A stretch of 64,000 nt of DNA from Nemophila menziesii (taxonomy: Eukaryota; Streptophyta; Magnoliopsida; Boraginales; Hydrophyllaceae). Below the pieces are notes generated by a model that had not been told where the DNA came from, made no database searches, and worked only from the letters and a program-made list of their open reading frames with translations. Positions 1-64,000 of the stretch are shown one piece after another (positions within the stretch are counted from its first letter, which is position 1; each line of letters begins with the position of its first letter). The position numbers and the translations under genes are program-made. Where the stretch lies: the NCBI GenBank assembly GCA_029959085.1, contig JARWIR010000018.1:15995001-16059000 (forward strand), written 5' to 3'.

Positions 1-318
1 ATCCTTGGCAACAGTTTAGGCAGCTTTTCCTTTTCCTAATTGAACTCAGTTTCCTTCTATCTCCAATTTCCATGCATATCTCTTTCCATAAGTTGTAATC
101 TTTGACTTGGACTCTAATTAATCTCCATAATTATCTTTAAAGCTTCACACTAAATAAACAATTAAACCCAATATGCTCTAAAAATATTATGTTTACTAAA
201 TCAAGACCCAAAATAGGAAAGTGCACTAAACTAAGCTAGAATCAACCTATAAACTAATAAATAAGCCTAAAATGATGACTCTGAAGTATATTATATTATC
301 ACAAATGAGGAGACATCA
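1..318 (-). repeat. 3' LTR of the LARD-like element (partial)
   Basis: This stretch is nearly identical to 6020-6579 apart from the MITE there. It ends at 318 with CA on the plus strand, which is the TG start of the LTR on the element's own strand. The other end lies outside the window. Confidence 0.85.
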
Positions 319-332
319 AGACCCCCAACTCA
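319..332 (-). other. Polypurine tract of the LARD-like element
   Basis: On the minus strand the bases just before the 3' LTR read GAGTTGGGGGTCT. A purine-rich run at this place primes plus-strand DNA synthesis in LTR retrotransposons, and it supports the minus orientation of the element. Confidence 0.6.
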
Positions 333-2513
333 AAGTTGTATCGTCCCGATACAATAAAAGTAAAGAACAGTAGGGTAGTCAAGAAGAAGAAGTAGGAGGA
401 TAATAAGAACAGAACACAATGAATGATCCTAGAGCAAAATATCTAAAAAGTCTCATGTAGTAATGCTCAAGAAATAATGCACAACTATGCTTAATATACA
501 TGTATCAACAATCCATAAATTCAAGTTAAGATTAATTTCGCAATGCCAGAAGGAGAGGATGATAACTTAGTTCAGGTTAATGGCTATAGGTTGTTCATAG
601 GTCCCAAATACAGCATCCAATGGTCCACTTACCTACTACCTAATAGCTCAATTGTTTCTCCATCTAGCAGTTAGAAATCCTAAGGTCTTGGTTATAACTT
701 GGCTTAAGGACGGGTGTGGTATATTTGGATAATTAAAAGTGAGCTTTTGTCTCTCTCTTCACTAGCCATCAACGAATCGCCCTAGAGCTTGAGTTTTCAC
801 TCGAAGATGTTCTCACTCAACCCAATTTATTGATGCTTTTGATTTGCATCCCTAATTAATCTCAATTAAAACCTTTGATGATTTACAAATTCCACTTTGG
901 CGGTCCGAATATATATTCTTTTCATATCAATTTTTTCTTTTATATAGCTATGATTCTCTTTTTGATGTTCGAGATATCACGCTATTTTTCATATATATAT
1001 ATTCTTTCTTTTTAATGCCCTTGTTGGCAAATTTAGCTCGTAGCTTCTTTTCCATTCACTACTACCCCGGCAAAGGGTTACAATAATAACAATTTCATCA
1101 TCAACAAAATCACAATTACAATTCCAAATCCCAAAGTTCCCTAATGATGAAACCCACCACCCCAAACTCAAGCTCTAAAACGAGTTGTCTCAGGTTTTGC
1201 GATTCGAGTGCGGGTTATATAGATAAGTCCTAAAACTAGGGTAAGGATTATAATATGTTTCAAGAAAAGGCTTTAGAAAGGCTCAGAGGGGCTAAGACGG
1301 ATAATAATAACAATTATTAAATAAAAGGGTGAGAAGGTATAAAAGGCTTCAAGTGTTTTAATCATGAAAGAACTGCCTTATTCATTTTTCTAACTACCGG
1401 ATTTTGTTACTTTTTCATTACTAGTTCATAGACAAGTGGGTTTTCAACTAATTTTAAACCTCACGTTGTACACACCAAATAACTATCCCTAAGTTTCAAC
1501 GTGATTTCTTAGCATTGCTCATTAACTTTTCTATCCTTTATTTCCTGTTTTCATACATGCATCTAAACATATTTGTAACATCTTTCAAAAACATACTACC
1601 TACTATCATTAACTTAATTAAATCATGCTCAAATAGGTACATTCAAAGATATTCTATGCCTAATTCAACCCAAAAAAATTTAAATTTTATGAAAAACACA
1701 AAAAGGAAGACAAGGACAACGAATCCCCACCCCCAACTAAAAAATGAGCCGTGTCCCCACGACTCGAAAAAGACTCAAGAAAAATAAAATTTAAAATTAG
1801 CAGAAATATTGCACATAAATAAATGGTAGGGAAGAAAGAAAACATACTCTTCGAGGCTTTTACCTCGCCTAGACGATACTCGGATTAACTCTAATGTATC
1901 TTCTTTACCCAACTTCTTATTCGCTTTTTGTTCAGGACACGTGATCATAATAGGATATTGCATTATATAACGTCATGGAGAGATCGAAAATTCGTATCAC
2001 CTCCTCATAGATCAACTGTGCCACATCTTCTTCCTCTCCTCACATAATACAATTCACAAACAACTCCATCATTCCAAATCTCCACGAATCTTCATGTATT
2101 CTCCTTCAACTTCTTCTTTAAATACTTTCTTATAAGAAAAAGGTAGTTCCTTTAATTGTTACTTCAGAGAAGCTATCAGGGCCTTTGAAGCTTTCTCTTT
2201 TCTTTGGGTATAAGGTCGTTGATTTGTAGAGGTTGTGTTGTCTTCTTCACTAAAGTTGGAATCTTTTTGCTCACTGAATCAACACAGCTAGCTAACCTCT
2301 CTTTTCATGACCTATTTTACCCTTTGAATTGGAACTAGGACTTTTCTCACTTGATTTCTTCTTAATTAAATCCAATACCTTGATTTCTCCATCTCCCTTA
2401 TAGTAGATAATGTTCATGTTCTCTTAATCATCTCAATTGACTCCCAACTCAAAGCTTTAACCACTCTTGAAATTTGAAACTCTTCATTATTGGTTGTACA
2501 AGCTTAATTTGGG
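333..2513 (-). other. Non-coding 3' interior of the LARD-like element
   Basis: I see no credible gene in this stretch; the short ORFs have no recognisable domain. Part of it, about 2150-2500 read on the minus strand, aligns by eye with 9660-9930 of the second element, where a longer ORF survives. It therefore probably derives from a decayed coding region of the same family. Confidence 0.5.
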
Positions 2514-2846
2514 TTAGGAAAGGTGATTTGATGATGATTCTCTATGTGGGTCAGATGGATTCTTCATGGATTGGCTTGGATTAAGAAATTGTAGGATGAA
2601 TTTTTGAAATTTTAGCTTTTGATTCTTGGATTCAAGGTGTTTTGGGATGATATAGGTGGTTGAATCTTCCTTGTAATGATGTGGAGAATGAATTGGATGT
2701 GTTTTCATGGTGATTGGGTAGTGTTTTGATGATTGGTGAAGGTTTGGATGAGCTCTAATGGAGTTAGGAGAGTTGTGTAGAAGAAAAAGAGGGTTAAGGT
2801 TTAATAAATTCGGAATAATGAGCTTAATACCTCCTTTATAACTCAA
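2514..2846 (-). other. Conserved segment shared with the second LTR element
   Basis: This stretch is open on the minus strand for about 110 codons, but the translation is low-complexity (Ser, Asn, His, Pro). Its value is as a marker: the reverse complement matches 9365-9650 of the second element over almost its whole length. That shows the two elements are one family lying in opposite orientations. Coding potential is doubtful. Confidence 0.5.
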
Positions 2847-2869
2847 TCCCGTAACTTTTTCTCTCTCTG

Positions 2870-3260
2870 GCGGCGCTGCGGACTACCCCTACGGACCATG
2901 GGGTGAACCGCAGGGTAGTCCGTGACATCTGATGCTCGAAAATTTTTGCTCTCTGGTCTAGACCCGCGGTAGGACCCCGTGGCACGGGTTTTTGACCTGC
3001 GGACTAGGGTCCGGTGTACCGGAGGGCACCCCGCGGCATCTGTAACTAACTCCGTCAAAATACCCGTGGCACCTACCCCGTGGCACGCGTTTTTGGGGCG
3101 CGGACCATGGTGCGGTGCACCGGAGGGTAGTCCGCGGCAATTTTTCTGGTTTCTGGATCAGACCCGCGGTAGTAACCCGTGGTACGGGTTTTTGACCACG
3201 CGGACCATCCTTGCGGACCATGGGGTAGTCCGTGGGGTAGTCCACGGAGGTCATTCTTGC
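2870..3260. repeat. GC-rich degenerate tandem repeat
   Basis: About 390 bases of strikingly GC-rich DNA lie in an otherwise AT-rich element. Recurring words include CCGCGGTAG, CCCGTGGCACG, GGGTTTTTGACC, GCGGACCATGG and GGTAGTCCG. The block from about 2940 recurs near 3138 (CTGGTYTAGACCCGCGG-like start), giving a unit near 200 bases with shorter sub-repeats. Several words are near-palindromic (CCGCGG, GGACCATGGGGTAGTCC). Open frames on both strands here are a by-product of the base composition. Confidence 0.65.
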
Positions 3261-3476
3261 GCTCCAAAAATTTTCGTTTTCTTCCCTAACTCGATTTCTC
3301 CAATTCCTACACACCAAAAACACTAATACCTTCCTCAAATATGCAATATCAACTAAAATTAACTAAACTAAATATAAATTAAAAACTAAAAACGTAAAAG
3401 CATAAAAGAAATTACGGGTTGTCTCCCGTACAGCACTTTTGTTTAACGTCTTTCAAAGTTAGACGTGTTACCTCGA

Positions 3477-4634
3477 TTAAGGATGACGAAATTTCCACCC
3501 TTTGCCTTTAATTCCCACGAACTTTTTAGCTCGATTCTTAATAATCATGGATGGTGCCATCCAAGATTTCGTGGGAAGTGGTGTCTCTAGTGGTAACTCG
3601 ATTTCAATTGTAGCATTACACTCCTCTGGCAATCCATTCATCTCGAATCTTCGTTTGTTAGAAAGAATGTCTTTCATGAATTGACAGTACTTTGACATTC
3701 TTGTGAGAGCTTCTACAAACGGGATGCTGTTCTTTAATTTGTTCATCATGTCAACGAACTTCTTGAATTCCAGGTCATTGTCCTTTCTGACATGTGAAGG
3801 GAATGGTGTAGGAGGACATGTATTGGTTACCACTGGGCTCTTTTTTTTTTCTGGTGTCTTCTCTTGGACACGTTCTTGTTCAACTACCTCTTCGACCTTA
3901 TCTTCTGTTGCTTCTTCCCCCCTCTGATCTGGAATAGGGACTGATTCTGGTTCTGGTCTTGGTGGAGATAGTTGTTTTCCACTTTCTAATTCAACTGCAT
4001 GACAAACTTTGTTTGCTGGAGTACTAGTATCACTTCGGAGTTGCCTTTCTGCAAGGATTTGAGTTTTATTCACCATTTGTGACACTCTCTGTAACCTCTC
4101 CATAAGTGCATTCTGCGAGTTTTGGGATTCTTGCTGGCGACTCTCTATATTTTCAATTGTTTGCATCAGTCGAGCCAAACTTGAATTCAAACTCGACGGT
4201 TGCTCCTGTATGGGTTGCAGCATTGAATAAGAAAGTGGTTCTTGATAAGCTTCATTATAAGTCGGCGATTCTTGATAGATAGGTTGTGGAGGATAGTAAG
4301 ATTGTGGTCGTGGTTGATAATAATCATCATGATAATGGTTATCATGATGATACGTCTGTTGATCTCCGACCCTATTGTAACTCTGTGGGGGTTGATAGTC
4401 AGCGTAATTTCCTTGAGATTGATAATAACCATCATAATAATGGTCTCTTTGATATGGCATGAAGGAAATTGAGGCTGGATTGTTCATGCAATGTCCCCAC
4501 GAGTGATCTCTTGCTCCACAACTAGGACATGAAGGTGAGGCATGTACTAGATTCCTCTGAGCTAGTTGTTGCGATTGTTCTCGTAATTCCTCAAGTTGTC
4601 GGCTTAACTCCTTGAGCTTTAGAGATTCCATCAT
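3477..4634 (-). CDS. Gag-like protein of the Athila/Tat-type Ty3 family
   Basis: The protein is 385 residues. Residues about 1-25 are a Leu/Gln-rich helix, followed by a zinc knuckle with C-x2-C-x4-H-x4-C spacing (CPSCGARDHSWGHC, about residues 36-49). Next comes a Tyr/Gln/His-rich linker, then a coiled-coil-like stretch (about 145-190) and an acidic, charged region. The C-terminal block reads DLEFKKFVDMMNKL, PFVEALTRM and FMKDILSNKRR; this is the signature found just before protease in Athila/Tat gag-pol. The family function is particle assembly and RNA packaging. The frame is open, but it stops where protease would start and no pol follows. The start is an ATG 160 bases inside the primer-binding site. 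Confidence 0.75.
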   Translation of the reverse strand: MMESLKLKELSRQLEELREQSQQLAQRNLVHASPSCPSCGARDHSWGHCMNNPASISFMPYQRDHYYDGYYQSQGNYADYQPPQSYNRVGDQQTYHHDNHYHDDYYQPRPQSYYPPQPIYQESPTYNEAYQEPLSYSMLQPIQEQPSSLNSSLARLMQTIENIESRQQESQNSQNALMERLQRVSQMVNKTQILAERQLRSDTSTPANKVCHAVELESGKQLSPPRPEPESVPIPDQRGEEATEDKVEEVVEQERVQEKTPEKKKSPVVTNTCPPTPFPSHVRKDNDLEFKKFVDMMNKLKNSIPFVEALTRMSKYCQFMKDILSNKRRFEMNGLPEECNATIEIELPLETPLPTKSWMAPSMIIKNRAKKFVGIKGKGWKFRHP

Positions 4635-4796
4635 GTATTAGCTTCTTCAGGATCTAATAACACGAAACCTTTATCTCCTAAATAATCTGCTCTCGCCTAA
4701 AAAAAATCTGTAAAACAAAAACTAAAAAGAAAAGCGTAAAATAGAACTAACTAAAATATAAGCACAAGATAATTGCACAAGGACTAACGATGTAGT

Positions 4797-4813
4797 CCCC
4801 GGCAGCGGCGCCA
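4797..4813 (-). other. Primer-binding site, tRNA-Asp type
   Basis: The plus strand reads CCCCGGCAGCGGCGCCA, which is the 3' end of plant tRNA-Asp (from memory) with one mismatch. It sits six bases from the LTR edge at 4820 and fixes the element's orientation as minus. tRNA-Asp priming is common in Ty3 Tat/Athila-like elements. It is not a tRNA gene. Confidence 0.8.
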
Positions 4814-5755
4814 AAAACTTGGTGTGGCCTAAGGTGTGATAAATTAATGATATAAATAAGTGCAAATACACACCCTAAACTAACACTGTACTGCAAGTAT
4901 TATAGGACGTATGCAAGTTTTAATGATAAGAAGATTCGTTCCTCAGGGACTGACAAAAGTTAGAGAGAACTTATGCAAATTATCGAGTGCAGATATTAAA
5001 GGTAGAAAAGCTAATACGCTAGTGGGAAGAAGAGATAGACAAATATTTATTTGGTTTTTTAATAAATAAACTAAACTACTAAAGTAAAAGACAGGAAACA
5101 AATAAAAGAAAAGAAAAGAAGATAGTATGAAAGTCTAGCTTGAGTTATTAGCATGCAATCCCCACTAGTTTTGCCGTTCTAAACATGTAAGGGTAAATTA
5201 TGTAGTATTTCCCTAATCGGTCCCAATATGCTATCGGTAGTTTTAAATAGGATTTACCTGTGTCAATAAGGCTTCCTAAGCAAACTTTTCCTGTAATTGG
5301 TAAAGAGTCACAAGACTCGACCATAGTGATTATCTAGCTAGGTTGGGTTGTCAGATCAGACCTAATACTAGAGGTTATGTGCTAAACATGCAATTAAACA
5401 CCGTTGTCAATGGTGACCTAATTACTAGATGGTAATTCTATATGGCCGCGCTTCCACAAGAACACAGAATATAAATCCGAACACATAAACAGAGAATAAA
5501 AACTATAATTCAATTTAAAACATTAAGTTCCCAAATTAGATAGATGTCAATCAAAACTAGGGTTCATACATATATGCTAAAACTCAAACTAATAGAATTA
5601 GTCCATACTAAGAAGAGAAGAGAAAAGAGTTACAAAATAAGAGGTTGAAGGAGACATAGTTGTTGCACAGCTCCTTCCAGACTTCCTCTCTTGTGTTGTA
5701 GCTTCCTCTTGGCCTTAAGGTCTGGCCAAGGATGATTTAAGAGTGTTAAGAGGCT

Positions 5756-5766
5756 GTATTTATAGG
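5756..5766 (-). promoter_or_regulatory. LTR TATA box
   Basis: On the minus strand the LTR reads CCTATAAATACAGCC, a canonical plant TATA box. The same site is kept in the solo LTR (about 46073-46082) and, on the plus strand, in the second element (11059-11068). It would drive transcription of the element toward its gag. Confidence 0.6.
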
Positions 5767-6259
5767 GTAGAGGTTGACCTAATTCGTTTGGTGGATATAA
5801 CTTCAAGTAATGGACTCCTGGCCCAACTCAAATTCGTAAGGAAAACACTGCTGCGTTATTTTGAGTGTATCTTCTTCGTTATTGGTCGGATTTTGCTCCA
5901 TAAGATACCAAAAGAATCGCAACAGAATTATCTTGACCCAGTAGAAGGAAATTACCAAATTCGGCCTATTTCTTAGGTAAAAACACCAATCTGTGGACGT
6001 GTATGCAGAATCCCAGATTTAGGCAGCTTTTCCTTTTCCTAATTGAACTCAGTTTCCTTCTATCTCCAATTTCCATGCATATCTCTTTCCATAAGTTGTA
6101 ATCTTTGACTTGGACTCTAATTAATCTCCATAATTATCTTTAAAGCTTCACACTAAATAAACAATTAAACCCAATATGCTCTAAAAATATTATGTTTACT
6201 AAATCAAGACCCAAAATAGGAAAGTGCACTAAACTAAGCTAGAATCAACCTATAAACTA

Positions 6260-6515
6260 CTCCCTCCGTTTCATAATGTTTGTCCACTTACTAAAAATGT
6301 AGTTTCAAAATGTTTGTCCACTTAGAATATCAAGACACTTTTTCCCTCATTTTTCCACTATTACCCCTATTAAAAAATTAAAATTTATGTTTCCAATACA
6401 CATTTAAGATATCAAGACACTTTATGAAGGGTACTTTTGTAATAGGGAGTGTAATAATTATATTTCTTAATTTGTGTGAAAAACAAAGTGGACAAACATT
6501 TTGAAACAGAGGGAG
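6260..6515. mobile_element. Stowaway MITE (Tc1/mariner type)
   Basis: The inverted ends are CTCCCTCCGTTTC and GAAACAGAGGGAG, which differ at one base. The element is flanked by a TA duplication (6258-6259 and 6516-6517). The empty site is visible at about 257-265 in the sister LTR, which reads AAACTAATAAAT without the insert. These are the defining features of Stowaway elements. The motif TTTGTCCACTTA near the left end occurs twice. Confidence 0.93.
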
Positions 6516-6579
6516 TAATAAATAAGCCTAAAATGATGTCTCTGAAGTACATTATATTATCACAAATGAGGAGACATCA

Positions 6580-8518
6580 CCCGTGAAGTGAAGTCCAGCC
6601 CCGTGATGCCTTTATTCCTATCTGATTTAGTAATTTATTGTTGTATGGTATTTTAGTAATTCAGTGTTGTTCAAACATCGATTCTGCAGGTTGTTTGAGT
6701 TTTTTTGTGTACATGAATTTGGTAAACAAATGACAGTTGAATTGAAGTATTGAAAAAGGATTTTTTTGTCATTGTTTAACTAAATCAAAACACCAAGTTG
6801 TTCATTGCCATTCATTGTTAAAACACAGCTTCTGCAGATATTTTTGGAATTTTTTTGTGTACATGATCTTGTACTATGTGTGTTGATGGCCAGATAGTTG
6901 AATCATGTGTTCTTGGGTTGGTGTTGAAGGGGCCAGGAGATTAACAATGTTAGCTGTTTTTGTTTGGTTATATACAATATAGGTGCAACCCCATCGAGTT
7001 AATAAGCGAGATGGGTCTGTACCAGTATGGGAGTTGAGTTACTATAATAGGCAAGTTAAAAACTGTTGCGAAAAACGTCGCGGGTCCATCCCCATCACGA
7101 GGAGGGGTAAAATAGACAAGAACCTAAACAGAAAGTTAGGAATTGGATGTAATTAGGATTTTTTCAGTTTGGATGTATTTTATTAATGTTTGGGAATTGA
7201 GGCTGGAAAAAGTAATTCCTCTTCTTAAATATCCCTCGTTAAATCTTCACGTTATTTTTAAATTTTTTTTCGCTAAATCTCCTCGTTATTCTTTAAATTT
7301 CTCTTTATATTTTAAACCTATCCTTATATTTTTTTTTCTGGATTCACTGATGCCATCTATTGTTAAGATGCATATTTAATATAAGATCGACCTTATTATG
7401 ATTCCTTGTGTATTATTGATTGGTCCTTTGGGTGGATAGTATTTAGGATTAGTAAAAAAAAGCTATGCGCTTTCTCTATGTGCCAATACTATGTGTATTT
7501 TCACCTTCACTGTGTGAACATTTTTGTTAAAATTAGCTTTGTGAATGTTTCTTGGATGATGATTATTGTTTCCATGGTTCATCTACACCTTTCCTTTCAG
7601 ATATCTGCTAACATAGCTAATAAGACTAATATCATAAAATTAAAGAAATTAAAAAAGAAATGGACAAAATGACACAACATAGGCTTGTTGTATAAATCAT
7701 TAGCCTCGCCCTCCATTATAGGATAACCAGCCATAAGTGAATTTTGTGCTCCTATATACACCTCCCTAACTTAACTAATATTTATTCCTATGTTGGCCCT
7801 GCCGACTGAACTAACATTTAAATTTCCCGAGCCACTGTTTGCAGATAAATACTGAAGCAAGTCATTTCCTAGTATAGGAGTAAACCCAAGTCTTGGAACA
7901 GCATTTTGGTTCCTAATTGCTGAAGAGGTTGTAAGAATCCCAGGAACAAAACCACTAATCCCATTCGCAACAACATTATATGATTTACCAGATAACTACA
8001 CAATACACCATAGACACCAAAGAATCAGCTAAATATGTGTTCATAATCTTTTAACTGCATTAAATCTTGGCATCAAGCCATCAGAGCAACTGAGAGATTG
8101 TAAATTTCACACCCAGAAAAGAAGAAATGAATGTTTCTTATGAACTGACATATCACATATATTTAGCTATAGGACCTCATAATTTCCACAGCTTAACAGG
8201 AAAGATATAGTCTACTTCTTGGAATTACTTTTAAGTCCTTGTAGACATTATTCACTAAAACTGAGAAGCAACACTAAATTTCATTTTTAACTGCTTGGTT
8301 ACTCGTTTTGATACCAGATAACATTTGCTACAAAAATAATAATTAAAAGTTCAACATTTGTAAACTAATATCCCTCAATACAAATTCTAAAACTTCCATT
8401 AAAACATAAAATAAAGGACATAACTAATTCAATTAATCCTCATTTGAAACCTGAAAATCTTTTACTGAATAAGGTGACTACAGATTGGTACAGAGCCATG
8501 AAGAGACTGTAAATTTAA
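6580..8518. repeat. Segmental duplication, copy 1 (3' flank of PPR copy A)
   Basis: This stretch closely matches about 29297-30930 downstream of PPR copy C, with only small differences between 6980 and 7680. The two diverge by indels between 7680 and 8270 and align again up to the PPR stop codon. Apart from the exon-like segment at 6983-7156 I see no gene here; the 60-90 codon frames at 7143-7672 are AT-rich and look non-coding. Confidence 0.8.
6983..7156 (+). other. Exon-like 57-codon segment, copy 1
   Basis: A pyrimidine-rich tract and ACAATATAG, a plausible 3' splice site, precede an open stretch of 57 codons ending in TAG. The translation is basic and rich in Arg, Lys and Asn, with two adjacent Cys; part reads RVNKRDGSVPVWELSYYNRQ. 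I do not recognise the family. The codon content looks more protein-like than its surroundings, and the reading frame is identical in the second copy at 29638-29811. It may be a terminal exon of a duplicated gene fragment. No upstream exon could be identified. Confidence 0.3.
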
Positions 8519-9361
8519 TTAAAAGTTTACATGTGTTAAAATCATATCAAGAAACTTAGGATGTTTATATATCATTTTATAAGTAGTTGCATCCACTGAA
8601 AAACCATGTTTTCTCATTTCCTTAACCCATTCAATTGCCTCTTTATACTTTTTTTTCTTTAGAAACCCCCGGATAATAACATTGTAGGTCACACTATCCG
8701 AGGAGAAACCTTTTTTCTTCATACTTGAAATCCACTCTTTTGCATCTTTAAACATTCCTTTGTGGCAAAGTCCACCTATAATGGTAGTATATGTATGTAT
8801 ATCAGGCTTCAAACCTTTGTTTGATAACTTGTAAAAAACATCTAATGCAGCATCAAGCTGTCCATGTTTACATAATCCATGAATAATAGTATTATACATG
8901 ACAATGTCAGGAGTTACATTGCTATTATCCATGGAGTCTAATAAAGATATAGCCTCCGTAAGACGTGCATTGTTGCACAATCCATTTAACATTATTCCAT
9001 AAGTAACAAAGTCAGGAGGACTTAATCCCTCACCCTCGGATTTCATCTTGTTGAATAATTCCTGTGCAATGACACATCTACCCTTCTGAAACAACCCTTA
9101 TATCATACTGGTGTATGTAACAGTATTAGGCTGCAGTCCCTTTGAAGGAATATCTTGAAAAAGTTGAAAAGCTTTATCAACCCACCCTTTCTTCACCAAA
9201 CCATTGAGTAAACTGTTATATACTTGAATATCAGGATCACAACCTCTAGCTACCATGATAGCTAATACCCCCACAGCTTCCTCCATTTCTCCCCTTAAAC
9301 AATATGAATCTATTAATGCATTATAAGTAACAACATTTGGTTTAAGCCTCTCTTTCTTCCC
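8519..9361 (-). pseudogene. RFL-type PPR pseudogene A (3' half)
   Basis: This holds the last seven or so PPR motifs of the same gene family as B, C and D, from the motif starting VVTYNALIDSY to the shared C-terminus ending ILTHVNF. It is broken twice. The 5' half is missing, with the coding sequence switching abruptly at about 9362 into LTR-element DNA. An in-frame TAA at 9095-9097 also interrupts the GLFQKGR region, where the intact copies have a Gln codon. PPR proteins of this type bind organelle RNA through one base per motif. This copy cannot make a full protein. Confidence 0.88.
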
Positions 9362-9746
9362 CAAACTTCTCCCAACTCCATTAAAGCTTCATCAAACCTT
9401 CACCAAACATCAAAACACTACCCAATCACCATAAAAACACATCCAAGCCTTTCTCCACATCATTATAGAGAAGATTCAACCACCCAAATCATATCAAAAC
9501 ACCTTGAATCCAAGAATCAAAAGCTAAAATTTCAAAAATCATCCAACAAATTCTTAGATCCACACCAATCAAAGAAGAAATCATCCTACCCATATAGAGA
9601 ATCATCTTCATAACACCTTTCCTAACTCAAATAAAGCTTGTACAACCTATAATCAAGAGTTTCAAATTTCAAGAGTGGTTAATGCTTTGAGTTGGAGGTC
9701 AATTGTGATGACGAAAAGAACATAAACATTATCTATTGTCCGGGAG

Positions 9747-10602
9747 ATGAAGAAAAATCAAAGTAAAGTGTTGGGTCCTAGTGAGAAGAAATTAATTGAG
9801 AAAAATTCAAGTTCCAATTTGAAAGGTAAAATGGGTTCAGAAAGTAAAGGGAAGCTAGCCGTGGTAAATTCAAAGAGCCAAAAGGTTTCAACTTTAATAA
9901 GGAAGATACCACAACCTTTACAAATCGAGAATCCTGTAATCAAGGTCAATGAAGCTTCCAAGGCCATGTTAGCTTCAGCAGAGAAACATTTAACGGAACT
10001 TCCTTTGGCTTATGAGAGAGTATTTGAGAAAGAAGTTGAAGAGGGTGAATACAAGAGATTCATAGAGATGGATGATAGATTGGGTTGGTATACATTCTTG
10101 AATGTTTCGAAGATCGAACTTATGTAGAGAGTTAGTTTCCGATTTCTATTTAGGCCTCTTTAGACGAGATAGTAATGGTGGTGTTCCAGTTAGAGGAAAG
10201 ATAGTTCCTTTCACAGTTGAAGAGATCCGAAACCACTTCCGGTTTTAGAAATTGGTTGGACCATGTAAGTATAGAGAAGCGATGGAAAATATCAAGACTT
10301 TCGATTGGAATCTACTTTTTAAGCATGTATTAGACAAGGAAAAAGTGCAAGCAAATAAGGGAGAATCGAGTGATATTTGAGGAGGTGATGCGATTTTCGG
10401 TCTCTCCTACTTTGTTCTTTAGTTTGAAATATTCTACTACGATCACGTGCCTTGTTCAGAAGATGGATGTGATTCCAAGTAAAGAAGAGAAACTGCATTT
10501 TAACATGATGAATAATATTGATAAAAACTGGATCAAGACAATTTTGAGAGGAGCGGGAATTACGCAAGTCTCAAAGGAAGAAAAGTGCACTTTCCTATTT
10601 TG
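9747..10602 (+). pseudogene. Broken plant-transposon protein ORF in the second element
   Basis: The first frame (9747-10127) is a Lys/Ser-rich leader followed by a stretch containing YERVFEKEVEEGEYKRFIEM. A frameshift near 10120 moves the reading to a frame carrying VSDFYLGLF and VPVRGKIVPFTVEEI. That pattern resembles the putative plant transposon protein domain often found in Athila/Tat-like elements (Pfam PF20167 by my recollection). The frame then stops, and a third open piece (10370-10602) follows just before the LTR. The domain call is by motif memory only. Confidence 0.45.
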
Positions 10603-12030
10603 AGTCTTGATTTACTGAATTATTATTTTTAGAGCATATTGGGTTTAATTGTTTATTTAGTGTGAAGCTTTAAAGATAATTATGGAGATTAATTAGAGTC
10701 CAAGTCAAAGACTACAAAATATGGAAAGAGATTAGCATGGTAATTGTAGATAAGGAAACAAAAGCTAAAATTATGGAAAAGGAAAAGCTGCCTAAATTTG
10801 AATTTCTTCAGCTACGCCTAAAGAAGTGGTGATAACTCCAAAAGGAAGCCGATTTTGGTAAATTCCTTTCATAGGGACGTAGATAATTCGCTGAGGATTC
10901 TTTTGGTATATTGTGGAGCAAAAACTGACCAATAACGAAGAAGATATGCTCAAAACAGTTAAGCAGAATTTATCTTTATTTCCATACGAATTTGAGTTGG
11001 GCTTGGAGTCCACTAATTTGCTTCTCCCTCAAGAAAACGAATTAGGTCTTCTAAACACCTATAAATACACCCTTATATCACTTGTAAAATGACCCCTAGC
11101 AATCCTTGCCTCATAGTAATTAGTTCTTAAGGTTTTATTCTTCCAGTTTATTGTAGAGAGCAAGATGATGTCTTTTGTAATTTCTTTTAGTTTATTTCCA
11201 TCAGGTATGAACTAAACTCCTCATAGCTTGGGTTTTGCATCATGTATAATCTATGAATTCTAATTCTTCTATCTAAGTTTCTTTGGGAATTACATGTTTT
11301 AATCTGATATTAGCTCTTACCTTTATATTTGTTTATGTGTTTTGATTTATTGCCTGTCCTAGAACTAATCACTTGAAGATTGTCTTAATAGTAGTTAGAT
11401 GATCACCTTAGCTGGGTGTTTAACTATTGAACCACCACATAACGTCTAGTGTCGATATTAGTCCTGACAAAACTGATTCTAACTAGATAGTCATTAGGGT
11501 ATAATTTAATCACCATATCACCAATTGTATGAATTGTTTGCTTAGGGCCTTAGTAGCGTTTGATAACCCTATTTGAAACAGCTTCTTGGTTGTGCCGTAG
11601 CCCCCTTAGTCGCTCTTAAGGTCTAAGGAATGGGAATTTAGAATCCTGACTAAGTATACAAGAGCTAATATTCTCCCGTATAAACTAGATCTTTAGAAAG
11701 AATTAGAAGGATTAGTGCATACTAGCAAAACCTAAGCTATATTTCTCATCTCATATTCTTCGTATTTATTTTATTGTTTTTTATTTTCTTAGTTTAATTA
11801 GTAATTTCGAAATCTATTTACTTTTATTTTCTGTCTTTAATTATTTACTTTTACTCGTTATTCCTACCCACGTGATTAACATACTTAAGTCCCTGAGAAC
11901 GAACTCAACTTATCAACTAAAACTTGCATACGTCCTGTAATACTTGCAGTACTGTGCCTGTCTAGGGTGAGAGTGCGTAGATTTCTAGACTTTATTTTAT
12001 CTTATTTTTATCACACCCTAGGCGACACCA
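10580..12030 (+). repeat. 3' LTR of the second element (5'-truncated)
   Basis: From AAGTGCACTTTCCTATTTTG onward it follows the reverse complement of the first element's LTR to its end at CACCA (12030). A TATA box (CTATAAATAC, 11059-11068) is kept. Many substitutions and indels separate it from the other LTRs. Confidence 0.8.
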
Positions 12031-12184
12031 TCCGTCTCAATAGGACCACCACGCATGGCTATGAATTCATTAAGTTTTAATTTTCTCATGTATGCACAAT
12101 TTACACTATATAGATAGGATTTTAGTGCATCATAAATAATTATCAATCATAGGTTCCCCATTAATGGGTTTTAGTCCTATCACT

Positions 12185-13200
12185 CAACATTCCCAGGATC
12201 ACTCTCCTGGTTAAGTTTTTTAGTAAACAAATCAGCCATTTATTTCATCATTTATATGTGACCTAGTTGCGTAACAAAAATCTTTCAAGAACTACATGAG
12301 TCGTTTTAAACACACATCTAGATCAATAGTACCTCTCTCGTACTTTATTAAATGATAAATAATAACCCAATGTCACCACTTGAGTCTCTTTACAATATAG
12401 ACAATACGAAGTTAAGTATAGTTTATTAAGAACATCATAATCCTTGTAGTTATTTCATATTCATTAAGGGGTACACCCCCACAATTCTCTTATTCATGAA
12501 TACTAGTATTATAAGGATTTTTTACCAGATAATATATCAATGGTGTCAAACCTTTCCAACAAAGTGAGACTAAGGTAAATTCTATTATTGACTTTAATGA
12601 ATTTTATCCTTGGATCAGCTTCCCACACATCTTTTATTCACAAATAGAAGAATAAAAGAACTAAGTCCCATGAATGAAAGTACCAAAAGTGGATCATGTT
12701 ATAAACATATTGACAAAAGTGTAACACAATATGATCCATCTTTTATTGAGATACAATTTCAATAGCAAGGTGGTCGTTTAACAACCTGAAACAATTTCAT
12801 AAGTTTTCTTACTTTATCCCCTTGACCTAAAAGCACCAACCCTTCAAGTTGCACCATATAGATCTCTTCACATAGATCTTCATTCACATATTGATTTAGC
12901 ATCCAAATGATGTATAATCATGTTTGTGAATGAATGTTAGTGTAACTAGAGTCAAAGTGTGGTTGTATAAGAAAGTAGGAGTCAAAGTAATTTTTGAACT
13001 TACATAAAGGTGGAAAAACAAGAACTTATCCTTGAGTTGATTCACTTTTCGACTTGTACGGGACTAAATAGATCTTGTTGGGTTATTTCCAGTGACGTAT
13101 TTCGTCTCATCAGAATCATCAACCCAAGCCTTTATGAACCGTTTCACAGATAGTCTTTGTTGACTTCTCAACGGCACATAGATAAAAGTTGTGTTGGTCA
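12185..13200 (-). pseudogene. Decayed Copia pol (RT and RNase H region)
   Basis: No long frame survives, but pieces of a Copia polyprotein read in order on the minus strand. Near 12890-12820 there is EEIYMVQLEG, the reverse-transcriptase segment before the YGLKQ motif. Near 12440-12370 there are degenerate forms of the RPDIAY...RYLKGT block. Near 12215 there is MADLFTKKL, the usual C-terminal motif. Stops and frameshifts separate them. It is oriented against the neighbouring LTR element and is not part of it. The coordinates are approximate. Confidence 0.6.
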
Positions 13201-13890
13201 CATTATCCAAGATCCATCCCCTAACCACCGAATTAGCTTTCTTGAATCCAACCTTGAGAGCCAGAAACCTAGAATATAGTTCTTTGGTATATCCCCATTG
13301 GCCGGGAAAACCTCGACAAGGCCTAGTTCATTTTGTTCAAGGCATATTAGTGGTTTTTATGCTCAATGTTTGTAGTTGGAACCATTGAAAGGCTCCAACT
13401 TAGTCACGTCGGGAATGGCGTTTGCGTTCAAGGATGAAGCAACCGCCGATATAGAAAAACCATTTTACTTACCAGTGATATTAAAAATATCTTTTTTAAT
13501 TGTTGAAAAAATCTAACAATATCACTAAAACAGTAAAGAATGGATTTCATATAAATATATTCCAAAAAAAAGTAATACAACCACTATTACAAGGACTATT
13601 CAGCATGTTATTAAACATCAAAGTTCAGAAATATTAAAACCAAACACACCAAAGCGCGTGTGTTACAATTTTGAAAGTATACTTGATGGATGGGGTTTAC
13701 ACGTCTATTGTAGTGTACCTCATGGGGTTTTCTTGCTATTACGCTTCACCACACGAGGATGTTGTGTAAATAGCCCTATATTTTGTCATAGAAAACCAGT
13801 TATAAAACCCCAAACATAAGGATAGTCACATTGAAACATAAAGGACTAAATAGTCATAAGGTGGCATAATATTATATTACGAAGTCGAAA
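13201..13890. other. Unassigned DNA
   Basis: There is no gene I can support. A 65-codon frame at 13191-13388 on the plus strand has a more protein-like composition than its surroundings but no recognisable motif. It may be a captured or decayed exon. Confidence 0.3.
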
Positions 13891-14059
13891 ATAAACATTT
13901 AAAAGAGCTGTCCCTATTTTTAGATTCTCCCTGAAAAAATACATGTTAAATGACATGGCATATTAGTAAAATCTCACAAGATCATAACAGAAATTTAAAT
14001 GATTTAACAATTAGTATATTTCTTATATTACTAAAAGGGATCTTGGAATTGTTCTCATG

Positions 14060-14850
14060 AATTAATTGCACTATAGGTCCCTATATTTTGCAAAAATGCA
14101 TTATAGGTCCCATACTATGCAAAATAAGTTAAATCTTTTGAATTAATTGTATTATAGGTCCCTATATATATATATATTTTGACTTACCTGACTTTCAAGA
14201 GATGGATGATGAACATACCATTGAGCATCAACTACACCAATTTTCTCATGCGCCAGCTACAGTACCAAAACAAAGATTATTAAATTGCACTATAGGTCCC
14301 TATATTATACCAAAATTGCAATATAGGGGTGCACTAACCTCTACACATCTTCTGAGAGCAAAATCAAGTCCCATCATGTACTAAATCATTCTACAAGTTC
14401 ATCATTCAAAACATAATGTCAGTAAAAAATTACTATGTAGGTCCCTATACTATATATTTTATGTTAATCGCACTTTTAAGTCCTATATAATACAAAATAT
14501 CCTAAATTGTATCAGTACAACAACAAAATTGCACTATAGGTCCCTATACTAAATATTTTTTTTAGTTGATTGCACTTTAAGATAATGCAAAAATAACCTA
14601 TATTGTAGCAACAAGACAACAAAATTGTAATATAGGTCCATAATTATGCAACAATTGCACTATAGGTCCTTATATATACACTTTTTGGCTACTATGTGTA
14701 ATTCAAGTTCATACATTCTGTGAACTTCTGCTTCTATAGTTATACTTTTTGTTTAAAAGAAGTTTAACTTGTTTAAATGATAAAGTAGGATTCTGTAAGA
14801 AAATATTTCTTGTTTAATTGCACCACAGGTCCCTATATTGATGTAGGGAA
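14060..14850 (+). repeat. Degenerate minisatellite with core TTGCACTATAGGTCCCTATA
   Basis: I count about eleven copies of the core TTGCACTATAGGTCCCTATA or close variants, at roughly 14067, 14097, 14150, 14285, 14315, 14432, 14468, 14527, 14625, 14652 and 14816. Neighbouring copies are often spaced about 30 bases apart (consensus of the rest: TTTTGCAAAAA), while others are separated by unrelated sequence. The same core recurs at 19.86, 41.39, 59.98 and 60.68 kb. Confidence 0.8.
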
Positions 14851-15413
14851 ATTAGTCAATGGCAAGAACATCGTTATTGTAAGTGAATAAATATCCTTTT
14901 CATCTCAATTCCAATTAAATAATGAGAAATCTTTTAGCCTTGTTTTACTTTTTTAAATAAACTCTATTGTGACTTGTTAAATCACAGTACTGAATGTGTA
15001 AATTTAATCTAAGAATTTGTGTTAAATGCAGCTTGTCAGATCCAGAATAAGCATTGTGACAAAAAATCGTTCGCCTCTATAATATAATTGTAGAATTATC
15101 CAAAACAAATAGATTTCCCAAATTTATTAGGGATTTAAATCACACCACTGAAACAGCTAATATAGAATGGGAATAACAACACACTATGTATCTGAGACCA
15201 GATAACATTTGCTACAATAATAATTAAATGTTCAACAGTTGAGATAATCTGTAGCATAATTAATATTCCTCAATACAAATTCTAAAACTTCCATTAAAAC
15301 ATAAAATAAAGGACATAACTAATTCAATTAATCCTGATTTGGAACCTGAAAATCTTTTACTTAACAAGGTGACTACAGATTGGTACAGAGCCATGAAGAG
15401 ACTGTAAATTTAA
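14851..15413. other. 3' flank of PPR gene B
   Basis: The first half has nothing I can identify. From about 15184 it matches the 3' flanks of copies A and C, with small indels, up to the stop codon. This shared sequence is probably the conserved 3' UTR of the family. Confidence 0.5.
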
Positions 15414-17186
15414 TTAAAAGTTTACATGTGTTAAAATCATATCAAGAAACTTAGGATGTTTATATATCATTTCATAAGTAGTTGCATCCACTGAAAAACC
15501 ATGTTTTCTCATTTCCTTAACCCATTCAATTGCTTCTTTATACTTTTTTTTCTTTAGAAACCCCCGGATAATAACATTGTAGGTCACACTATCCGGGGAG
15601 AAACCTTTTATCTTCATACTTGAAATCCACTCTTTTGCATCTTCAAACATTCCTTTGTGACAAAGTCCACCTATAATGGTATTATGGGTACATATATTAG
15701 GTTCCAAACCTTTGTATGATAGCTTGTTAAAAATGTCAATTGCAGCATCAACTTGTCTGTCTTTACATAATCCATGAATAATAGTAGTATACATGACAAT
15801 TGTAGGAGTTACATTGCTATTTTCCATGGAGTCTAATAAAGATATAGCCTCGGTAAGACTTGCATTGTTGCACAATCCATTTAACATTATTCCATAAGTA
15901 ACAAAGTCAGGATTTAATCCCTCACCCTCAGATTTCATCTTCATAAATAATTTCTGTGCAATGACACATCTACCCTTCTGAAACAACCCTTGTATTATAG
16001 TGCTGTATGTAACAGTATTAGGCTGCAGTCCCTTTGAAGGAATATCTTGAAAAAGTTGAAAAGCTTTATCAACCCAACCTTTCTTCACCAAACCATTGAG
16101 TAAACTGTTATATACTTGAATATCAGGATCACAACCTCTAGCTATCATGATACTTAATACCCCCTCAGCTTCCTCAATTTCACCCCTTAAGCAATACGCA
16201 TCTAGCAATGCAGTATATGTAATTACGTCGGGTTTCATGCCTCTTTCCATCATGATCTCTATGAATCTTTTGGCATCTTCGACTAATCCTTCCTTACCAT
16301 GTGAATCAACCAATATACTAAAAGTATGTACATCTGGAAGAATTTTATGTTCCAACATCTCAATCAACAATATCTTAGCCTCTTCCTTCCTCTCAAACTT
16401 ACACAATCCATGGATCAACGAAGAATAAGTGACAACATTTGGGTTTATACCCTTATCTTTCATCTCAGAAAATAGTTTAAAGGCATCATCTACCATGCTA
16501 TCCTTGCATAGACAATCAACAATGGTAGTATAAGATTGGATGCCAGGTTTAGAAATCTCCCTTTTTTCAAATACTCTTAGCAATTCAAGAGCCTTGAGAG
16601 TATGTCCAAGTTTACAAAGCCCATTTAGCACCACCCCAAAAGTAACTTCATCACACGCCTCACAAAGATTTTCCCTCATTAACCTATTAAACAACTCTAC
16701 AGCCTCATATCCTCTATCTTCACCAAAGAGGCCCTTTATCAGATCGGTATACGTAACCACAGTAGGAACATGTCCGCTTTTCAAGAAACAACCTAATACC
16801 GCAAAACCCAGATTGCTTTTTTTTAAAGAGCCGTAACAATTTATAGCTATATTCATCATATAGTCATCTATTGGAACACCTAACATGCGCATTTCTTTGA
16901 AAAGAGAAATAGCAGCAGAGTGTTGTTTCATCTTCTTTACAACGACGACTAATAGCTTAGTATAAACTTTAATTGAAGGCGTAGGTCGCATCTGGACCAT
17001 TCGATACAGTGCAAAACGAGCGTCTTCAACATTATTGATATCTTTTTCAAAATTATATGAATAAGAATACGATGAAAATGAATTATAACAGAATTGGGTA
17101 AAAGGGTTACCAATTTTGTTCAAGTAAGAACGAGACGATCTGTAGCAAATCAGATTCCATCCAATTAATGAACTACTCAGTTTCAT
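15414..17186 (-). CDS. RFL-type PPR protein B (intact)
   Basis: The 590-residue P-class pentatricopeptide repeat protein resembles the Restorer-of-fertility-like clade. Residues 1-45 are rich in Ser, Tyr, Arg and Asn with few acids, typical of a mitochondrial targeting peptide. About 14 motifs of 35 residues follow, plus a short final one (ATTYEMIYKHPKFL). Examples are VVTYTDLIKGL, VVTYSSLIHGL and TVTYSTIIQGL. Each motif binds one RNA base through residues 5 and 35. My reading of the pairs for motifs 1-14 is TD, NT, TD, GG, TN, SD, SD, TD, NN, SD, GT, TN, ND, ND. There is no E, DYW or SMR domain. RFL proteins typically process or silence mitochondrial transcripts, including those causing male sterility. 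The start is the first ATG, giving the shared MKLSSSLIGW start. The target is unknown. Confidence 0.92.
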   Translation of the reverse strand: MKLSSSLIGWNLICYRSSRSYLNKIGNPFTQFCYNSFSSYSYSYNFEKDINNVEDARFALYRMVQMRPTPSIKVYTKLLVVVVKKMKQHSAAISLFKEMRMLGVPIDDYMMNIAINCYGSLKKSNLGFAVLGCFLKSGHVPTVVTYTDLIKGLFGEDRGYEAVELFNRLMRENLCEACDEVTFGVVLNGLCKLGHTLKALELLRVFEKREISKPGIQSYTTIVDCLCKDSMVDDAFKLFSEMKDKGINPNVVTYSSLIHGLCKFERKEEAKILLIEMLEHKILPDVHTFSILVDSHGKEGLVEDAKRFIEIMMERGMKPDVITYTALLDAYCLRGEIEEAEGVLSIMIARGCDPDIQVYNSLLNGLVKKGWVDKAFQLFQDIPSKGLQPNTVTYSTIIQGLFQKGRCVIAQKLFMKMKSEGEGLNPDFVTYGIMLNGLCNNASLTEAISLLDSMENSNVTPTIVMYTTIIHGLCKDRQVDAAIDIFNKLSYKGLEPNICTHNTIIGGLCHKGMFEDAKEWISSMKIKGFSPDSVTYNVIIRGFLKKKKYKEAIEWVKEMRKHGFSVDATTYEMIYKHPKFLDMILTHVNF

Positions 17187-17389
17187 CTTCGATTCTTAAT
17201 TTTTCGGTTTCTTTTAATCTTTTGTGTTTTGAAATTAGGGTAGAGTGAAGTTGTTTGGGGGGTCTTTTCTTTTTCTTTTGGGTTGTTAGAAATTGAAATC
17301 AAGGGTACAGGCGGAAAATGATATTTGGTTAACATTTTTCATTTTCTCCTAAGTCACCCGAATTTTCCAGAATATTTTTTAGGAAAATT
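17187..17389 (-). promoter_or_regulatory. 5' leader and proximal upstream region of PPR gene B
   Basis: This region is conserved upstream of B, C, D and E (TTTTTCGGTTTC and GGGTAGAGTGAAG words), which suggests a retained 5' UTR or core promoter. I could not identify a clear TATA box. Conservation ends at the MITE. Confidence 0.4.
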
Positions 17390-17552
17390 CTTCCATCCAA
17401 TATTGGATGATCCTACACCAATTACATTAATACACATACCCTATGTTTTAAACTTGCAAAATTAACTAACACATTAATCTAATGACATGTGTTTTGTTAT
17501 AATAATCAATGATCGTGATATAAAAATTGGACCATCCAATATTGGATGGAAG
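17390..17552. mobile_element. MITE with TCCATCCAATATTGGATG ends
   Basis: The 163-base element has near-perfect inverted ends of about 24 bases, each beginning CTTCCATCCAATATTGGATG. Those ends are themselves palindromic. A second, partial copy (left half only) follows at about 17622-17691. I found no convincing target duplication, so the superfamily is unassigned. Confidence 0.75.
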
Positions 17553-17621
17553 TATTACCCTATTTTTTATATTGAAACAAATACGCAAGAAATAGCCAAA
17601 ATTCTATTTATGAAAAAAGAA

Positions 17622-17691
17622 AATTCTTTCATCCAATATTGAATGACATCAATTATATTAATATATATATCTCATGTTTTAAACTTGTAAA
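17622..17691. mobile_element. Partial second copy of the CCATCCAATATTGG MITE
   Basis: This piece aligns with the first 70 bases of the MITE at 17390, including TTTTAAACTTG, then ends exactly at the target duplication of the LINE inserted at 17692. The rest of the MITE is not found on the far side. Confidence 0.6.
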
Positions 17692-18679
17692 TGGAACCAG
17701 GCTCGAGAAGCGAACCTGCTGCAACAGTAAATGGAAGCAAAAATCTGCTGTCCAGCGAATTGGTTCTGAACTATCACCTTGCTATGATCTCAGCACTGAA
17801 TCCGAGTAGTGAAGGCCAACATTTAGTCAGTGATTCGCTTAACATTACTATGAAACAGTGGATTGAAACCAATCTATGCTCCAAGGAAATATATGGAGGA
17901 ATAGAGTGGAAGCTTGTGTTTATCGCAGCGGTGAATATTATTTGAACTAAACGAAATGAAGCAATATTTGAACATCCCAATACAGGCCCAAAATTGGTAG
18001 GACTTAAGCGCGATATATTGCGCTTGGCTAGTAGTTTCGTGTCCGCTTGGGGTAAGGAATGCGATGGAGGTATTATAAAGGCGGCGAGGAGCGAATTAGT
18101 TAAGTGGATGAAGCCAAAAAATAAGCTTAAACTCAATGTTGATGGGAGTTTTGACGCGAGGAGGAATCGAGCGGGTATTGGTGGATTAATAAGAGACGAG
18201 GAAGGTACGTTTGTAGTTGGTTTTTCCGGTCCGTGTATTATGGAATCTCCGGCCTTCTCTGAAACCTTAGCGCTGCATTTTGGCTTGAAATGGGCGGTAA
18301 ATCGGGGCATCACGGATCTTTTTGTCGAAACTGACTCAAGAAATCTTCACGCGCTAGTGAAGGGCGGTGGTAGTTTTACGAGTTTGGATTGTCAAATAGG
18401 ACGTGACTGTAGAGAGATCCTACGAAATCATCCGGGGTTCGAGATACAGTGTATTTACCGTGAAGCGAATACGTGTACGGATATGTTGGCTAAGAAGGGA
18501 GCAGATATAAATGAAGGACCTTGCACATTAGCGGATCCTCCGGATTATTTATGGCGGTACATCACTAATGATCGAAGTGGTTGCAGGATGCCTAGACTAG
18601 TATTAGACCCTCTGTGAGGGATTTAGTTGATTGTATTTAGTCAACTTCGGCTTTTATAGCCTCATATGTATGCAAAAAA
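17692..18679 (+). mobile_element. 5'-truncated LINE (L1-type) insertion
   Basis: It is flanked by an 11-base target duplication, AAACTTGTAAA (17681-17691 and 18680-18690, the last copy sharing an A with the tail). It ends in a short poly-A after a 3' UTR. Only the C-terminal part of ORF2 is present, which is the usual outcome of incomplete target-primed reverse transcription. Confidence 0.88.
17994..18617 (+). CDS. RNase H domain of a LINE ORF2 (C-terminal fragment)
   Basis: The fragment is about 200 residues and matches the plant RVT_3 RNase H-like domain. Visible motifs are LNVDGSF (first catalytic Asp), GGLIRDEEG, a Glu in FSETLALHFGLKWA, VETDSRN (second Asp) and REANTCTDMLAKKGA (final Asp). 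These residues cleave RNA in RNA-DNA hybrids during retrotransposition. The frame is open, but it is a remnant without endonuclease or reverse transcriptase. The in-frame GTG/ATG start is incidental, since the LINE is truncated; a stop near 17943 separates it from residual upstream coding sequence. Confidence 0.85.
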   Translation: MVGLKRDILRLASSFVSAWGKECDGGIIKAARSELVKWMKPKNKLKLNVDGSFDARRNRAGIGGLIRDEEGTFVVGFSGPCIMESPAFSETLALHFGLKWAVNRGITDLFVETDSRNLHALVKGGGSFTSLDCQIGRDCREILRNHPGFEIQCIYREANTCTDMLAKKGADINEGPCTLADPPDYLWRYITNDRSGCRMPRLVLDPL

Positions 18680-18690
18680 AAACTTGTAAA

Positions 18691-19200
18691 GGTTTTTTAT
18701 TTTTGGCAAAATCAAGAAAAGAATCACTACTCTCTCCATTTATTTTTATTTATTGTAAATTTTTTACCATAAAAAATAAAGAAAATATTAAATAATTTAT
18801 TTTTACCGTATTATTCTTATTCAATAAATGGTCATTTAGTGATTCTATTCATTTACAACCTTAGTCAAAGCAAAGGAGGAACTGATAACAAAGAACCCAA
18901 AATTCGTTAAGGTAGTCCGCGAATATCCCAAAAAATTGGACATAGCAAATTAACTTAGTAATGTTTAGTACTAAGTAAAATATGTGTCTGAAGACATTGA
19001 ACAAAATTTATTTTTATTTCGATCCCAATGATATGAATTAAAAGTATAAAACTAACCATAAAAAAACCAAAAAATCTATTATGAATTTTTTTTATAATAA
19101 AACTCATGTCTGGAAAAAGTACATGTCATAATATAGTGTTGGTAAAATACATTATTCATTCATAAGTTTAATAAAGATCCAATTAGAGGTAAATGCATAT
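18691..19200. repeat. Distal upstream flank of PPR gene B, duplicated at copy E
   Basis: This stretch aligns piecewise with 51143-51235, 52303-52440 and 58621-58850 upstream of copy E, where three insertions interrupt it. Shared words include GTCAAAGCAAAGGA, ATTCGTTAAGGT and CAACTTAGTAATGTTT. No gene is seen. Confidence 0.75.
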
Positions 19201-20138
19201 TAAAGAAGTTATTTAAAAAAAGGTGTCTCCAATAAAACATTTTAGAGAAAACAGCCTCTCCCGAAACTACCCCTAATTAACATAAAAAAAAACCAGCGTC
19301 TATATATCTTTTGTTTAAAAAAAACAAAAAACAAAACTCAAACGTCTAACACACAAACTGCACACACACACACACATAAACTGCACACAAACACACACAA
19401 CACCAACAAGCGAACGAAGACGAAAGGCGAACGAAGGACACTCACCGGCGACTCACGGCGGCTCAACGGCGACTAAACACCGGGGACTAAACATCGGCAA
19501 CGAAATCAACACACCTAAACCAAACGCGGTTAACACCAAAACAAAAAACAAACTAGTAAGTACTTCTAAAAACCTAAAACAGATGTTATTGTGTAATTTT
19601 TGAGTGAAATTTTTTATTCCGACTGTGTTAATGTGTGATTCACAAACAAAAACAAAACAAATATACAATGCATGTTGAATTCGAATGATTTTAGCCTGAC
19701 TAATGTTTGATTAGGATTTTAAGTGTTCATATATAGCGAATTTATTGGTTTCTAGGGTTTATAATACGATTTTTGGATGAATGTAATAGAATAATGTGAT
19801 TAATATAAACAGAAAATGAATTACAGTGATTAAACATGATTAAAATGTGAAACAGGGACCTATAGTGCAATTACTTTCAAAATATTTGAGGTATTAGTGT
19901 AAAATATACATAAAACAGGGTCTGAGACTAAATTATTGAGTAAATATTGTGAAGATTATAGACAAAATGTATAGTTTAGGGACCTTATAGTGTAAATACT
20001 GCATAATATGGAAATCTACACACTGTTTTTAGTAACTGTATTAAACATGGAATTCTATGTTTAATACAATTATAAAAACATGGAATTAACTCAATTTCAG
20101 AAATACTAATATATTTTCTTGTGCTTGTGTAAAAACAG
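19201..20138 (+). other. Region upstream of the DUF1985-like gene
   Basis: The region includes a CA-rich stretch (about 19345-19405, ACACACACACACAC) and two reverse-orientation copies of the ATAGGTCCCTA motif (19858 and 19981). A 5' UTR intron ending TGTGTAAAAACAG may lie just before the ATG at 20139. No other gene is seen. Confidence 0.35.
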
Positions 20139-22161
20139 ATGAAAATGGCACCAAGAAGAAACAGGAATAATGAAGAAGTAGATGAAGGAGAAGAAGGAGA
20201 AGAAGGGAGAAAAACAAGAACTTATAAAGAAACATACAAGTCAAATTTAACTTCACTTGTAAAGTTACTAAGTGAAGACAAATTTAAAGAACAACACATA
20301 GAATGGTGCAAGGAAACACCATTCTATGAATTACTAAATGGATTATACAAGTTAGTAAAAAGAAAAGATAAGTTTATACTTAGGAAAGGCGAAATAATAA
20401 CTCAAGAAATAATTAAATGCTACTCAAAACAGAAAAAGGGGTTCGTATTAGGAGAAAGTGTAATCAGACTAAAAAGAGAAGATGTAGCTGTTGTTATGGG
20501 AATTAAAGGTGGAGAGGAAGAATTCCCTACTATATGAAATGAAGAAGCCGGTGAATTAACGGATTGGCATGTCAAATACTTTGGAGAGAACAAAAGGGTG
20601 AAAACAACAGATATAAGAGAGTTGTTGAAGAATATGATTGAAGACATTCCAAATGTGGAGGGAGAAGGTGAAGAAGAAATGAAAGAAAGAAAAGAAAGAG
20701 TGGAGAAAGAAAGGAAGGAAGGCAGATTTCCCTTTGTTAATTACACTTTACATAATGGGGAATGTAATGTACTCAAATACAGGAAATGTAATCAAGAAAA
20801 GAGATATTAGGACAATCGAAATGATAAAAGACAAGATGACTGAATATGATTGGACAGGAAGACTTATAGAATTGCTAGAGGAATCCTTGGAAATCTATAG
20901 AAAGGCAAATCCAAAGAAAGTAATAGGATGCGTAACAGTTCTAGTGGTAAGAAACAACACTAATCTAAACATACCTATATATATATATATATAAGTTTAT
21001 AAACTGTACTAATATTATACTTTCTTATGTTGCACAGGCTTGGTTTTATGAATATACAGCTTTGGGAACAAAATTAAGGCCAAATGCTTGGCCAAGAATT
21101 CTGAGATGGAAGCTAGATGATAGAGACAGCAAGTATAAATCGGCAGTAATTGACAAACTCAGAAGAAAAGATGTAAACTAAAGATGAGATTTACATATAT
21201 ATAACTTAAACAGTTAATTAAAACTGTACATATCTTCCACAGGTTAGAAAGAAGATAGTCATAAGCGATGAGGAAAAAGAAAAACTTGGTTTAATAAAAG
21301 AGAATGAAGAAGAAGAAGAAGAAGAAGAAGAAGAAGAAGATGAAGATAGTGTCGTATCTCTGACACAAAGAGATTCAGAAGATGAGGAAGAGGAAGAGGA
21401 GAAGGAGGAGGAGGAAGAAGCCGAGGAAAAAGAAGAAGAAGAAAAAGGTAAAAAAATAGCGATAAAATGCATTAGGTTTCATACAGTATAAAACATGGAA
21501 TTCCATGTTTATAATAGTTAAATTTGGTCTTATAACTGTATAAGTATAACTAAATTTTTTTTTATTTGTTTTGATGGTTGCAGATGAAGAAGAAGAACAA
21601 GATACTACTATAAAAGATTTACATGAGGAATTAGATGGGGCTTACAAGCGACAACACATCATATAAAAGGAGAAATCCAAGCTGGAGAAACAATTAAAAG
21701 AAATAAACGAAAAAGAGAATAAGAAAATAAATAAGCTGGAAGAAACAAATAAAAAACTGAAAGATCGAGTAAACGAACTGGAGACGGAGAACACAGAGCT
21801 TCAGGTGCAACTAGTAGAAAAAGAGTCAATAATCAAAAAGCTCGAGGAAGAAAAGGAGGTGGACCACTATGTAGAGCGCGCAGTCGGCTATGGAATGTAC
21901 ATGGACACGTCGCCAGAGAAAAACAGAGGACAGGACAGGGAAGGAGGATTAGAAACAGAGAAAGAAAACGAGCCAACGGTGAATATGGAAACCGACAAAG
22001 AAAACGAGCCGGAGGTGACTATCGAACCCGGGACTGAGGTGAAAAAGGAAGCCAATAGTGAGGTAAATATGGAGACTGAGGTGGTAGTGCAAAAGGAGCA
22101 GGAAAGTGCGTTGCTTAAACACACACAAATAACAATTGTGTGTTGCAGGAACACAGAATAA
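20139..22161 (+). pseudogene. Broken multi-exon gene: DUF1985-like domain plus coiled coil
   Basis: Exons can be traced by frame continuity and GT-AG sites: about 20139-20946, 21038-21172, 21243-21447 and 21584-22161. The N-terminal part contains CKETPFYELLNGLY, VIRLKREDVAVVMGIKGGEE, and later LPRILRW-like AWPRILRWKLDD. That order resembles the DUF1985 / plant mobile domain proteins that often accompany Ulp1-like proteases in transposons. A Glu-rich tract and a long Lys/Glu/Leu coiled coil follow (about 21670-21860), then an acidic tail of repeated METDKENEP-like units. It is disabled by an in-frame TGA (20535-20537), a frameshift near 20725 and an in-frame TAA (21664-21666). No Ulp1 catalytic region was found. 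The family call is tentative; the exon structure is stronger. Confidence 0.5.
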
Positions 22162-22304
22162 GATATACAGAATATTTGTACACAGTAATAGATAATAGTG
22201 TACAGATAGTCTGAACATCTGATTGTGTGTTAATGTAACACACAATTGCTTGATGTGTGAGTTACAGTAACACAAAACAGTATGGACTTGTGTGTTAATG
22301 AAAA

Positions 22305-22435
22305 AATCTTTGAAAAAAAAAATTCGGGAAAAAATATTTCGAAAAAAAAAATCCCGAAAAAAAAATTCGGGAAAAAAAAATTTAAAAAAATATTTCGGAA
22401 AAAAAAATTCGAAAAAAAAAATGAAAAAATAAATT
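22305..22435. repeat. A-rich low-complexity repeat with TTCGGGAAAAA words
   Basis: This is an alternation of A-runs with TTCGGG, TTTCG and TCCCG words. It looks like a short degenerate tandem repeat. Lys-rich and Phe-rich frames on the two strands are artefacts of the composition. Confidence 0.6.
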
Positions 22436-22439
22436 CAGA

Positions 22440-22640
22440 TATTAAATATAAATATAATATAAATATATAATAAAATAAAAAACCATATAAGGGCAATAAT
22501 GGAAGGTAAATATGACCATGTGCTTAATTGAGAATTAAGTTGAAAATTTGTGAGTAAGTAGGAAGTAATTTCCTCCTTCCTTTTTTTTTTTGAGAATGAA
22601 AAGTGAGGAAGTGTAATTAATTGGGAATTATCTCTTTTTT
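22440..22640. repeat. Direct repeat, left copy
   Basis: About 200 bases that align with 23195-23410 in the same direction. Shared words include AAGGGYAATARTG, GAGTAAGTWGGAAG, CCTCCTT followed by a T-run and TTGAGAAT, and GRTAATTATC. Together they bracket the GT-rich block. Confidence 0.6.
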
Positions 22641-22864
22641 AAATTATATGGTCGCGCGTGTGTTTTGGAATTTGGAAAATCTTTTTTTGTGTGTTATACC
22701 AACACACAAAACAAATTATCGAAATTAAAAATTAAATAAATTAAAAAAAATCATAGACGTAAATATTAGTTTGTCTCGTCTAAAAATGCAAATCTCTTAT
22801 TTTTACGATTTTATTAGAATTAGTTATGATTTTTTTTTTAAATTCACGGACGCGCGCTGTGAAG

Positions 22865-23165
22865 GTGATTGTGGTGAATGAACTAGTCGGTGGTGATTGG
22901 TGGTGACGGAACTAGTCGGTGGTGGTTATAAGCGAAGATGGTGGTCGGCGGAGAATAATGGTGGTGATGGTGGTAGGTTGGGGTGGTGTTGGGGGTGGTG
23001 GAGGTGGGTGGTGGTGGGGATGGGTGGAGGTGGGTGGTTGTGGATGGTGGTGGGAGTGGTGGGGGTAGTGGGGTGGTGGTGGGGGTAGTGGGGGTGTCGG
23101 TGGAGAATGTATGAGGTGGTGGTGATAAGTCGGTGGTAAATGCATGAGGTGGTGGTGGTCAATGG
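22865..23165. repeat. GGTGGT-rich low-complexity block
   Basis: About 300 bases made almost entirely of GGTGG, GGGTGG and GGTAGTGGGG words. The overlapping 60-80 codon frames on both strands (Gly/Trp-rich and His/Pro-rich) have no independent support. The strong G bias on one strand makes G-quadruplex formation plausible. Confidence 0.7.
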
Positions 23166-23194
23166 TGGAGGCCGGATTTTTATAATAAAAAGAA

Positions 23195-23410
23195 AATAGA
23201 ATAAATAAATAATATATTATGAATATTATATAATGAAGATAAAAAAATAAATTAAAATGACATTAAGGGTAATAGTGAAAGATAAGTTTGACAAAGTGTT
23301 TAACTGAGAACTAATCTTATAAACTATGAGTAAGTTGGAAGGAGTTCCCTCCTTTTTTTTTGAGAATTAAATTTGAAGATTCGTAATTAGTTGATAATTA
23401 TCCCTATTTT
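23195..23410. repeat. Direct repeat, right copy
   Basis: The partner of 22440-22640. The stretch after it (23411-23580) is non-coding and continues, across the Copia insertion, into the C-rich sequence at 28372. Confidence 0.6.
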
Positions 23411-23580
23411 AAATCTTCCTCGTTAAATCTACTCGTTATTCTTAAATGGGACATTTACTTTCTACATTCAACTCACCCCCCAAAATTATAAACAACATCC
23501 ACACCCTAACCAGAAATTGAAAGCCAACTAATAGGGATAAAAACCCCAAAATACCCCTCCAGTCACTAATATATAACACC

Positions 23581-23794
23581 TGATAAAATAGAGAGGAGAA
23601 AGAATAGAGAGAATAGAGAGAAGAGTTTGTTATTGATTAATTGCTTATGTTTACAATCTATTGATCACATATATATACAAGTATTTGATTCTATAGAAGA
23701 TGCTAACAACTTCTTGTTACAAGTTGTTAGTTATATGAGCTGTCATTTCTCTTTCCAGCTGTATTACTTGATTGCTAAGTCTTGTATCTTATCA
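23581..23794 (-). repeat. 3' LTR of Copia 1
   Basis: 214 bases from TGATAAAATAG to CTTATCA on the plus strand. The pol stop codon lies just inside this LTR, so the last ten or so codons of pol are LTR-encoded. Confidence 0.95.
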
Positions 23795-26700
23795 TCCCCC
23801 CTCAAGCTAAGCATGTTTAGCATGGGAAGCTTGTGAAGTAAAGAAGTAAAGATAGAAACTCCAAGACCTTTAGTCAGAATGTCAGCAATTTGATCTGGAG
23901 AGGAAACATGATGCAAGTGAAGAAGCTTGGATTTAACTTGTTCTCGAACAAAATGAAAGTCTACATCTATGTGTCTTGTTCGTGTATGAAACACAGGATT
24001 AGTTACTAAAGCTAGAGCAGACAAGTTATCACACGCAAGAGTGGGAGTGACAACATCTATGTGAAGACTTTTAAGTAAGAAAGTAAACCATTTTATCTCA
24101 GCTGATACATGAGCTAAAGCTCTGTATTCTGCTTCAGTTGATGATCTCGAGACCGTTGTTTGTCGTTTTGATCCCCAAGAAACCAGATTCTTGCCTAAGA
24201 AAATGCAATATCCAGTTGTGGAGCGCCTATCTAAGGCATTGCTGGCCCAATCTGAATCTGAAAAAGCATGAAGAGTTGAAGTAGAAGGTGTGAAATGAAG
24301 ACTATAGTGAATAGTTCCTTTAATGTATCTTAGTAGTTTCTTTAAGGCTTCATAATCTCCATTGGTAGGTTTATGCATAGACTGACATATTTGATTCACA
24401 GAAAAGGCAATGTCAGGTCTTGTAATAGTAAGATATTGTAATGCTCCAGTTAAACTTCGAAATAAAAATGGATCTTCAAATAATTGTGTGTTGTAATTTG
24501 TAGAAACCATATATTTGCTTAGGGTAGGAGTAGTTGATGCTTTACATTCACTTAGACCTGCCCTCTTTAGAATTGTCAAAGCATAATTAGCTTGAGATAC
24601 AACTAAGCCTTCACCATGAGAAGTAATCTCAAGCCCAAGGAAATAAGATAATATGCCCAAATCTTTCATTTGAAATCTTCTCTTTAAGGCTTGAATGATC
24701 ACTAGAATGGAGTCACTATTTGCTCCAGTTACTAAGATATCATCAACATATACGAGGATGATGGTTAGAGTAGAAGAAGAGCCCTTAACAAACATGGAAG
24801 AGTCTGCTGAGCTAGAAATAAAACCATGATCAATTAGAAAAGAATAAAGTAGAGAATACCAAGCTCTTGGTGCTTGTTTGAGACCATATAATGATCTATT
24901 TAATTTGCATACATATGATGGTTGTTCAGCGCTAATAAACCCCGAAGGTTGAGCCATATATACCTCCTCATCAATTTGACCATGTAGAAACGCATTAGAG
25001 ACATCAAGTTGCCTGATTTCCCACTTGTTTGAAACAGCTAAGGCAAGAATTATACGAATGGTTTGATGTTTAACCACGGGACTAAAGGTTTCAGTATAGT
25101 CTAATCCATATTCTTGGAGAAATCCACGAGCAACAAGCCTAGCTTTATACCTAGCAATAGAGCCATTCGCATTTCTTTTAATTTTGTATATCCATTTACA
25201 AGTAATTGGTGTTCTACCAATTGGAGCTGGGACAAGAGTCCAAGTGTTTTGACTAATCAAAGCATCATATTCTTCCTTCATTGCATCCAACCAATGTTGA
25301 GATTGAAATGCTTCTTTGAAAGATACAGGTTCAACAAGTGGGGGAGTTTGAGTGAGCATTTGACATTTGTAAGATGGTTTAAGAGAACCTGTTTGTCTCC
25401 TTGTGATCATGTGGTGTTTGGGAGGTTGAGGTGGGGCTGGAGGTTGAGTTATTAAACTTGAAGATGGTTGAGTAGAAGACATAGAAGAGTTAGTTTCTTG
25501 AGATGAATTATCAGTAGTTGAAGGAGAACTATGATTTGGTAAGGGATCAAATGGATGTGAAAGTGATGAAAGATTTATAGAGGGAAAAAGATCCACAAAA
25601 CTTGATGTGTTTGGAACTATATTAGAAGAGATGGTTATATTTGAAGCAAAAGGAAAGGTTGTCTCATCAAACCTCACATGTCTTGAGATATATAGTTTTG
25701 ATGAGCTAAGAGATTGACATTTATAGCCTTTAGAATAAGAGCAATAGCCCAAGAACACACACCTTTCAGAGGTAGGTGTAAACTTGTGTGTGTTATATGG
25801 CTTAATCCATGGATAGCATAAACACCCAAGAACCCGTAGATGATTATAAGTAGGCTTAATCTGAAACAAAATTTCATAAGGACAAAGGTTATTCAGTGAA
25901 GGACTTGGTAGAATATTTATCAAATACACAGCTGTAGAGAGAGCTTCACACCAATACTTCATAGGGAGAGAAGCATGAGTTAGCATAGATAGTGTAGTCT
26001 CTATTAAGTGCATGTGTTTGCGCTCAGAAACTCCATTTTGTTCAGGAGTGTGAGGGCAAGAAGTTTGATGAATTATCCCTAATGATTGAAGATAAAGTTT
26101 GAATGCATTGCTTGTGTACTCTCCTCCATTGTCAGATCTTAAACACTTGATAGTAGTTTGAAATTGGTTTTGAATAAGTGTAGAAAATGACTTAAACACT
26201 TCATATACTTCTGATTTATATCTCAATGGATAAACCCAGCTGAACCTGCTATAATCATCTACAAATAGCACATAATATGTAAAAGAAGAGCAAGAAGCTG
26301 TATGAGCTGGTCCCCAAACATCAGTATGAATAATATCAAAAGGTTTCAGTGACTTAGATGCAGATAAAGTAAAAGGTAGTTTATGTGCTTTGGATATAGC
26401 ACAAGAGTTACATTTAATTCCAAAATGATCTAGTCTAGTATTTAAAGTACAAGATAATGGAACTAAAGCTTGTGAAGATGGATGTCCTAGCCGTAAATGC
26501 CACAACACAGCTGAAGATGAGGTCACTTTTGAAGACAAACACTTCAGGGACTTATTTATGCAATTATGAGCTTTTATAGGAGATGTAATTTCTCCTGATG
26601 TTAAAGGATATAACCCATCCTTACAAGGGCCCTGAAATAGCAGTTTGTGTGAGATAGCATCATAAATTGAGACTGAACTTGAAGAGAAAGTAATCACACA

Positions 26701-27333
26701 ATTATTATCAGCTGTAAACTTTGAGATAGATAGTAGATTTGAAGATATAGATGGTACATGAAGTATAGACTTTAATGAGAAAGCTGAGTGAGGGGTTAGA
26801 AGCTTACTATGGCCAATATTCGCAATTTCAAGAGCTTGACCATTGCCTACTGAAACAGAACTTGATCCATTATAAGACTGAGATTGTTGAAGAAGAGTAG
26901 AATCATTAGTTACATGGCTGTTTGCACCACTATCCAAATACCATGTTTCAGGATCATAATTTGTAATTTGATTATAGGGTGCTGAAGTAGCATTGTGTTG
27001 ATGATTATTATTGTTCGAATGAGCAGCTAAAACAACACGGTTTTGAGCTCTTGGTGAAGGATAATTCACCATATCAGCCCTATACCAACAATCAAGTGCA
27101 CTATGTCCAATTCTAGTGCAAATTTGACAAGTAGGAGCATTAGAGTTCATACCATAGTGTTTGAGATGAAGGAGCTCCAAGTATAGAAGAATTTTGATTT
27201 GAAAATTGTCTTCCTCTGCCTCGATTAGCATATCCTCTACCACGATTTGAAGGACCACGACCTCTACCAACATTCGTTGCAGAATTTTGATTGGAGGAAG
27301 AGAATAAGGCAGTGTGTTGATGAGAGTTATCAA
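23764..27333 (-). CDS. Copia 1 Pol polyprotein
   Basis: The open frame is 1189 codons. Its first 60 or so residues lie in the wrong frame over the gag 3' end, so real coding begins near 27165. Domains in order are a zinc knuckle CQICTRIGHSALDC (69-82), protease DSG (134-136), a GAG-pre-integrase HLRLGHPS block, integrase with IHTDVWGP and RSDNGGEY and the Glu in NGVSERKH, reverse transcriptase with LDVSNAFLHG and LYGLKQAPRAWY and YVDD (about 860), and RNase H with SDSDWA, STEAEYRAL and CDNLSAL, then IADILTKGL. All catalytic residues are present. Together they cut the polyprotein, copy RNA to DNA and integrate it. I see no internal stop, so it is potentially functional if the gag frame is rejoined. 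Confidence 0.93.
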   Translation of the reverse strand: MITLINTLPYSLPPIKILQRMLVEVVVLQIVVEDMLIEAEEDNFQIKILLYLELLHLKHYGMNSNAPTCQICTRIGHSALDCWYRADMVNYPSPRAQNRVVLAAHSNNNNHQHNATSAPYNQITNYDPETWYLDSGANSHVTNDSTLLQQSQSYNGSSSVSVGNGQALEIANIGHSKLLTPHSAFSLKSILHVPSISSNLLSISKFTADNNCVITFSSSSVSIYDAISHKLLFQGPCKDGLYPLTSGEITSPIKAHNCINKSLKCLSSKVTSSSAVLWHLRLGHPSSQALVPLSCTLNTRLDHFGIKCNSCAISKAHKLPFTLSASKSLKPFDIIHTDVWGPAHTASCSSFTYYVLFVDDYSRFSWVYPLRYKSEVYEVFKSFSTLIQNQFQTTIKCLRSDNGGEYTSNAFKLYLQSLGIIHQTSCPHTPEQNGVSERKHMHLIETTLSMLTHASLPMKYWCEALSTAVYLINILPSPSLNNLCPYEILFQIKPTYNHLRVLGCLCYPWIKPYNTHKFTPTSERCVFLGYCSYSKGYKCQSLSSSKLYISRHVRFDETTFPFASNITISSNIVPNTSSFVDLFPSINLSSLSHPFDPLPNHSSPSTTDNSSQETNSSMSSTQPSSSLITQPPAPPQPPKHHMITRRQTGSLKPSYKCQMLTQTPPLVEPVSFKEAFQSQHWLDAMKEEYDALISQNTWTLVPAPIGRTPITCKWIYKIKRNANGSIARYKARLVARGFLQEYGLDYTETFSPVVKHQTIRIILALAVSNKWEIRQLDVSNAFLHGQIDEEVYMAQPSGFISAEQPSYVCKLNRSLYGLKQAPRAWYSLLYSFLIDHGFISSSADSSMFVKGSSSTLTIILVYVDDILVTGANSDSILVIIQALKRRFQMKDLGILSYFLGLEITSHGEGLVVSQANYALTILKRAGLSECKASTTPTLSKYMVSTNYNTQLFEDPFLFRSLTGALQYLTITRPDIAFSVNQICQSMHKPTNGDYEALKKLLRYIKGTIHYSLHFTPSTSTLHAFSDSDWASNALDRRSTTGYCIFLGKNLVSWGSKRQTTVSRSSTEAEYRALAHVSAEIKWFTFLLKSLHIDVVTPTLACDNLSALALVTNPVFHTRTRHIDVDFHFVREQVKSKLLHLHHVSSPDQIADILTKGLGVSIFTSLLHKLPMLNMLSLRGDDKIQDLAIK
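23795..23806 (-). other. Polypurine tract of Copia 1
   Basis: On the minus strand CTTGAGGGGGGA directly precedes the 3' LTR. It is the plus-strand priming site. Confidence 0.8.
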
Positions 27334-27991
27334 TTGATTCAGACATTTTCATATGGAGTTCTTCAGATACAAGTAAACTTCCAAGTGAGTGAAAGCTAAG
27401 TGTTGAGGATTGAGCATTGGTAATTCTTATACTTGACTTGAATTGATTATATTCAGCAGGTAATCCTTTGAGTGTATACATAATCACATCTTCAAGTGGT
27501 AACGAAGCAGCAGCTGTGTCTAAGCCATCACAAATATCTTGTATGCTAGTTAAATACTCAGTCATTGTTTTCTCCCCTTTCTTAAGATTACATAGCTTCA
27601 TTTTTAGTTGATGAACATGTGTTCTACACTGATTTACGAACAATTCTTCAAGTTTTACCCAAACATCATGAGCAGTTTGAGATCTAACTACCTGTGAGAA
27701 GACTGAAGGTATCATCGAGGATAGAAGTGAGACCTTCAGTTGATGATCTTCAATTAGCCACGTCGAATATGAAGAATCAGCTGATGAAGGTGGAGAAGTT
27801 GATTTAGCGACATGATTTAAGTAGCCATGAGCCTCTAACACAGCTTCGAGTTGAGCTTTCCACAGCACATAATTTGTAGAATCAAGCTTAATTTGGACGA
27901 GAGATGACCAATTTTGGCGAAGTAAGAGTAATCCAGCTGGTATTTCTGCGCTGGATGAAATGTGTGGTGTTGATGTTGAAGAAGAGGTCAT
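27140..27991 (-). CDS. Copia 1 Gag
   Basis: The 283-residue protein starts from the first true ATG (27991); the frame is open a few codons further upstream but without ATG. It has the Copia gag fold region (UBN2-like) with YVLWKAQLEAVL near residue 42, HDVWVKLEELF near 108 and a TLKGLPAEYNQFKSSI block. An Arg/Gly-rich RNA-binding tail follows (GRGRGPSNRGRGYANRGRG). The frame ends at 27140, before the zinc knuckle, which lies in the pol frame one base off. Gag assembles the virus-like particle and packages RNA. Confidence 0.88.
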   Translation of the reverse strand: MTSSSTSTPHISSSAEIPAGLLLLRQNWSSLVQIKLDSTNYVLWKAQLEAVLEAHGYLNHVAKSTSPPSSADSSYSTWLIEDHQLKVSLLSSMIPSVFSQVVRSQTAHDVWVKLEELFVNQCRTHVHQLKMKLCNLKKGEKTMTEYLTSIQDICDGLDTAAASLPLEDVIMYTLKGLPAEYNQFKSSIRITNAQSSTLSFHSLGSLLVSEELHMKMSESIDNSHQHTALFSSSNQNSATNVGRGRGPSNRGRGYANRGRGRQFSNQNSSILGAPSSQTLWYEL

Positions 27992-28145
27992 GTTTGTATT
28001 AAGCAAGACAGCAGAGAAGATAAAAACAGAGAATAGAGACGATTTGAGAAATGCGGAAGAAAAGATCGATGTTTAGTTCGAAGAATAGCAAAGCTTCATG
28101 AGTTGCGCCATTAATGGCGATGAAGAAGCTTGTTTCTTCATAATA

Positions 28146-28157
28146 GCTCTGATACCA
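28146..28157 (-). other. Primer-binding site of Copia 1 (initiator tRNA-Met)
   Basis: On the minus strand TGGTATCAGAGC directly abuts the 5' LTR. This is the classic plant Copia complement of the initiator methionine tRNA 3' end. Confidence 0.95.
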
Positions 28158-28371
28158 TGATAAAATAGAGAGGAGAAAGAATAGAGAGAATAGAGAGAAG
28201 AGTTTGTTATTGATTAATTGCTTATGTTTACAATCTATTGATCACATATATATACAAGTATTTGATTCTATAGAAGATGCTAACAACTTCTTGTTACAAG
28301 TTGTTAGTTATATGAGCTGTCATTTCTCTTTCCAGCTGTATTACTTGATTGCTAAGTCTTGTATCTTATCA
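28158..28371 (-). repeat. 5' LTR of Copia 1
   Basis: 214 bases that appear identical to 23581-23794. The promoter would face left; a TATATATA stretch occurs in the middle of the LTR. Confidence 0.95.
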
Positions 28372-28376
28372 ACACC

Positions 28377-29296
28377 AACCCAACCCCTTTTTTCTCTCAG
28401 CATACCCAACCCCGCTCCACCCCCTCCCTTCCACTCTTCTTCTCTGTGATAGTGAACAACCCACCACCGCCCCCTACAATCTAACAATACTACTGCATCA
28501 CCTACCACCACTTGCCCTTTCTCTCTCCCTGTTCTCTCTTGCTAGCCATCCCACTCCACCCCTTGAGCCCTCGCGCCACCACCATCCCTACCTACCCAGA
28601 ACCACCGTCTTCAGCACCATCACCACCCACAATCTTCATCAACAGCAGACCCTGACCTCCTCCGTCCATCTCTGCGCCGCCACCATCAACAGCAGCAGAT
28701 TCAATTTTCACAGCTTCGAATCCAATTGTCCAGTAAAAGCATCAATGGTGTTACTAGTGGTCGGCCCATCAGCAGCTTCGAATCCAATTGAATCGTGGTC
28801 TAGCCCATCAACAATCAACTTATCAAGTATATGGAGCCGACCCAAGACTGAAACCCTCGTGAACCCCTGGGCCACCACCATCGGCAATATCACCATCGTC
28901 TTCACCACCATCACCAACACTAAAACCCTGCCGTTCCACACCCACCCCATCGAACCCCGCCATCACCCTCAGCTTCACCATATGGTACGGGGGAATCAAA
29001 AGCCACCCCAGCTTCACCTCTCACCTTCATCACCCAGCCCACCCCACTGGGACAATAGCCAGTGCCGAAAAGAAGCTTGCTGAACGGAGATACCCACCAT
29101 GGGTCTAGCCCAAGAAGAACAGCGTGGTGAGTACAGCCTGTCGAGGCAAGTCAAGCAATGGGACAACCAATCGGGAAATCAATAGCCATCTCTTCACCAC
29201 CATGGGCAATACAACCATGGGTCCAGTGCTCATTTGAATTTTTTATCTTCACCACCGAATTGACCATTACTAGCAGCAGCCCAGATCGAGTTCCAG
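28377..29296 (+). other. C-rich, low-complexity region
   Basis: This is rich in CCACC, CCCACC and CATC words. One frame is open for 244 codons (28349-29083), but it starts inside the Copia LTR and encodes only Pro/Ser/Thr/His-rich sequence with no domain. I treat it as non-coding or a decayed 5' region. It contains a tandem partial duplicate (GCAGCTTCGAATCCAATTG occurs twice, near 28710 and 28770). Confidence 0.5.
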
Positions 29297-30934
29297 CCCC
29301 GTGAAGTGAAGTCCAGCCCCGTGATGCCTTTATTACTGTCTGATTTAGTAATTCATTGTTGTATGGTATTTTAGTAATTCAGTGTTGTTTGAATTGAAGT
29401 ATTGAAAAAGGATTTTTTTTTGTCATTGTTTAACTAAATCAAAACACCAAGTTGTTCATTGCAATTCATTGTTAAAACACAGCTTCTGCAGATATTTTTG
29501 GAGTTTTTTTGTGTACATGATCTTGTACTATGTGTGTTGATGGGCCAGGTAGTTGAATCATGTGTTCTTGGGTTGGTGTTGAAGGGGCCAGGAGATTAAC
29601 AATGTTAGCTGTTTTTGTTTGGTTATATACAATATAGGTGCAACCCCATCGAGTTAATAAGCGAGATGGGTCTGTACCAGTATGGGAGTTGAGTTACTAT
29701 AATAGGCAAGTTAAAAACTGTTGCGAAAAACGTCGCGGGTCCATCCCCATCACGAGGAGGGGTAAAATAGACAAGAACCTAAACAGAAAGTTAGGAATTG
29801 GATGTAATTAAGATTTTTTCAGTTTGGATGTATTTTATTAATATTTGGGAATTGAGGCTGGAAAAAGTAATTCCTCTTCTTAAATATCCCTCGTTAAATC
29901 TTCACGTTATTTTTAAAAAAAAATTCGTTAAATCTCCTCGTTATTCTTTAAATTTCTCTTTATATTTTAAACCTATCCTTATATTTTTGTTTCTGTATTC
30001 ACTGATGCCATCTATTGTTAAGATGCATATTTAATATAAGATCGACCTTATTATGATTCCTTGTGTATTATTGATTGGTCCTTTGGGTGGATAGTATTTA
30101 GGATTAGTAAAAAAAAGCTATGCGCTTTCTCTATGTGCCAATACTATGTGTATTTTCACCTTCACTGTGTGAACATTTTTGTTAAAATTAGCTTTGTGAA
30201 TGTTTCTTGGACGATGATTATTGTTTCCATGGTTCATCTACACCTTTACTTTCAGATATCTGCTAACATAGCTAATAAGACTAATATCATAATATTAAAG
30301 AAATTAAAAAAGAAATGGACAAAATGACACAATAAAAAACTAGATGAAATGCTATTTAACTTTTGTTATATGTTGTGTTCCAAGCAACATTCAATCTAAA
30401 CAAGATGAGGTAATCACGAACCTATTGTATTTAGAGAAAGTTAAAAATAAAGATTGCACAAATTCAAGTGACAACCATTTCAAGACATTAATAGCAATAA
30501 AATATTCAGGAAAAAATGGACATTAATACAAACATCATCAGCTGAGGCCTGTTGTATAAATCATTAGCCTCGCCCTCCATTATAGGATAACCAGCCATAA
30601 GTGAATTTTGTGCTCCTATATACAACTAATTGTATATGTTCTTGTAGACACACTATGTAGACATTATTCACTAAAACTGAGAGCAACACTAAATTTCATT
30701 TTTCACTGCTTGCTTACTCGTTTTGATACCAGATAACATTTGCTACAAAAATAATAATTAAAAGTTCAACATTTGTAAACTAATATCCCTCAATACAAAT
30801 ACTAAAACTTGCATTAAAACATAAAATAAACAACATAACTAATTCAATTAATCCTGATTTGAAACCTGAAAATCTTTTACTGAATAAGGGTGACTACAGA
30901 TTGGTACAGAGCCATGAAGAGACTGTAAATTTAA
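29297..30934. repeat. Segmental duplication, copy 2 (3' flank of PPR gene C)
   Basis: The partner of 6580-8518. It lacks the LTR-element insertion and so shows the empty site (CCAGCCCCGTGAAG) near 29297. A segment at about 30330-30540 is not present in copy 1. Confidence 0.8.
29638..29811 (+). other. Exon-like 57-codon segment, copy 2
   Basis: This copy has the same splice-acceptor-like CAATATAG and the same 57-codon translation as 6983-7156; the only change I see is the stop, TAA instead of TAG. Function unknown. Confidence 0.3.
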
Positions 30935-32707
30935 TTAAAAGTTTACATGTGTTAAAATCATATCAAGAAACTTAGGATGTTTATATATGATTTCATAAGT
31001 AGTTGCATCCACTGAGAAACCATGTTTTCTCATTTCCTTAACCCATTCAATTGCCTCTTCATACTTTTGTTTCTTCATAAACCCTTGAATAATAACATTG
31101 TAGGTCACACTATTTGGGGAGAAACCTTTTTTCTTCATACTTGAAATCCACTCTTTTGCATATTCAAACATTCCTTTGTGACAAAGTCCACCAATCATAA
31201 TAGTATATGTACGTATATCAGGCTCCAAACCTTTGGATGATAACTTGTAAAAAATGTCTAATGCAGCATCAAGCTGTCTATCTTTACATAATCCATGAAT
31301 AATAGTATTATACATCACAATGTTAGGAGTTACATTGCTATTTTCCATGGAGTCTAATAAAGATATTGCGTCGGTAAGACGTCCATTATTACACAATCCG
31401 TTTAACATTATTCCATATGTCACAAAGTCAGGAGGACTTAATCCCTCACCCTCAGATTTCATCTTCATAAATAATTCCTGCGCAATGACACATAAACCCT
31501 TGTGAAACAACCCTTGTATCGTAGTGCTGTATGTAACAGTATCAGGTTGCAGTCTCTTGGATTGAATATCTTGAAAAAGTTGAAAAGCCTTATCAACCCA
31601 ACCTTTCTTCACCAAACCATTGATTAAACTGTTATATACTTGAATATCAGGATCACAACCTCTAGCTATCATGATAGCTAATACCCCCACAGCTTCTTCC
31701 ATTTCTCCTCGTAAACAATGTGCATCTATTAATGCATTATAAGTAACAACATTTGGTTTTAGACCTCTTTCAATCATGACTTCTACAAATTCTTGTGCTT
31801 CTCCCACTAATCCTTCCTTACCATGTGAATCAACGAATATACTAAAAGTATGTACATCTGGAAGAATTTTATGTTCCAACATCTCAATCAACAACATCTT
31901 AGCCTCTTCCTTCCTCTCAAACTTACACAATCCATGGATCAACGAATTATAAGTCACAACAGTTGGATAGATGCCCTTATCTTTCATCTCAGAAAATAGT
32001 TTAAAGGCATCATCTACCATGCTATCCTTGCATAGACAATCAACAATGGTAGTATAAGATTGGATGCCAGGTTTAGAAATCTCCCTTTTTTCAAATACTC
32101 TTAGCAATTCAAGAGCCTTGAGAGTATGTCCAAGTTTACAAAGCCCATTTAGCACCACCCCAAAAGTAACCTCACTCGGCTCACAAAGATTTTCCCTCAT
32201 TAACCTATTAAACAACTCTACAGCCTCATATCCTCTATCTTCACCAAAGAGGCCCTTTATCAGGGTGTTATACGTAACCACGTTAGGAACATGACCACAT
32301 TTGAAGAGACAACCTAATACCGCAAAACCCAGATTGCTTTTTTTTAAAGAGCCATAACAATTTATAGCTATATTCATCATATAGTCATCTATTGGAACAC
32401 CTAACATGCGCATTTCTTTGAAAAGAGAAATAGCAGCGGAGTGTTGTTTCATCTTCTTTACAACGACGACTAATAGCTTATTATAAACTTTAATTGAAGG
32501 CGTAGGTCGCATCTGGATCATTCGATACAGTGCAAAACGAGCGTCTTCAACATTATTGATATCTTTTTCAAAATTATATGAATAAGAATACGATGAAAAT
32601 GAATTATAACAGAATTGGGTAAAAGGGTTACAAATTATGTTGAAGTAAGAACGAGACGATCTATAGCAAATCAGATTCCATCCAATTAATGAACTACTCA
32701 GTTTCAT
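30935..32707 (-). CDS. RFL-type PPR protein C (intact)
   Basis: The 590-residue protein starts from ATG at 32707, which gives the same MKLSSSLIGW start as copy B; two further upstream codons are open but have no ATG. It has the same architecture as B, with a basic Ser/Tyr-rich presumed mitochondrial presequence, about 14 PPR motifs, and the shared C-terminus ILTHVNF. Residue 5/35 pairs as I read them for motifs 1-14 are ND, NN, NS, GG, TT, ND, SN, ND, ND, SD, GN, ND, TN, ND. Most differ from B. One motif has an extra residue (LSPPD), as in copy A. The protein is predicted to bind a different mitochondrial RNA sequence from B. The Arabidopsis and rice RFL clade is the closest known relative by motif style. 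Confidence 0.92.
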   Translation of the reverse strand: MKLSSSLIGWNLICYRSSRSYFNIICNPFTQFCYNSFSSYSYSYNFEKDINNVEDARFALYRMIQMRPTPSIKVYNKLLVVVVKKMKQHSAAISLFKEMRMLGVPIDDYMMNIAINCYGSLKKSNLGFAVLGCLFKCGHVPNVVTYNTLIKGLFGEDRGYEAVELFNRLMRENLCEPSEVTFGVVLNGLCKLGHTLKALELLRVFEKREISKPGIQSYTTIVDCLCKDSMVDDAFKLFSEMKDKGIYPTVVTYNSLIHGLCKFERKEEAKMLLIEMLEHKILPDVHTFSIFVDSHGKEGLVGEAQEFVEVMIERGLKPNVVTYNALIDAHCLRGEMEEAVGVLAIMIARGCDPDIQVYNSLINGLVKKGWVDKAFQLFQDIQSKRLQPDTVTYSTTIQGLFHKGLCVIAQELFMKMKSEGEGLSPPDFVTYGIMLNGLCNNGRLTDAISLLDSMENSNVTPNIVMYNTIIHGLCKDRQLDAALDIFYKLSSKGLEPDIRTYTIMIGGLCHKGMFEYAKEWISSMKKKGFSPNSVTYNVIIQGFMKKQKYEEAIEWVKEMRKHGFSVDATTYEIIYKHPKFLDMILTHVNF

Positions 32708-33369
32708 CTTCAATTCTTAATTTTTCAGTTTCTTTTAATCTTTTGTGTTTTGAAATTAGGGTAGAGTGAAGTTGTTTGGGGTGTCTTTTCTTTTTCTTTT
32801 GGGGTGTTAGAAATTGGAATCAAGGGTTTCCTAAATGGATCCGGGTTTTCCACACTATATAAAAAATAATAATTAGGAAATAACCAAAATTCTATTTATA
32901 GGAAAATGTATTAAAAATTAAATTAAATTTTTTGGCAAAACCAAAAAGAAAATCTCTACTTTCTCCATCAACTTTTATTTGTTCTAAATTTTTTACGATA
33001 AGAATTAAAAAAAAAAACATTAAATAAATCTTTTTTACGGTATTAATCTTATTCAATAAGTATAAGGCCGAGGTTCGCTCGTTTATAAACAAGTTTAAGT
33101 TAAGTCAACAAACATTGCTTGGAGATACCTTAGTTATGAAATTCTCTCTTCCCTCTCTCCTCACCAACATTACAAATCTTTAAACACAAAATCTTAAAAC
33201 ACAAAATTTTCTTTCCTCTACACCCTAACATCACTCAAAATCTCTAAATTTTGGGTGATTCCTTACTTGATCTAGTGTTTTTTTTTTAACCACATCTTCA
33301 TTAACACTACATCTTCAGCTTCCTTTTCCTTTTTTCCCTCGCTTTCCCATCCATCTGCATCTTCTTGCT
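32708..33369. other. Upstream region of PPR gene C
   Basis: The first 350 or so bases match the upstream regions of B and E (TTTTGGCAAAACC and CTCCATC words, then TACGGTATTAATCTTATTCAATAAG). A pyrimidine-rich stretch from about 33140 precedes the small ORF at 33370. Confidence 0.45.
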
Positions 33370-33567
33370 ATGGATTTCTACGCTCCTTCTCATCCTCTAG
33401 CAAACAATGAGGCTTTGATCATTACACCTGATAACAACTCAAAGTACAAACAAGCCAGGAATTTAAACTTGTGGTTAAACTATTATCAACAGAAAAAGTT
33501 AACAACTAAGGTCAAAGAGAAGACCCAACCAACCTTACGTGACCCCCGACATTTCCTACGAGTATAG
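33370..33567 (+). CDS. Small ORF, unknown
   Basis: The 65-codon ORF starts with ATG after a 200-base CT-rich leader resembling a plant 5' UTR. The translation is hydrophilic (ANNEALIITPDNNSKYKQA is part of it) and has no recognised domain or targeting signal. It could be a first exon, a gene fragment or chance. Only the leader and start context argue for it. Confidence 0.2.
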   Translation: MDFYAPSHPLANNEALIITPDNNSKYKQARNLNLWLNYYQQKKLTTKVKEKTQPTLRDPRHFLRV

Positions 33568-34152
33568 GACCAGATAATTAATAGATTATTAACTATTAAA
33601 TACTTTGAACCTTACATATTATTAGGTGTAATAGTTCATGGGCATTAACCTAAGAATCTTAAATTCCTAAATTGGATTCTAGCGACCATTCAGTTACCAG
33701 TATTAAGTTTTTTTAAAATATAGTATTAGCAACCAATAATATGGCAGCTAACTGTTGGTACCTTTCTATCAACCATACTCGCTCACCAAAAGGTTTAAAT
33801 AATTTATTTACCTTTTAACATTTCTGACGACTATTATGACCGCCAAAATTCCTTTCTCTAGTGCCATTGACGATCGCCAGAGATGTGGTCACTAAAAACA
33901 GTACCTAAGATAGTGATTTTGATTCATCATTATATTTCAAATACATAAACTTGGATAAATTATTTGTTGAAAAAACAATTTAATATTTATATTAAGAAAA
34001 ATGTGTTTCAGTTTCTTTTAAGTGAAAGAGAAAAGTTTGAAAAGGAATATAATAGTTTTATAATGCTACTTAACAAATTTTCACCAAAAACTCATGGTAG
34101 TCTATTTTCTTAACTTTGACACATAAGTTATTATATCAAAATAGAGTAATAA
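33568..34152. other. Intergenic, nothing identified
   Basis: AT-rich DNA without gene, repeat or element termini that I can support. Confidence 0.4.
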
Positions 34153-34326
34153 TATATACCACCCAAAATCATACCACCTCAATACCACACAATGACGTGG
34201 CATGAATTGGTTGGTTACAAATCTCTAATCTATTTATTTTCTTGATCTAATTAAAGATTTGTAACCAACCAATTCACGCCACGTCATTAGGTGGTATTTG
34301 GGTGGTATGATTTTGGGGGGTATATA
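34153..34326. mobile_element. Fold-back MITE
   Basis: The 174-base element is a long inverted repeat. The left arm starts TATATACCACCCAAAATC, and the right arm is its near-perfect complement (GATTTTGGGGGGTATATA). The arms continue through GACGTGGC and TTGGTTGGTTACAAATCT to a short AT-rich loop. The RNA would form a long hairpin. The TA-rich edges hide the target duplication. Confidence 0.85.
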
Positions 34327-34331
34327 TAATT

Positions 34332-34425
34332 ACTCATTAAAATAAACCAAAACCACACTCAGAAATATGTATAGGAGTACTCATTAAAATATACCAAAAC
34401 CACACTCAGAAATATGTATAGGAGT
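34332..34425. repeat. Two-copy 47-base tandem duplication
   Basis: Two adjacent 47-base units (34332-34378 and 34379-34425) differ at one base (AAATAAACC versus AAATATACC). The duplication abuts the fold-back MITE. Confidence 0.9.
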
Positions 34426-36919
34426 ACGTAAGAATTTTCCAAGGGGTTATGGTATTGGGTATATTACCAAAAGCTGTGAGTTGTGTGAGTAGGTCGAAAA
34501 CCGACCCAACCTAACTACCAATCTAATCCAACTCTTTATTTATTTTTACCCGAGTTAGCGTTCTTGGATCTATACAATCTTAATTTAACTCTAACCTTAA
34601 AAAATCAATTCTCATCATTAATTTAAATGCTCTAATCCAATTCAACTTTCATCACCTTTGAAGGACAACCCTTGTGTTATCACCGACACAAGTAAACCAG
34701 TTGTGCATCTACACTCACGATATACCACTTCACAAACCTGTAAAGTGTTCCATTTTGTATCATCACACACGTACGAGTATACATTTTATACTCACGGTCT
34801 ACTACTTCACACACCCGCAAACATTCAACTTGTGTCTACATCTACACAGGCTCTAAATCACCCTTCTCTAGTCTATATGAACACACTTCTTATTAAATAA
34901 AAATAATCCCTAGAATTTACGATTGAGCCCAATTTACATATCATCAATACTTCTGTATGAGTAAATGTTACAAATATGGGCTAAATATAAATCAATATAG
35001 ATGTTTGGACTATGAATTGCTTTGGGTCTCTTTGAAAGTATGTTTTTGAAAGTTTCAAATTCGAAGTAAAAAACACCATTTTTCAGAGTCTTGAGAGCCT
35101 CTATTTATAGTCAAAATCTCCCCAACGGATCTAATCATGTGTAAGATACACATTGGATGAATTTCCTCCAGTCAGTTTTTTAAACTTCTCTTGGCCAAGT
35201 GGTCGACTCAATTGTGAGCGCTGATCTTCTAACGATTTTTAACATTCGTACATATGAATCATTTACCCTCATTTTAGTCGTTATATGTTGATCCTCAGGT
35301 ACTCACATTCCTTTATCTTAGGGTACTCACTGGATTCAAGTACTCTAATATGATGATTAATAGACTGGGTACCCGACAATTTACTCGAAGGTCCGGTCTT
35401 CAATGATCTTGACTCTCTATCGGGAAATCTTTGGCAATCCGGTTCTTCTCTTGATCATAGGTTTGACGTCTTTGACTTTGATCTCTTTCAACGGTTGTTT
35501 TTGTGGTAGTCAAATACTTATGAGATCGAAGGTCCGATGACTCTGCTTCCTTGGATCCTTCTTCAAATGCTCTTAGGCAGTCTGATATGTGGCTACTTTG
35601 GAGGTCCTGTGTTTTCTTTCCACAAGTTTACAGATTGATATAAGTAATAAAGTTATAAAAGACCGTCTTTCAAGAGACTAGAAAAGTTAGGTCATGTTTT
35701 AGCTAGGTTTTGATAAATCACAATAAGGAATTGAAAAAAAAGGAGTCGGTGATCAATTTAAGATACTATGAAAGTAAAGGACTAAAATACAAACAAATTC
35801 CAAAAAAACAAGGATTATAGTGCAATATCAAATGATTCAAATGGAGAAAAATACGCTCGGGGTGATCGATTCCACCAAAGGACTTTAAATGGGCAACTTA
35901 TATTCAATAAGAGAATATATTAATAATTAAATAGTACCACGGATCTAAGGTTCACCGTAAACCCCTTATGTATGATTAGAGGTTACTCTCAAGGCAAAGA
36001 GACTTCTTCCGAATGAACTTAAGTGACCTAAAAAGTGTTTAAATTATCTACCCATAACGAGACTATGCATCTATGTATGATATTCCGATTATATAGGATA
36101 AATACACTCGCAATTATCTAGTTCTACCCTTAAACGCACGTTCTAGGTGTAATTCAATGATTTCTATCGATCAACTATGTGGGCAATAAAATCAATCAAC
36201 AACTCAATACTAAGTTAAAAAAAAATAAAGCATGAATATTTAATTTTTAATTAATCATTAAGCCTCAAATTTAATATACAATCCCTAATTAACAAGACAT
36301 AGAAGTTCATTCTCCTCCCAAGATACAATAGATACAATCGATTTAGCTCATGATAAATGTAAAAATAACCATGTTTAATAAACATATAAGGATAAGAAAA
36401 TCAAAGTAAAAAGGGAAGTTACAATTTTTATAATGAAAAGATGATAAAGATTTGAAGATGGCTTGAAGATATAAAGATCCTATATATTTCCTCTGAACTT
36501 TTTCTTCCTAACTTGTGTGTTGCGTTTCTACAATGAATTATATGAAAGTATGTTGCTCCATGTGTGAAACTCTCTCTAACAAAACAAGTTTAAAAGTTTT
36601 ACGCTACAAAAATTTGGATAATCAAGGCAAATTAATATATCATATCGAGACATTGAGACATTTAATTCAAGTTTTTATTTGCCTCATAGACTATTTAAGA
36701 AAGAAACCAATAGAAATGTATCACATGTAATTACAGTTAATAAATCAAACCGAACCATTTAGGCAAGAATTCATAACACTCAAATCGTGGTATATATCAT
36801 TACTTTTACAGAAAGTACACAAAGGAACACATTTTTTTCATGCAAATTCTTTTTTATTTTTCTGTCGAATCAAGGTGACTACAAGAAGAAGATGCAGAGA
36901 CTGTTAATTGTTAAAAGTT
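34426..36919. other. Intergenic, possible decayed LTR sequence
   Basis: No gene is supported. 35030-35120 has a minus-strand TATA-like site (CTATAAATAG), and 35850-36450 has words recalling LTR-type DNA (GATTATCTAG-like). I found no matching ends or primer site. Short frames at 34658-34900 and 36515-36730 have no domain. The last 100 or so bases are the 3' flank of PPR gene D and differ from the flanks of A-C. Confidence 0.3.
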
Positions 36920-38677
36920 TTACATCTGTCGAATCATATAAAGTAGCTTAGGATGTTCATATATGATTCTATAAGTAGTTGCATCCACTGCGAAACCATG
37001 TTTTCTCATTTCCTTCACCCATTCAATTGCTTCTTCATACTTTTCTTTCTTCATAAACCCTTGAATAATAACATTGTAGGTCACACTATTTGGGGAGAAA
37101 CCTTTTTTCTTCATACTTGAAATCCACTCTTTTGCATCTTTAAACCGTCCTTCTCGACAAAGTCCACCTATTATGGTATTATGGGTATATATATTAGGCT
37201 GCAAACCTTTGGAGGATAACTTGTAAAAAATGACTAATGCAGCATCAAGCTGTCTATCATTACATAATCCATTAATAATAGTTGTATATATCACAATGTC
37301 AGGAGTTACATTGCTATTTTCCATGGAGTCTAATAAAGATATAGCCTCGGTAACACGTCCATTATTACACAATCCGTTTAACATTATTCCATAGGTAACA
37401 AAGTCAGGACTTACTCCCTCGGCCTCAAATTGCATCTTGTTGAATAAATCCTGCGCAATGACACATAAACCCTTCTGAAACAACCCTTGTATCATAGTGG
37501 TGTATGTAACAGTATCAGGTTGCAGTCTCTTTGAAGGAATATCTTGAAAAAGTTGAAAAGCCTTATCAACCCAACCTTTCTTCACCAAACCATTGATTAA
37601 AGTGTTATATATTTGAATAGTAGGATCACAACCTCTAGCTACCATGATAGCTAATAACCCCACAGCTTCCTCCATTTCTCCTCGTAAACAATGTGCATCT
37701 ATTAATGCATTATAAGTAACAACATTCGGTTTTAGACCTCTTTCAGTCATGATTTCTACAAATTTTTGCGCTTCTTCCACTAATCCTTCCTTACCATGTG
37801 AATCAACCAATATATTGAATGTATGTACATCTGGAAGAATTTTATGTTCCAACATCTCAATCAACAACATCTTAGCCTCTTCCTTCCTCTCAAACTTACA
37901 CAATCCATGGATCAACGAATTATAAGTCACAACAGTTGGATATATGCCCTTATCTTTCATCTCAGAAAATAATTTAACAGCATTATCAACCATGCGATCC
38001 TTGCATAGACAATCAACAATGGTGTTATAAGATTGGATGCCAGGTTTAGAAATCTCCCTTTTTTCAAATACTCTTAGCAATTCGAGAGCCTTGAGTGTAT
38101 GTCCAAGTTTACAAAGCCCATTTAGCACCACCCCAAAAGTAACCTCACTCGGCTCGCAAAGTTTGTCCCTCCTTAACTTATTAAACAACTCTATAGCCTC
38201 ATCTCCTCTATCTTCACTAAAAAGACCCTTCATCAGGGTGTTATAAGTAACCACGTTAGGAACATGACCACATTTGAAGAGACAACCTAATACCGCAAAA
38301 CCCAAATTGCTTTTTTTTAAAGAGCCATAACAATTTATAGATATATTTATCATATAGTCATTTATTGGAACACCTAACATGCGCATTTCTTTGAAAAGAG
38401 AAATAGCAGCTGAGTGTTGTTTCATCTTTACAACGAGGATTAATAGCTTATTATAAACTTTAATTGAAGGCGTAGGTCGCATTTGGACCATTCGATACAG
38501 TGCAAAACGAGCGTCTTCAACATTATTGATATCTTTTTCGAAATCATATGAATAAGAAGACGATGAAAATGAATTATAACAGAATTGGGTAAAAGGGTTA
38601 CCAATTTTGTTCAAGTAAGAACGAGACGATCTATAGCAAATCAGATTCCACCCAATTAATGAACTACTCAGTTTCAT
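36920..38677 (-). CDS. RFL-type PPR protein D (intact)
   Basis: 585 residues from ATG at 38677. The presequence and PPR layout match B and C, but one Lys is missing in the first motif (VVKMKQHS), and the C-terminus differs, ending YEHPKLLYMIRQM instead of ILTHVNF. Residue 5/35 pairs as I read them for motifs 1-14 are NN, NN, NS, GG, NT, ND, NN, NT, ND, TD, GD, TN, NN, ND. It is the most diverged intact copy and its 3' flank is unrelated to the others. Predicted to be a mitochondrial RNA-binding protein of the Restorer-of-fertility-like clade. No stop or frameshift seen. Confidence 0.92.
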   Translation of the reverse strand: MKLSSSLIGWNLICYRSSRSYLNKIGNPFTQFCYNSFSSSSYSYDFEKDINNVEDARFALYRMVQMRPTPSIKVYNKLLILVVKMKQHSAAISLFKEMRMLGVPINDYMINISINCYGSLKKSNLGFAVLGCLFKCGHVPNVVTYNTLMKGLFSEDRGDEAIELFNKLRRDKLCEPSEVTFGVVLNGLCKLGHTLKALELLRVFEKREISKPGIQSYNTIVDCLCKDRMVDNAVKLFSEMKDKGIYPTVVTYNSLIHGLCKFERKEEAKMLLIEMLEHKILPDVHTFNILVDSHGKEGLVEEAQKFVEIMTERGLKPNVVTYNALIDAHCLRGEMEEAVGLLAIMVARGCDPTIQIYNTLINGLVKKGWVDKAFQLFQDIPSKRLQPDTVTYTTMIQGLFQKGLCVIAQDLFNKMQFEAEGVSPDFVTYGIMLNGLCNNGRVTEAISLLDSMENSNVTPDIVIYTTIINGLCNDRQLDAALVIFYKLSSKGLQPNIYTHNTIIGGLCREGRFKDAKEWISSMKKKGFSPNSVTYNVIIQGFMKKEKYEEAIEWVKEMRKHGFAVDATTYRIIYEHPKLLYMIRQM

Positions 38678-38972
38678 CTTCAATTCTTAATTTTTCGGTT
38701 TCTTTTACTCTTTTTGTTTTGAAATCAGGGTAGGTTAAGAAAGATAGATCTTTTGGGTGTTAGGCGATGTAGATGGGCTACTAATAGATTAGTTATTAGG
38801 TTAAGAATGTTAGGAGTATTGTGCATGTGGTTGGGCCTTTTATGCTTAAGTCCAACTGTTTTTTATAATTGTAACCAGTCCGATACAACTTTTTCTTAGG
38901 GTATATTTAGACTAAAAAAGGATAGTATAGTAAAGAATATAAAATGAAAGTTTAGAAAAAGATTGGAAAGAA
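38678..38972 (-). promoter_or_regulatory. Upstream region of PPR gene D
   Basis: The first 60 bases carry the leader words shared with B, C and E; the rest is unique. The putative MULE starts within 300 bases of the start codon and could affect expression. Confidence 0.35.
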
Positions 38973-39372
38973 GAGTATCTTTTGTTTCTTGGTTTTTGGT
39001 TCGATTGACAGGTTAGCTCTCATTGTTTAAAATGCGACTGGATATCCCTTAATTTTTGTTTACGTGACTTGTTGCCCCTGTTAACGTTTTCCGTCCAAAA
39101 ATACCGTTAAGTGTCAAGTGCGTGGTACATGTTCGTTTTTTTAATATTTTTTTATTCTTAATATGTTTTAAACAATTAATCAACTTAAATCAAGTTTTTT
39201 AAAAGGACAAAATAGATATTTAATAATAGTTTTAATATTATTAAATATAAATAATAAAATAAACTCCCTAACCCCTACCCCCTCTCTTCTTCTTCGTCTT
39301 CCCATTCTTCTTCTTCTTCCCCGAATCTCTGTTTCTTCCAAACACAAAATAAAAGAAGCTCAAGCAAGAAGA

Positions 39373-39705
39373 TTAATACGATCTACTACACAAGTGGATC
39401 CGCGCAATCGACCCCCTTTCTTTCATTCTTTCGTCAAATCCTGTCGTTAACCATTTCTCTTCATCTTCGGCGTTCAATTGAGAAGCACTTAAGAGCGCTA
39501 TACTCCCGAAACAAACATAGATTACAGAATTTGGTTTCTTCAAATCGAGCCATTTAACACATTCGTGGTCTGTATCTTGAGCTTCGGAATTGGATAACAA
39601 TAAAGGACCAATAAGAATCGCTCTCCTTCCCTAGACATTCTGGCAATATTCGACATAATCTTTCTCGAGTTATTTAAATCTATTCACAATCATCCCGTAG
39701 CTTGT
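39373..39705 (-). pseudogene. Captured UDP-glycosyltransferase fragment
   Basis: The minus strand encodes pieces of a plant UGT. From 39705 they read SYGMIVNRF, VEYCQNV, RRAILIGPLLLSNSEAQ, then HECVKWLDLKKPNSVIYVC, FGSIALLSASQLN, and EEKWLTTGFDERMKERG. These are the central-to-PSPG-proximal segments of the UGT73-type family, which transfer sugars to small molecules. Relative to a normal UGT, about 20 residues are missing after SASQLN, and in-frame stops occur near 39665 and 39635. The PSPG sugar-binding box is not present. It lies inside the MULE arms. Confidence 0.75.
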
Positions 39706-39750
39706 AAACTCGTCCAACAACAGGGGCAACGCAACAATCATCCCCAGACA

Positions 39751-39920
39751 TTTTTGATGACCTACCATTATTTGATTTCGAAATGGTCTCAAACGCAACA
39801 TCCCCAAGTGTTGATGACTTACCATTATTTTATTTCAAAATGGTCTCAAACGCAACAAATGGTTTTCATTTAGCAAATAAACTCAGGAAAGGTGGATTTG
39901 GTACTGTCTATCAAGCCAAT
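39751..39920 (+). pseudogene. Captured receptor-like kinase fragment
   Basis: The translation shows DDLPLFDFEMVSNAT, then FHLANKLRKGGFGTVYQA, which is the start of the kinase domain (Gly-rich loop) in plant S-locus/G-type lectin and cysteine-rich receptor kinases. A segment of about 66 bases encoding DDLPLF...MVSNAT is tandemly duplicated. Nothing of the kinase after the Gly loop remains, so it is inactive. It lies in the opposite orientation to the UGT fragment in the same element. Confidence 0.72.
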
Positions 39921-40751
39921 ACTGAATTTTTTCAAGAAAATGCTCAACTATCTAATACACAATACTTTTTTGAGCAACCTCATGAAGAAAAAGATGAAGA
40001 AACAAATACCCAATACTCGGCAGGGATTGAGTGGACTTCGGAGAGAGAATGGTACGGCGGGGATTGAGTGGAATCCGACGGGAGAATGGAACAGCAGATG
40101 GGTGAATGGAACTGTGGAACAGAGGCGGGACAATGGAACCGTGGAATAGCGTCGGGAGCTCGAAGCTTTGTCGTTCGAATAAATATCGGGAGGACGGAGT
40201 GGATGATGCTCGGAAAATTACTTGCTTTATTGCCGGAATTGCTTGCTTTATCACCGGAATGGTTGCGTGGTGGATGGAGCAATGGTGGTGAATAAAAGAG
40301 GAGGTGAAGAGGTTTAATTTTCGTACTTAATCGCCAGACAATATGGTGGATGGAGGATGAGGTGAAAAGCATACAGTTTAACTTTGGAGGCGAAGAAGTA
40401 GAACGGGAAAACGAAGAAGAAGAGGGGAAGGGGGGTTCGGGGTGGGGAGGGGTGGGGGGTTTATTTTATTATATATTTAATAATATTAAAACTATTATTA
40501 AATATCTATTTAGCCTTTTTAAAAAACTGGGTTTAAGATAATTAATTGTTTGATTAGGATTAAGAATAGAAAAATATTAAAAAAGCGAACATGTGCCACG
40601 CACGTGACACTTAACGGTATTTTTGGACGGAAAACGTTAACAAGGGGCAACGAGTCATGGAAAAAAAATTAAGGGGTATCCCGTCGCATTTTAAACAATG
40701 AGGGGTAACCTGTCAATCGGGCCAAAAACCAAGGGGTAAAGGGGGTATTTC

Positions 40752-41260
40752 CTCTATAAAAATAGATGAAAGAATTTTATTAAATGATTACATATATTTG
40801 GTGCTTGGATTAGAAAAATAATGAAATGCCGTGATTCTTTTTATAACTAATGACTTTTATACCCTTAGTAATATATCTTATATATAAAGAACAGAAATAA
40901 TTTAGACATTATGACATTATAAAAAAAAATCTTTCCCTTCTAATAAAACTAAATTTGAGTGATTGAATATATAGTATAGTAAGAAATTAGAAAAATCTTT
41001 TATTAAACTTTCTCTCTAATTATTTCTAATCCAAAAAAGGAATTTTTTTTTTAATACAATCATATCCTTTTCAATCCCCAAATCCAAACAAACCCTTAGA
41101 TATTAATTACTTACAATAACGAGGAAACTACAAATATAAGCCCCATTCATTTAAACATTATATAATAAAGCCCCTCTACTTAGAACTACTTAATAAGTCC
41201 CCTGTTTCATTTCTAGTTAGAACACTTTACTTTTATACCCTTATCATTTAATTAATAATT
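40752..41260. other. AT-rich intergenic DNA
   Basis: No gene is seen. The end near 41100 (CAAATCCAAACAAACCCTTAG) resembles a common plant TIR word, but a convincing partner is lacking. Confidence 0.3.
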
Positions 41261-41379
41261 TTTTTAATATCATTTTTTTTTGAGTTTAGATTCGTTAACA
41301 GGTTTAGATTGATTTGTTAGTGGGCACAGCCCCATGACCTTTTCATCACGGGTATAGACCCGTGTCGGTTAAAAGTAAT

Positions 41380-41540
41380 TTTGGTGTAATTGCACTATAG
41401 GTCCCTGCCAACATATGTTCAAATACAAGTTCTCTGGTTAATTCTGGTTTAATTGCACTATAGGTCCCTGTCCAAATCGAAACAGGTCAATGTTCAAATA
41501 CTAGTTCTCTTATTATTGCACTATAGGTCCCTGTCCAAAT
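41380..41540 (+). repeat. ATAGGTCCCT motif cluster, three copies
   Basis: Three copies of TTGCACTATAGGTCCCTG (about 41389, 41455, 41516) lie within a larger unit that also repeats CCAAATCGAAACAGGTCAAT and TTCAAATACWAGTTCTCT. It is followed by repeated CCCATTGGGTCTG and GGGCCTG words (41560-41620). Confidence 0.75.
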
Positions 41541-41689
41541 CGAAACAGGTCAATGTTCCCATTGGGTCTGTCCCCATTGGGCCTGGACCCGTTTGGGCCT
41601 GTACCCATTGGGTCTGAATGCACCTGCACAACAAGAGAAGCAACTAACATCAATAATAAACAAAAACTGAAGCCCATTTGGGCCTGCAC

Positions 41690-42500
41690 CCAGATTGGTG
41701 GCGATAGGGGTTGATGATGGTGGTTAATGGCACACGGTGGGGGTGGGGTGATGATTGTGGTTAATGAAACACGGTGGGGTGGCGGATCTGTACTGTGGTG
41801 GTGGTTTTCAGTGGCTTCGGATGGGTGGGGTGGCGGATCTGTACTGTGGTGGTGGTTTTCGGTGGCTTCGAAGGTGATGGTGGGGTTGGTGGTGCTCCGG
41901 TGAGAAGCGGCAGTGGCTTCTATGGGGGTGGTGGTGTTGCAGGTACAGAAGGGTGATGGTGGTGATGTTGCAGTTACATAAGGGGGTGGTGGTGTTGAAG
42001 TTACAGAGAGGAGTGTGGCTTTGGTTTTGGGCTTGATTTTGCTGGTGGTGGCTTGGATGGACGCGGGGTGTGATGATGATGGTGGTGGCTTGTCTGGGCT
42101 CCGGTATGGAGGCGAAGGAGAGGGCGATGGTGGTGGATCGGAGTAGGGCTTGGCTGGGATCCGGTTTCAGTGGCTTCGGGTTTGGGCTTCATGCTGGTGG
42201 TGGTGGCTTGGATGGAGGGTGGCCTTCTTTGGATTCGCCGGAACAGCAGAAGAAGGGGAGGTGGTTCGTGCCGGAACCGTGGTCTTCAACGGAGAAGATC
42301 TTTAGCCTTCTTTGGTCTTCGATGGAGGGCGGCAGTGTTCGTGTGGTGGTGGGGTGGGGTGGCCATGGAGGTGGGGCGGCCATGGAGGTGGGGCGGCCAT
42401 GGAGGGGGTGGGTCAGAGAGCGCTGGGGTGGGGTGGGGTACTTACAGAGAGAAGAAGGGGAGGGGGGTGGGGTGTGGGGCGGACCAACTATAATAGGGTT
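41690..42500. repeat. GGTGG-rich low-complexity block
   Basis: G-rich on the plus strand. It has a clear tandem duplication of about 57 bases (from GGTGGCGGATCTGTACTGTG near 41777 and again near 41830) and a triple repeat of GGTGGGGCGGCCATGGA (42360-42400). Overlapping Gly-rich frames up to 150 codons are composition artefacts. Confidence 0.65.
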
Positions 42501-42659
42501 TTGGTTTTGGGCTGCTATATAATAGAATAGGGAGGGGCTATTTGGGCTTTTGGGGTAATCTAGTTGGGGTCTAACTAGATACTTAGGAGGAGGATCTTTT
42601 GGCTATTTATTAAGGTTGTGTGGACCGTGTTCCATAATTCACCCTACAATAACGTTACT

Positions 42660-43215
42660 CCAACAAAAGTAACTTCATCACACGGCTCACAAAGTTTTTC
42701 CGTCATTAACCTATTAAACAACGCTACAGCCTCATCTCCTCTATCTTCGCCAAAAAGACTCTTCATCAGGGTGGTATACGTAACGACATTAGGAACATGA
42801 CCACATTTGAAGAGACAACCTAATACCGCGAAACCCAAATTGCTTTTTTTAAAGAGCCGTAACAATTTATAGCTATAGTCATCGTATAATCATTTATTGG
42901 AACACCTAACATGCGCATTTCTTTGAAAAGAGAAATAGCAGCAGAGTGTCGTTTCATCTTTACAACGACGACTAATAGCTCATTATAAACTTTAATTGAA
43001 GGCGTAGGTCGCATTTGGACCATTCGATACAGTGCAAAACGAGCGTCTTCAACATTATTGATATCTTTTTCAAAATCATAATCATATTTATAAGAATAAG
43101 ATGAAAATGAATTAGAACAGAATTGGGTAAAAGGGTTACCAATTTTGTTGAAGTAAGAACGAGATGATCTATAGCAAATCAGATTCCACCCAATTAATGA
43201 ACTACTCAGTTTCAT
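42660..43215 (-). pseudogene. RFL-type PPR pseudogene E (5' part)
   Basis: This holds the presequence and the first two to three PPR motifs of the family, starting MKLSSSLIGW from ATG 43215. It is broken by a one-base loss in a T-run (seven T at 42844-42850, eight in B and C) that shifts the frame after NCYGSLKK. It is then truncated at about 42660, after CEPCDEVTF, where unrelated DNA begins. It keeps the conserved 5' leader. It cannot produce a working PPR protein. Confidence 0.88.
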
Positions 43216-43723
43216 CTTCAATTCCTAATTTTTCGGTTTCTTTACATTTTTTTGTTTTGGAAATTAGGGTAGAGTGAAGTTGTTTGTGGGTTTTCTTTTG
43301 GGTTTGTTAGATTTGGAATCAAGGGTACAGGCGGATTTTCCTAAATCGACCCGGGTTTTCCACAATATGATAAAGAAAAATCGTAGAAATAGCCAAAAAT
43401 TCTATTCATTAGAAAATGTATTAAAAATTAAATTAAGTTTTTAACAAAACCAAGAAGAAAATCTCTATTTTCTCCATCTATTTTTATTTGTTTTAAGAAA
43501 ATCCAAAAAGAGATGTCGGAATTCTCTCACCCAACCACCACCAAAAAACACCACCAAAACCATATTTTGTTCCCATCACCTTACTGATTTCTTCATTCTC
43601 ACCGATTACCTTCCAAATTAGTCTTTCCCTTCCCTTTCCCCTTTTCTTTATTCTCTTATCTTTCTCTGTTCCTACCTCCATCCTTACTTCCCTTTCCAAA
43701 AAACTCTACTCCCTACAAACACA

Positions 43724-45113
43724 ATGGAAAAAACAAAAGCTCAAGTTAAACACAAAATGAAACCAAACAAAATCATTCTCAACCCTGTCCATAACTCAAT
43801 CTATGCCACCATTGAAAAACCAAAACTCCTTGCTAAAATCATAAATAACAAACCCATCAGCTTCAATTTTTTGAGAAAAACAGTTAACAAATCATGGGGA
43901 CTAAAAAAAGAGATCACTATTGAAAAAATGGGCTTCAACTCATGCCTAATAAGCTGCAACTCTGACGAAGATAGTCAAACCATTCTCAATAGACGACCAT
44001 GGCACCTAGCAGGAAACACATACTCATCAAAGAATGTAAAGAGAATAAAAATTACACCATTGAAAGTACCAACACAACAATCATCTGGGTGCAAATTCAT
44101 GGTCTTACAGGAAGCTATATCTCTGAAGCAAAAGTTGAAACAATAGCAGAGAGATTTGGTAAGGTTACTGAAATTCAACTCCCACCCATAAAATCTTTCA
44201 AAGAGATAAGTTATTGTAGAGCTAGAATTGAATGAAATATTAACCAACCATTATGCTTTTCATATGAATTCAATTTATCGGAATATAGAAGCCTCACTGG
44301 GTTACTAAAGTTTGGAAGATTGGGTGAATTTCGCTTTGCTTGTGGTTATCAGGATCACATAGAGGAAGACTGTAACAATAAAATCAAGCTTAAGAAAAGA
44401 TTGGGTAAGTGGATCCATGGAAATGAGAAAGATTTTAAAAAATTAGATGAACAACCAATGGACTTTGTCTTCACGGCGATGAAGGAAAACCCGAGTCAAA
44501 ACTCAAACTCAGTGATTGGAAAACCGAGTGACAACAACGATTCGAAGAAGGACAATAGAGCTCGACTCAATACTATGAGAAAGGACAAGGTAACGGCAGG
44601 AAATAATACAACCAAAAATAAGGTGTACGAGGTAGTGGAGAAGACAAAGGACATAGTAGTGCAGATGGATTTTGATACCGTGGCTAATCAGTTAGAAAAT
44701 ATGTTTGGACAATTCATGGGTCCAAATAATATAAATGAAGCTGAGACCAAACCCCTATTGGGCCTATAATAAACGAAGTTACAAACATATGTGGGCCTCT
44801 CAACCTCTCCTTTGGTTCTATTAAAAAAAGTGAAGTGGACCAGGCCTTATCTGCGGAACCAAAGGTTGGTTTTATAAACCAAACGAACAAGCCAAATACA
44901 CAACTTCAAAGTGATTATAATAATAGCCCACAAAAACAAATCCATAACAACAATGAATTAAACCCAAACCTCCCTATCAGCAAAGAAGGCCAACCTAATC
45001 CCAACCCACACCAAACTAATTCCTACCTTGTGTATGAAGATGATGAAGATGAAAGAATGGAAGAGGTTAAAGGAAATTTTGGTAACGAAAAACTTCGAGA
45101 GGAAAATAATTGA
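43724..45113 (+). pseudogene. LINE ORF1 (DUF4283 / zinc-knuckle protein), broken
   Basis: The start is MEKTKAQVKHKMKPNKI. The DUF4283-like core includes LLAKIINNKPISFNF, ILNRRPWHLAG and then, after a frameshift near 44030, IIWVQIHGLTGSYISE. A TGA near 44233 precedes FRFACGYQDHIEEDC, a degenerate zinc knuckle whose first Cys is Arg. An Asn/Lys/Pro-rich, acidic tail follows after another frameshift near 44790. The coding end continues beyond the solo LTR at about 46650-46881. ORF1 proteins bind LINE RNA. At least two frameshifts and one stop make it non-functional. Confidence 0.82.
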
Positions 45114-45133
45114 GAAGATTAGAGGCGTACCAT

Positions 45134-46646
45134 TGGTGTGGCCTAAGGTGTGATAAAAATATGTATAAAATAAGTGCAAATAAACACCCTAAGCTAACAC
45201 AGTTCTGCAAGTATACAGATCGTATGCAAGTTTTAATGAATAAGTAAGATTCGTTCCTCAGGGACTACGAAGGTTAAGAAGAACTTATAGAAAATTATTC
45301 AAGTGCAAATATTAAAGATAGAAAAGATAATACGCAAGAGAAAGAAAGAAAAATAGATTTTTATTTTGTTTTTAAATAAAGAAAACTAAACTAATAATTT
45401 AAAAGACTATAAATTAAATAACAGAAAAGAAAAGAAGATAGTATGAAAGTTAGCTTGAGTAAATAGCATGCAATCCCCACTAGGTTTGCCGTTCTAAACA
45501 TGTAAGGGTGAATTATGTAGTATTTCCCTAATCGGTCCCAATTCGCTATCGGTAGTTTCAAATAGGATTTACCTGTGTCAATAAGGCTTCCTAAGCAAAC
45601 TTTTCCTGTAATTGATAAATAGTCACAAGAACTAAACCATAGTGATTATCTAGCTAGGTTGGGTTGTCAGATCAAACCTAATACTAGACGTTATGTGCTA
45701 AACATGTAATTAAACACCGTTGTCAATGATGACCTAATTACTAGATGGTAATTCTATATGGGTGCACTTCCACAAGAACACAGAATATAAATCCAAACAC
45801 ATAAACAGAGAATAAAAACTATAATTCAATTTAAAACATTAAGTTCTCAAATTAGATAGATGTCAATCAAAACTAGGGTTCATACATATATGCTAAAACT
45901 CAAACTAATAAGAATTAATTCATACAAAGAAGAGAAGAGAAAAGAATTACAAAATAAGAGGTTGAAGAAGACATATGGTGTTATGCTCCTTCCAGACTTC
46001 TTCTCTTGTGTTGCAGCTTCCTCTTGGCCTTAGGGTCTGACCAAGGATGATTTAAGAGTGTTAAGAGGCTGTATTTATAGTGTATAGGTTGACCTAATTC
46101 GTTTCTTGGAGGAAAGGCCAAGTAATAGACTCCAAGCCCAACTCAAATTCGTAAGAAAATAAAGATAAACACTGCTGGACCGTTTTGGGCATATCTTCTT
46201 CGTTATTGGTCGGTTTGAGCTCCATAATATATCAAAAGAATCGTAACAGAATTATCTATGTCCCTATGTAAGGAAATTACCAAAATCGGCATATTTCTTA
46301 GGTAAATAACCACTTCTTTAGGCATGTACTGCAGAATTCAGATTTAGGCAGCTTTTCCTTTTCCTAATTGAACTCAGTTTCCTTCTATCTCCAATTTCCA
46401 TGCATATCTCTTTCCATATCTTGTAGTCTTTGACTTGGACTCTAATTAATCTCCATAATTATCTTTAAAGCTTCACACTAAATTAAACAATTAAACCCAA
46501 TATGCTCTAAAAATAATAATTCAACAAATTAAGAGTCAAAATAGGAAAGTGCACTAAATTAAGCTAAGATCGACCTATAAACTAATAAATACACCTAAAA
46601 TGATGTCTCTGAAGTATATTTAATTATCACAAATGAGGAGACATCA
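45134..46646 (-). mobile_element. Solo LTR of the LARD-like family
   Basis: A 1513-base LTR runs from TGGTGTGGCC to GGAGACATCA and is flanked by the perfect 5-base duplication ACCAT (45129-45133 and 46647-46651). It is closely similar to 4820-6579 without the MITE and has the same orientation. A single LTR with intact duplication is the product of recombination between the two LTRs of a full element. It interrupts LINE ORF1, so it is younger than the LINE. Confidence 0.96.
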
Positions 46647-46862
46647 ACCATCAAATGGGGGAAAATCTAAAATGAAAAAATATGGAAGGCAAGATGGACA
46701 CCAGCTATGGGTACCAACAAAATGGAACTCCAAATGGATGAAGAACAAAGCAATGATGGTAGAGACGTGGAGGATAATTAAGAGGAAGAAGAGAAGAAAG
46801 AGGCTAACGTATCTTGCGGGGTTGAACCAGATCAACCCCAAAACCAGAAATGACACAAAAGT

Positions 46863-49800
46863 TGGAACTGTCAAGGTCTAGGCTCGGACCTAACAGTTCT
46901 GACACTCAAAGATACCGTTGTTCAGTATCACCCGGAGGTAATATTTCTGTCTGAAACCAAAAATAAATCTTCTTATGTGAAAAAAATTGCTAATGATATG
47001 AACTATGAAGTTGCTTGTTCAATTGACCCTAAAGCTACCAGTGGGGGTTTAGCGCTTCTAAAATTGCCTAATACTAATATAGAAATACTAGAAGCTACGG
47101 ACTTTTACATACACTGCCTTAATCAAACTGATAAAAATGATAAATATTGCTCTACCTATGTTTATATACCTTTTGATGATAATATGAAAGATGATGTTCT
47201 TAAAGCTATATATGATTGTCACAGATTTCACCCTGACCACCCTTGGAATATCGTAGGGGACTTTAATATGTATAGAAACTCCTCTGAAAAATTAGGGGGT
47301 AAAGGACCTAATAAAACCAATTAAGAAAGACTTAATAACTGGCTTAATATAATGAATATGACTGACCTAAACTCTAAAGGATGTAAATATACTTGGTCTA
47401 ATAAAAGAAGTACTGGTGAAATAATAAAACAGGTAATTGATAGGTACACTATCAATAAAAAATGGGATCACCTTTTCCCTAATGCTTGGGTTTCTATTCT
47501 TCCCCCAGTAGGCTCTGACCATGCAATGTTAATTCTTATTAAGAATGAGAGAACCATTCCCTTTATAAAAAGATTCATCTTTTGTAAAACTTGGCTTGAA
47601 GATGAGGAATGTGTGGATCTTATTCTAAAAAACTGGATTGAAATGACTCTAATTAGAGGTAAAGGTATCCATAAAATGGGGAAAAAACTCCACCTTTTAG
47701 CTGGTAAAATTACTGAATGGGCTAAGAATCTAGCTAAAATAAAAAAAGAAGCCCTGAAAAATGATAATGCTAAGCTAAAAAATATGATTAATTCTACTGA
47801 CCCTATAGATTGGGATGAATATAACTCAATAATTGGTAGAATGGAAAAAAGATAGAAAACTGAAGAAATTTATTGGAAATTAAAATCTAGAATAAAATGG
47901 CTATCTTTGGGAGATAGAAATACCTCCTACTTTCATGTTATTACAAAAGGGAGAAGAAAAAGAAACAAAATCACTAGAATTCTTACTGAAGATAATAAAT
48001 GGGTTGATACAAAAATTGAAATGGAAAATGAGATTAGAACCTACTTTAGAAATATCTTTAGCTCAAAGGGACCTAGAAATTTCTCTCCAGTGATTAATAC
48101 CTTAAAAGTAAGTGTTAATGATGAGATTAACTCTGACCTTACTAGGCCTGTTGGTATTAATGAAATTAAAGAAGCTCTTTGGGAAATGATAGGTGCCCTG
48201 GACCAGATGGACACCCTGTATATTTCTGTAAAAAACATTGGGGTACACTTAAATTTGATATACTTAGATGTGTCTCTGACTACTTATGGAATGATGGTAA
48301 TCTCTATGAGATTAATAAAACGATTATAACTCTTATTCCTAAAATAGACTCTCCCGCAAAAATTGCACATTATAGACCAATTAGTTGCTCAAATGTGATC
48401 TACAAAATCCTGGCGAAAATTCTTTTCAAAAGGCTACAAAAATACATGAATATAATTATAAGTGAAACACAATGCGCATTTGTCCCAGGAAGAGAAATTA
48501 CGGAAAATATCCTCCTTGCGCATGAGGTTAGTCATTTCTTAAAGAAAAAAAAGAATACTGATAAACATTACATGGCTATTAAAGCTGACATAGCTAAAGC
48601 ATACGAAAATGTCGAGTGGGATTTCTTAGAAGCTATATTAAAAAAAGATGAATTTCAGCAACTTATGGATAAAATGGATAATGGGCTGTGCTACATCGGT
48701 TTCTTACTCTGTTCGCCTTAATGGGCAACAAGTACAACTAGACAACCCAACGAAAGGCTTGAGGCAGGGTGATCCCCTATCACCCTTCCCTTTCTGCCTA
48801 ATTACCCAAGGGCTTCCCTATTTAATGAATAATAAAATTGATAAAAATCTGATAAGAGGTTTGAAAATGAAAAAAAAGTGTCCCCTACTTAGTCATATAT
48901 TGTTCGCTGATGACAGCTTATTTTTTATTCGAGCTGAAATTGAGGATGTTGAACAATTTAATAATATTCTTAATGAATATAGTCATGCTTCTAGACAAAG
49001 TATTAATCTTAATAAAAGTGAAATTGTTTTTTGTAAAAATACCCCTGATGAAAAGAGTCATACTATTTTAAACTACCTTAGAATGAATAAACTACCCAAT
49101 CTAGGTAGATACCTTGGTCTACCTGCAAATTGGGGTAGGTCTAAGGTAAAGGCTCTTAACTGGATGACTGATATAATAAACAACAAAGTAGAGAGTTGAA
49201 ACATTATATATCTTTCTGAAGCAGGGAAAAAAACTCTCATTAAATTAGTTATAAACGCTATTCTTCCTATACAATGGCTGTTTTTATGCTCCCTATTAAT
49301 ATATGTGATAAAATTGACTCTGCTATTGCAGCTTTAGTGGAATAATAATAAGAAAAAGCGACAACATTGGATAAAATGGAGTAATATGACTGTTAACAAA
49401 AGTAAAGGGGGTATGGGGTTCAAAAGCATGAGACTTAAAAACCTAGCATTGTTATCTAGAAATGCCTGGAAAGTTATAAATAATCCAGCTCGCTTCTTGC
49501 GAGAACATTAAAAGGTTTATATTATAAAAATACACTTTATTGATGCAAATTTAGGTTATAACCCCTCTTGGGGGTGGAGAAGCCTAATAGAAGGTAAAAA
49601 TAATATCAAAAAAGATTTAATTTGGAAAATTGGTAATGGTAATATGATAAATATTTGGGATCATAGCTGGATAACAGGAATTACTAGCATTAAAAGACCT
49701 AACAACTTTCAGCTTGAGAAGGTATCTGATTTATTTTATGAAAAATCTAATATTTGGGATCTTGAGATCATTACAAGATGATTTAGTAACTCTGTTAAAC

Positions 49801-51063
49801 AAAAAATCCTAAATATTATAACTCCTATTACTATATGTAAGGATAGTCTATTTTGGAATTTATCAAAGAATGGTGAAATTACATCTAAAGAGGTATATGC
49901 GCATCTGAAAGATATAGAAATGAAAAAAGAGGCTGAGATAAAAGGTGGACAACCGAGTGGCTCCTATATAACCCCAAATTCTATTTGGAAGGCTGTTTGG
50001 AGCCTCAAGGTTCCTCCTAAAGTGAGAAATTTTATTTGGAAAGTGATAAAAAAATTCCATCTGAGGAATTTAAATTTAAAAGAAAATGTGTTATGGACCC
50101 TATATGCAAGGTCTGTGGCAATGAAGTGGAAACAATTGAACATATGTTGTTTAACTGCACATGGGTAAGAGCATTATGGCTTATCTCTACCATACAGATG
50201 CTAACTGACTCACAATATACAGCTAGGATTGAAAGCTAGTTCATAGATATAAAGGTCTTACATAAACAACAGGATATAACAGGTAGAAACCTCTATTATT
50301 TTGGAATCTTTATGTTACGGCAGATATGGAAATCGAGAAATAAATTTATCTTTGAAGGAATACTTCTTGGCCCAATACAAGTACTAAAACAAACAACAAA
50401 TGCCTATGATGAATACAGACTATGTACTACACAATATTTTGAGGCAATTAGTATACAAAACTCAAACAAAATTCATGCTTTGCAGAATATTGAACTACAA
50501 ATTCAGGTAAAACACCTGAATACTAATGAACAACAAGGTAAAAATGCAGGTAAAAATAAGAGTGGTAGGTGGAACTGTAAAATGAGTGATGATACTATAT
50601 AATTCATACTGATGCTTCCTTTAAAGAGGACTTTACAACCTCCTCTGCATATGTTATACATGATAGAAATAATGTGCTAATCCATGTCCACGCGTGGTCA
50701 TTTTCTTGTTTTAGCCCTAAAGAAGTCGAGCTTATTGGAGTGCTTAATGGGTTAAATTCTGCAATAAACTTCCGTCGCAAGGATATTCGCATCTTATGCG
50801 ATAACAAGGTGGTGGTAGACCTGCTCAATCACACTAATGCTCCTCTAAACGCTAGGCCCAATAATTACTTACTAGATATTAAAGATTTCTGCTGCAATAG
50901 ATTAGTATCGTTCTATTTTATTCGTAGGATAGACAATATGAGTGCGGATTGGGTCGCAAGGCAACAGCTTTGTGGTATTATGCCTTGGGATTGGGTGCAT
51001 AACCCTCCTAACCAATTCGCAAAGTTTCTGTTTAACTCCCCCTCCCCTAGCGGGATCGGGTGA
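46863..51063 (+). pseudogene. LINE ORF2 (endonuclease, reverse transcriptase, RNase H), broken
   Basis: The AP-endonuclease domain starts WNCQGLGSDLTVLTLK, followed by FLSETK, VGDFNMY, YTWSNKR, IDRYTIN and GSDHAM. The reverse transcriptase shows YRPISCSNVIYKILAKIL, FVPGREITENILLAHE, KADIAKAYENVEWDFL, GLRQGDPLSP and the catalytic FADD (about 48904). A zf-RVT finger follows (CKVCGNEVETIEHMLFNC, about 50106-50160), then RNase H with HTDASF, LCDNKVVVDLL and MSADWVAR. ORF2 nicks the target and copies the LINE RNA. In-frame stops (for example near 47322, 47853 and 49197) and frameshifts (near 48180 and 48645) inactivate it. Confidence 0.9.
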
Positions 51064-51235
51064 GATTTGTTTTTGTTATTTTGTAAAATAGTATTGCATT
51101 TTAATTCCAGTATTTTGACAAAAAAAACTTTTATTTGTTCTAAATTTTTTTACCATAAGAGTTAAAGAAAACATTAAATAAATCTTTTTTACGGTATTAA
51201 TCTTATTCAATAAGTATAAGGCCATTTATTGTACA

Positions 51236-51467
51236 ATTAACCAAGCCACTGCAAGTAGCTCGAGGTCGGCTTGTTTATAAACAAGTTCAAACTCAAACTC
51301 CAATTTAATATCTCTAGATTAGCTCGTTTAAATTTGAATTCGTCTCTTTTAACTTTGAGTTTGGATCGGCTCGGTTGTTTAAATTGGAACTTGGCTCGAC
51401 TCGAGAAGTTGAACAAATAAACTTCTACATCTAGTATTCGGTCCGGCTTGCCTCGTTTATATCCCTA
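51236..51467. mobile_element. Probable hAT MITE fragment
   Basis: This contains CTCGAGGTCGGCTTG, GCTCGGTTG and GCTCGACTCGAG words and ends TTTATATCCCTA, like the hAT element at 51749. Possible 8-base flanks are ATTGTACA and ATTGCACA. The left terminus is not recognisable. Confidence 0.45.
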
Positions 51468-51499
51468 ATTGCACAATTTATTTTAACTAGTTAATTAAG

Positions 51500-51612
51500 G
51501 GTGATATTGGAAAAAATAGTGAAAAAGTGTCTTGATTTTGTAAAAGGACAAATAATATTTCACACCCTCTTTTAGTAAGTGTGACCAATAAAATTAGACA
51601 GAGGGAGTATCT
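51500..51612. mobile_element. Stowaway MITE remnant
   Basis: It ends with AAAATTAGACAGAGGGAGTA and contains AGTGTCTTGATTTTG and TTTTAGTAAGTGTG-like words seen in Stowaway elements. The left inverted end is missing. Confidence 0.45.
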
Positions 51613-51748
51613 TTTATTGTCAAGTTGTAGTGAGTAGAAATGTAAAAAATAAATCATTATTCGAAAAAAAGACTATAAGATTCAAATTTGCTACAGTAAG
51701 GAAGATTCCTCGCAGCATAATAGAAATTGATTCATCGATCATCAAAGT

Positions 51749-52302
51749 TAGGGTTGTAAACAAGTCGAGCAGAACCGATTATTAGATGTACATGCTTGTC
51801 TGTTTAACTTCTCGAGTTGAGTTGAGTCAAGCTCAAATTTAAACGAGTCGAACTGAGCTTTCAATGATCCAAGTCAGAGATGTTAAAACTTGTTTATATA
51901 TCTTATAGAACAAGCTTTTTTAGAGGCGAGCTCGAGTTACCCATGAACAATTTTGTTCTTTTATGGTTGAAATGGAACTCCCATGAATGGTTATTTCATG
52001 TAGTGTGTAGTATGAAAATATGAAGTGTAATATTAATGAAAAAATAAAAATATAAAGAAATTTAAAATATTCAACTTGATATTGAAGGTTTAATAATATA
52101 TTTACAAGTAAATAATATATTAATCTATAATTCATAAATATAATAGAGTCATTCGCAGACAATTTTGAGCAGACTCGTTTACTTAACGAGTTTAAATTGG
52201 AGCTTTAGATTGAGCTGTTTATATCAAAACCCATCTCGAACAAACTTTTCTCTGAGTTAAGCTTGAAATACTCGGGTGCGGTTTGGTTCATTTACATCCC
52301 TA
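51749..52302. mobile_element. Non-autonomous hAT element
   Basis: The 554-base element has ends TAGGGTTGTAAAC and ATTTACATCCCTA, inverted repeats of the common plant hAT MITE type. It is flanked by imperfect 8-base duplications (ATCAAAGT at 51741-51748, GTCAAAGC at 52303-52310). The interior is rich in GAGCTCGAGTT-like words. No transposase. Confidence 0.8.
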
Positions 52303-52440
52303 GTCAAAGCAAAGGAAGAACTGATACCAAAGGACCCAATATTCGTTAAGGTGAGACGATCATTGTGCGGCAAGTTGTTGATTTTAAGACTTCTTTAACA
52401 ACTAGTAAACCACGAATATCCTGAAAACCGGACATAGTAA

Positions 52441-52995
52441 TGTAAGAATATTTATATTCTTATGTGACATATCTGTCTAACGATTTAATAATAAAGTTCA
52501 AGCTTATATTATATGTTGAAGATTATAATATAATAGATGATACCATGATGGATTGGTTTCAACTAAATCATTATAATTTGGGTGTATTAATAACCCTCTT
52601 CTCTTACCTCATTAAAATAATAATATTCCTCCTTATATAACCGTTATTAAAGTATATTTGAATGAGTAACCGTCACATTTCTTTGCTATATAATCATCAG
52701 CATTATCATTACATGATAAGATATCAATTACATTTCATAAAAACAAAATAAGAAAAGAGACGGTTATAGTGATTGGATACAAACTCCTTTAATCACAATA
52801 AGGAGATTTTGATCCTTTATCCATCAAAAGGATCATTCAAAGAAAGAGGTCAAAGAGAAGAAAAAATTAAGTGATCAATTAATTTATACTAATAGTCATT
52901 ATCAATGGATCAAGGTTAGTATCTTCTATTGTTGTTTGTTAATGTAATTATGGTTAAATTAAACAATGATCTGGATATAATAGTTAAATTTAACA
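52441..52995 (+). repeat. 5' LTR of Copia 2
   Basis: It runs from TGTAAGAATA to TTTAACA. A TATATAA-type box lies near 52688 (GCTATATAATCATC). Confidence 0.95.
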
Positions 52996-52997
52996 AT

Positions 52998-53010
52998 TGG
53001 TATCAGAGCC
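52998..53010 (+). other. Primer-binding site of Copia 2 (initiator tRNA-Met)
   Basis: TGGTATCAGAGCC lies two bases after the 5' LTR. Confidence 0.95.
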
Positions 53011-53665
53011 AATCTAGATCTATTTAATTTACCGATTAAATCAATGCTTTTAGAAATTATGATTTTGTTTATATCTGTGATGAACTTTAAATATGTGAGA
53101 TAGAATTGTGTAATATTTGTTTAAATATTATTAATAATGTCTATAGTTACCTTCCGCTGTTATTATGTTTTTGGGTATTGTGTTTATAAAATTCTAACAC
53201 AATATAAAATCATGTTTTACCCATAAAAGATTTAATGTTTTGTTTGTAATTAACATGTTAGTCACCAAAGTGGCCTTGTTATATTGCTATTAAATTATGA
53301 TCGATTATAAATAAATGATGCATAAATAATATAATTTGTTTTATCGATCAATTGTTTTATTAATTATATTTTGAGAGATCACCCAAAGGTGGATCATTGA
53401 ATATAATTAGAAACATGAATAGTATTTATTTTCCTTACTAGTCAATGACATGTATTGCCCAAAGGTTGCATGATTAATTGATTTATGGTTGATTTGATTA
53501 ATTGTTAAAGTAATTTATTTTGCATCATTGAAAGTGTATATGTTTAAGTATTGCTCAAAAGTTGCCTAAAGATATGCTATAAAGTTTCAATAGAAAATAT
53601 ATATTATGAATCTGTATTAATTTTGTTTTAGCACTAATAGATAAGCATGTATAAATGTTGCAGCG
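53011..53665 (+). other. Untranslated leader of Copia 2
   Basis: AT-rich DNA between the primer site and gag without an ORF. It is probably leader and packaging sequence. Confidence 0.6.
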
Positions 53666-54765
53666 TTGTCAAATGTTTTTACATCTGCTAACTCTGTCAT
53701 GAAATTCAATGGGCTAAATTATGGTGAATGGTCTGATCAAATCAAGTTTACTCTTGGTGTAATGTCATTGGTCTTTGCAATCCTCTCTGATGAAGAACCA
53801 CCAGCCATTACAGATGATAGTTCTGATGCTGACAAATCTCGCCGTGAGATTTGGGAACGATCAAACAGGCTGAGCTTGAATCTCATGAGGATGTCGATAG
53901 TTGAAAGTATTAAACCATCAATGCCCAAGACAGAAAATGTAAGGGAATTCATTAAAGCAATTAAAGAGTGTTCACAATCGAATTTGGCTGATAAGTCTAT
54001 TGTAGGAAGCCTTATGAGTGAGCTTACTACAAAGAAATATGACTGGTCTTAGTCAATCCATGATCATGTGACACACATGTCAAACTTGGCATCAAAGTTA
54101 ACGACCTTGGGAATGGAATTTCACGAGCAATTCTTGGTCCAATTCATTATGAACTCTCTACCTCATCAGTTTACCAGTTCCAGGTGAACTACAATACCAT
54201 TAAAGATAAATGGAACTTTACAGAATTGAAGGCTATGCTGATTCAAGAAGAGGGGAGATTAAAGAAGTTCAGTGACCAAGTTGTTAATCTTGTAGGTCTT
54301 GAAAGAGCCAGCAGCAGTAAAGCAACACCAAGTAAAAATGGCAAAAAGAAGGATAAGACGTTTGTGGAAAGGCCTGAAAGTCAAATCAGTAAAGAAATTA
54401 AATGTTTCTTTTGCAAGAAAATGGGACACTTCAAGAAAGACTGTCTGAAAAGAAAGGCATGGTTTGATAAGAAAGGTAAACATTATAGCTTTGTTTGCTC
54501 TGAATTGGATCTTATAGAAGTGCCTAATAACACTTGGTGGTTAGATTCTGGTGCTACTACTCATGTGTCTCATATTGAACAGGGATTCAGTTTGATCCAG
54601 CCCATAAGAGGAGCTGAACAGTACTTGTTTATGGGAAACAGCATGAAGGCACGAATTGAAGGCATTGGGACTTATAGATTGATCTTGCAGAACGGCTGTC
54701 ATGTAGATCTTGAAGGGTGTCTTTATGTACCTGAATGTGCAAGAAATCTTGTTTCTGTTAGATAA
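53666..54765 (+). pseudogene. Copia 2 gag and protease region, broken
   Basis: The first frame carries MKFNGLNYGEWSDQIKF, a Copia gag start. A stop at 54050-54052 ends it, and the text resumes in another frame from about 54184. The second piece includes the zinc knuckle CFFCKKMGHFKKDC and the protease site WWLDSGATTHVSH (DSG). One stop and at least one frameshift separate the two. Confidence 0.88.
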
Positions 54766-55798
54766 TTTAGGTTTTAATTTTAAGATTGGACATGGTGTAT
54801 TTTCATTGTACCTAAATAATAAATTTTATGGTAGTGGTACTTTGTTTGATTCACTTTATAGGTTTAATCTTGATGCAAAGTTTTCTGAATCCTTATTTAA
54901 TATTGAAATTCGAGGCACTAAACGTAGTGCATCTAATGAAAAATCTGCCTTCTTGTGGCATCAAAGACTAGGTCACATTTCCAAGGAAAGAATTATGAGG
55001 TTGGTAAAGAATGAAATTCTACCTCAGTTGGACTTTAGTGATCTAGATGTGTGTATAGAATGTATTAAAGGAAAACAGACTAAACATATTATAAAGAAAC
55101 CAGCCACAAGAAGCACTCAGCTTCTTGAATTAATTCACACTGATATTTGTGGCCCTTTTGATGCTCCTTCATGGAACAGAGAGAGATATTTTATCACTTT
55201 TATTGATGATTATGCACGTTATGGTTACACTTATCTTTTGCATGAAAAGTTTGAGTCAGTGAATGTCCTTGAGGTGTTCATTGATGAAGTGGAAAGGCAA
55301 TTAGATAGAAAAGTAAAAGTGGTGAGATCTGATAAAGGTGGTGAATTTTATGGAAAGTTCAATGAAAATGGACAATGTCCAGGTCCATTTGCAAAGTTAC
55401 TTCAAAGTAAAGGTATTTGTGCACAGTACACAATGCCTGGAACTCCTCAACAGAATGGTGTAGCTGAAAGGCGAAATCGTACTCTAATGGAAATGGTTAG
55501 GAGCATGTTAAGTAAAAGTTCTTTACCCATTTCCTTGTGGACATATGCATTAAAGACTGCAACATATGTGATTAACAGGGTTCCTAGTAAAGCAATTCCT
55601 AAGACCCCATTTGAATTGTGGGTGGGAAGGAAACCTAGTTTGAGACATCTACGTGTCTGGGGCTGTCCAGCAGAGGCAAGGCTATATAACCCACATGAAA
55701 AGAAACTTGATTCTAGGACCATCAGTTGTTTTTTATTGGCTATCCTGAAAAATCAAAGGGGTATGTATTTTATTGTCCTAAACACAGTGCGAGAATAG
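54710..55798 (+). pseudogene. Copia 2 integrase region
   Basis: Open for 362 codons in its own frame. It has [11 protein letters not shown] (GAG-pre-integrase), [31 protein letters not shown] and [16 protein letters not shown], the D-D-E integrase residues. It is frame-shifted from protease upstream (near 54750) and from RT downstream (near 55740, at the GYPEKSKGY segment). Confidence 0.88.
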
Positions 55799-57726
55799 TT
55801 GAAACGGGTAATGCTAGGTTCATTGAGAATGATGAAACTAGTGGGAGTGGTGAACTACGAAATGTGGATTTTACAGAAGTCCAAGATAAGGTTGATTCAC
55901 CTATTATTGTACCTAAGGTTGTTGTTCCCATCGTTGTATCACATTCAAATGATACAATAGAACAGCATGAGGTTGTGCAAACACCACTGGCAGAAATTAC
56001 AGCCGATGAATCTGTCACAAATCAAGAAGATAATAGTGTACCACGAGAAATATTAAGGAGATCTGCAAGAGAAAGAAGATCTGCCATTTCAAATGATTAT
56101 ATGGTATATGCTATCGAAAATGAATGTGACTTAAGCAGTGACGAAGACCCGAACACTTTCCGAAAAGCCATGGAAAGTAACAATTCAGAAAAGTGGTTGA
56201 TTGCTGCAAAAGAAGAAATAAAATCCATGGATGACAATAGAGTTTGGGACTTAGTAGAGTTGCCTAACGGTTTCAAAACTGTTGGATCAAAATGGGTTTT
56301 TAAGACCAAACGCGAATCGAAAGTTAATATTGAAAGGTACAAGGCTCGCCTTGTTGCTAAAGGATTCACCCAAAAGGATGGAATTGACTATAAAGAGACT
56401 TTCTCTCCAGTTTCAAAGAAAGAATCTCTAAGAATTGTATTGGCTTTGGTAGCTCATTATGATCTCGAGCTTCACCAAATGGATGTGAAAACCGCCTTTC
56501 TTAATGGAGAGCTTGAGGAAGAAGTATATATGGACCAACCTGAAGGTTTCTTGGCCGCAGGAAAAGAACACTTGGTGTGTAAGCTGAGAAAATCAATATA
56601 TGGGTTGAAACAAGCTTCCAGACAGTGGTATTTAAAATTTAATGATGTTATCACGTTATATGGTTTCGTAGAGATCGTTGTTGATCGATGTATCTACATT
56701 AAGGTCAGTGGGAGCAAGTTTATAATTTTAGTCCTATATGTTGATGATATTTTGCTTGCTGCAAATGACATGGGCATGTTACATAATGTAAAGAAGTATC
56801 TCTCTAATAACTTTGAAATGAAAGATATGGGTGAGGCATCATATGTGATTGAAATAGAAATATTTCGAGATAGATCACAAGGATTGTTAAGTTTGTCTCA
56901 GAAGGGCTATATCAATAAAATATTAAAGAGATATCAAATGGAACAATGCTCTGCAGGGATAACTCCAATTCAGAAAGGGGACAAGTTCAGTAAATTACAA
57001 AGTCCTAAAAATGAATTGGAGCGCAAAGAAATGGAACGAATTCCATATGCATCAGTGGTTGGGAGTTTGAATTATGTTCAGACATGTACTCGACCAGATA
57101 TTACCTTTGCTGTAGGTATGTTGGGTCGATATCAAAGTGATCCTGGAATGGAACACTGGAAAGCTGCAAAGAAGGTTCTCAGGTACTTGCAAGGCACCAA
57201 AGACCACATGCTTACATACAAGAGATCTGATCACCTCAAGGTCATTGGATATTCAGATTCAGACTATGCTGGATGCGTTGATACTAGAAAATCGACATTT
57301 GGCTATGTGTTCCTTTTAGCAATGGGAGCAGTATCATGGAAGAGTGGAAAGCAGTCTGTCATTGCTACTTCCACTATGGAGGCCGAATTTGTGGCATGCT
57401 TTGAAGCCACTGTTCATGGATTGTGGCTGCGAAACTTCATCTCAGGGTTTGGGATTGTCGACTCTATAGAAAAGCCGCTGAGAATTTATTGTGATAATTC
57501 CGCAGCTGTCTTCTTTTCAAAGAATGACAAGTACTCGAAAGGAGCTAAACACATGGAGTTAAAGTATCTGTCTGTCAAAGACGAAGTGCAGAAACGTAGA
57601 GTGTTTTTTGAGCACATAAGAACGGACATGATGGTTGCAGATCCGTTAACTAAAGGATTACCACCCAAGGCGTTCATTGGCCATGTGGAACGTATGGGTG
57701 TTATTGATAAGTCTTTGCTATTCTGA
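55726..57726 (+). CDS. Copia 2 reverse transcriptase and RNase H
   Basis: 666 codons are open. Motifs are [56 protein letters not shown] and [11 protein letters not shown] (about residue 338). RNase H shows [21 protein letters not shown] and [10 protein letters not shown], then [13 protein letters not shown] and a stop at 57726. All catalytic residues are present, but the frame is cut off from integrase by a frameshift, so a full polyprotein cannot be made. Confidence 0.9.
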
Positions 57727-58047
57727 TTTAGTTATGCTCGTTATGTCTAGCACTATGAATTCAATTATAGTTTTGTTTCTGCTATATTTATCAAATATGT
57801 TATTATTAGAGTATATGTATACATTAATGGTTCAAGTATAACATATAGTAGTTTTGAGAATTAATTTTTTCAATATTAGAATCGTTTAGAGTTGAGATTG
57901 ATTCGTGATATGTGGAAGGGACCACATCGATTAAATGGTGTGTAACCGCCACGATCCAATTAGTTTCAACTTTATTATGTTTTTGTTTTTAAACTTGATG
58001 TAAAAGTGCACATTATAGATAATTAAATCATTAAGTCGACACAAAAG

Positions 58048-58060
58048 TCAAGTGGGAGAA
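58048..58060 (+). other. Polypurine tract of Copia 2
   Basis: CAAGTGGGAGAA lies directly before the 3' LTR. Confidence 0.8.
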
Positions 58061-58615
58061 TGTAAGAATATTTATATTCTTATGTGACATATGTGTCTAA
58101 CGATTTAATAATAAAGTTCAAGCTTATATTATATGTTGAAGATTATAATATAAAAGATGATACCATGATGGATTGGTTTCAACTAAAGCATTATAATTTG
58201 GGTGTATTAATAACCTTCTTCTCTTACCTCATTAAAATAATAATATTCCTCCTTATATAACCGTTATTAAAGTATATTTGAATGAGTAACCGTCACATTT
58301 CTTTGCTATATAATCATCAGCATTATCATTACATGATAAGATATCAATTACATTTCATAAAAACAAAATAAGAAAAGAGACGGTTATAGTGATTGGATAC
58401 AAACTCCTTTAATCACAATAAGGAGATTTTGATCCTTTATCCATCAAAAGGATCATTCAAAGAAAGAGGTCAAAGAGAAGAAAAAATTAAGTGATCAATT
58501 AATTTATACTAATAGTCATTATCAATGGATCAAGGTTAGTATCTTCTATTGTTGTTTGTTAATGTAATTATGGTTAAATTAAACAATGATCTAGATATAA
58601 TAGTTAAATTTAACA
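58061..58615 (+). repeat. 3' LTR of Copia 2
   Basis: 555 bases, nearly identical to 52441-52995. Confidence 0.95.
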
Positions 58616-58620
58616 AGTAA

Positions 58621-59450
58621 TCAACTTAGTAATGTTTTGTACTAGGTAAAATCCGTGTCTGAAGGCATTGATAAAAAATTATTTTTTATTTCGATCCCGA
58701 TGATATGAATAAAAAGTATAATTCTAGCCGTAAAAAAACGAAAAATTATTATGAGAAAAAACCTCTAATAAAACCCATGTCTACAAGAAGTACATGTGGA
58801 AACATAATGTTGGTAAAAGACATTATTCATCCATAAGTCAAAATAATAAATCACATTTTAAAAACAATAATAAAATTATTATCTCTATATAAAATCTTTA
58901 ACCCAGAGTATTCATATAATTACAAATCCAATCAACCATAACTTTTATTTACTCAAAAGTATTCATCTAATTACAAATCCAATCAACTATAACTTTTATT
59001 AACTCGTATTTTTACTACACATAATAAATGATAAATAAAATACACTTTCTTTGTTCCTTAGGTATTAACATGTCTAAGTACTCTATACAATTTATATGGT
59101 ATGTTAGTAATTTAATTTATTTTAAATTATTTATTAGACATCTTAATTTTAGGCTACTTTTTTCTCAAAATTTAAATTTATAAGCATGCTAAGAGATATT
59201 GAAAGTTATGCAAATAATTTTTAATAAACCTAACCATTACTAAAGTTATCCAAATTAGATTAAATAAGAAATTATTACCCAAAAACTCTTGAAGACACCA
59301 CCTAAGGACTTAACAAGACTGACTCTATACCCCCTTCTTACTAAAGGGCACAAACTAATTTTAACACTATAATCCAAAAATTCAATTACTTTTTTACCCT
59401 TTTTTGTTTTTTATTTCTCTATATATACTACTTATTACTAAATGAAAATT
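58621..59450. other. Continuation of the PPR copy E flank, then AT-rich DNA
   Basis: Up to about 58850 it matches 18950-19170 of the B flank (CAACTTAGTAATGTTT, ATTTCGATCCC). A tandem-like repeat follows at 58910-59000 (AGTATTCATNTAATTACAAATCCAATCAA twice). Confidence 0.55.
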
Positions 59451-59655
59451 AAAACCCAAAAATTGGTACCTCTCTCCTCTCTCATCAGCAAATCGATTCT
59501 CTTTCTCTCTTTCTCTCTTCACAAAACCCTAGCTCCGAGTTGCTCCACCGCCACTGTTACCATTGATCGGAGATACGAGTTGCATCAGTTTGAGATCTGA
59601 GCTGTTTCTAACCTCCAAAGCGTCGCGTCGGACCTCCGAGTTGTCGGTGGTGGCC

Positions 59656-59868
59656 ATGGCTTCCCTCCGGCGAACCAAAACTGAGTCTATGAACCGCCGT
59701 GAAGACGAGCAACAGCGGTTCCGTGAAGAAGCTGATTTGTTCGTTGATTTGTGTAGCTTCAATCTCTGCCACTATCCTTCGTTGATTTGTTCGAGAAGAC
59801 GAGCAGCTCGGTGGTGGCTTCGTAGAAGAGCAGATCTGCGTGGTGGTGGTTCGACTTGGTGTTGCTAG
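59656..59868 (+). CDS. Small ORF with promoter-like upstream, unknown
   Basis: 70 residues from ATG in good context (GGCCATGGC). Upstream are a TATA-like TCTATATATAC (about 59419), a CT-rich leader and the AAACCCTAG word typical of plant 5' UTRs. The protein is Arg-rich, with EDEQQRFREEADLFVDLCS and no known domain. It may be a first exon or a fragment captured by a transposon. The evidence is the promoter-like context only. Confidence 0.28.
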   Translation: MASLRRTKTESMNRREDEQQRFREEADLFVDLCSFNLCHYPSLICSRRRAARWWLRRRADLRGGGSTWCC

Positions 59869-60209
59869 GAGTTACTGCAGATCGGAGTCTCGCCTGAGAA
59901 GAAGAAAATCGCGGAGTAGATCTGACCAATTCGGATTCAAAGAAGATCGCGGAGTAGATCTGAGCCTTAACTTTATAATATAGGGAGCTATGGTGCAATT
60001 TTCGCATAATATAAGGATCTTCGGTGCATTTGTGAATGTATATTCTTTCTCATCATTATCTTGGTTCTTGTTCAACAACAGTATGAGACATGTATTTTGG
60101 CTGGGCAAATCGAAATGCATTAATTGAGAAATTGCAGCACATGACATTCCTTCACACTCGCATTAGAACAAAAAAAATTTGGTTGCTGTAAAGTTGTTTC
60201 TCTCTCCTC

Positions 60210-60841
60210 CAGGGGCGGATGTGGGGGTGGGCTGAGGTGGGCTGCAGCCCACCCCAGTCTATCAAGCCCATTATAATTTAATCTGTTTTTTTAAAGAAAA
60301 AATAGATAAAAGTATAACTAAAATAAATTATAGCATAGAATTAGCCCTCTCTAACTTAAATTTTAGAAATTAATTCTATCAAATAATAAAATTTATTGAC
60401 GAAATTAACACGTAAATACCATTAAATATTCAATTTCTTGGTTTTTTTTTAAAAATTTCATAGATTTTTTTGGTACTTAACTCTTAAATATTTTAAAAAA
60501 ATTCATTTGGCCCCCTAAATTTTAAAGTTTATTTTATTAGACTTTAAATTGTTTTATTTATAGATTTTTTTTGTTTTTTTACAACAAAATGTATGTTATT
60601 TTGTAAAAAATAAAATAAAATTTATCAGATGATTAATTTTAAAAAATAATATCCGGAATTAAATTGTAATCTTTACACAATATAGGGATTTATAGTGCAT
60701 TTTAGCATTATATAAGGATCTATCTAGCAATTTTTGCATAATATGTAGACTTATCGTGCAAATACGGAAATAATTTTTTTCGGGGGCGTTGTCCCCGAAC
60801 CCCCATAGCCCCCCTAACAAAAAATCATGGCTCCGCCCCTG
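60210..60841. mobile_element. TIR element with CAGGGGCGGA ends
   Basis: The 632-base element has exact 10-base inverted ends, CAGGGGCGGA and TCCGCCCCTG, flanked by a 3-base duplication CTC (60207-60209 and 60842-60844). GC-rich sub-terminal stretches (GTGGGCTGCAGCCCACCCC and GGGGGCGTTGTCCCCGAACC) surround an AT-rich core without ORF. It is a non-autonomous DNA transposon; the 3-base duplication fits CACTA/PIF-type sizes, but the superfamily is not certain. Its core holds reverse copies of the ATAGGTCCCTA motif. Confidence 0.8.
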
Positions 60842-61086
60842 CTCAAAAAATCATGGCTCAGCTTTTTGCTTGCTCGGTCAACTTTTGCTATAATTTTGTA
60901 GTGTAGTAATAAATATTATGAATTTTAATCTATTTTATTTAAGCTATTATTTAATTTATCAAGACTAATCAACATGTTTGCATTAATACTCAATAAAAAT
61001 TCCAAAAACTCAATATTTTTTATTCAACTTAATAATTGAAAAAAAATACTCAGTAAACTTAATAACTTTTGTCTAAATACTCAGCA

Positions 61087-61370
61087 GTTTACTGATTATA
61101 CGAGAAATGCTCAGTAAGTTTACTGATTATATGAGAAACGCTCAGCAAGTTACTGAGCAAACGAGCATGCTCAGTAAATTCACACAACAAAAAAATTCGA
61201 ATACTCAACAACTTTTTTCGACACTCAGAACTTTTTCTGATACTCAACAACTTTTTTCATACTTAGTAGCTCATGCTCAGTACCCCAGGCTCAGATCTTT
61301 TTTCTACGCTCATAACTTTTTTTCCACACTCAGAAATTTTTTCCACGCTTACAACGTTTTCCGGCAGTGG
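61087..61370. repeat. CTCAG-containing degenerate tandem repeats
   Basis: Two 31-base units lie at about 61088-61149 (ACTGATTATAYGAGAAAYGC). They are followed by a series of roughly 20-base units of the form ACTCARNAACTTTTTTC up to about 61355. Confidence 0.65.
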
Positions 61371-61499
61371 TCGGCGGTGATCGGTGGTTGTGGTCGGAGC
61401 TGGAAATTATTTGATTGTTAATGAAGGAGGAGAGAAAGAAAAATATAAAGGAGGAGAGAGATTAATGGTACTGGAGGAGAGAGAGTAATGGTAGTGGAG

Positions 61500-62765
61500 G
61501 AGAGAGAATAATCTATTTTTTGTCTTATATGCACTAGAAGGGTAGTTATGACATTGGACATCTTATTGGTCTCTAAAAAGGAGAGAGGAATTGACTAGCT
61601 CCTATGTGACACTAAAATAATCTCTAAGACCCCATGGGTAATTGACCCATTAAATAAACATAATTGAAGTTCCACATCCACACTCTACAAGCTCTTCAGA
61701 CAATGCATCTGAGACAACAAGCAACCAATCATCAGAGCAAAACTTTGTAAACATCACAACTGTACTCATGGTAATTGGAGATGGTGATGTATCGCCTTTT
61801 TTGATAGATTAATATACTATTTAGATATCATTTTATAGGGTTTTAGTGCTTATAGGTGGGATTTATCCTTCTATTTGACATGTTTTGGTTTAGTTCCTTA
61901 TTCTTGAGTTATTATATGTTTGGAGTTTCTTTGAGGTAATTTGGGTGTTAAGTGTGAAACTCCTAGATAATTGGATGATATTATGTCACAAGATGAATCC
62001 AATAAGTCTAAGAAGATATCTGAATCCAGTCGTAAAAGGAGCCAAAAAGTCTGTTTAGTGCCCAATAGGAATTGTCTGTCGAATGTTATCATCAACTTTT
62101 GAAGGCCATAAATCATAATTGTTGAGAGCTTTTATTGTTTAAATCCTATCTCAAGGTATCCCTTTTAGTTTAGATCGTGTGAGAAGAAACGGTCCGCTAT
62201 TTTGAGTTTGATGAAGAGGTTATGGACGTTTTATTGGCAAGACCTAAAGATGTCCAAATTTAGAAGAGTCCATTGGGTCACTTTTGACTCACTTAAGTTG
62301 GCCCAATGTAGCTAGAATATTTTTTGAGGGATATAAATACATGTTTAAATCAACAAAACACGGTCACTTATCATATTTTATAAGTGAAAAATGTTTGGGA
62401 GAAAGGAGCAAGAGTTGGAGGCAAGAACAACACCTTTCGTTCCATAAATTAGTGTAATTCTTTCCTATTTTTAGTTCTTCTTTTGATTATGTCTTATTCA
62501 AACGCTGTTTTCTTTATTTCCTTTATGAAAAAGATATATTAGTAGCTTAAGATGCTTGGGGTATGAACTCTAACTTGTGATTTAGGGCTTTATTGTATGA
62601 CTTTGGGATTTTACGTTTAAATAAAACATAGATTATTTTTGCTGTAACTATACTTTTTCTTGTTCTTAAACTCATGTATGTTGACCACATATCTAGGATT
62701 TTAGCTATTAAAGTACACCCAGAAGGGGGAGGGGGTGGTTCTGGTAATGGATCTAGCATAATTAG
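61500..62765. other. Unassigned, possibly LTR-derived DNA
   Basis: No gene is supported. A TATA-like GGGATATAAATACATG near 62328, followed by a leader-like GAGAAAGGAGCAAGAG, resembles an LTR promoter, but I could not find paired LTR ends or a primer site. Confidence 0.3.
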
Positions 62766-62769
62766 TGTT

Positions 62770-63025
62770 CTAAACGGCGCTAGGTGTTATGCGGACGGTC
62801 GACCACCTTCGAGCGCCTAGGCGGAGCCTAGGTGTTTTCTTGTTAGGTGGTTTTGATATTTACTTAAATACCTTTATACGTTTATATAATTTTTAAATAG
62901 GTTCATATAATTTTTTGTGTTAAAAAATATTTTTTTAAATTTTTTGTATTAAAAATAGATTTTTTAATTTTTTTTTAGCTCAGGCCGCCTAGGCGTCGCC
63001 TAAACCCGTCTAGGCCCGCCTAGAA
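62770..63025. repeat. GCCTAGGCG-rich repeat element
   Basis: Palindromic words (GGCGCTAGGTG, GCGCCTAGGCGGAGCC, CGCCTAGGCGTCGCCTAA, GTCTAGGCCCGCCTAG) stand at both ends of an AT-rich middle. This pattern is typical of a dispersed plant repeat family. The exact termini are unclear. Confidence 0.55.
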
Positions 63026-63029
63026 GTTC

Positions 63030-64000
63030 ATGTACCCGTACCAACACCAATTGGACCAGCCGATAGGTCTGAAAAGTTCAATGGTTCTGAGTTTAAGAGT
63101 TGGTAGCAAAAGATGTTTTTCTACCTGAGCACTCTAAGTTAACCAAAAACCTCGTTTAAATTCATAGAAAGAGATTTGGTAAAATTTGTGCAAACAAGAA
63201 GTGGGAAAAAGTATTTTATAAATTTCATTGACGATTGCACAAGGTATTGTCAAATATACTTGCTTTGAAGGATGAGGCCTTAGAAGTATTTAAGCAATAC
63301 AAAACGAAAGTTGAGAATCAACTAAATATAAAGATTAAGAATCTTAGAACAAATAGGGGAGGTGAATATGTGTCTCTTTTTGAGGAATTTTGCGTTGAAC
63401 ATGGAATCATCCATCAAACCACGACCCCATATTCGCCTAAACAAATCGAGATTGTTGAACACAAGAACTTCACGTTGAAGGAAATAATGAATGTCTTGAT
63501 GATTAACTAAGGGCCACCACAAAACTTGTGGGGAGAGGCTTTGCTCACCGCAAACCACATCCTTAACAAGGTCATACACAAGAAGGTAGATAAAAAACCT
63601 TGCGAATTACGGAAAGGAAGACCACCTTCCTTCAAATATTTAGAAGTGTGGGAATTTTTGGAAAAGGTAGTAATCTCTGCTCCCAAAATGGTCAAAATAG
63701 GATGAAAGACCATTGATTTCATCTTTGTTGGATATGCTCACAACAATGTTGCATATAGATTCCTGGTACACAAATCTTGTCATGTTAACATTCACGTTAA
63801 TACGGTGATTGAATCAAGAAATGCACATTTCTTTGAAACAACTTTTTCTTACAAGATCGCACCAGAATCTGGTTCCTTAAAAAAGAACACACGATGCAAT
63901 TCAAGAAGAGCAAGATCAAGAATCATTGCCAACGAAATCAATGGAATGACAAATTTGATTAATTCATGATCTCGAATGGTTTCAGGATCAATGAATGTGA
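63030..64000 (+). pseudogene. Copia 3 remnant: gag start fused to integrase
   Basis: A gag-type start (EKFNGSEFKSW) at about 63070-63105 runs, after a deletion, straight into integrase: GKKYFINFIDDCTRYC, a degenerate LRTNRGGEYVSLFEEF (usual Asp replaced by Asn), HGIIHQTTTPYSPKQ, then FVGYAHNNVAYRF. Stops and frameshifts (near 63508 and 63702) break it. It is open at the window edge. Distinct in sequence from Copia 1 and 2. Confidence 0.78.

Follow-up and report, generated by a model that had tools for sequence, protein, structure and literature searches.

The window analysed here, a 64,000-nucleotide stretch of Nemophila menziesii DNA, contains three intact PPR genes: B, C, and D (Table 1). 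The initial annotation took these to be intact RFL-type paralogs and, in agreement, each open reading frame is unbroken. PPR domains from Pfam cover all three proteins, with weaker matches to TPR-like and other solenoid models. No DYW or E model in Pfam was matched, and the motifs are of the P class only, without PLS, E, or DYW. Motif lengths are 35-38 residues and, besides the full motifs, partial motifs are found at the N- and C-terminal ends. As regards mitochondrial import, the first 44 residues of each protein include no acidic, 3-4 basic, and 12-13 serine or threonine residues. Two broken relatives, remnants A and E, lie either side of the B-C-D stretch. Remnant A is 5'-truncated, has a repeat in place of its 5' end, and contains one internal stop. 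Remnant E is frameshifted, 3'-truncated, and 95% identical to paralog L017.

Table 1. Features of the locus, with the residue 5/35 pairs of motifs 1-14 for intact genes
Feature	Position	Strand	Description	Code
Remnant A	8309..9356	-	3' half of relative; matches D nt 934-1758 and downstream flank	
B downstream flank	13591..15059		97% identity with paralog L019	
Gene B	15414..17186	-	Intact P-class PPR (RFL-type), 590 aa, 14 full motifs	TD NT TD GG TN SD SD TD NN SD GT TN ND ND
B upstream flank	17561..22109		~95-96% identity with paralog L011, in part with L017	
Gene C	30935..32707	-	Intact P-class PPR, 590 aa, 14 full motifs	ND NN NS GG TT ND SN ND ND SD GN ND TN ND
Segment upstream of C	33069..36731		3.7 kb, 98.5% identity to segment upstream of L018	
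Gene D	36920..38677	-	Intact P-class PPR, 585 aa, 14 full motifs	NN NN NS GG NT ND NN NT ND TD GD TN NN ND
D upstream flank	38740..40839		97-98.6% identity with paralog L019, 2 Mb distant	
Element in D upstream flank	38988-40733		Inverted ends of ~290 bp	
Remnant E	42664..43335	-	5' part of relative; matches D nt 1-544 and upstream flank	

To place the motifs in register, D was aligned with solved designer PPR proteins, the best of which was dPPR-U10 (5i9f). Repeat I of 5i9f reads VVTYN...KPD; we take residue 5 to be that just after Tyr, and residue 35 to be the last. The 5/35 pair is not the same in all three genes at 12 of the 14 motifs, and all seven triplets quoted as examples in the initial annotation were reproduced. 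The GG pair of motif 4, described there as constant, is indeed invariant in B, C, and D, but not family-wide: 39 other relatives have GD or GN (26 genes), GG (11), or AD (2) at this motif.

A tree placed B, C, and D among asterid proteins whose names refer to the Arabidopsis RFL genes At1g12700, At1g62670, and At1g62914, apart from At1g06710/At1g74580-like proteins (SH-aLRT 99 for 22 of the 34 rows). Note that this tree used 31 of the 120 listed matches, that its labels are database names, and that no cloned Rf protein is among its rows. In a rice study, RFL proteins are screened for by a rule of at least 10 motifs and typically have 15 to 20 (PMC5075784). With 14 full motifs, B, C, and D exceed the former and fall just under the latter.

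A large, recombining gene family

B, C, and D represent only a few members of a large family, part of it dispersed in the genome, in which both recombination and point change have been at work. Neither the family size nor the recombination is visible from the window alone. A genome scan detected at least 54 near-full-length loci, with at least 78% identity and including B, C, and D, on 23 contigs, some of which may be haplotype copies. Fifteen of these loci are within one region of contig C89 (15.97-19.17 Mb), so the genomic clustering of close paralogs that typifies RFL genes is present. Further copies are on 22 other contigs. The barley 1H cluster also combines clustered P-class PPR genes with selection focused on code residues, and has omega values reaching 1 (PMC7380019). 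The same source gives 26 full-length RFL genes in the barley genome, a single 2-Mb sub-cluster holding 8 to 12 of them. Unlike in barley, a single recent subfamily here accounts for all of the loci counted above, including the 15 within 3.2 Mb of C89.

Recombination was detected by the PHI test (0 of 1000 permutations; L017 left out). Significant shared tracts were found for 18 of 818 gene pairs, leaving aside two pairs whose differences numbered below 20. By location, these are 14 of 90 pairs within C89, 0 of 47 within other contigs, and 4 of 681 between contigs. The genes are mosaic, and in four of six inspected pairs their bodies are more diverged than the common flanks. The flanks of B and D are shared with other loci. 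L011, whose gene is 18 kb left of the window and belongs to the same cluster, matches upstream of B. L019 is probably a recombinant locus, judging by a downstream flank like that of B and an upstream flank like that of D. The boundaries of the segment upstream of C suggest an inserted element. The rice chromosome 10 Rf-1 cluster similarly involves tandem duplication, code change at residues 5 and 35, and a monophyletic RFL clade, together with unequal crossing over and proposed gene conversion (PMC5075784). There, up to 18 RFL genes with at least 10 motifs are counted per genome; here, by comparison, a few shared tracts also occur between contigs. Exchange among similar RFL genes is likewise suggested for the Arabidopsis chromosome 1 cluster (PMC10487680, PMC5138203).

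Selection at residues 5 and 35

Among B, C, and D, 19 of the 28 alignment columns for positions 5 and 35 are variable, versus 82 of 466 other motif columns (odds ratio 9.9, Fisher p 2.5e-8); outside motifs, 14 of 91 columns vary. Position 35 (variable in 10 of 14 motifs) and position 5 (9 of 14) are the most variable of all motif positions. A mutational hot spot at these codons is ruled out because third bases are equally variable elsewhere. Third-base differences are 0.119 at code codons and 0.122 at other codons for B, C, and D, with values of 0.144 and 0.129 among 41 genes. For the first two bases, differences in the two sets are 0.46-0.47 at code codons and 0.11-0.13 at others.

The initial annotation proposed comparing dN/dS at these residues with that at other positions, and codon models yield a higher value at these residues. 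For B, C, and D, with one possible tree only, the code positions have an omega of 1.69, against 0.37 elsewhere (p 6e-8 for the difference). Twelve genes gave 1.68 and 0.39 (p 1e-25; code versus 1, p 5e-5), and 41 genes from this genome, including B, C, and D but leaving out L065 (555 aa), gave 1.69 and 0.385 (code versus 1, p 1e-13); both of these fits use a single tree, an assumption violated by recombination. A code-blind site model also favoured selection in the twelve genes (M1a/M2a p 9e-7). Positions 5 and 35 ranked first and second by mean posterior, but of the ten single sites exceeding a posterior of 0.9, only one is at a code position. When dN/dS at the code positions was counted pairwise, the values were 1.37, 0.93, and 1.40 for the three B/C/D pairs, where the register of motif 1 was offset by one, and 0.73 over 12 genes. 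These values are not clearly above 1. Since third bases are not elevated, we attribute this to the scarcity of silent sites and to codons that need several steps.

We conclude that diversifying selection acts on residues 5 and 35 in B, C, and D, as the initial annotation had proposed. The column enrichment, codon models, equal silent variation, and the alphabet test below all bear this out. Such selection at RFL code residues is already published, and B, C, and D are of a known kind.

Logically, code residues might merely tolerate change, with no positive selection. Pairwise dN/dS near or below 1 fits this, as does an omega for B, C, and D alone that, without considering which residues are exchanged, exceeds 1 only at the borderline (p 0.043). 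However, in the 41 genes, N, D, T, S, or G occupies residue 5 or 35 in 1131 of 1148 cases, and changes leaving this alphabet are nearly absent (omega 0.09). Changes within it occur at 4.6 times the silent rate, and non-code sites matched by majority residue have no such excess (omega 0.36 inside the alphabet). For B, C, and D alone, omega is 5.3 inside the alphabet and ~0 outside (p 3.5e-8 versus 1; the fit ended at its iteration limit). Note that the alphabet was picked with knowledge of both the PPR code and the data. Relaxed constraint is strongly disfavoured by these omegas, and we reject it as very improbable. We give equally little credence to recombination alone, by which divergent code blocks imported from distant copies would mimic selection. 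The family is strongly mosaic, but imported tracts would carry along silent changes and further replacements. Third bases are not enriched for differences at code codons, and no comparable peak occurs at the remaining motif positions. A wrong register or alignment artefact can be rejected in practice, its probability being negligible: the peak is at exactly two motif positions, the code-blind model picks the same two, and the solved dPPR proteins align identically. The register read initially is correct.

Our preferred reading, to which we assign a probability of roughly 0.87, is that B, C, and D are recent RFL duplicates, with a constrained scaffold and residues 5 and 35 driven within the code alphabet towards new RNA targets. 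The ancestor would be one nuclear, RFL-clade P-class PPR gene. Purifying selection holds the solenoid, and pressure to change residues 5 and 35 would lead every copy to read another RNA. New code strings would come both from point change at these codons and from copies recombining their code blocks, for the most part in the 3-Mb cluster. The family thus offers a large, clean, natural data set on how RNA-reading proteins acquire new targets: in more than 50 recent near-copies, one scaffold is kept and mainly the reading residues have changed. Divergence focused on residues 5 and 35 is known to signal an evolutionary arms race of the nucleus with the mitochondria.

Predicted targets and a chimeric cox1 reading frame

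As for other members of the family, B, C, and D proteins are expected to enter mitochondria and bind single-stranded RNA, one base per motif. Given the published PPR code, each is likely to bind a different RNA. Once bound, they would most likely guide endonucleolytic cleavage, by analogy with the family, or silencing of mitochondrial transcripts, including new chimeric reading frames.

The assembly encodes one candidate of the latter kind, P0124. This is identical to cox1 at 764 of 766 nt, followed by an in-frame fusion, so that ~250 cox1 residues are joined to a novel tail. A database search found no relative of the tail, which is 100% identical on five contigs (three of these were read). 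The contigs are probably mitochondrial, judging by cox1 and their size. By its structure, P0124 is a chimeric cox1 reading frame of the type linked to male sterility. A chimeric cox1 sterility reading frame is reportedly present in Silene vulgaris, and rice orfH79 is said to be another chimeric sterility frame, with a reported cox1 link. P0124 resembles these in its respiratory-gene start, novel tail, and apparent mitochondrial location. It differs in that the search found no database relative of the tail, and its role in sterility is putative.

Binding sites were predicted with the PPR code, and significance was assessed by permuting motif order. The suggestion that B, C, and D might have sites in a chimeric reading frame did not hold for P0124, the one examined, and a role for them in fertility restoration is only putative. 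No predicted site was credible, with permutation p of 0.42, 0.57, and 0.13, respectively, on the 3-kb chimera. For D, p was 0.025 on the 3' part of cox1, which is not significant among 39 code strings. This result fits an alternative that we regard as a serious contender, at somewhat under even odds. Specifically, B, C, and D may process the ends of ordinary mitochondrial transcripts, like Arabidopsis RPF genes, rather than suppress sterility. In two papers, most RFL proteins seem to have no link with sterility, and several guide how conserved transcripts are processed (PMC10487680, PMC5138203). Among them, RPF2 is tied to 5'-end processing and, like B, C, and D, has a GG motif. The known targets of RPF2 are cox3 and nad9; for B, C, and D there are code strings only, read from sequence. 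Conserved targets alone, however, do not account for a code omega above 1 or for more than 50 copies.

We also scanned code strings from across the family. The 42 genes have 40 distinct strings, of which 39 were scanned; two duplicates and L017 were dropped. The L017 code is that of L011 except for one motif, and L017 is a near-copy of L011 ~1.9 Mb away. Among the 28 segments were antisense sequence and cox1, along with 12 further mitochondrial segments and 10 from the nucleus. At p <= 0.01, two of the 39 strings (L011 and L044) scored on the chimeric reading frame, versus 0 or 1 on every other segment. The chimera-specific part alone, which overlaps the reading frame, had one. At p <= 0.05 there was no excess on the chimeric frame (2 of 39 strings, versus 0 to 5 in controls).

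By this code, L011 matches 13 of 14 bases (TGATAGACACCCTT) at a site that spans the P0124 fusion joint precisely. This has the lowest chance probability among the 60 best-fitting matches evaluated, in ~40 kb of mitochondrial sequence that counts both strands and includes some overlap. Matches of this grade are expected by chance ~0.9 times with the full code (5.5e-7 x 40206 x 39) or 1.4 times with canonical pairs (9.0e-7 x 40206 x 39). Hence, the predicted binding of L011 across the joint is of marginal significance, and a lead only. The family-wise p, ~0.03 or 0.05, applies only given a prior focus on the chimeric frame. Going further, P0124 might be a sterility factor and L011 its restorer, which would make the two opponents in an arms race still under way in a wild plant, with B, C, and D as other entries in the same recombining library of RNA readers. 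We consider this unlikely. Even so, a chimeric cox1 frame in the same assembly provides a concrete, testable pair of putative restorer and sterility factor, in a species that lacks crop genetics. Such a pair bears on how mitochondrial sterility factors correspond to the nuclear genes that silence them.

P0124 also has a nuclear copy. This differs at five bases within 13 nt at the fusion joint, with no differences in the 838 nt before and, except for a repeat gap, none in ~300 nt after. The L011 fit score at the joint is 14.5 on the mitochondrial chimera and 7.1 on the nuclear copy.

Reading residues of genes B, C and D

Genes B, C and D are intact and have a conserved scaffold, diversified reading residues and a mosaic structure. 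This is a strong example of an already known phenomenon, and a sterility-type ORF within the same assembly makes it stand out. The proteins are 83–89% identical to each other and each has 14 full PPR motifs, plus partial motifs. Residue pairs at positions 5 and 35, as quoted in the initial annotation, match ours exactly and differ among the three proteins in 12 of 14 motifs. The motif register used there is also correct: an alignment with designer PPR proteins of solved structure gives the same one. Position 5 varies in 9/14 motifs and position 35 in 10/14, compared with 82 of 466 other motif columns (Fisher p = 2.5e-8).

Code codons, meaning those for residues 5 and 35, have no clearly raised silent change. 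Third-base differences were 0.119 at code codons and 0.122 in other comparisons for B, C and D (0.144 and 0.129 for 41 genes). Differences at the first two bases were 0.46–0.47 at code codons, compared with 0.11–0.13 elsewhere, across the same two gene sets. Selection was measured with a custom-written MG94-type likelihood; note that, for three genes, only one tree exists. For B, C and D, omega was 1.69 at code codons and 0.37 elsewhere (p = 6e-8 for the difference; p = 0.043 for code codons against 1). The proposal that dN/dS is higher at these positions thus holds, and it does so for 41 genes (1.69 and 0.385; p = 1e-13 against 1). Values for 12 genes were 1.68 and 0.39.

The excess lies within N/D/S/T/G, the residues used by the PPR code. 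Code-codon omega inside and outside this alphabet was 5.3 and about 0 for B, C and D, in a fit that ended at the iteration limit, 4.8 and 0.025 for 12 genes, and 4.6 and 0.086 for 41. Omega inside the alphabet was 0.36 at non-code columns matched to the code columns by majority residue. A code-blind site model of the 12 genes (M1a/M2a p = 9e-7) gave its two highest mean posteriors to positions 5 and 35, in that order; among the ten strongest single sites, only one was a code site. Pairwise counting in the 12 genes gave dN/dS of 0.73 at code codons and 0.34 elsewhere, which counts against a code omega above 1. We trust this estimate less, because the 28 codons offer few silent sites and the silent rate is not clearly raised.

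Family expansion and recombination

D served as query in a search of this plant's genome assembly (361 contigs, 1.5 Gb). Because the best 75 of 2390 candidates were scored, locus counts are lower bounds. At least 54 loci, counting B, C and D, align to D with 78–100% identity, starting no later than residue 11 and ending no earlier than residue 582. They are spread over at least 23 contigs, and 52 of those listed have no internal stop. At least 15 lie within 15.97–19.17 Mb of C89, the window's contig. Haplotype copies may be present among these contigs; between L046 and L048, which lie on two of them, there are differences at 3 polymorphic sites. By comparison, 26 full-length RFL genes are reported for barley (PMC7380019) and up to 18 for rice genomes (PMC5075784). 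We read 42 gene sequences, B, C and D among them; in the 41-gene set, the median pair of paralogs differs at 10/14 motifs. In a tree of 34 proteins, B, C and D fall among asterid RFL-type proteins.

In a PHI test of 216 sites, the observed value was reached in 0/1000 permutations. Shared tracts were significant, after Bonferroni correction, in 18/818 pairs: 14/90 within C89 (e.g. C with L044, 2 Mb apart), 0/47 within other contigs and 4/681 between contigs. Flanks agree with mosaicism in four of six pairs inspected. Upstream substitutions were 0.5–4% for B/L011 and 0–3% for D/L019, while gene bodies differed by up to 15%. For B/L019 the downstream flank differed by 0–3% and the body by up to 15%, the upstream flank not being common to both. 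For C/L018, values were 0–2% upstream beyond 400 bp and 11–13% in the body. The pattern was absent from L017/L011, with gene bodies almost the same, and from B/C, where little flank is common to both. Some common flanks are probably mobile elements. Stretches adjoining the genes are also alike: differences were 1.0% over 200 bp upstream for B/L011, 2.5–3.2% over 400 bp upstream for D/L019, 2.1% just downstream for B/L019 and 4.7% just upstream for C/L018, with an unalike stretch beyond. Judged by its flanks, L019 probably arose by unequal crossing over. RFL diversity arising by recombination has already been described (PMC5075784).

A chimeric cox1 ORF and predicted RNA targets

Gynodioecy occurs in Nemophila and Phacelia. 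Full-length cox1 copies were found on C165 and C172, and matches to the first half only on C172, C133, C243, C268 and C290. As read on C172, C133 and C290, the chimera has about 250 cox1 residues, then an in-frame tail with GGEPEPAGP repeats, in an ORF of 444–479 codons between stops. Tail DNA also occurs at 100% on C243 and C268, as a DNA match only. From cox1 and contig size, we infer that these contigs are mitochondrial; the three whose sequence we read measure 17.5, 64 and 132.5 kb. The cox1 part is identical to the intact gene at 764/766 nt, and the tail had no relative among 7996 proteins scored. The chimera follows the native cox1 leader on C133 and C290, and lies in a different 5' context on C172. 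Outside these contigs, the tail was found in this genome only once, on the 27-Mb contig C100. This nuclear-contig copy has five base differences inside 13 nt at the fusion joint and none in the preceding 838 nt. Bar a repeat gap, there is no further difference until about 300 nt past the joint, with eight more substitutions in the next 360 nt.

By family analogy, B, C and D would enter mitochondria and bind RNA base by base; the bound protein may then recruit a nuclease or block translation. Targets were scanned with 39 distinct code strings and uncalibrated PPR code weights, leaving RNA editing out of account. The site prediction proposed for B, C and D gave no credible site in the chimera. 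For the paralog L011, 13/14 bases fit across the fusion joint, with a per-site probability of 5.5e-7 (9.0e-7 when canonical pairs alone are counted). Multiplied by 1403 positions and 39 strings, this gives 0.03 (full code) or 0.05 (canonical pairs). The site scored 14.5 in the chimera, and its counterpart in the nuclear copy 7.1. At p <= 0.01, 2/39 strings fit the chimeric ORF, compared with 0 or 1/39 on mitochondrial and nuclear control segments; at p <= 0.05 the ORF showed no excess over controls among the 39. This predicted site is a lead only, given the uncalibrated code weights, the neglect of editing and the roughly 0.9 to 1.4 hits of equal quality that chance alone would give across everything scanned. 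L017, a near-copy of L011 about 1.9 Mb away, has 7 codon differences (6 replacements), all in approximately the last fifth. Another C89 copy, L044, has a weaker predicted site in the chimera tail.

Other content of the window and genome

Features of the window and related loci; mobile-element names come from ORF sequences, without family search
Feature	Position	Description
B, C, D		minus strand; intact ORFs of 590, 590 and 585 aa; PPR domains cover all three
Remnant A	8309-9356	truncated relative
Remnant E	42664-43335	truncated relative
Copia-like ORFs	23764-28072 and 53645-57726	
LINE-like stretch	46854-51063	
Gag-like and RNase-H-like pieces		in window
Element upstream of D	38988-40733	inverted ends of about 290 bp (88% identical); common to L019
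L011	G000:C89:15975384-15977138	PPR paralog, 18 kb left of window
L019	G000:C89:18007001-18017000	broken relative; upstream flank D's, downstream flank B's
L038	G000:C100:684299-685489	nuclear-contig chimera copy; frame still open; shorter repeat

A further dense PPR group lies at 24.8–25.4 Mb of C200, with at least 11 matches; its open frames span 225–525 aa and do not reach the length of B, C or D. Fragments of matK are abundant within a few Mb of nuclear contigs C351 (13.8–16.1 Mb) and C174, forming arrays of plastid-derived DNA. For one matK copy in the nuclear genome, the best hit was Ellisia nyctelea (Hydrophyllaceae, Boraginales), at 90% identity. Much of the remaining window looks like mobile DNA. 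Downstream of A and C are two 0.94-kb copies, 97.9% identical (6737-7677 and 29389-30332), perhaps of a young mobile element.
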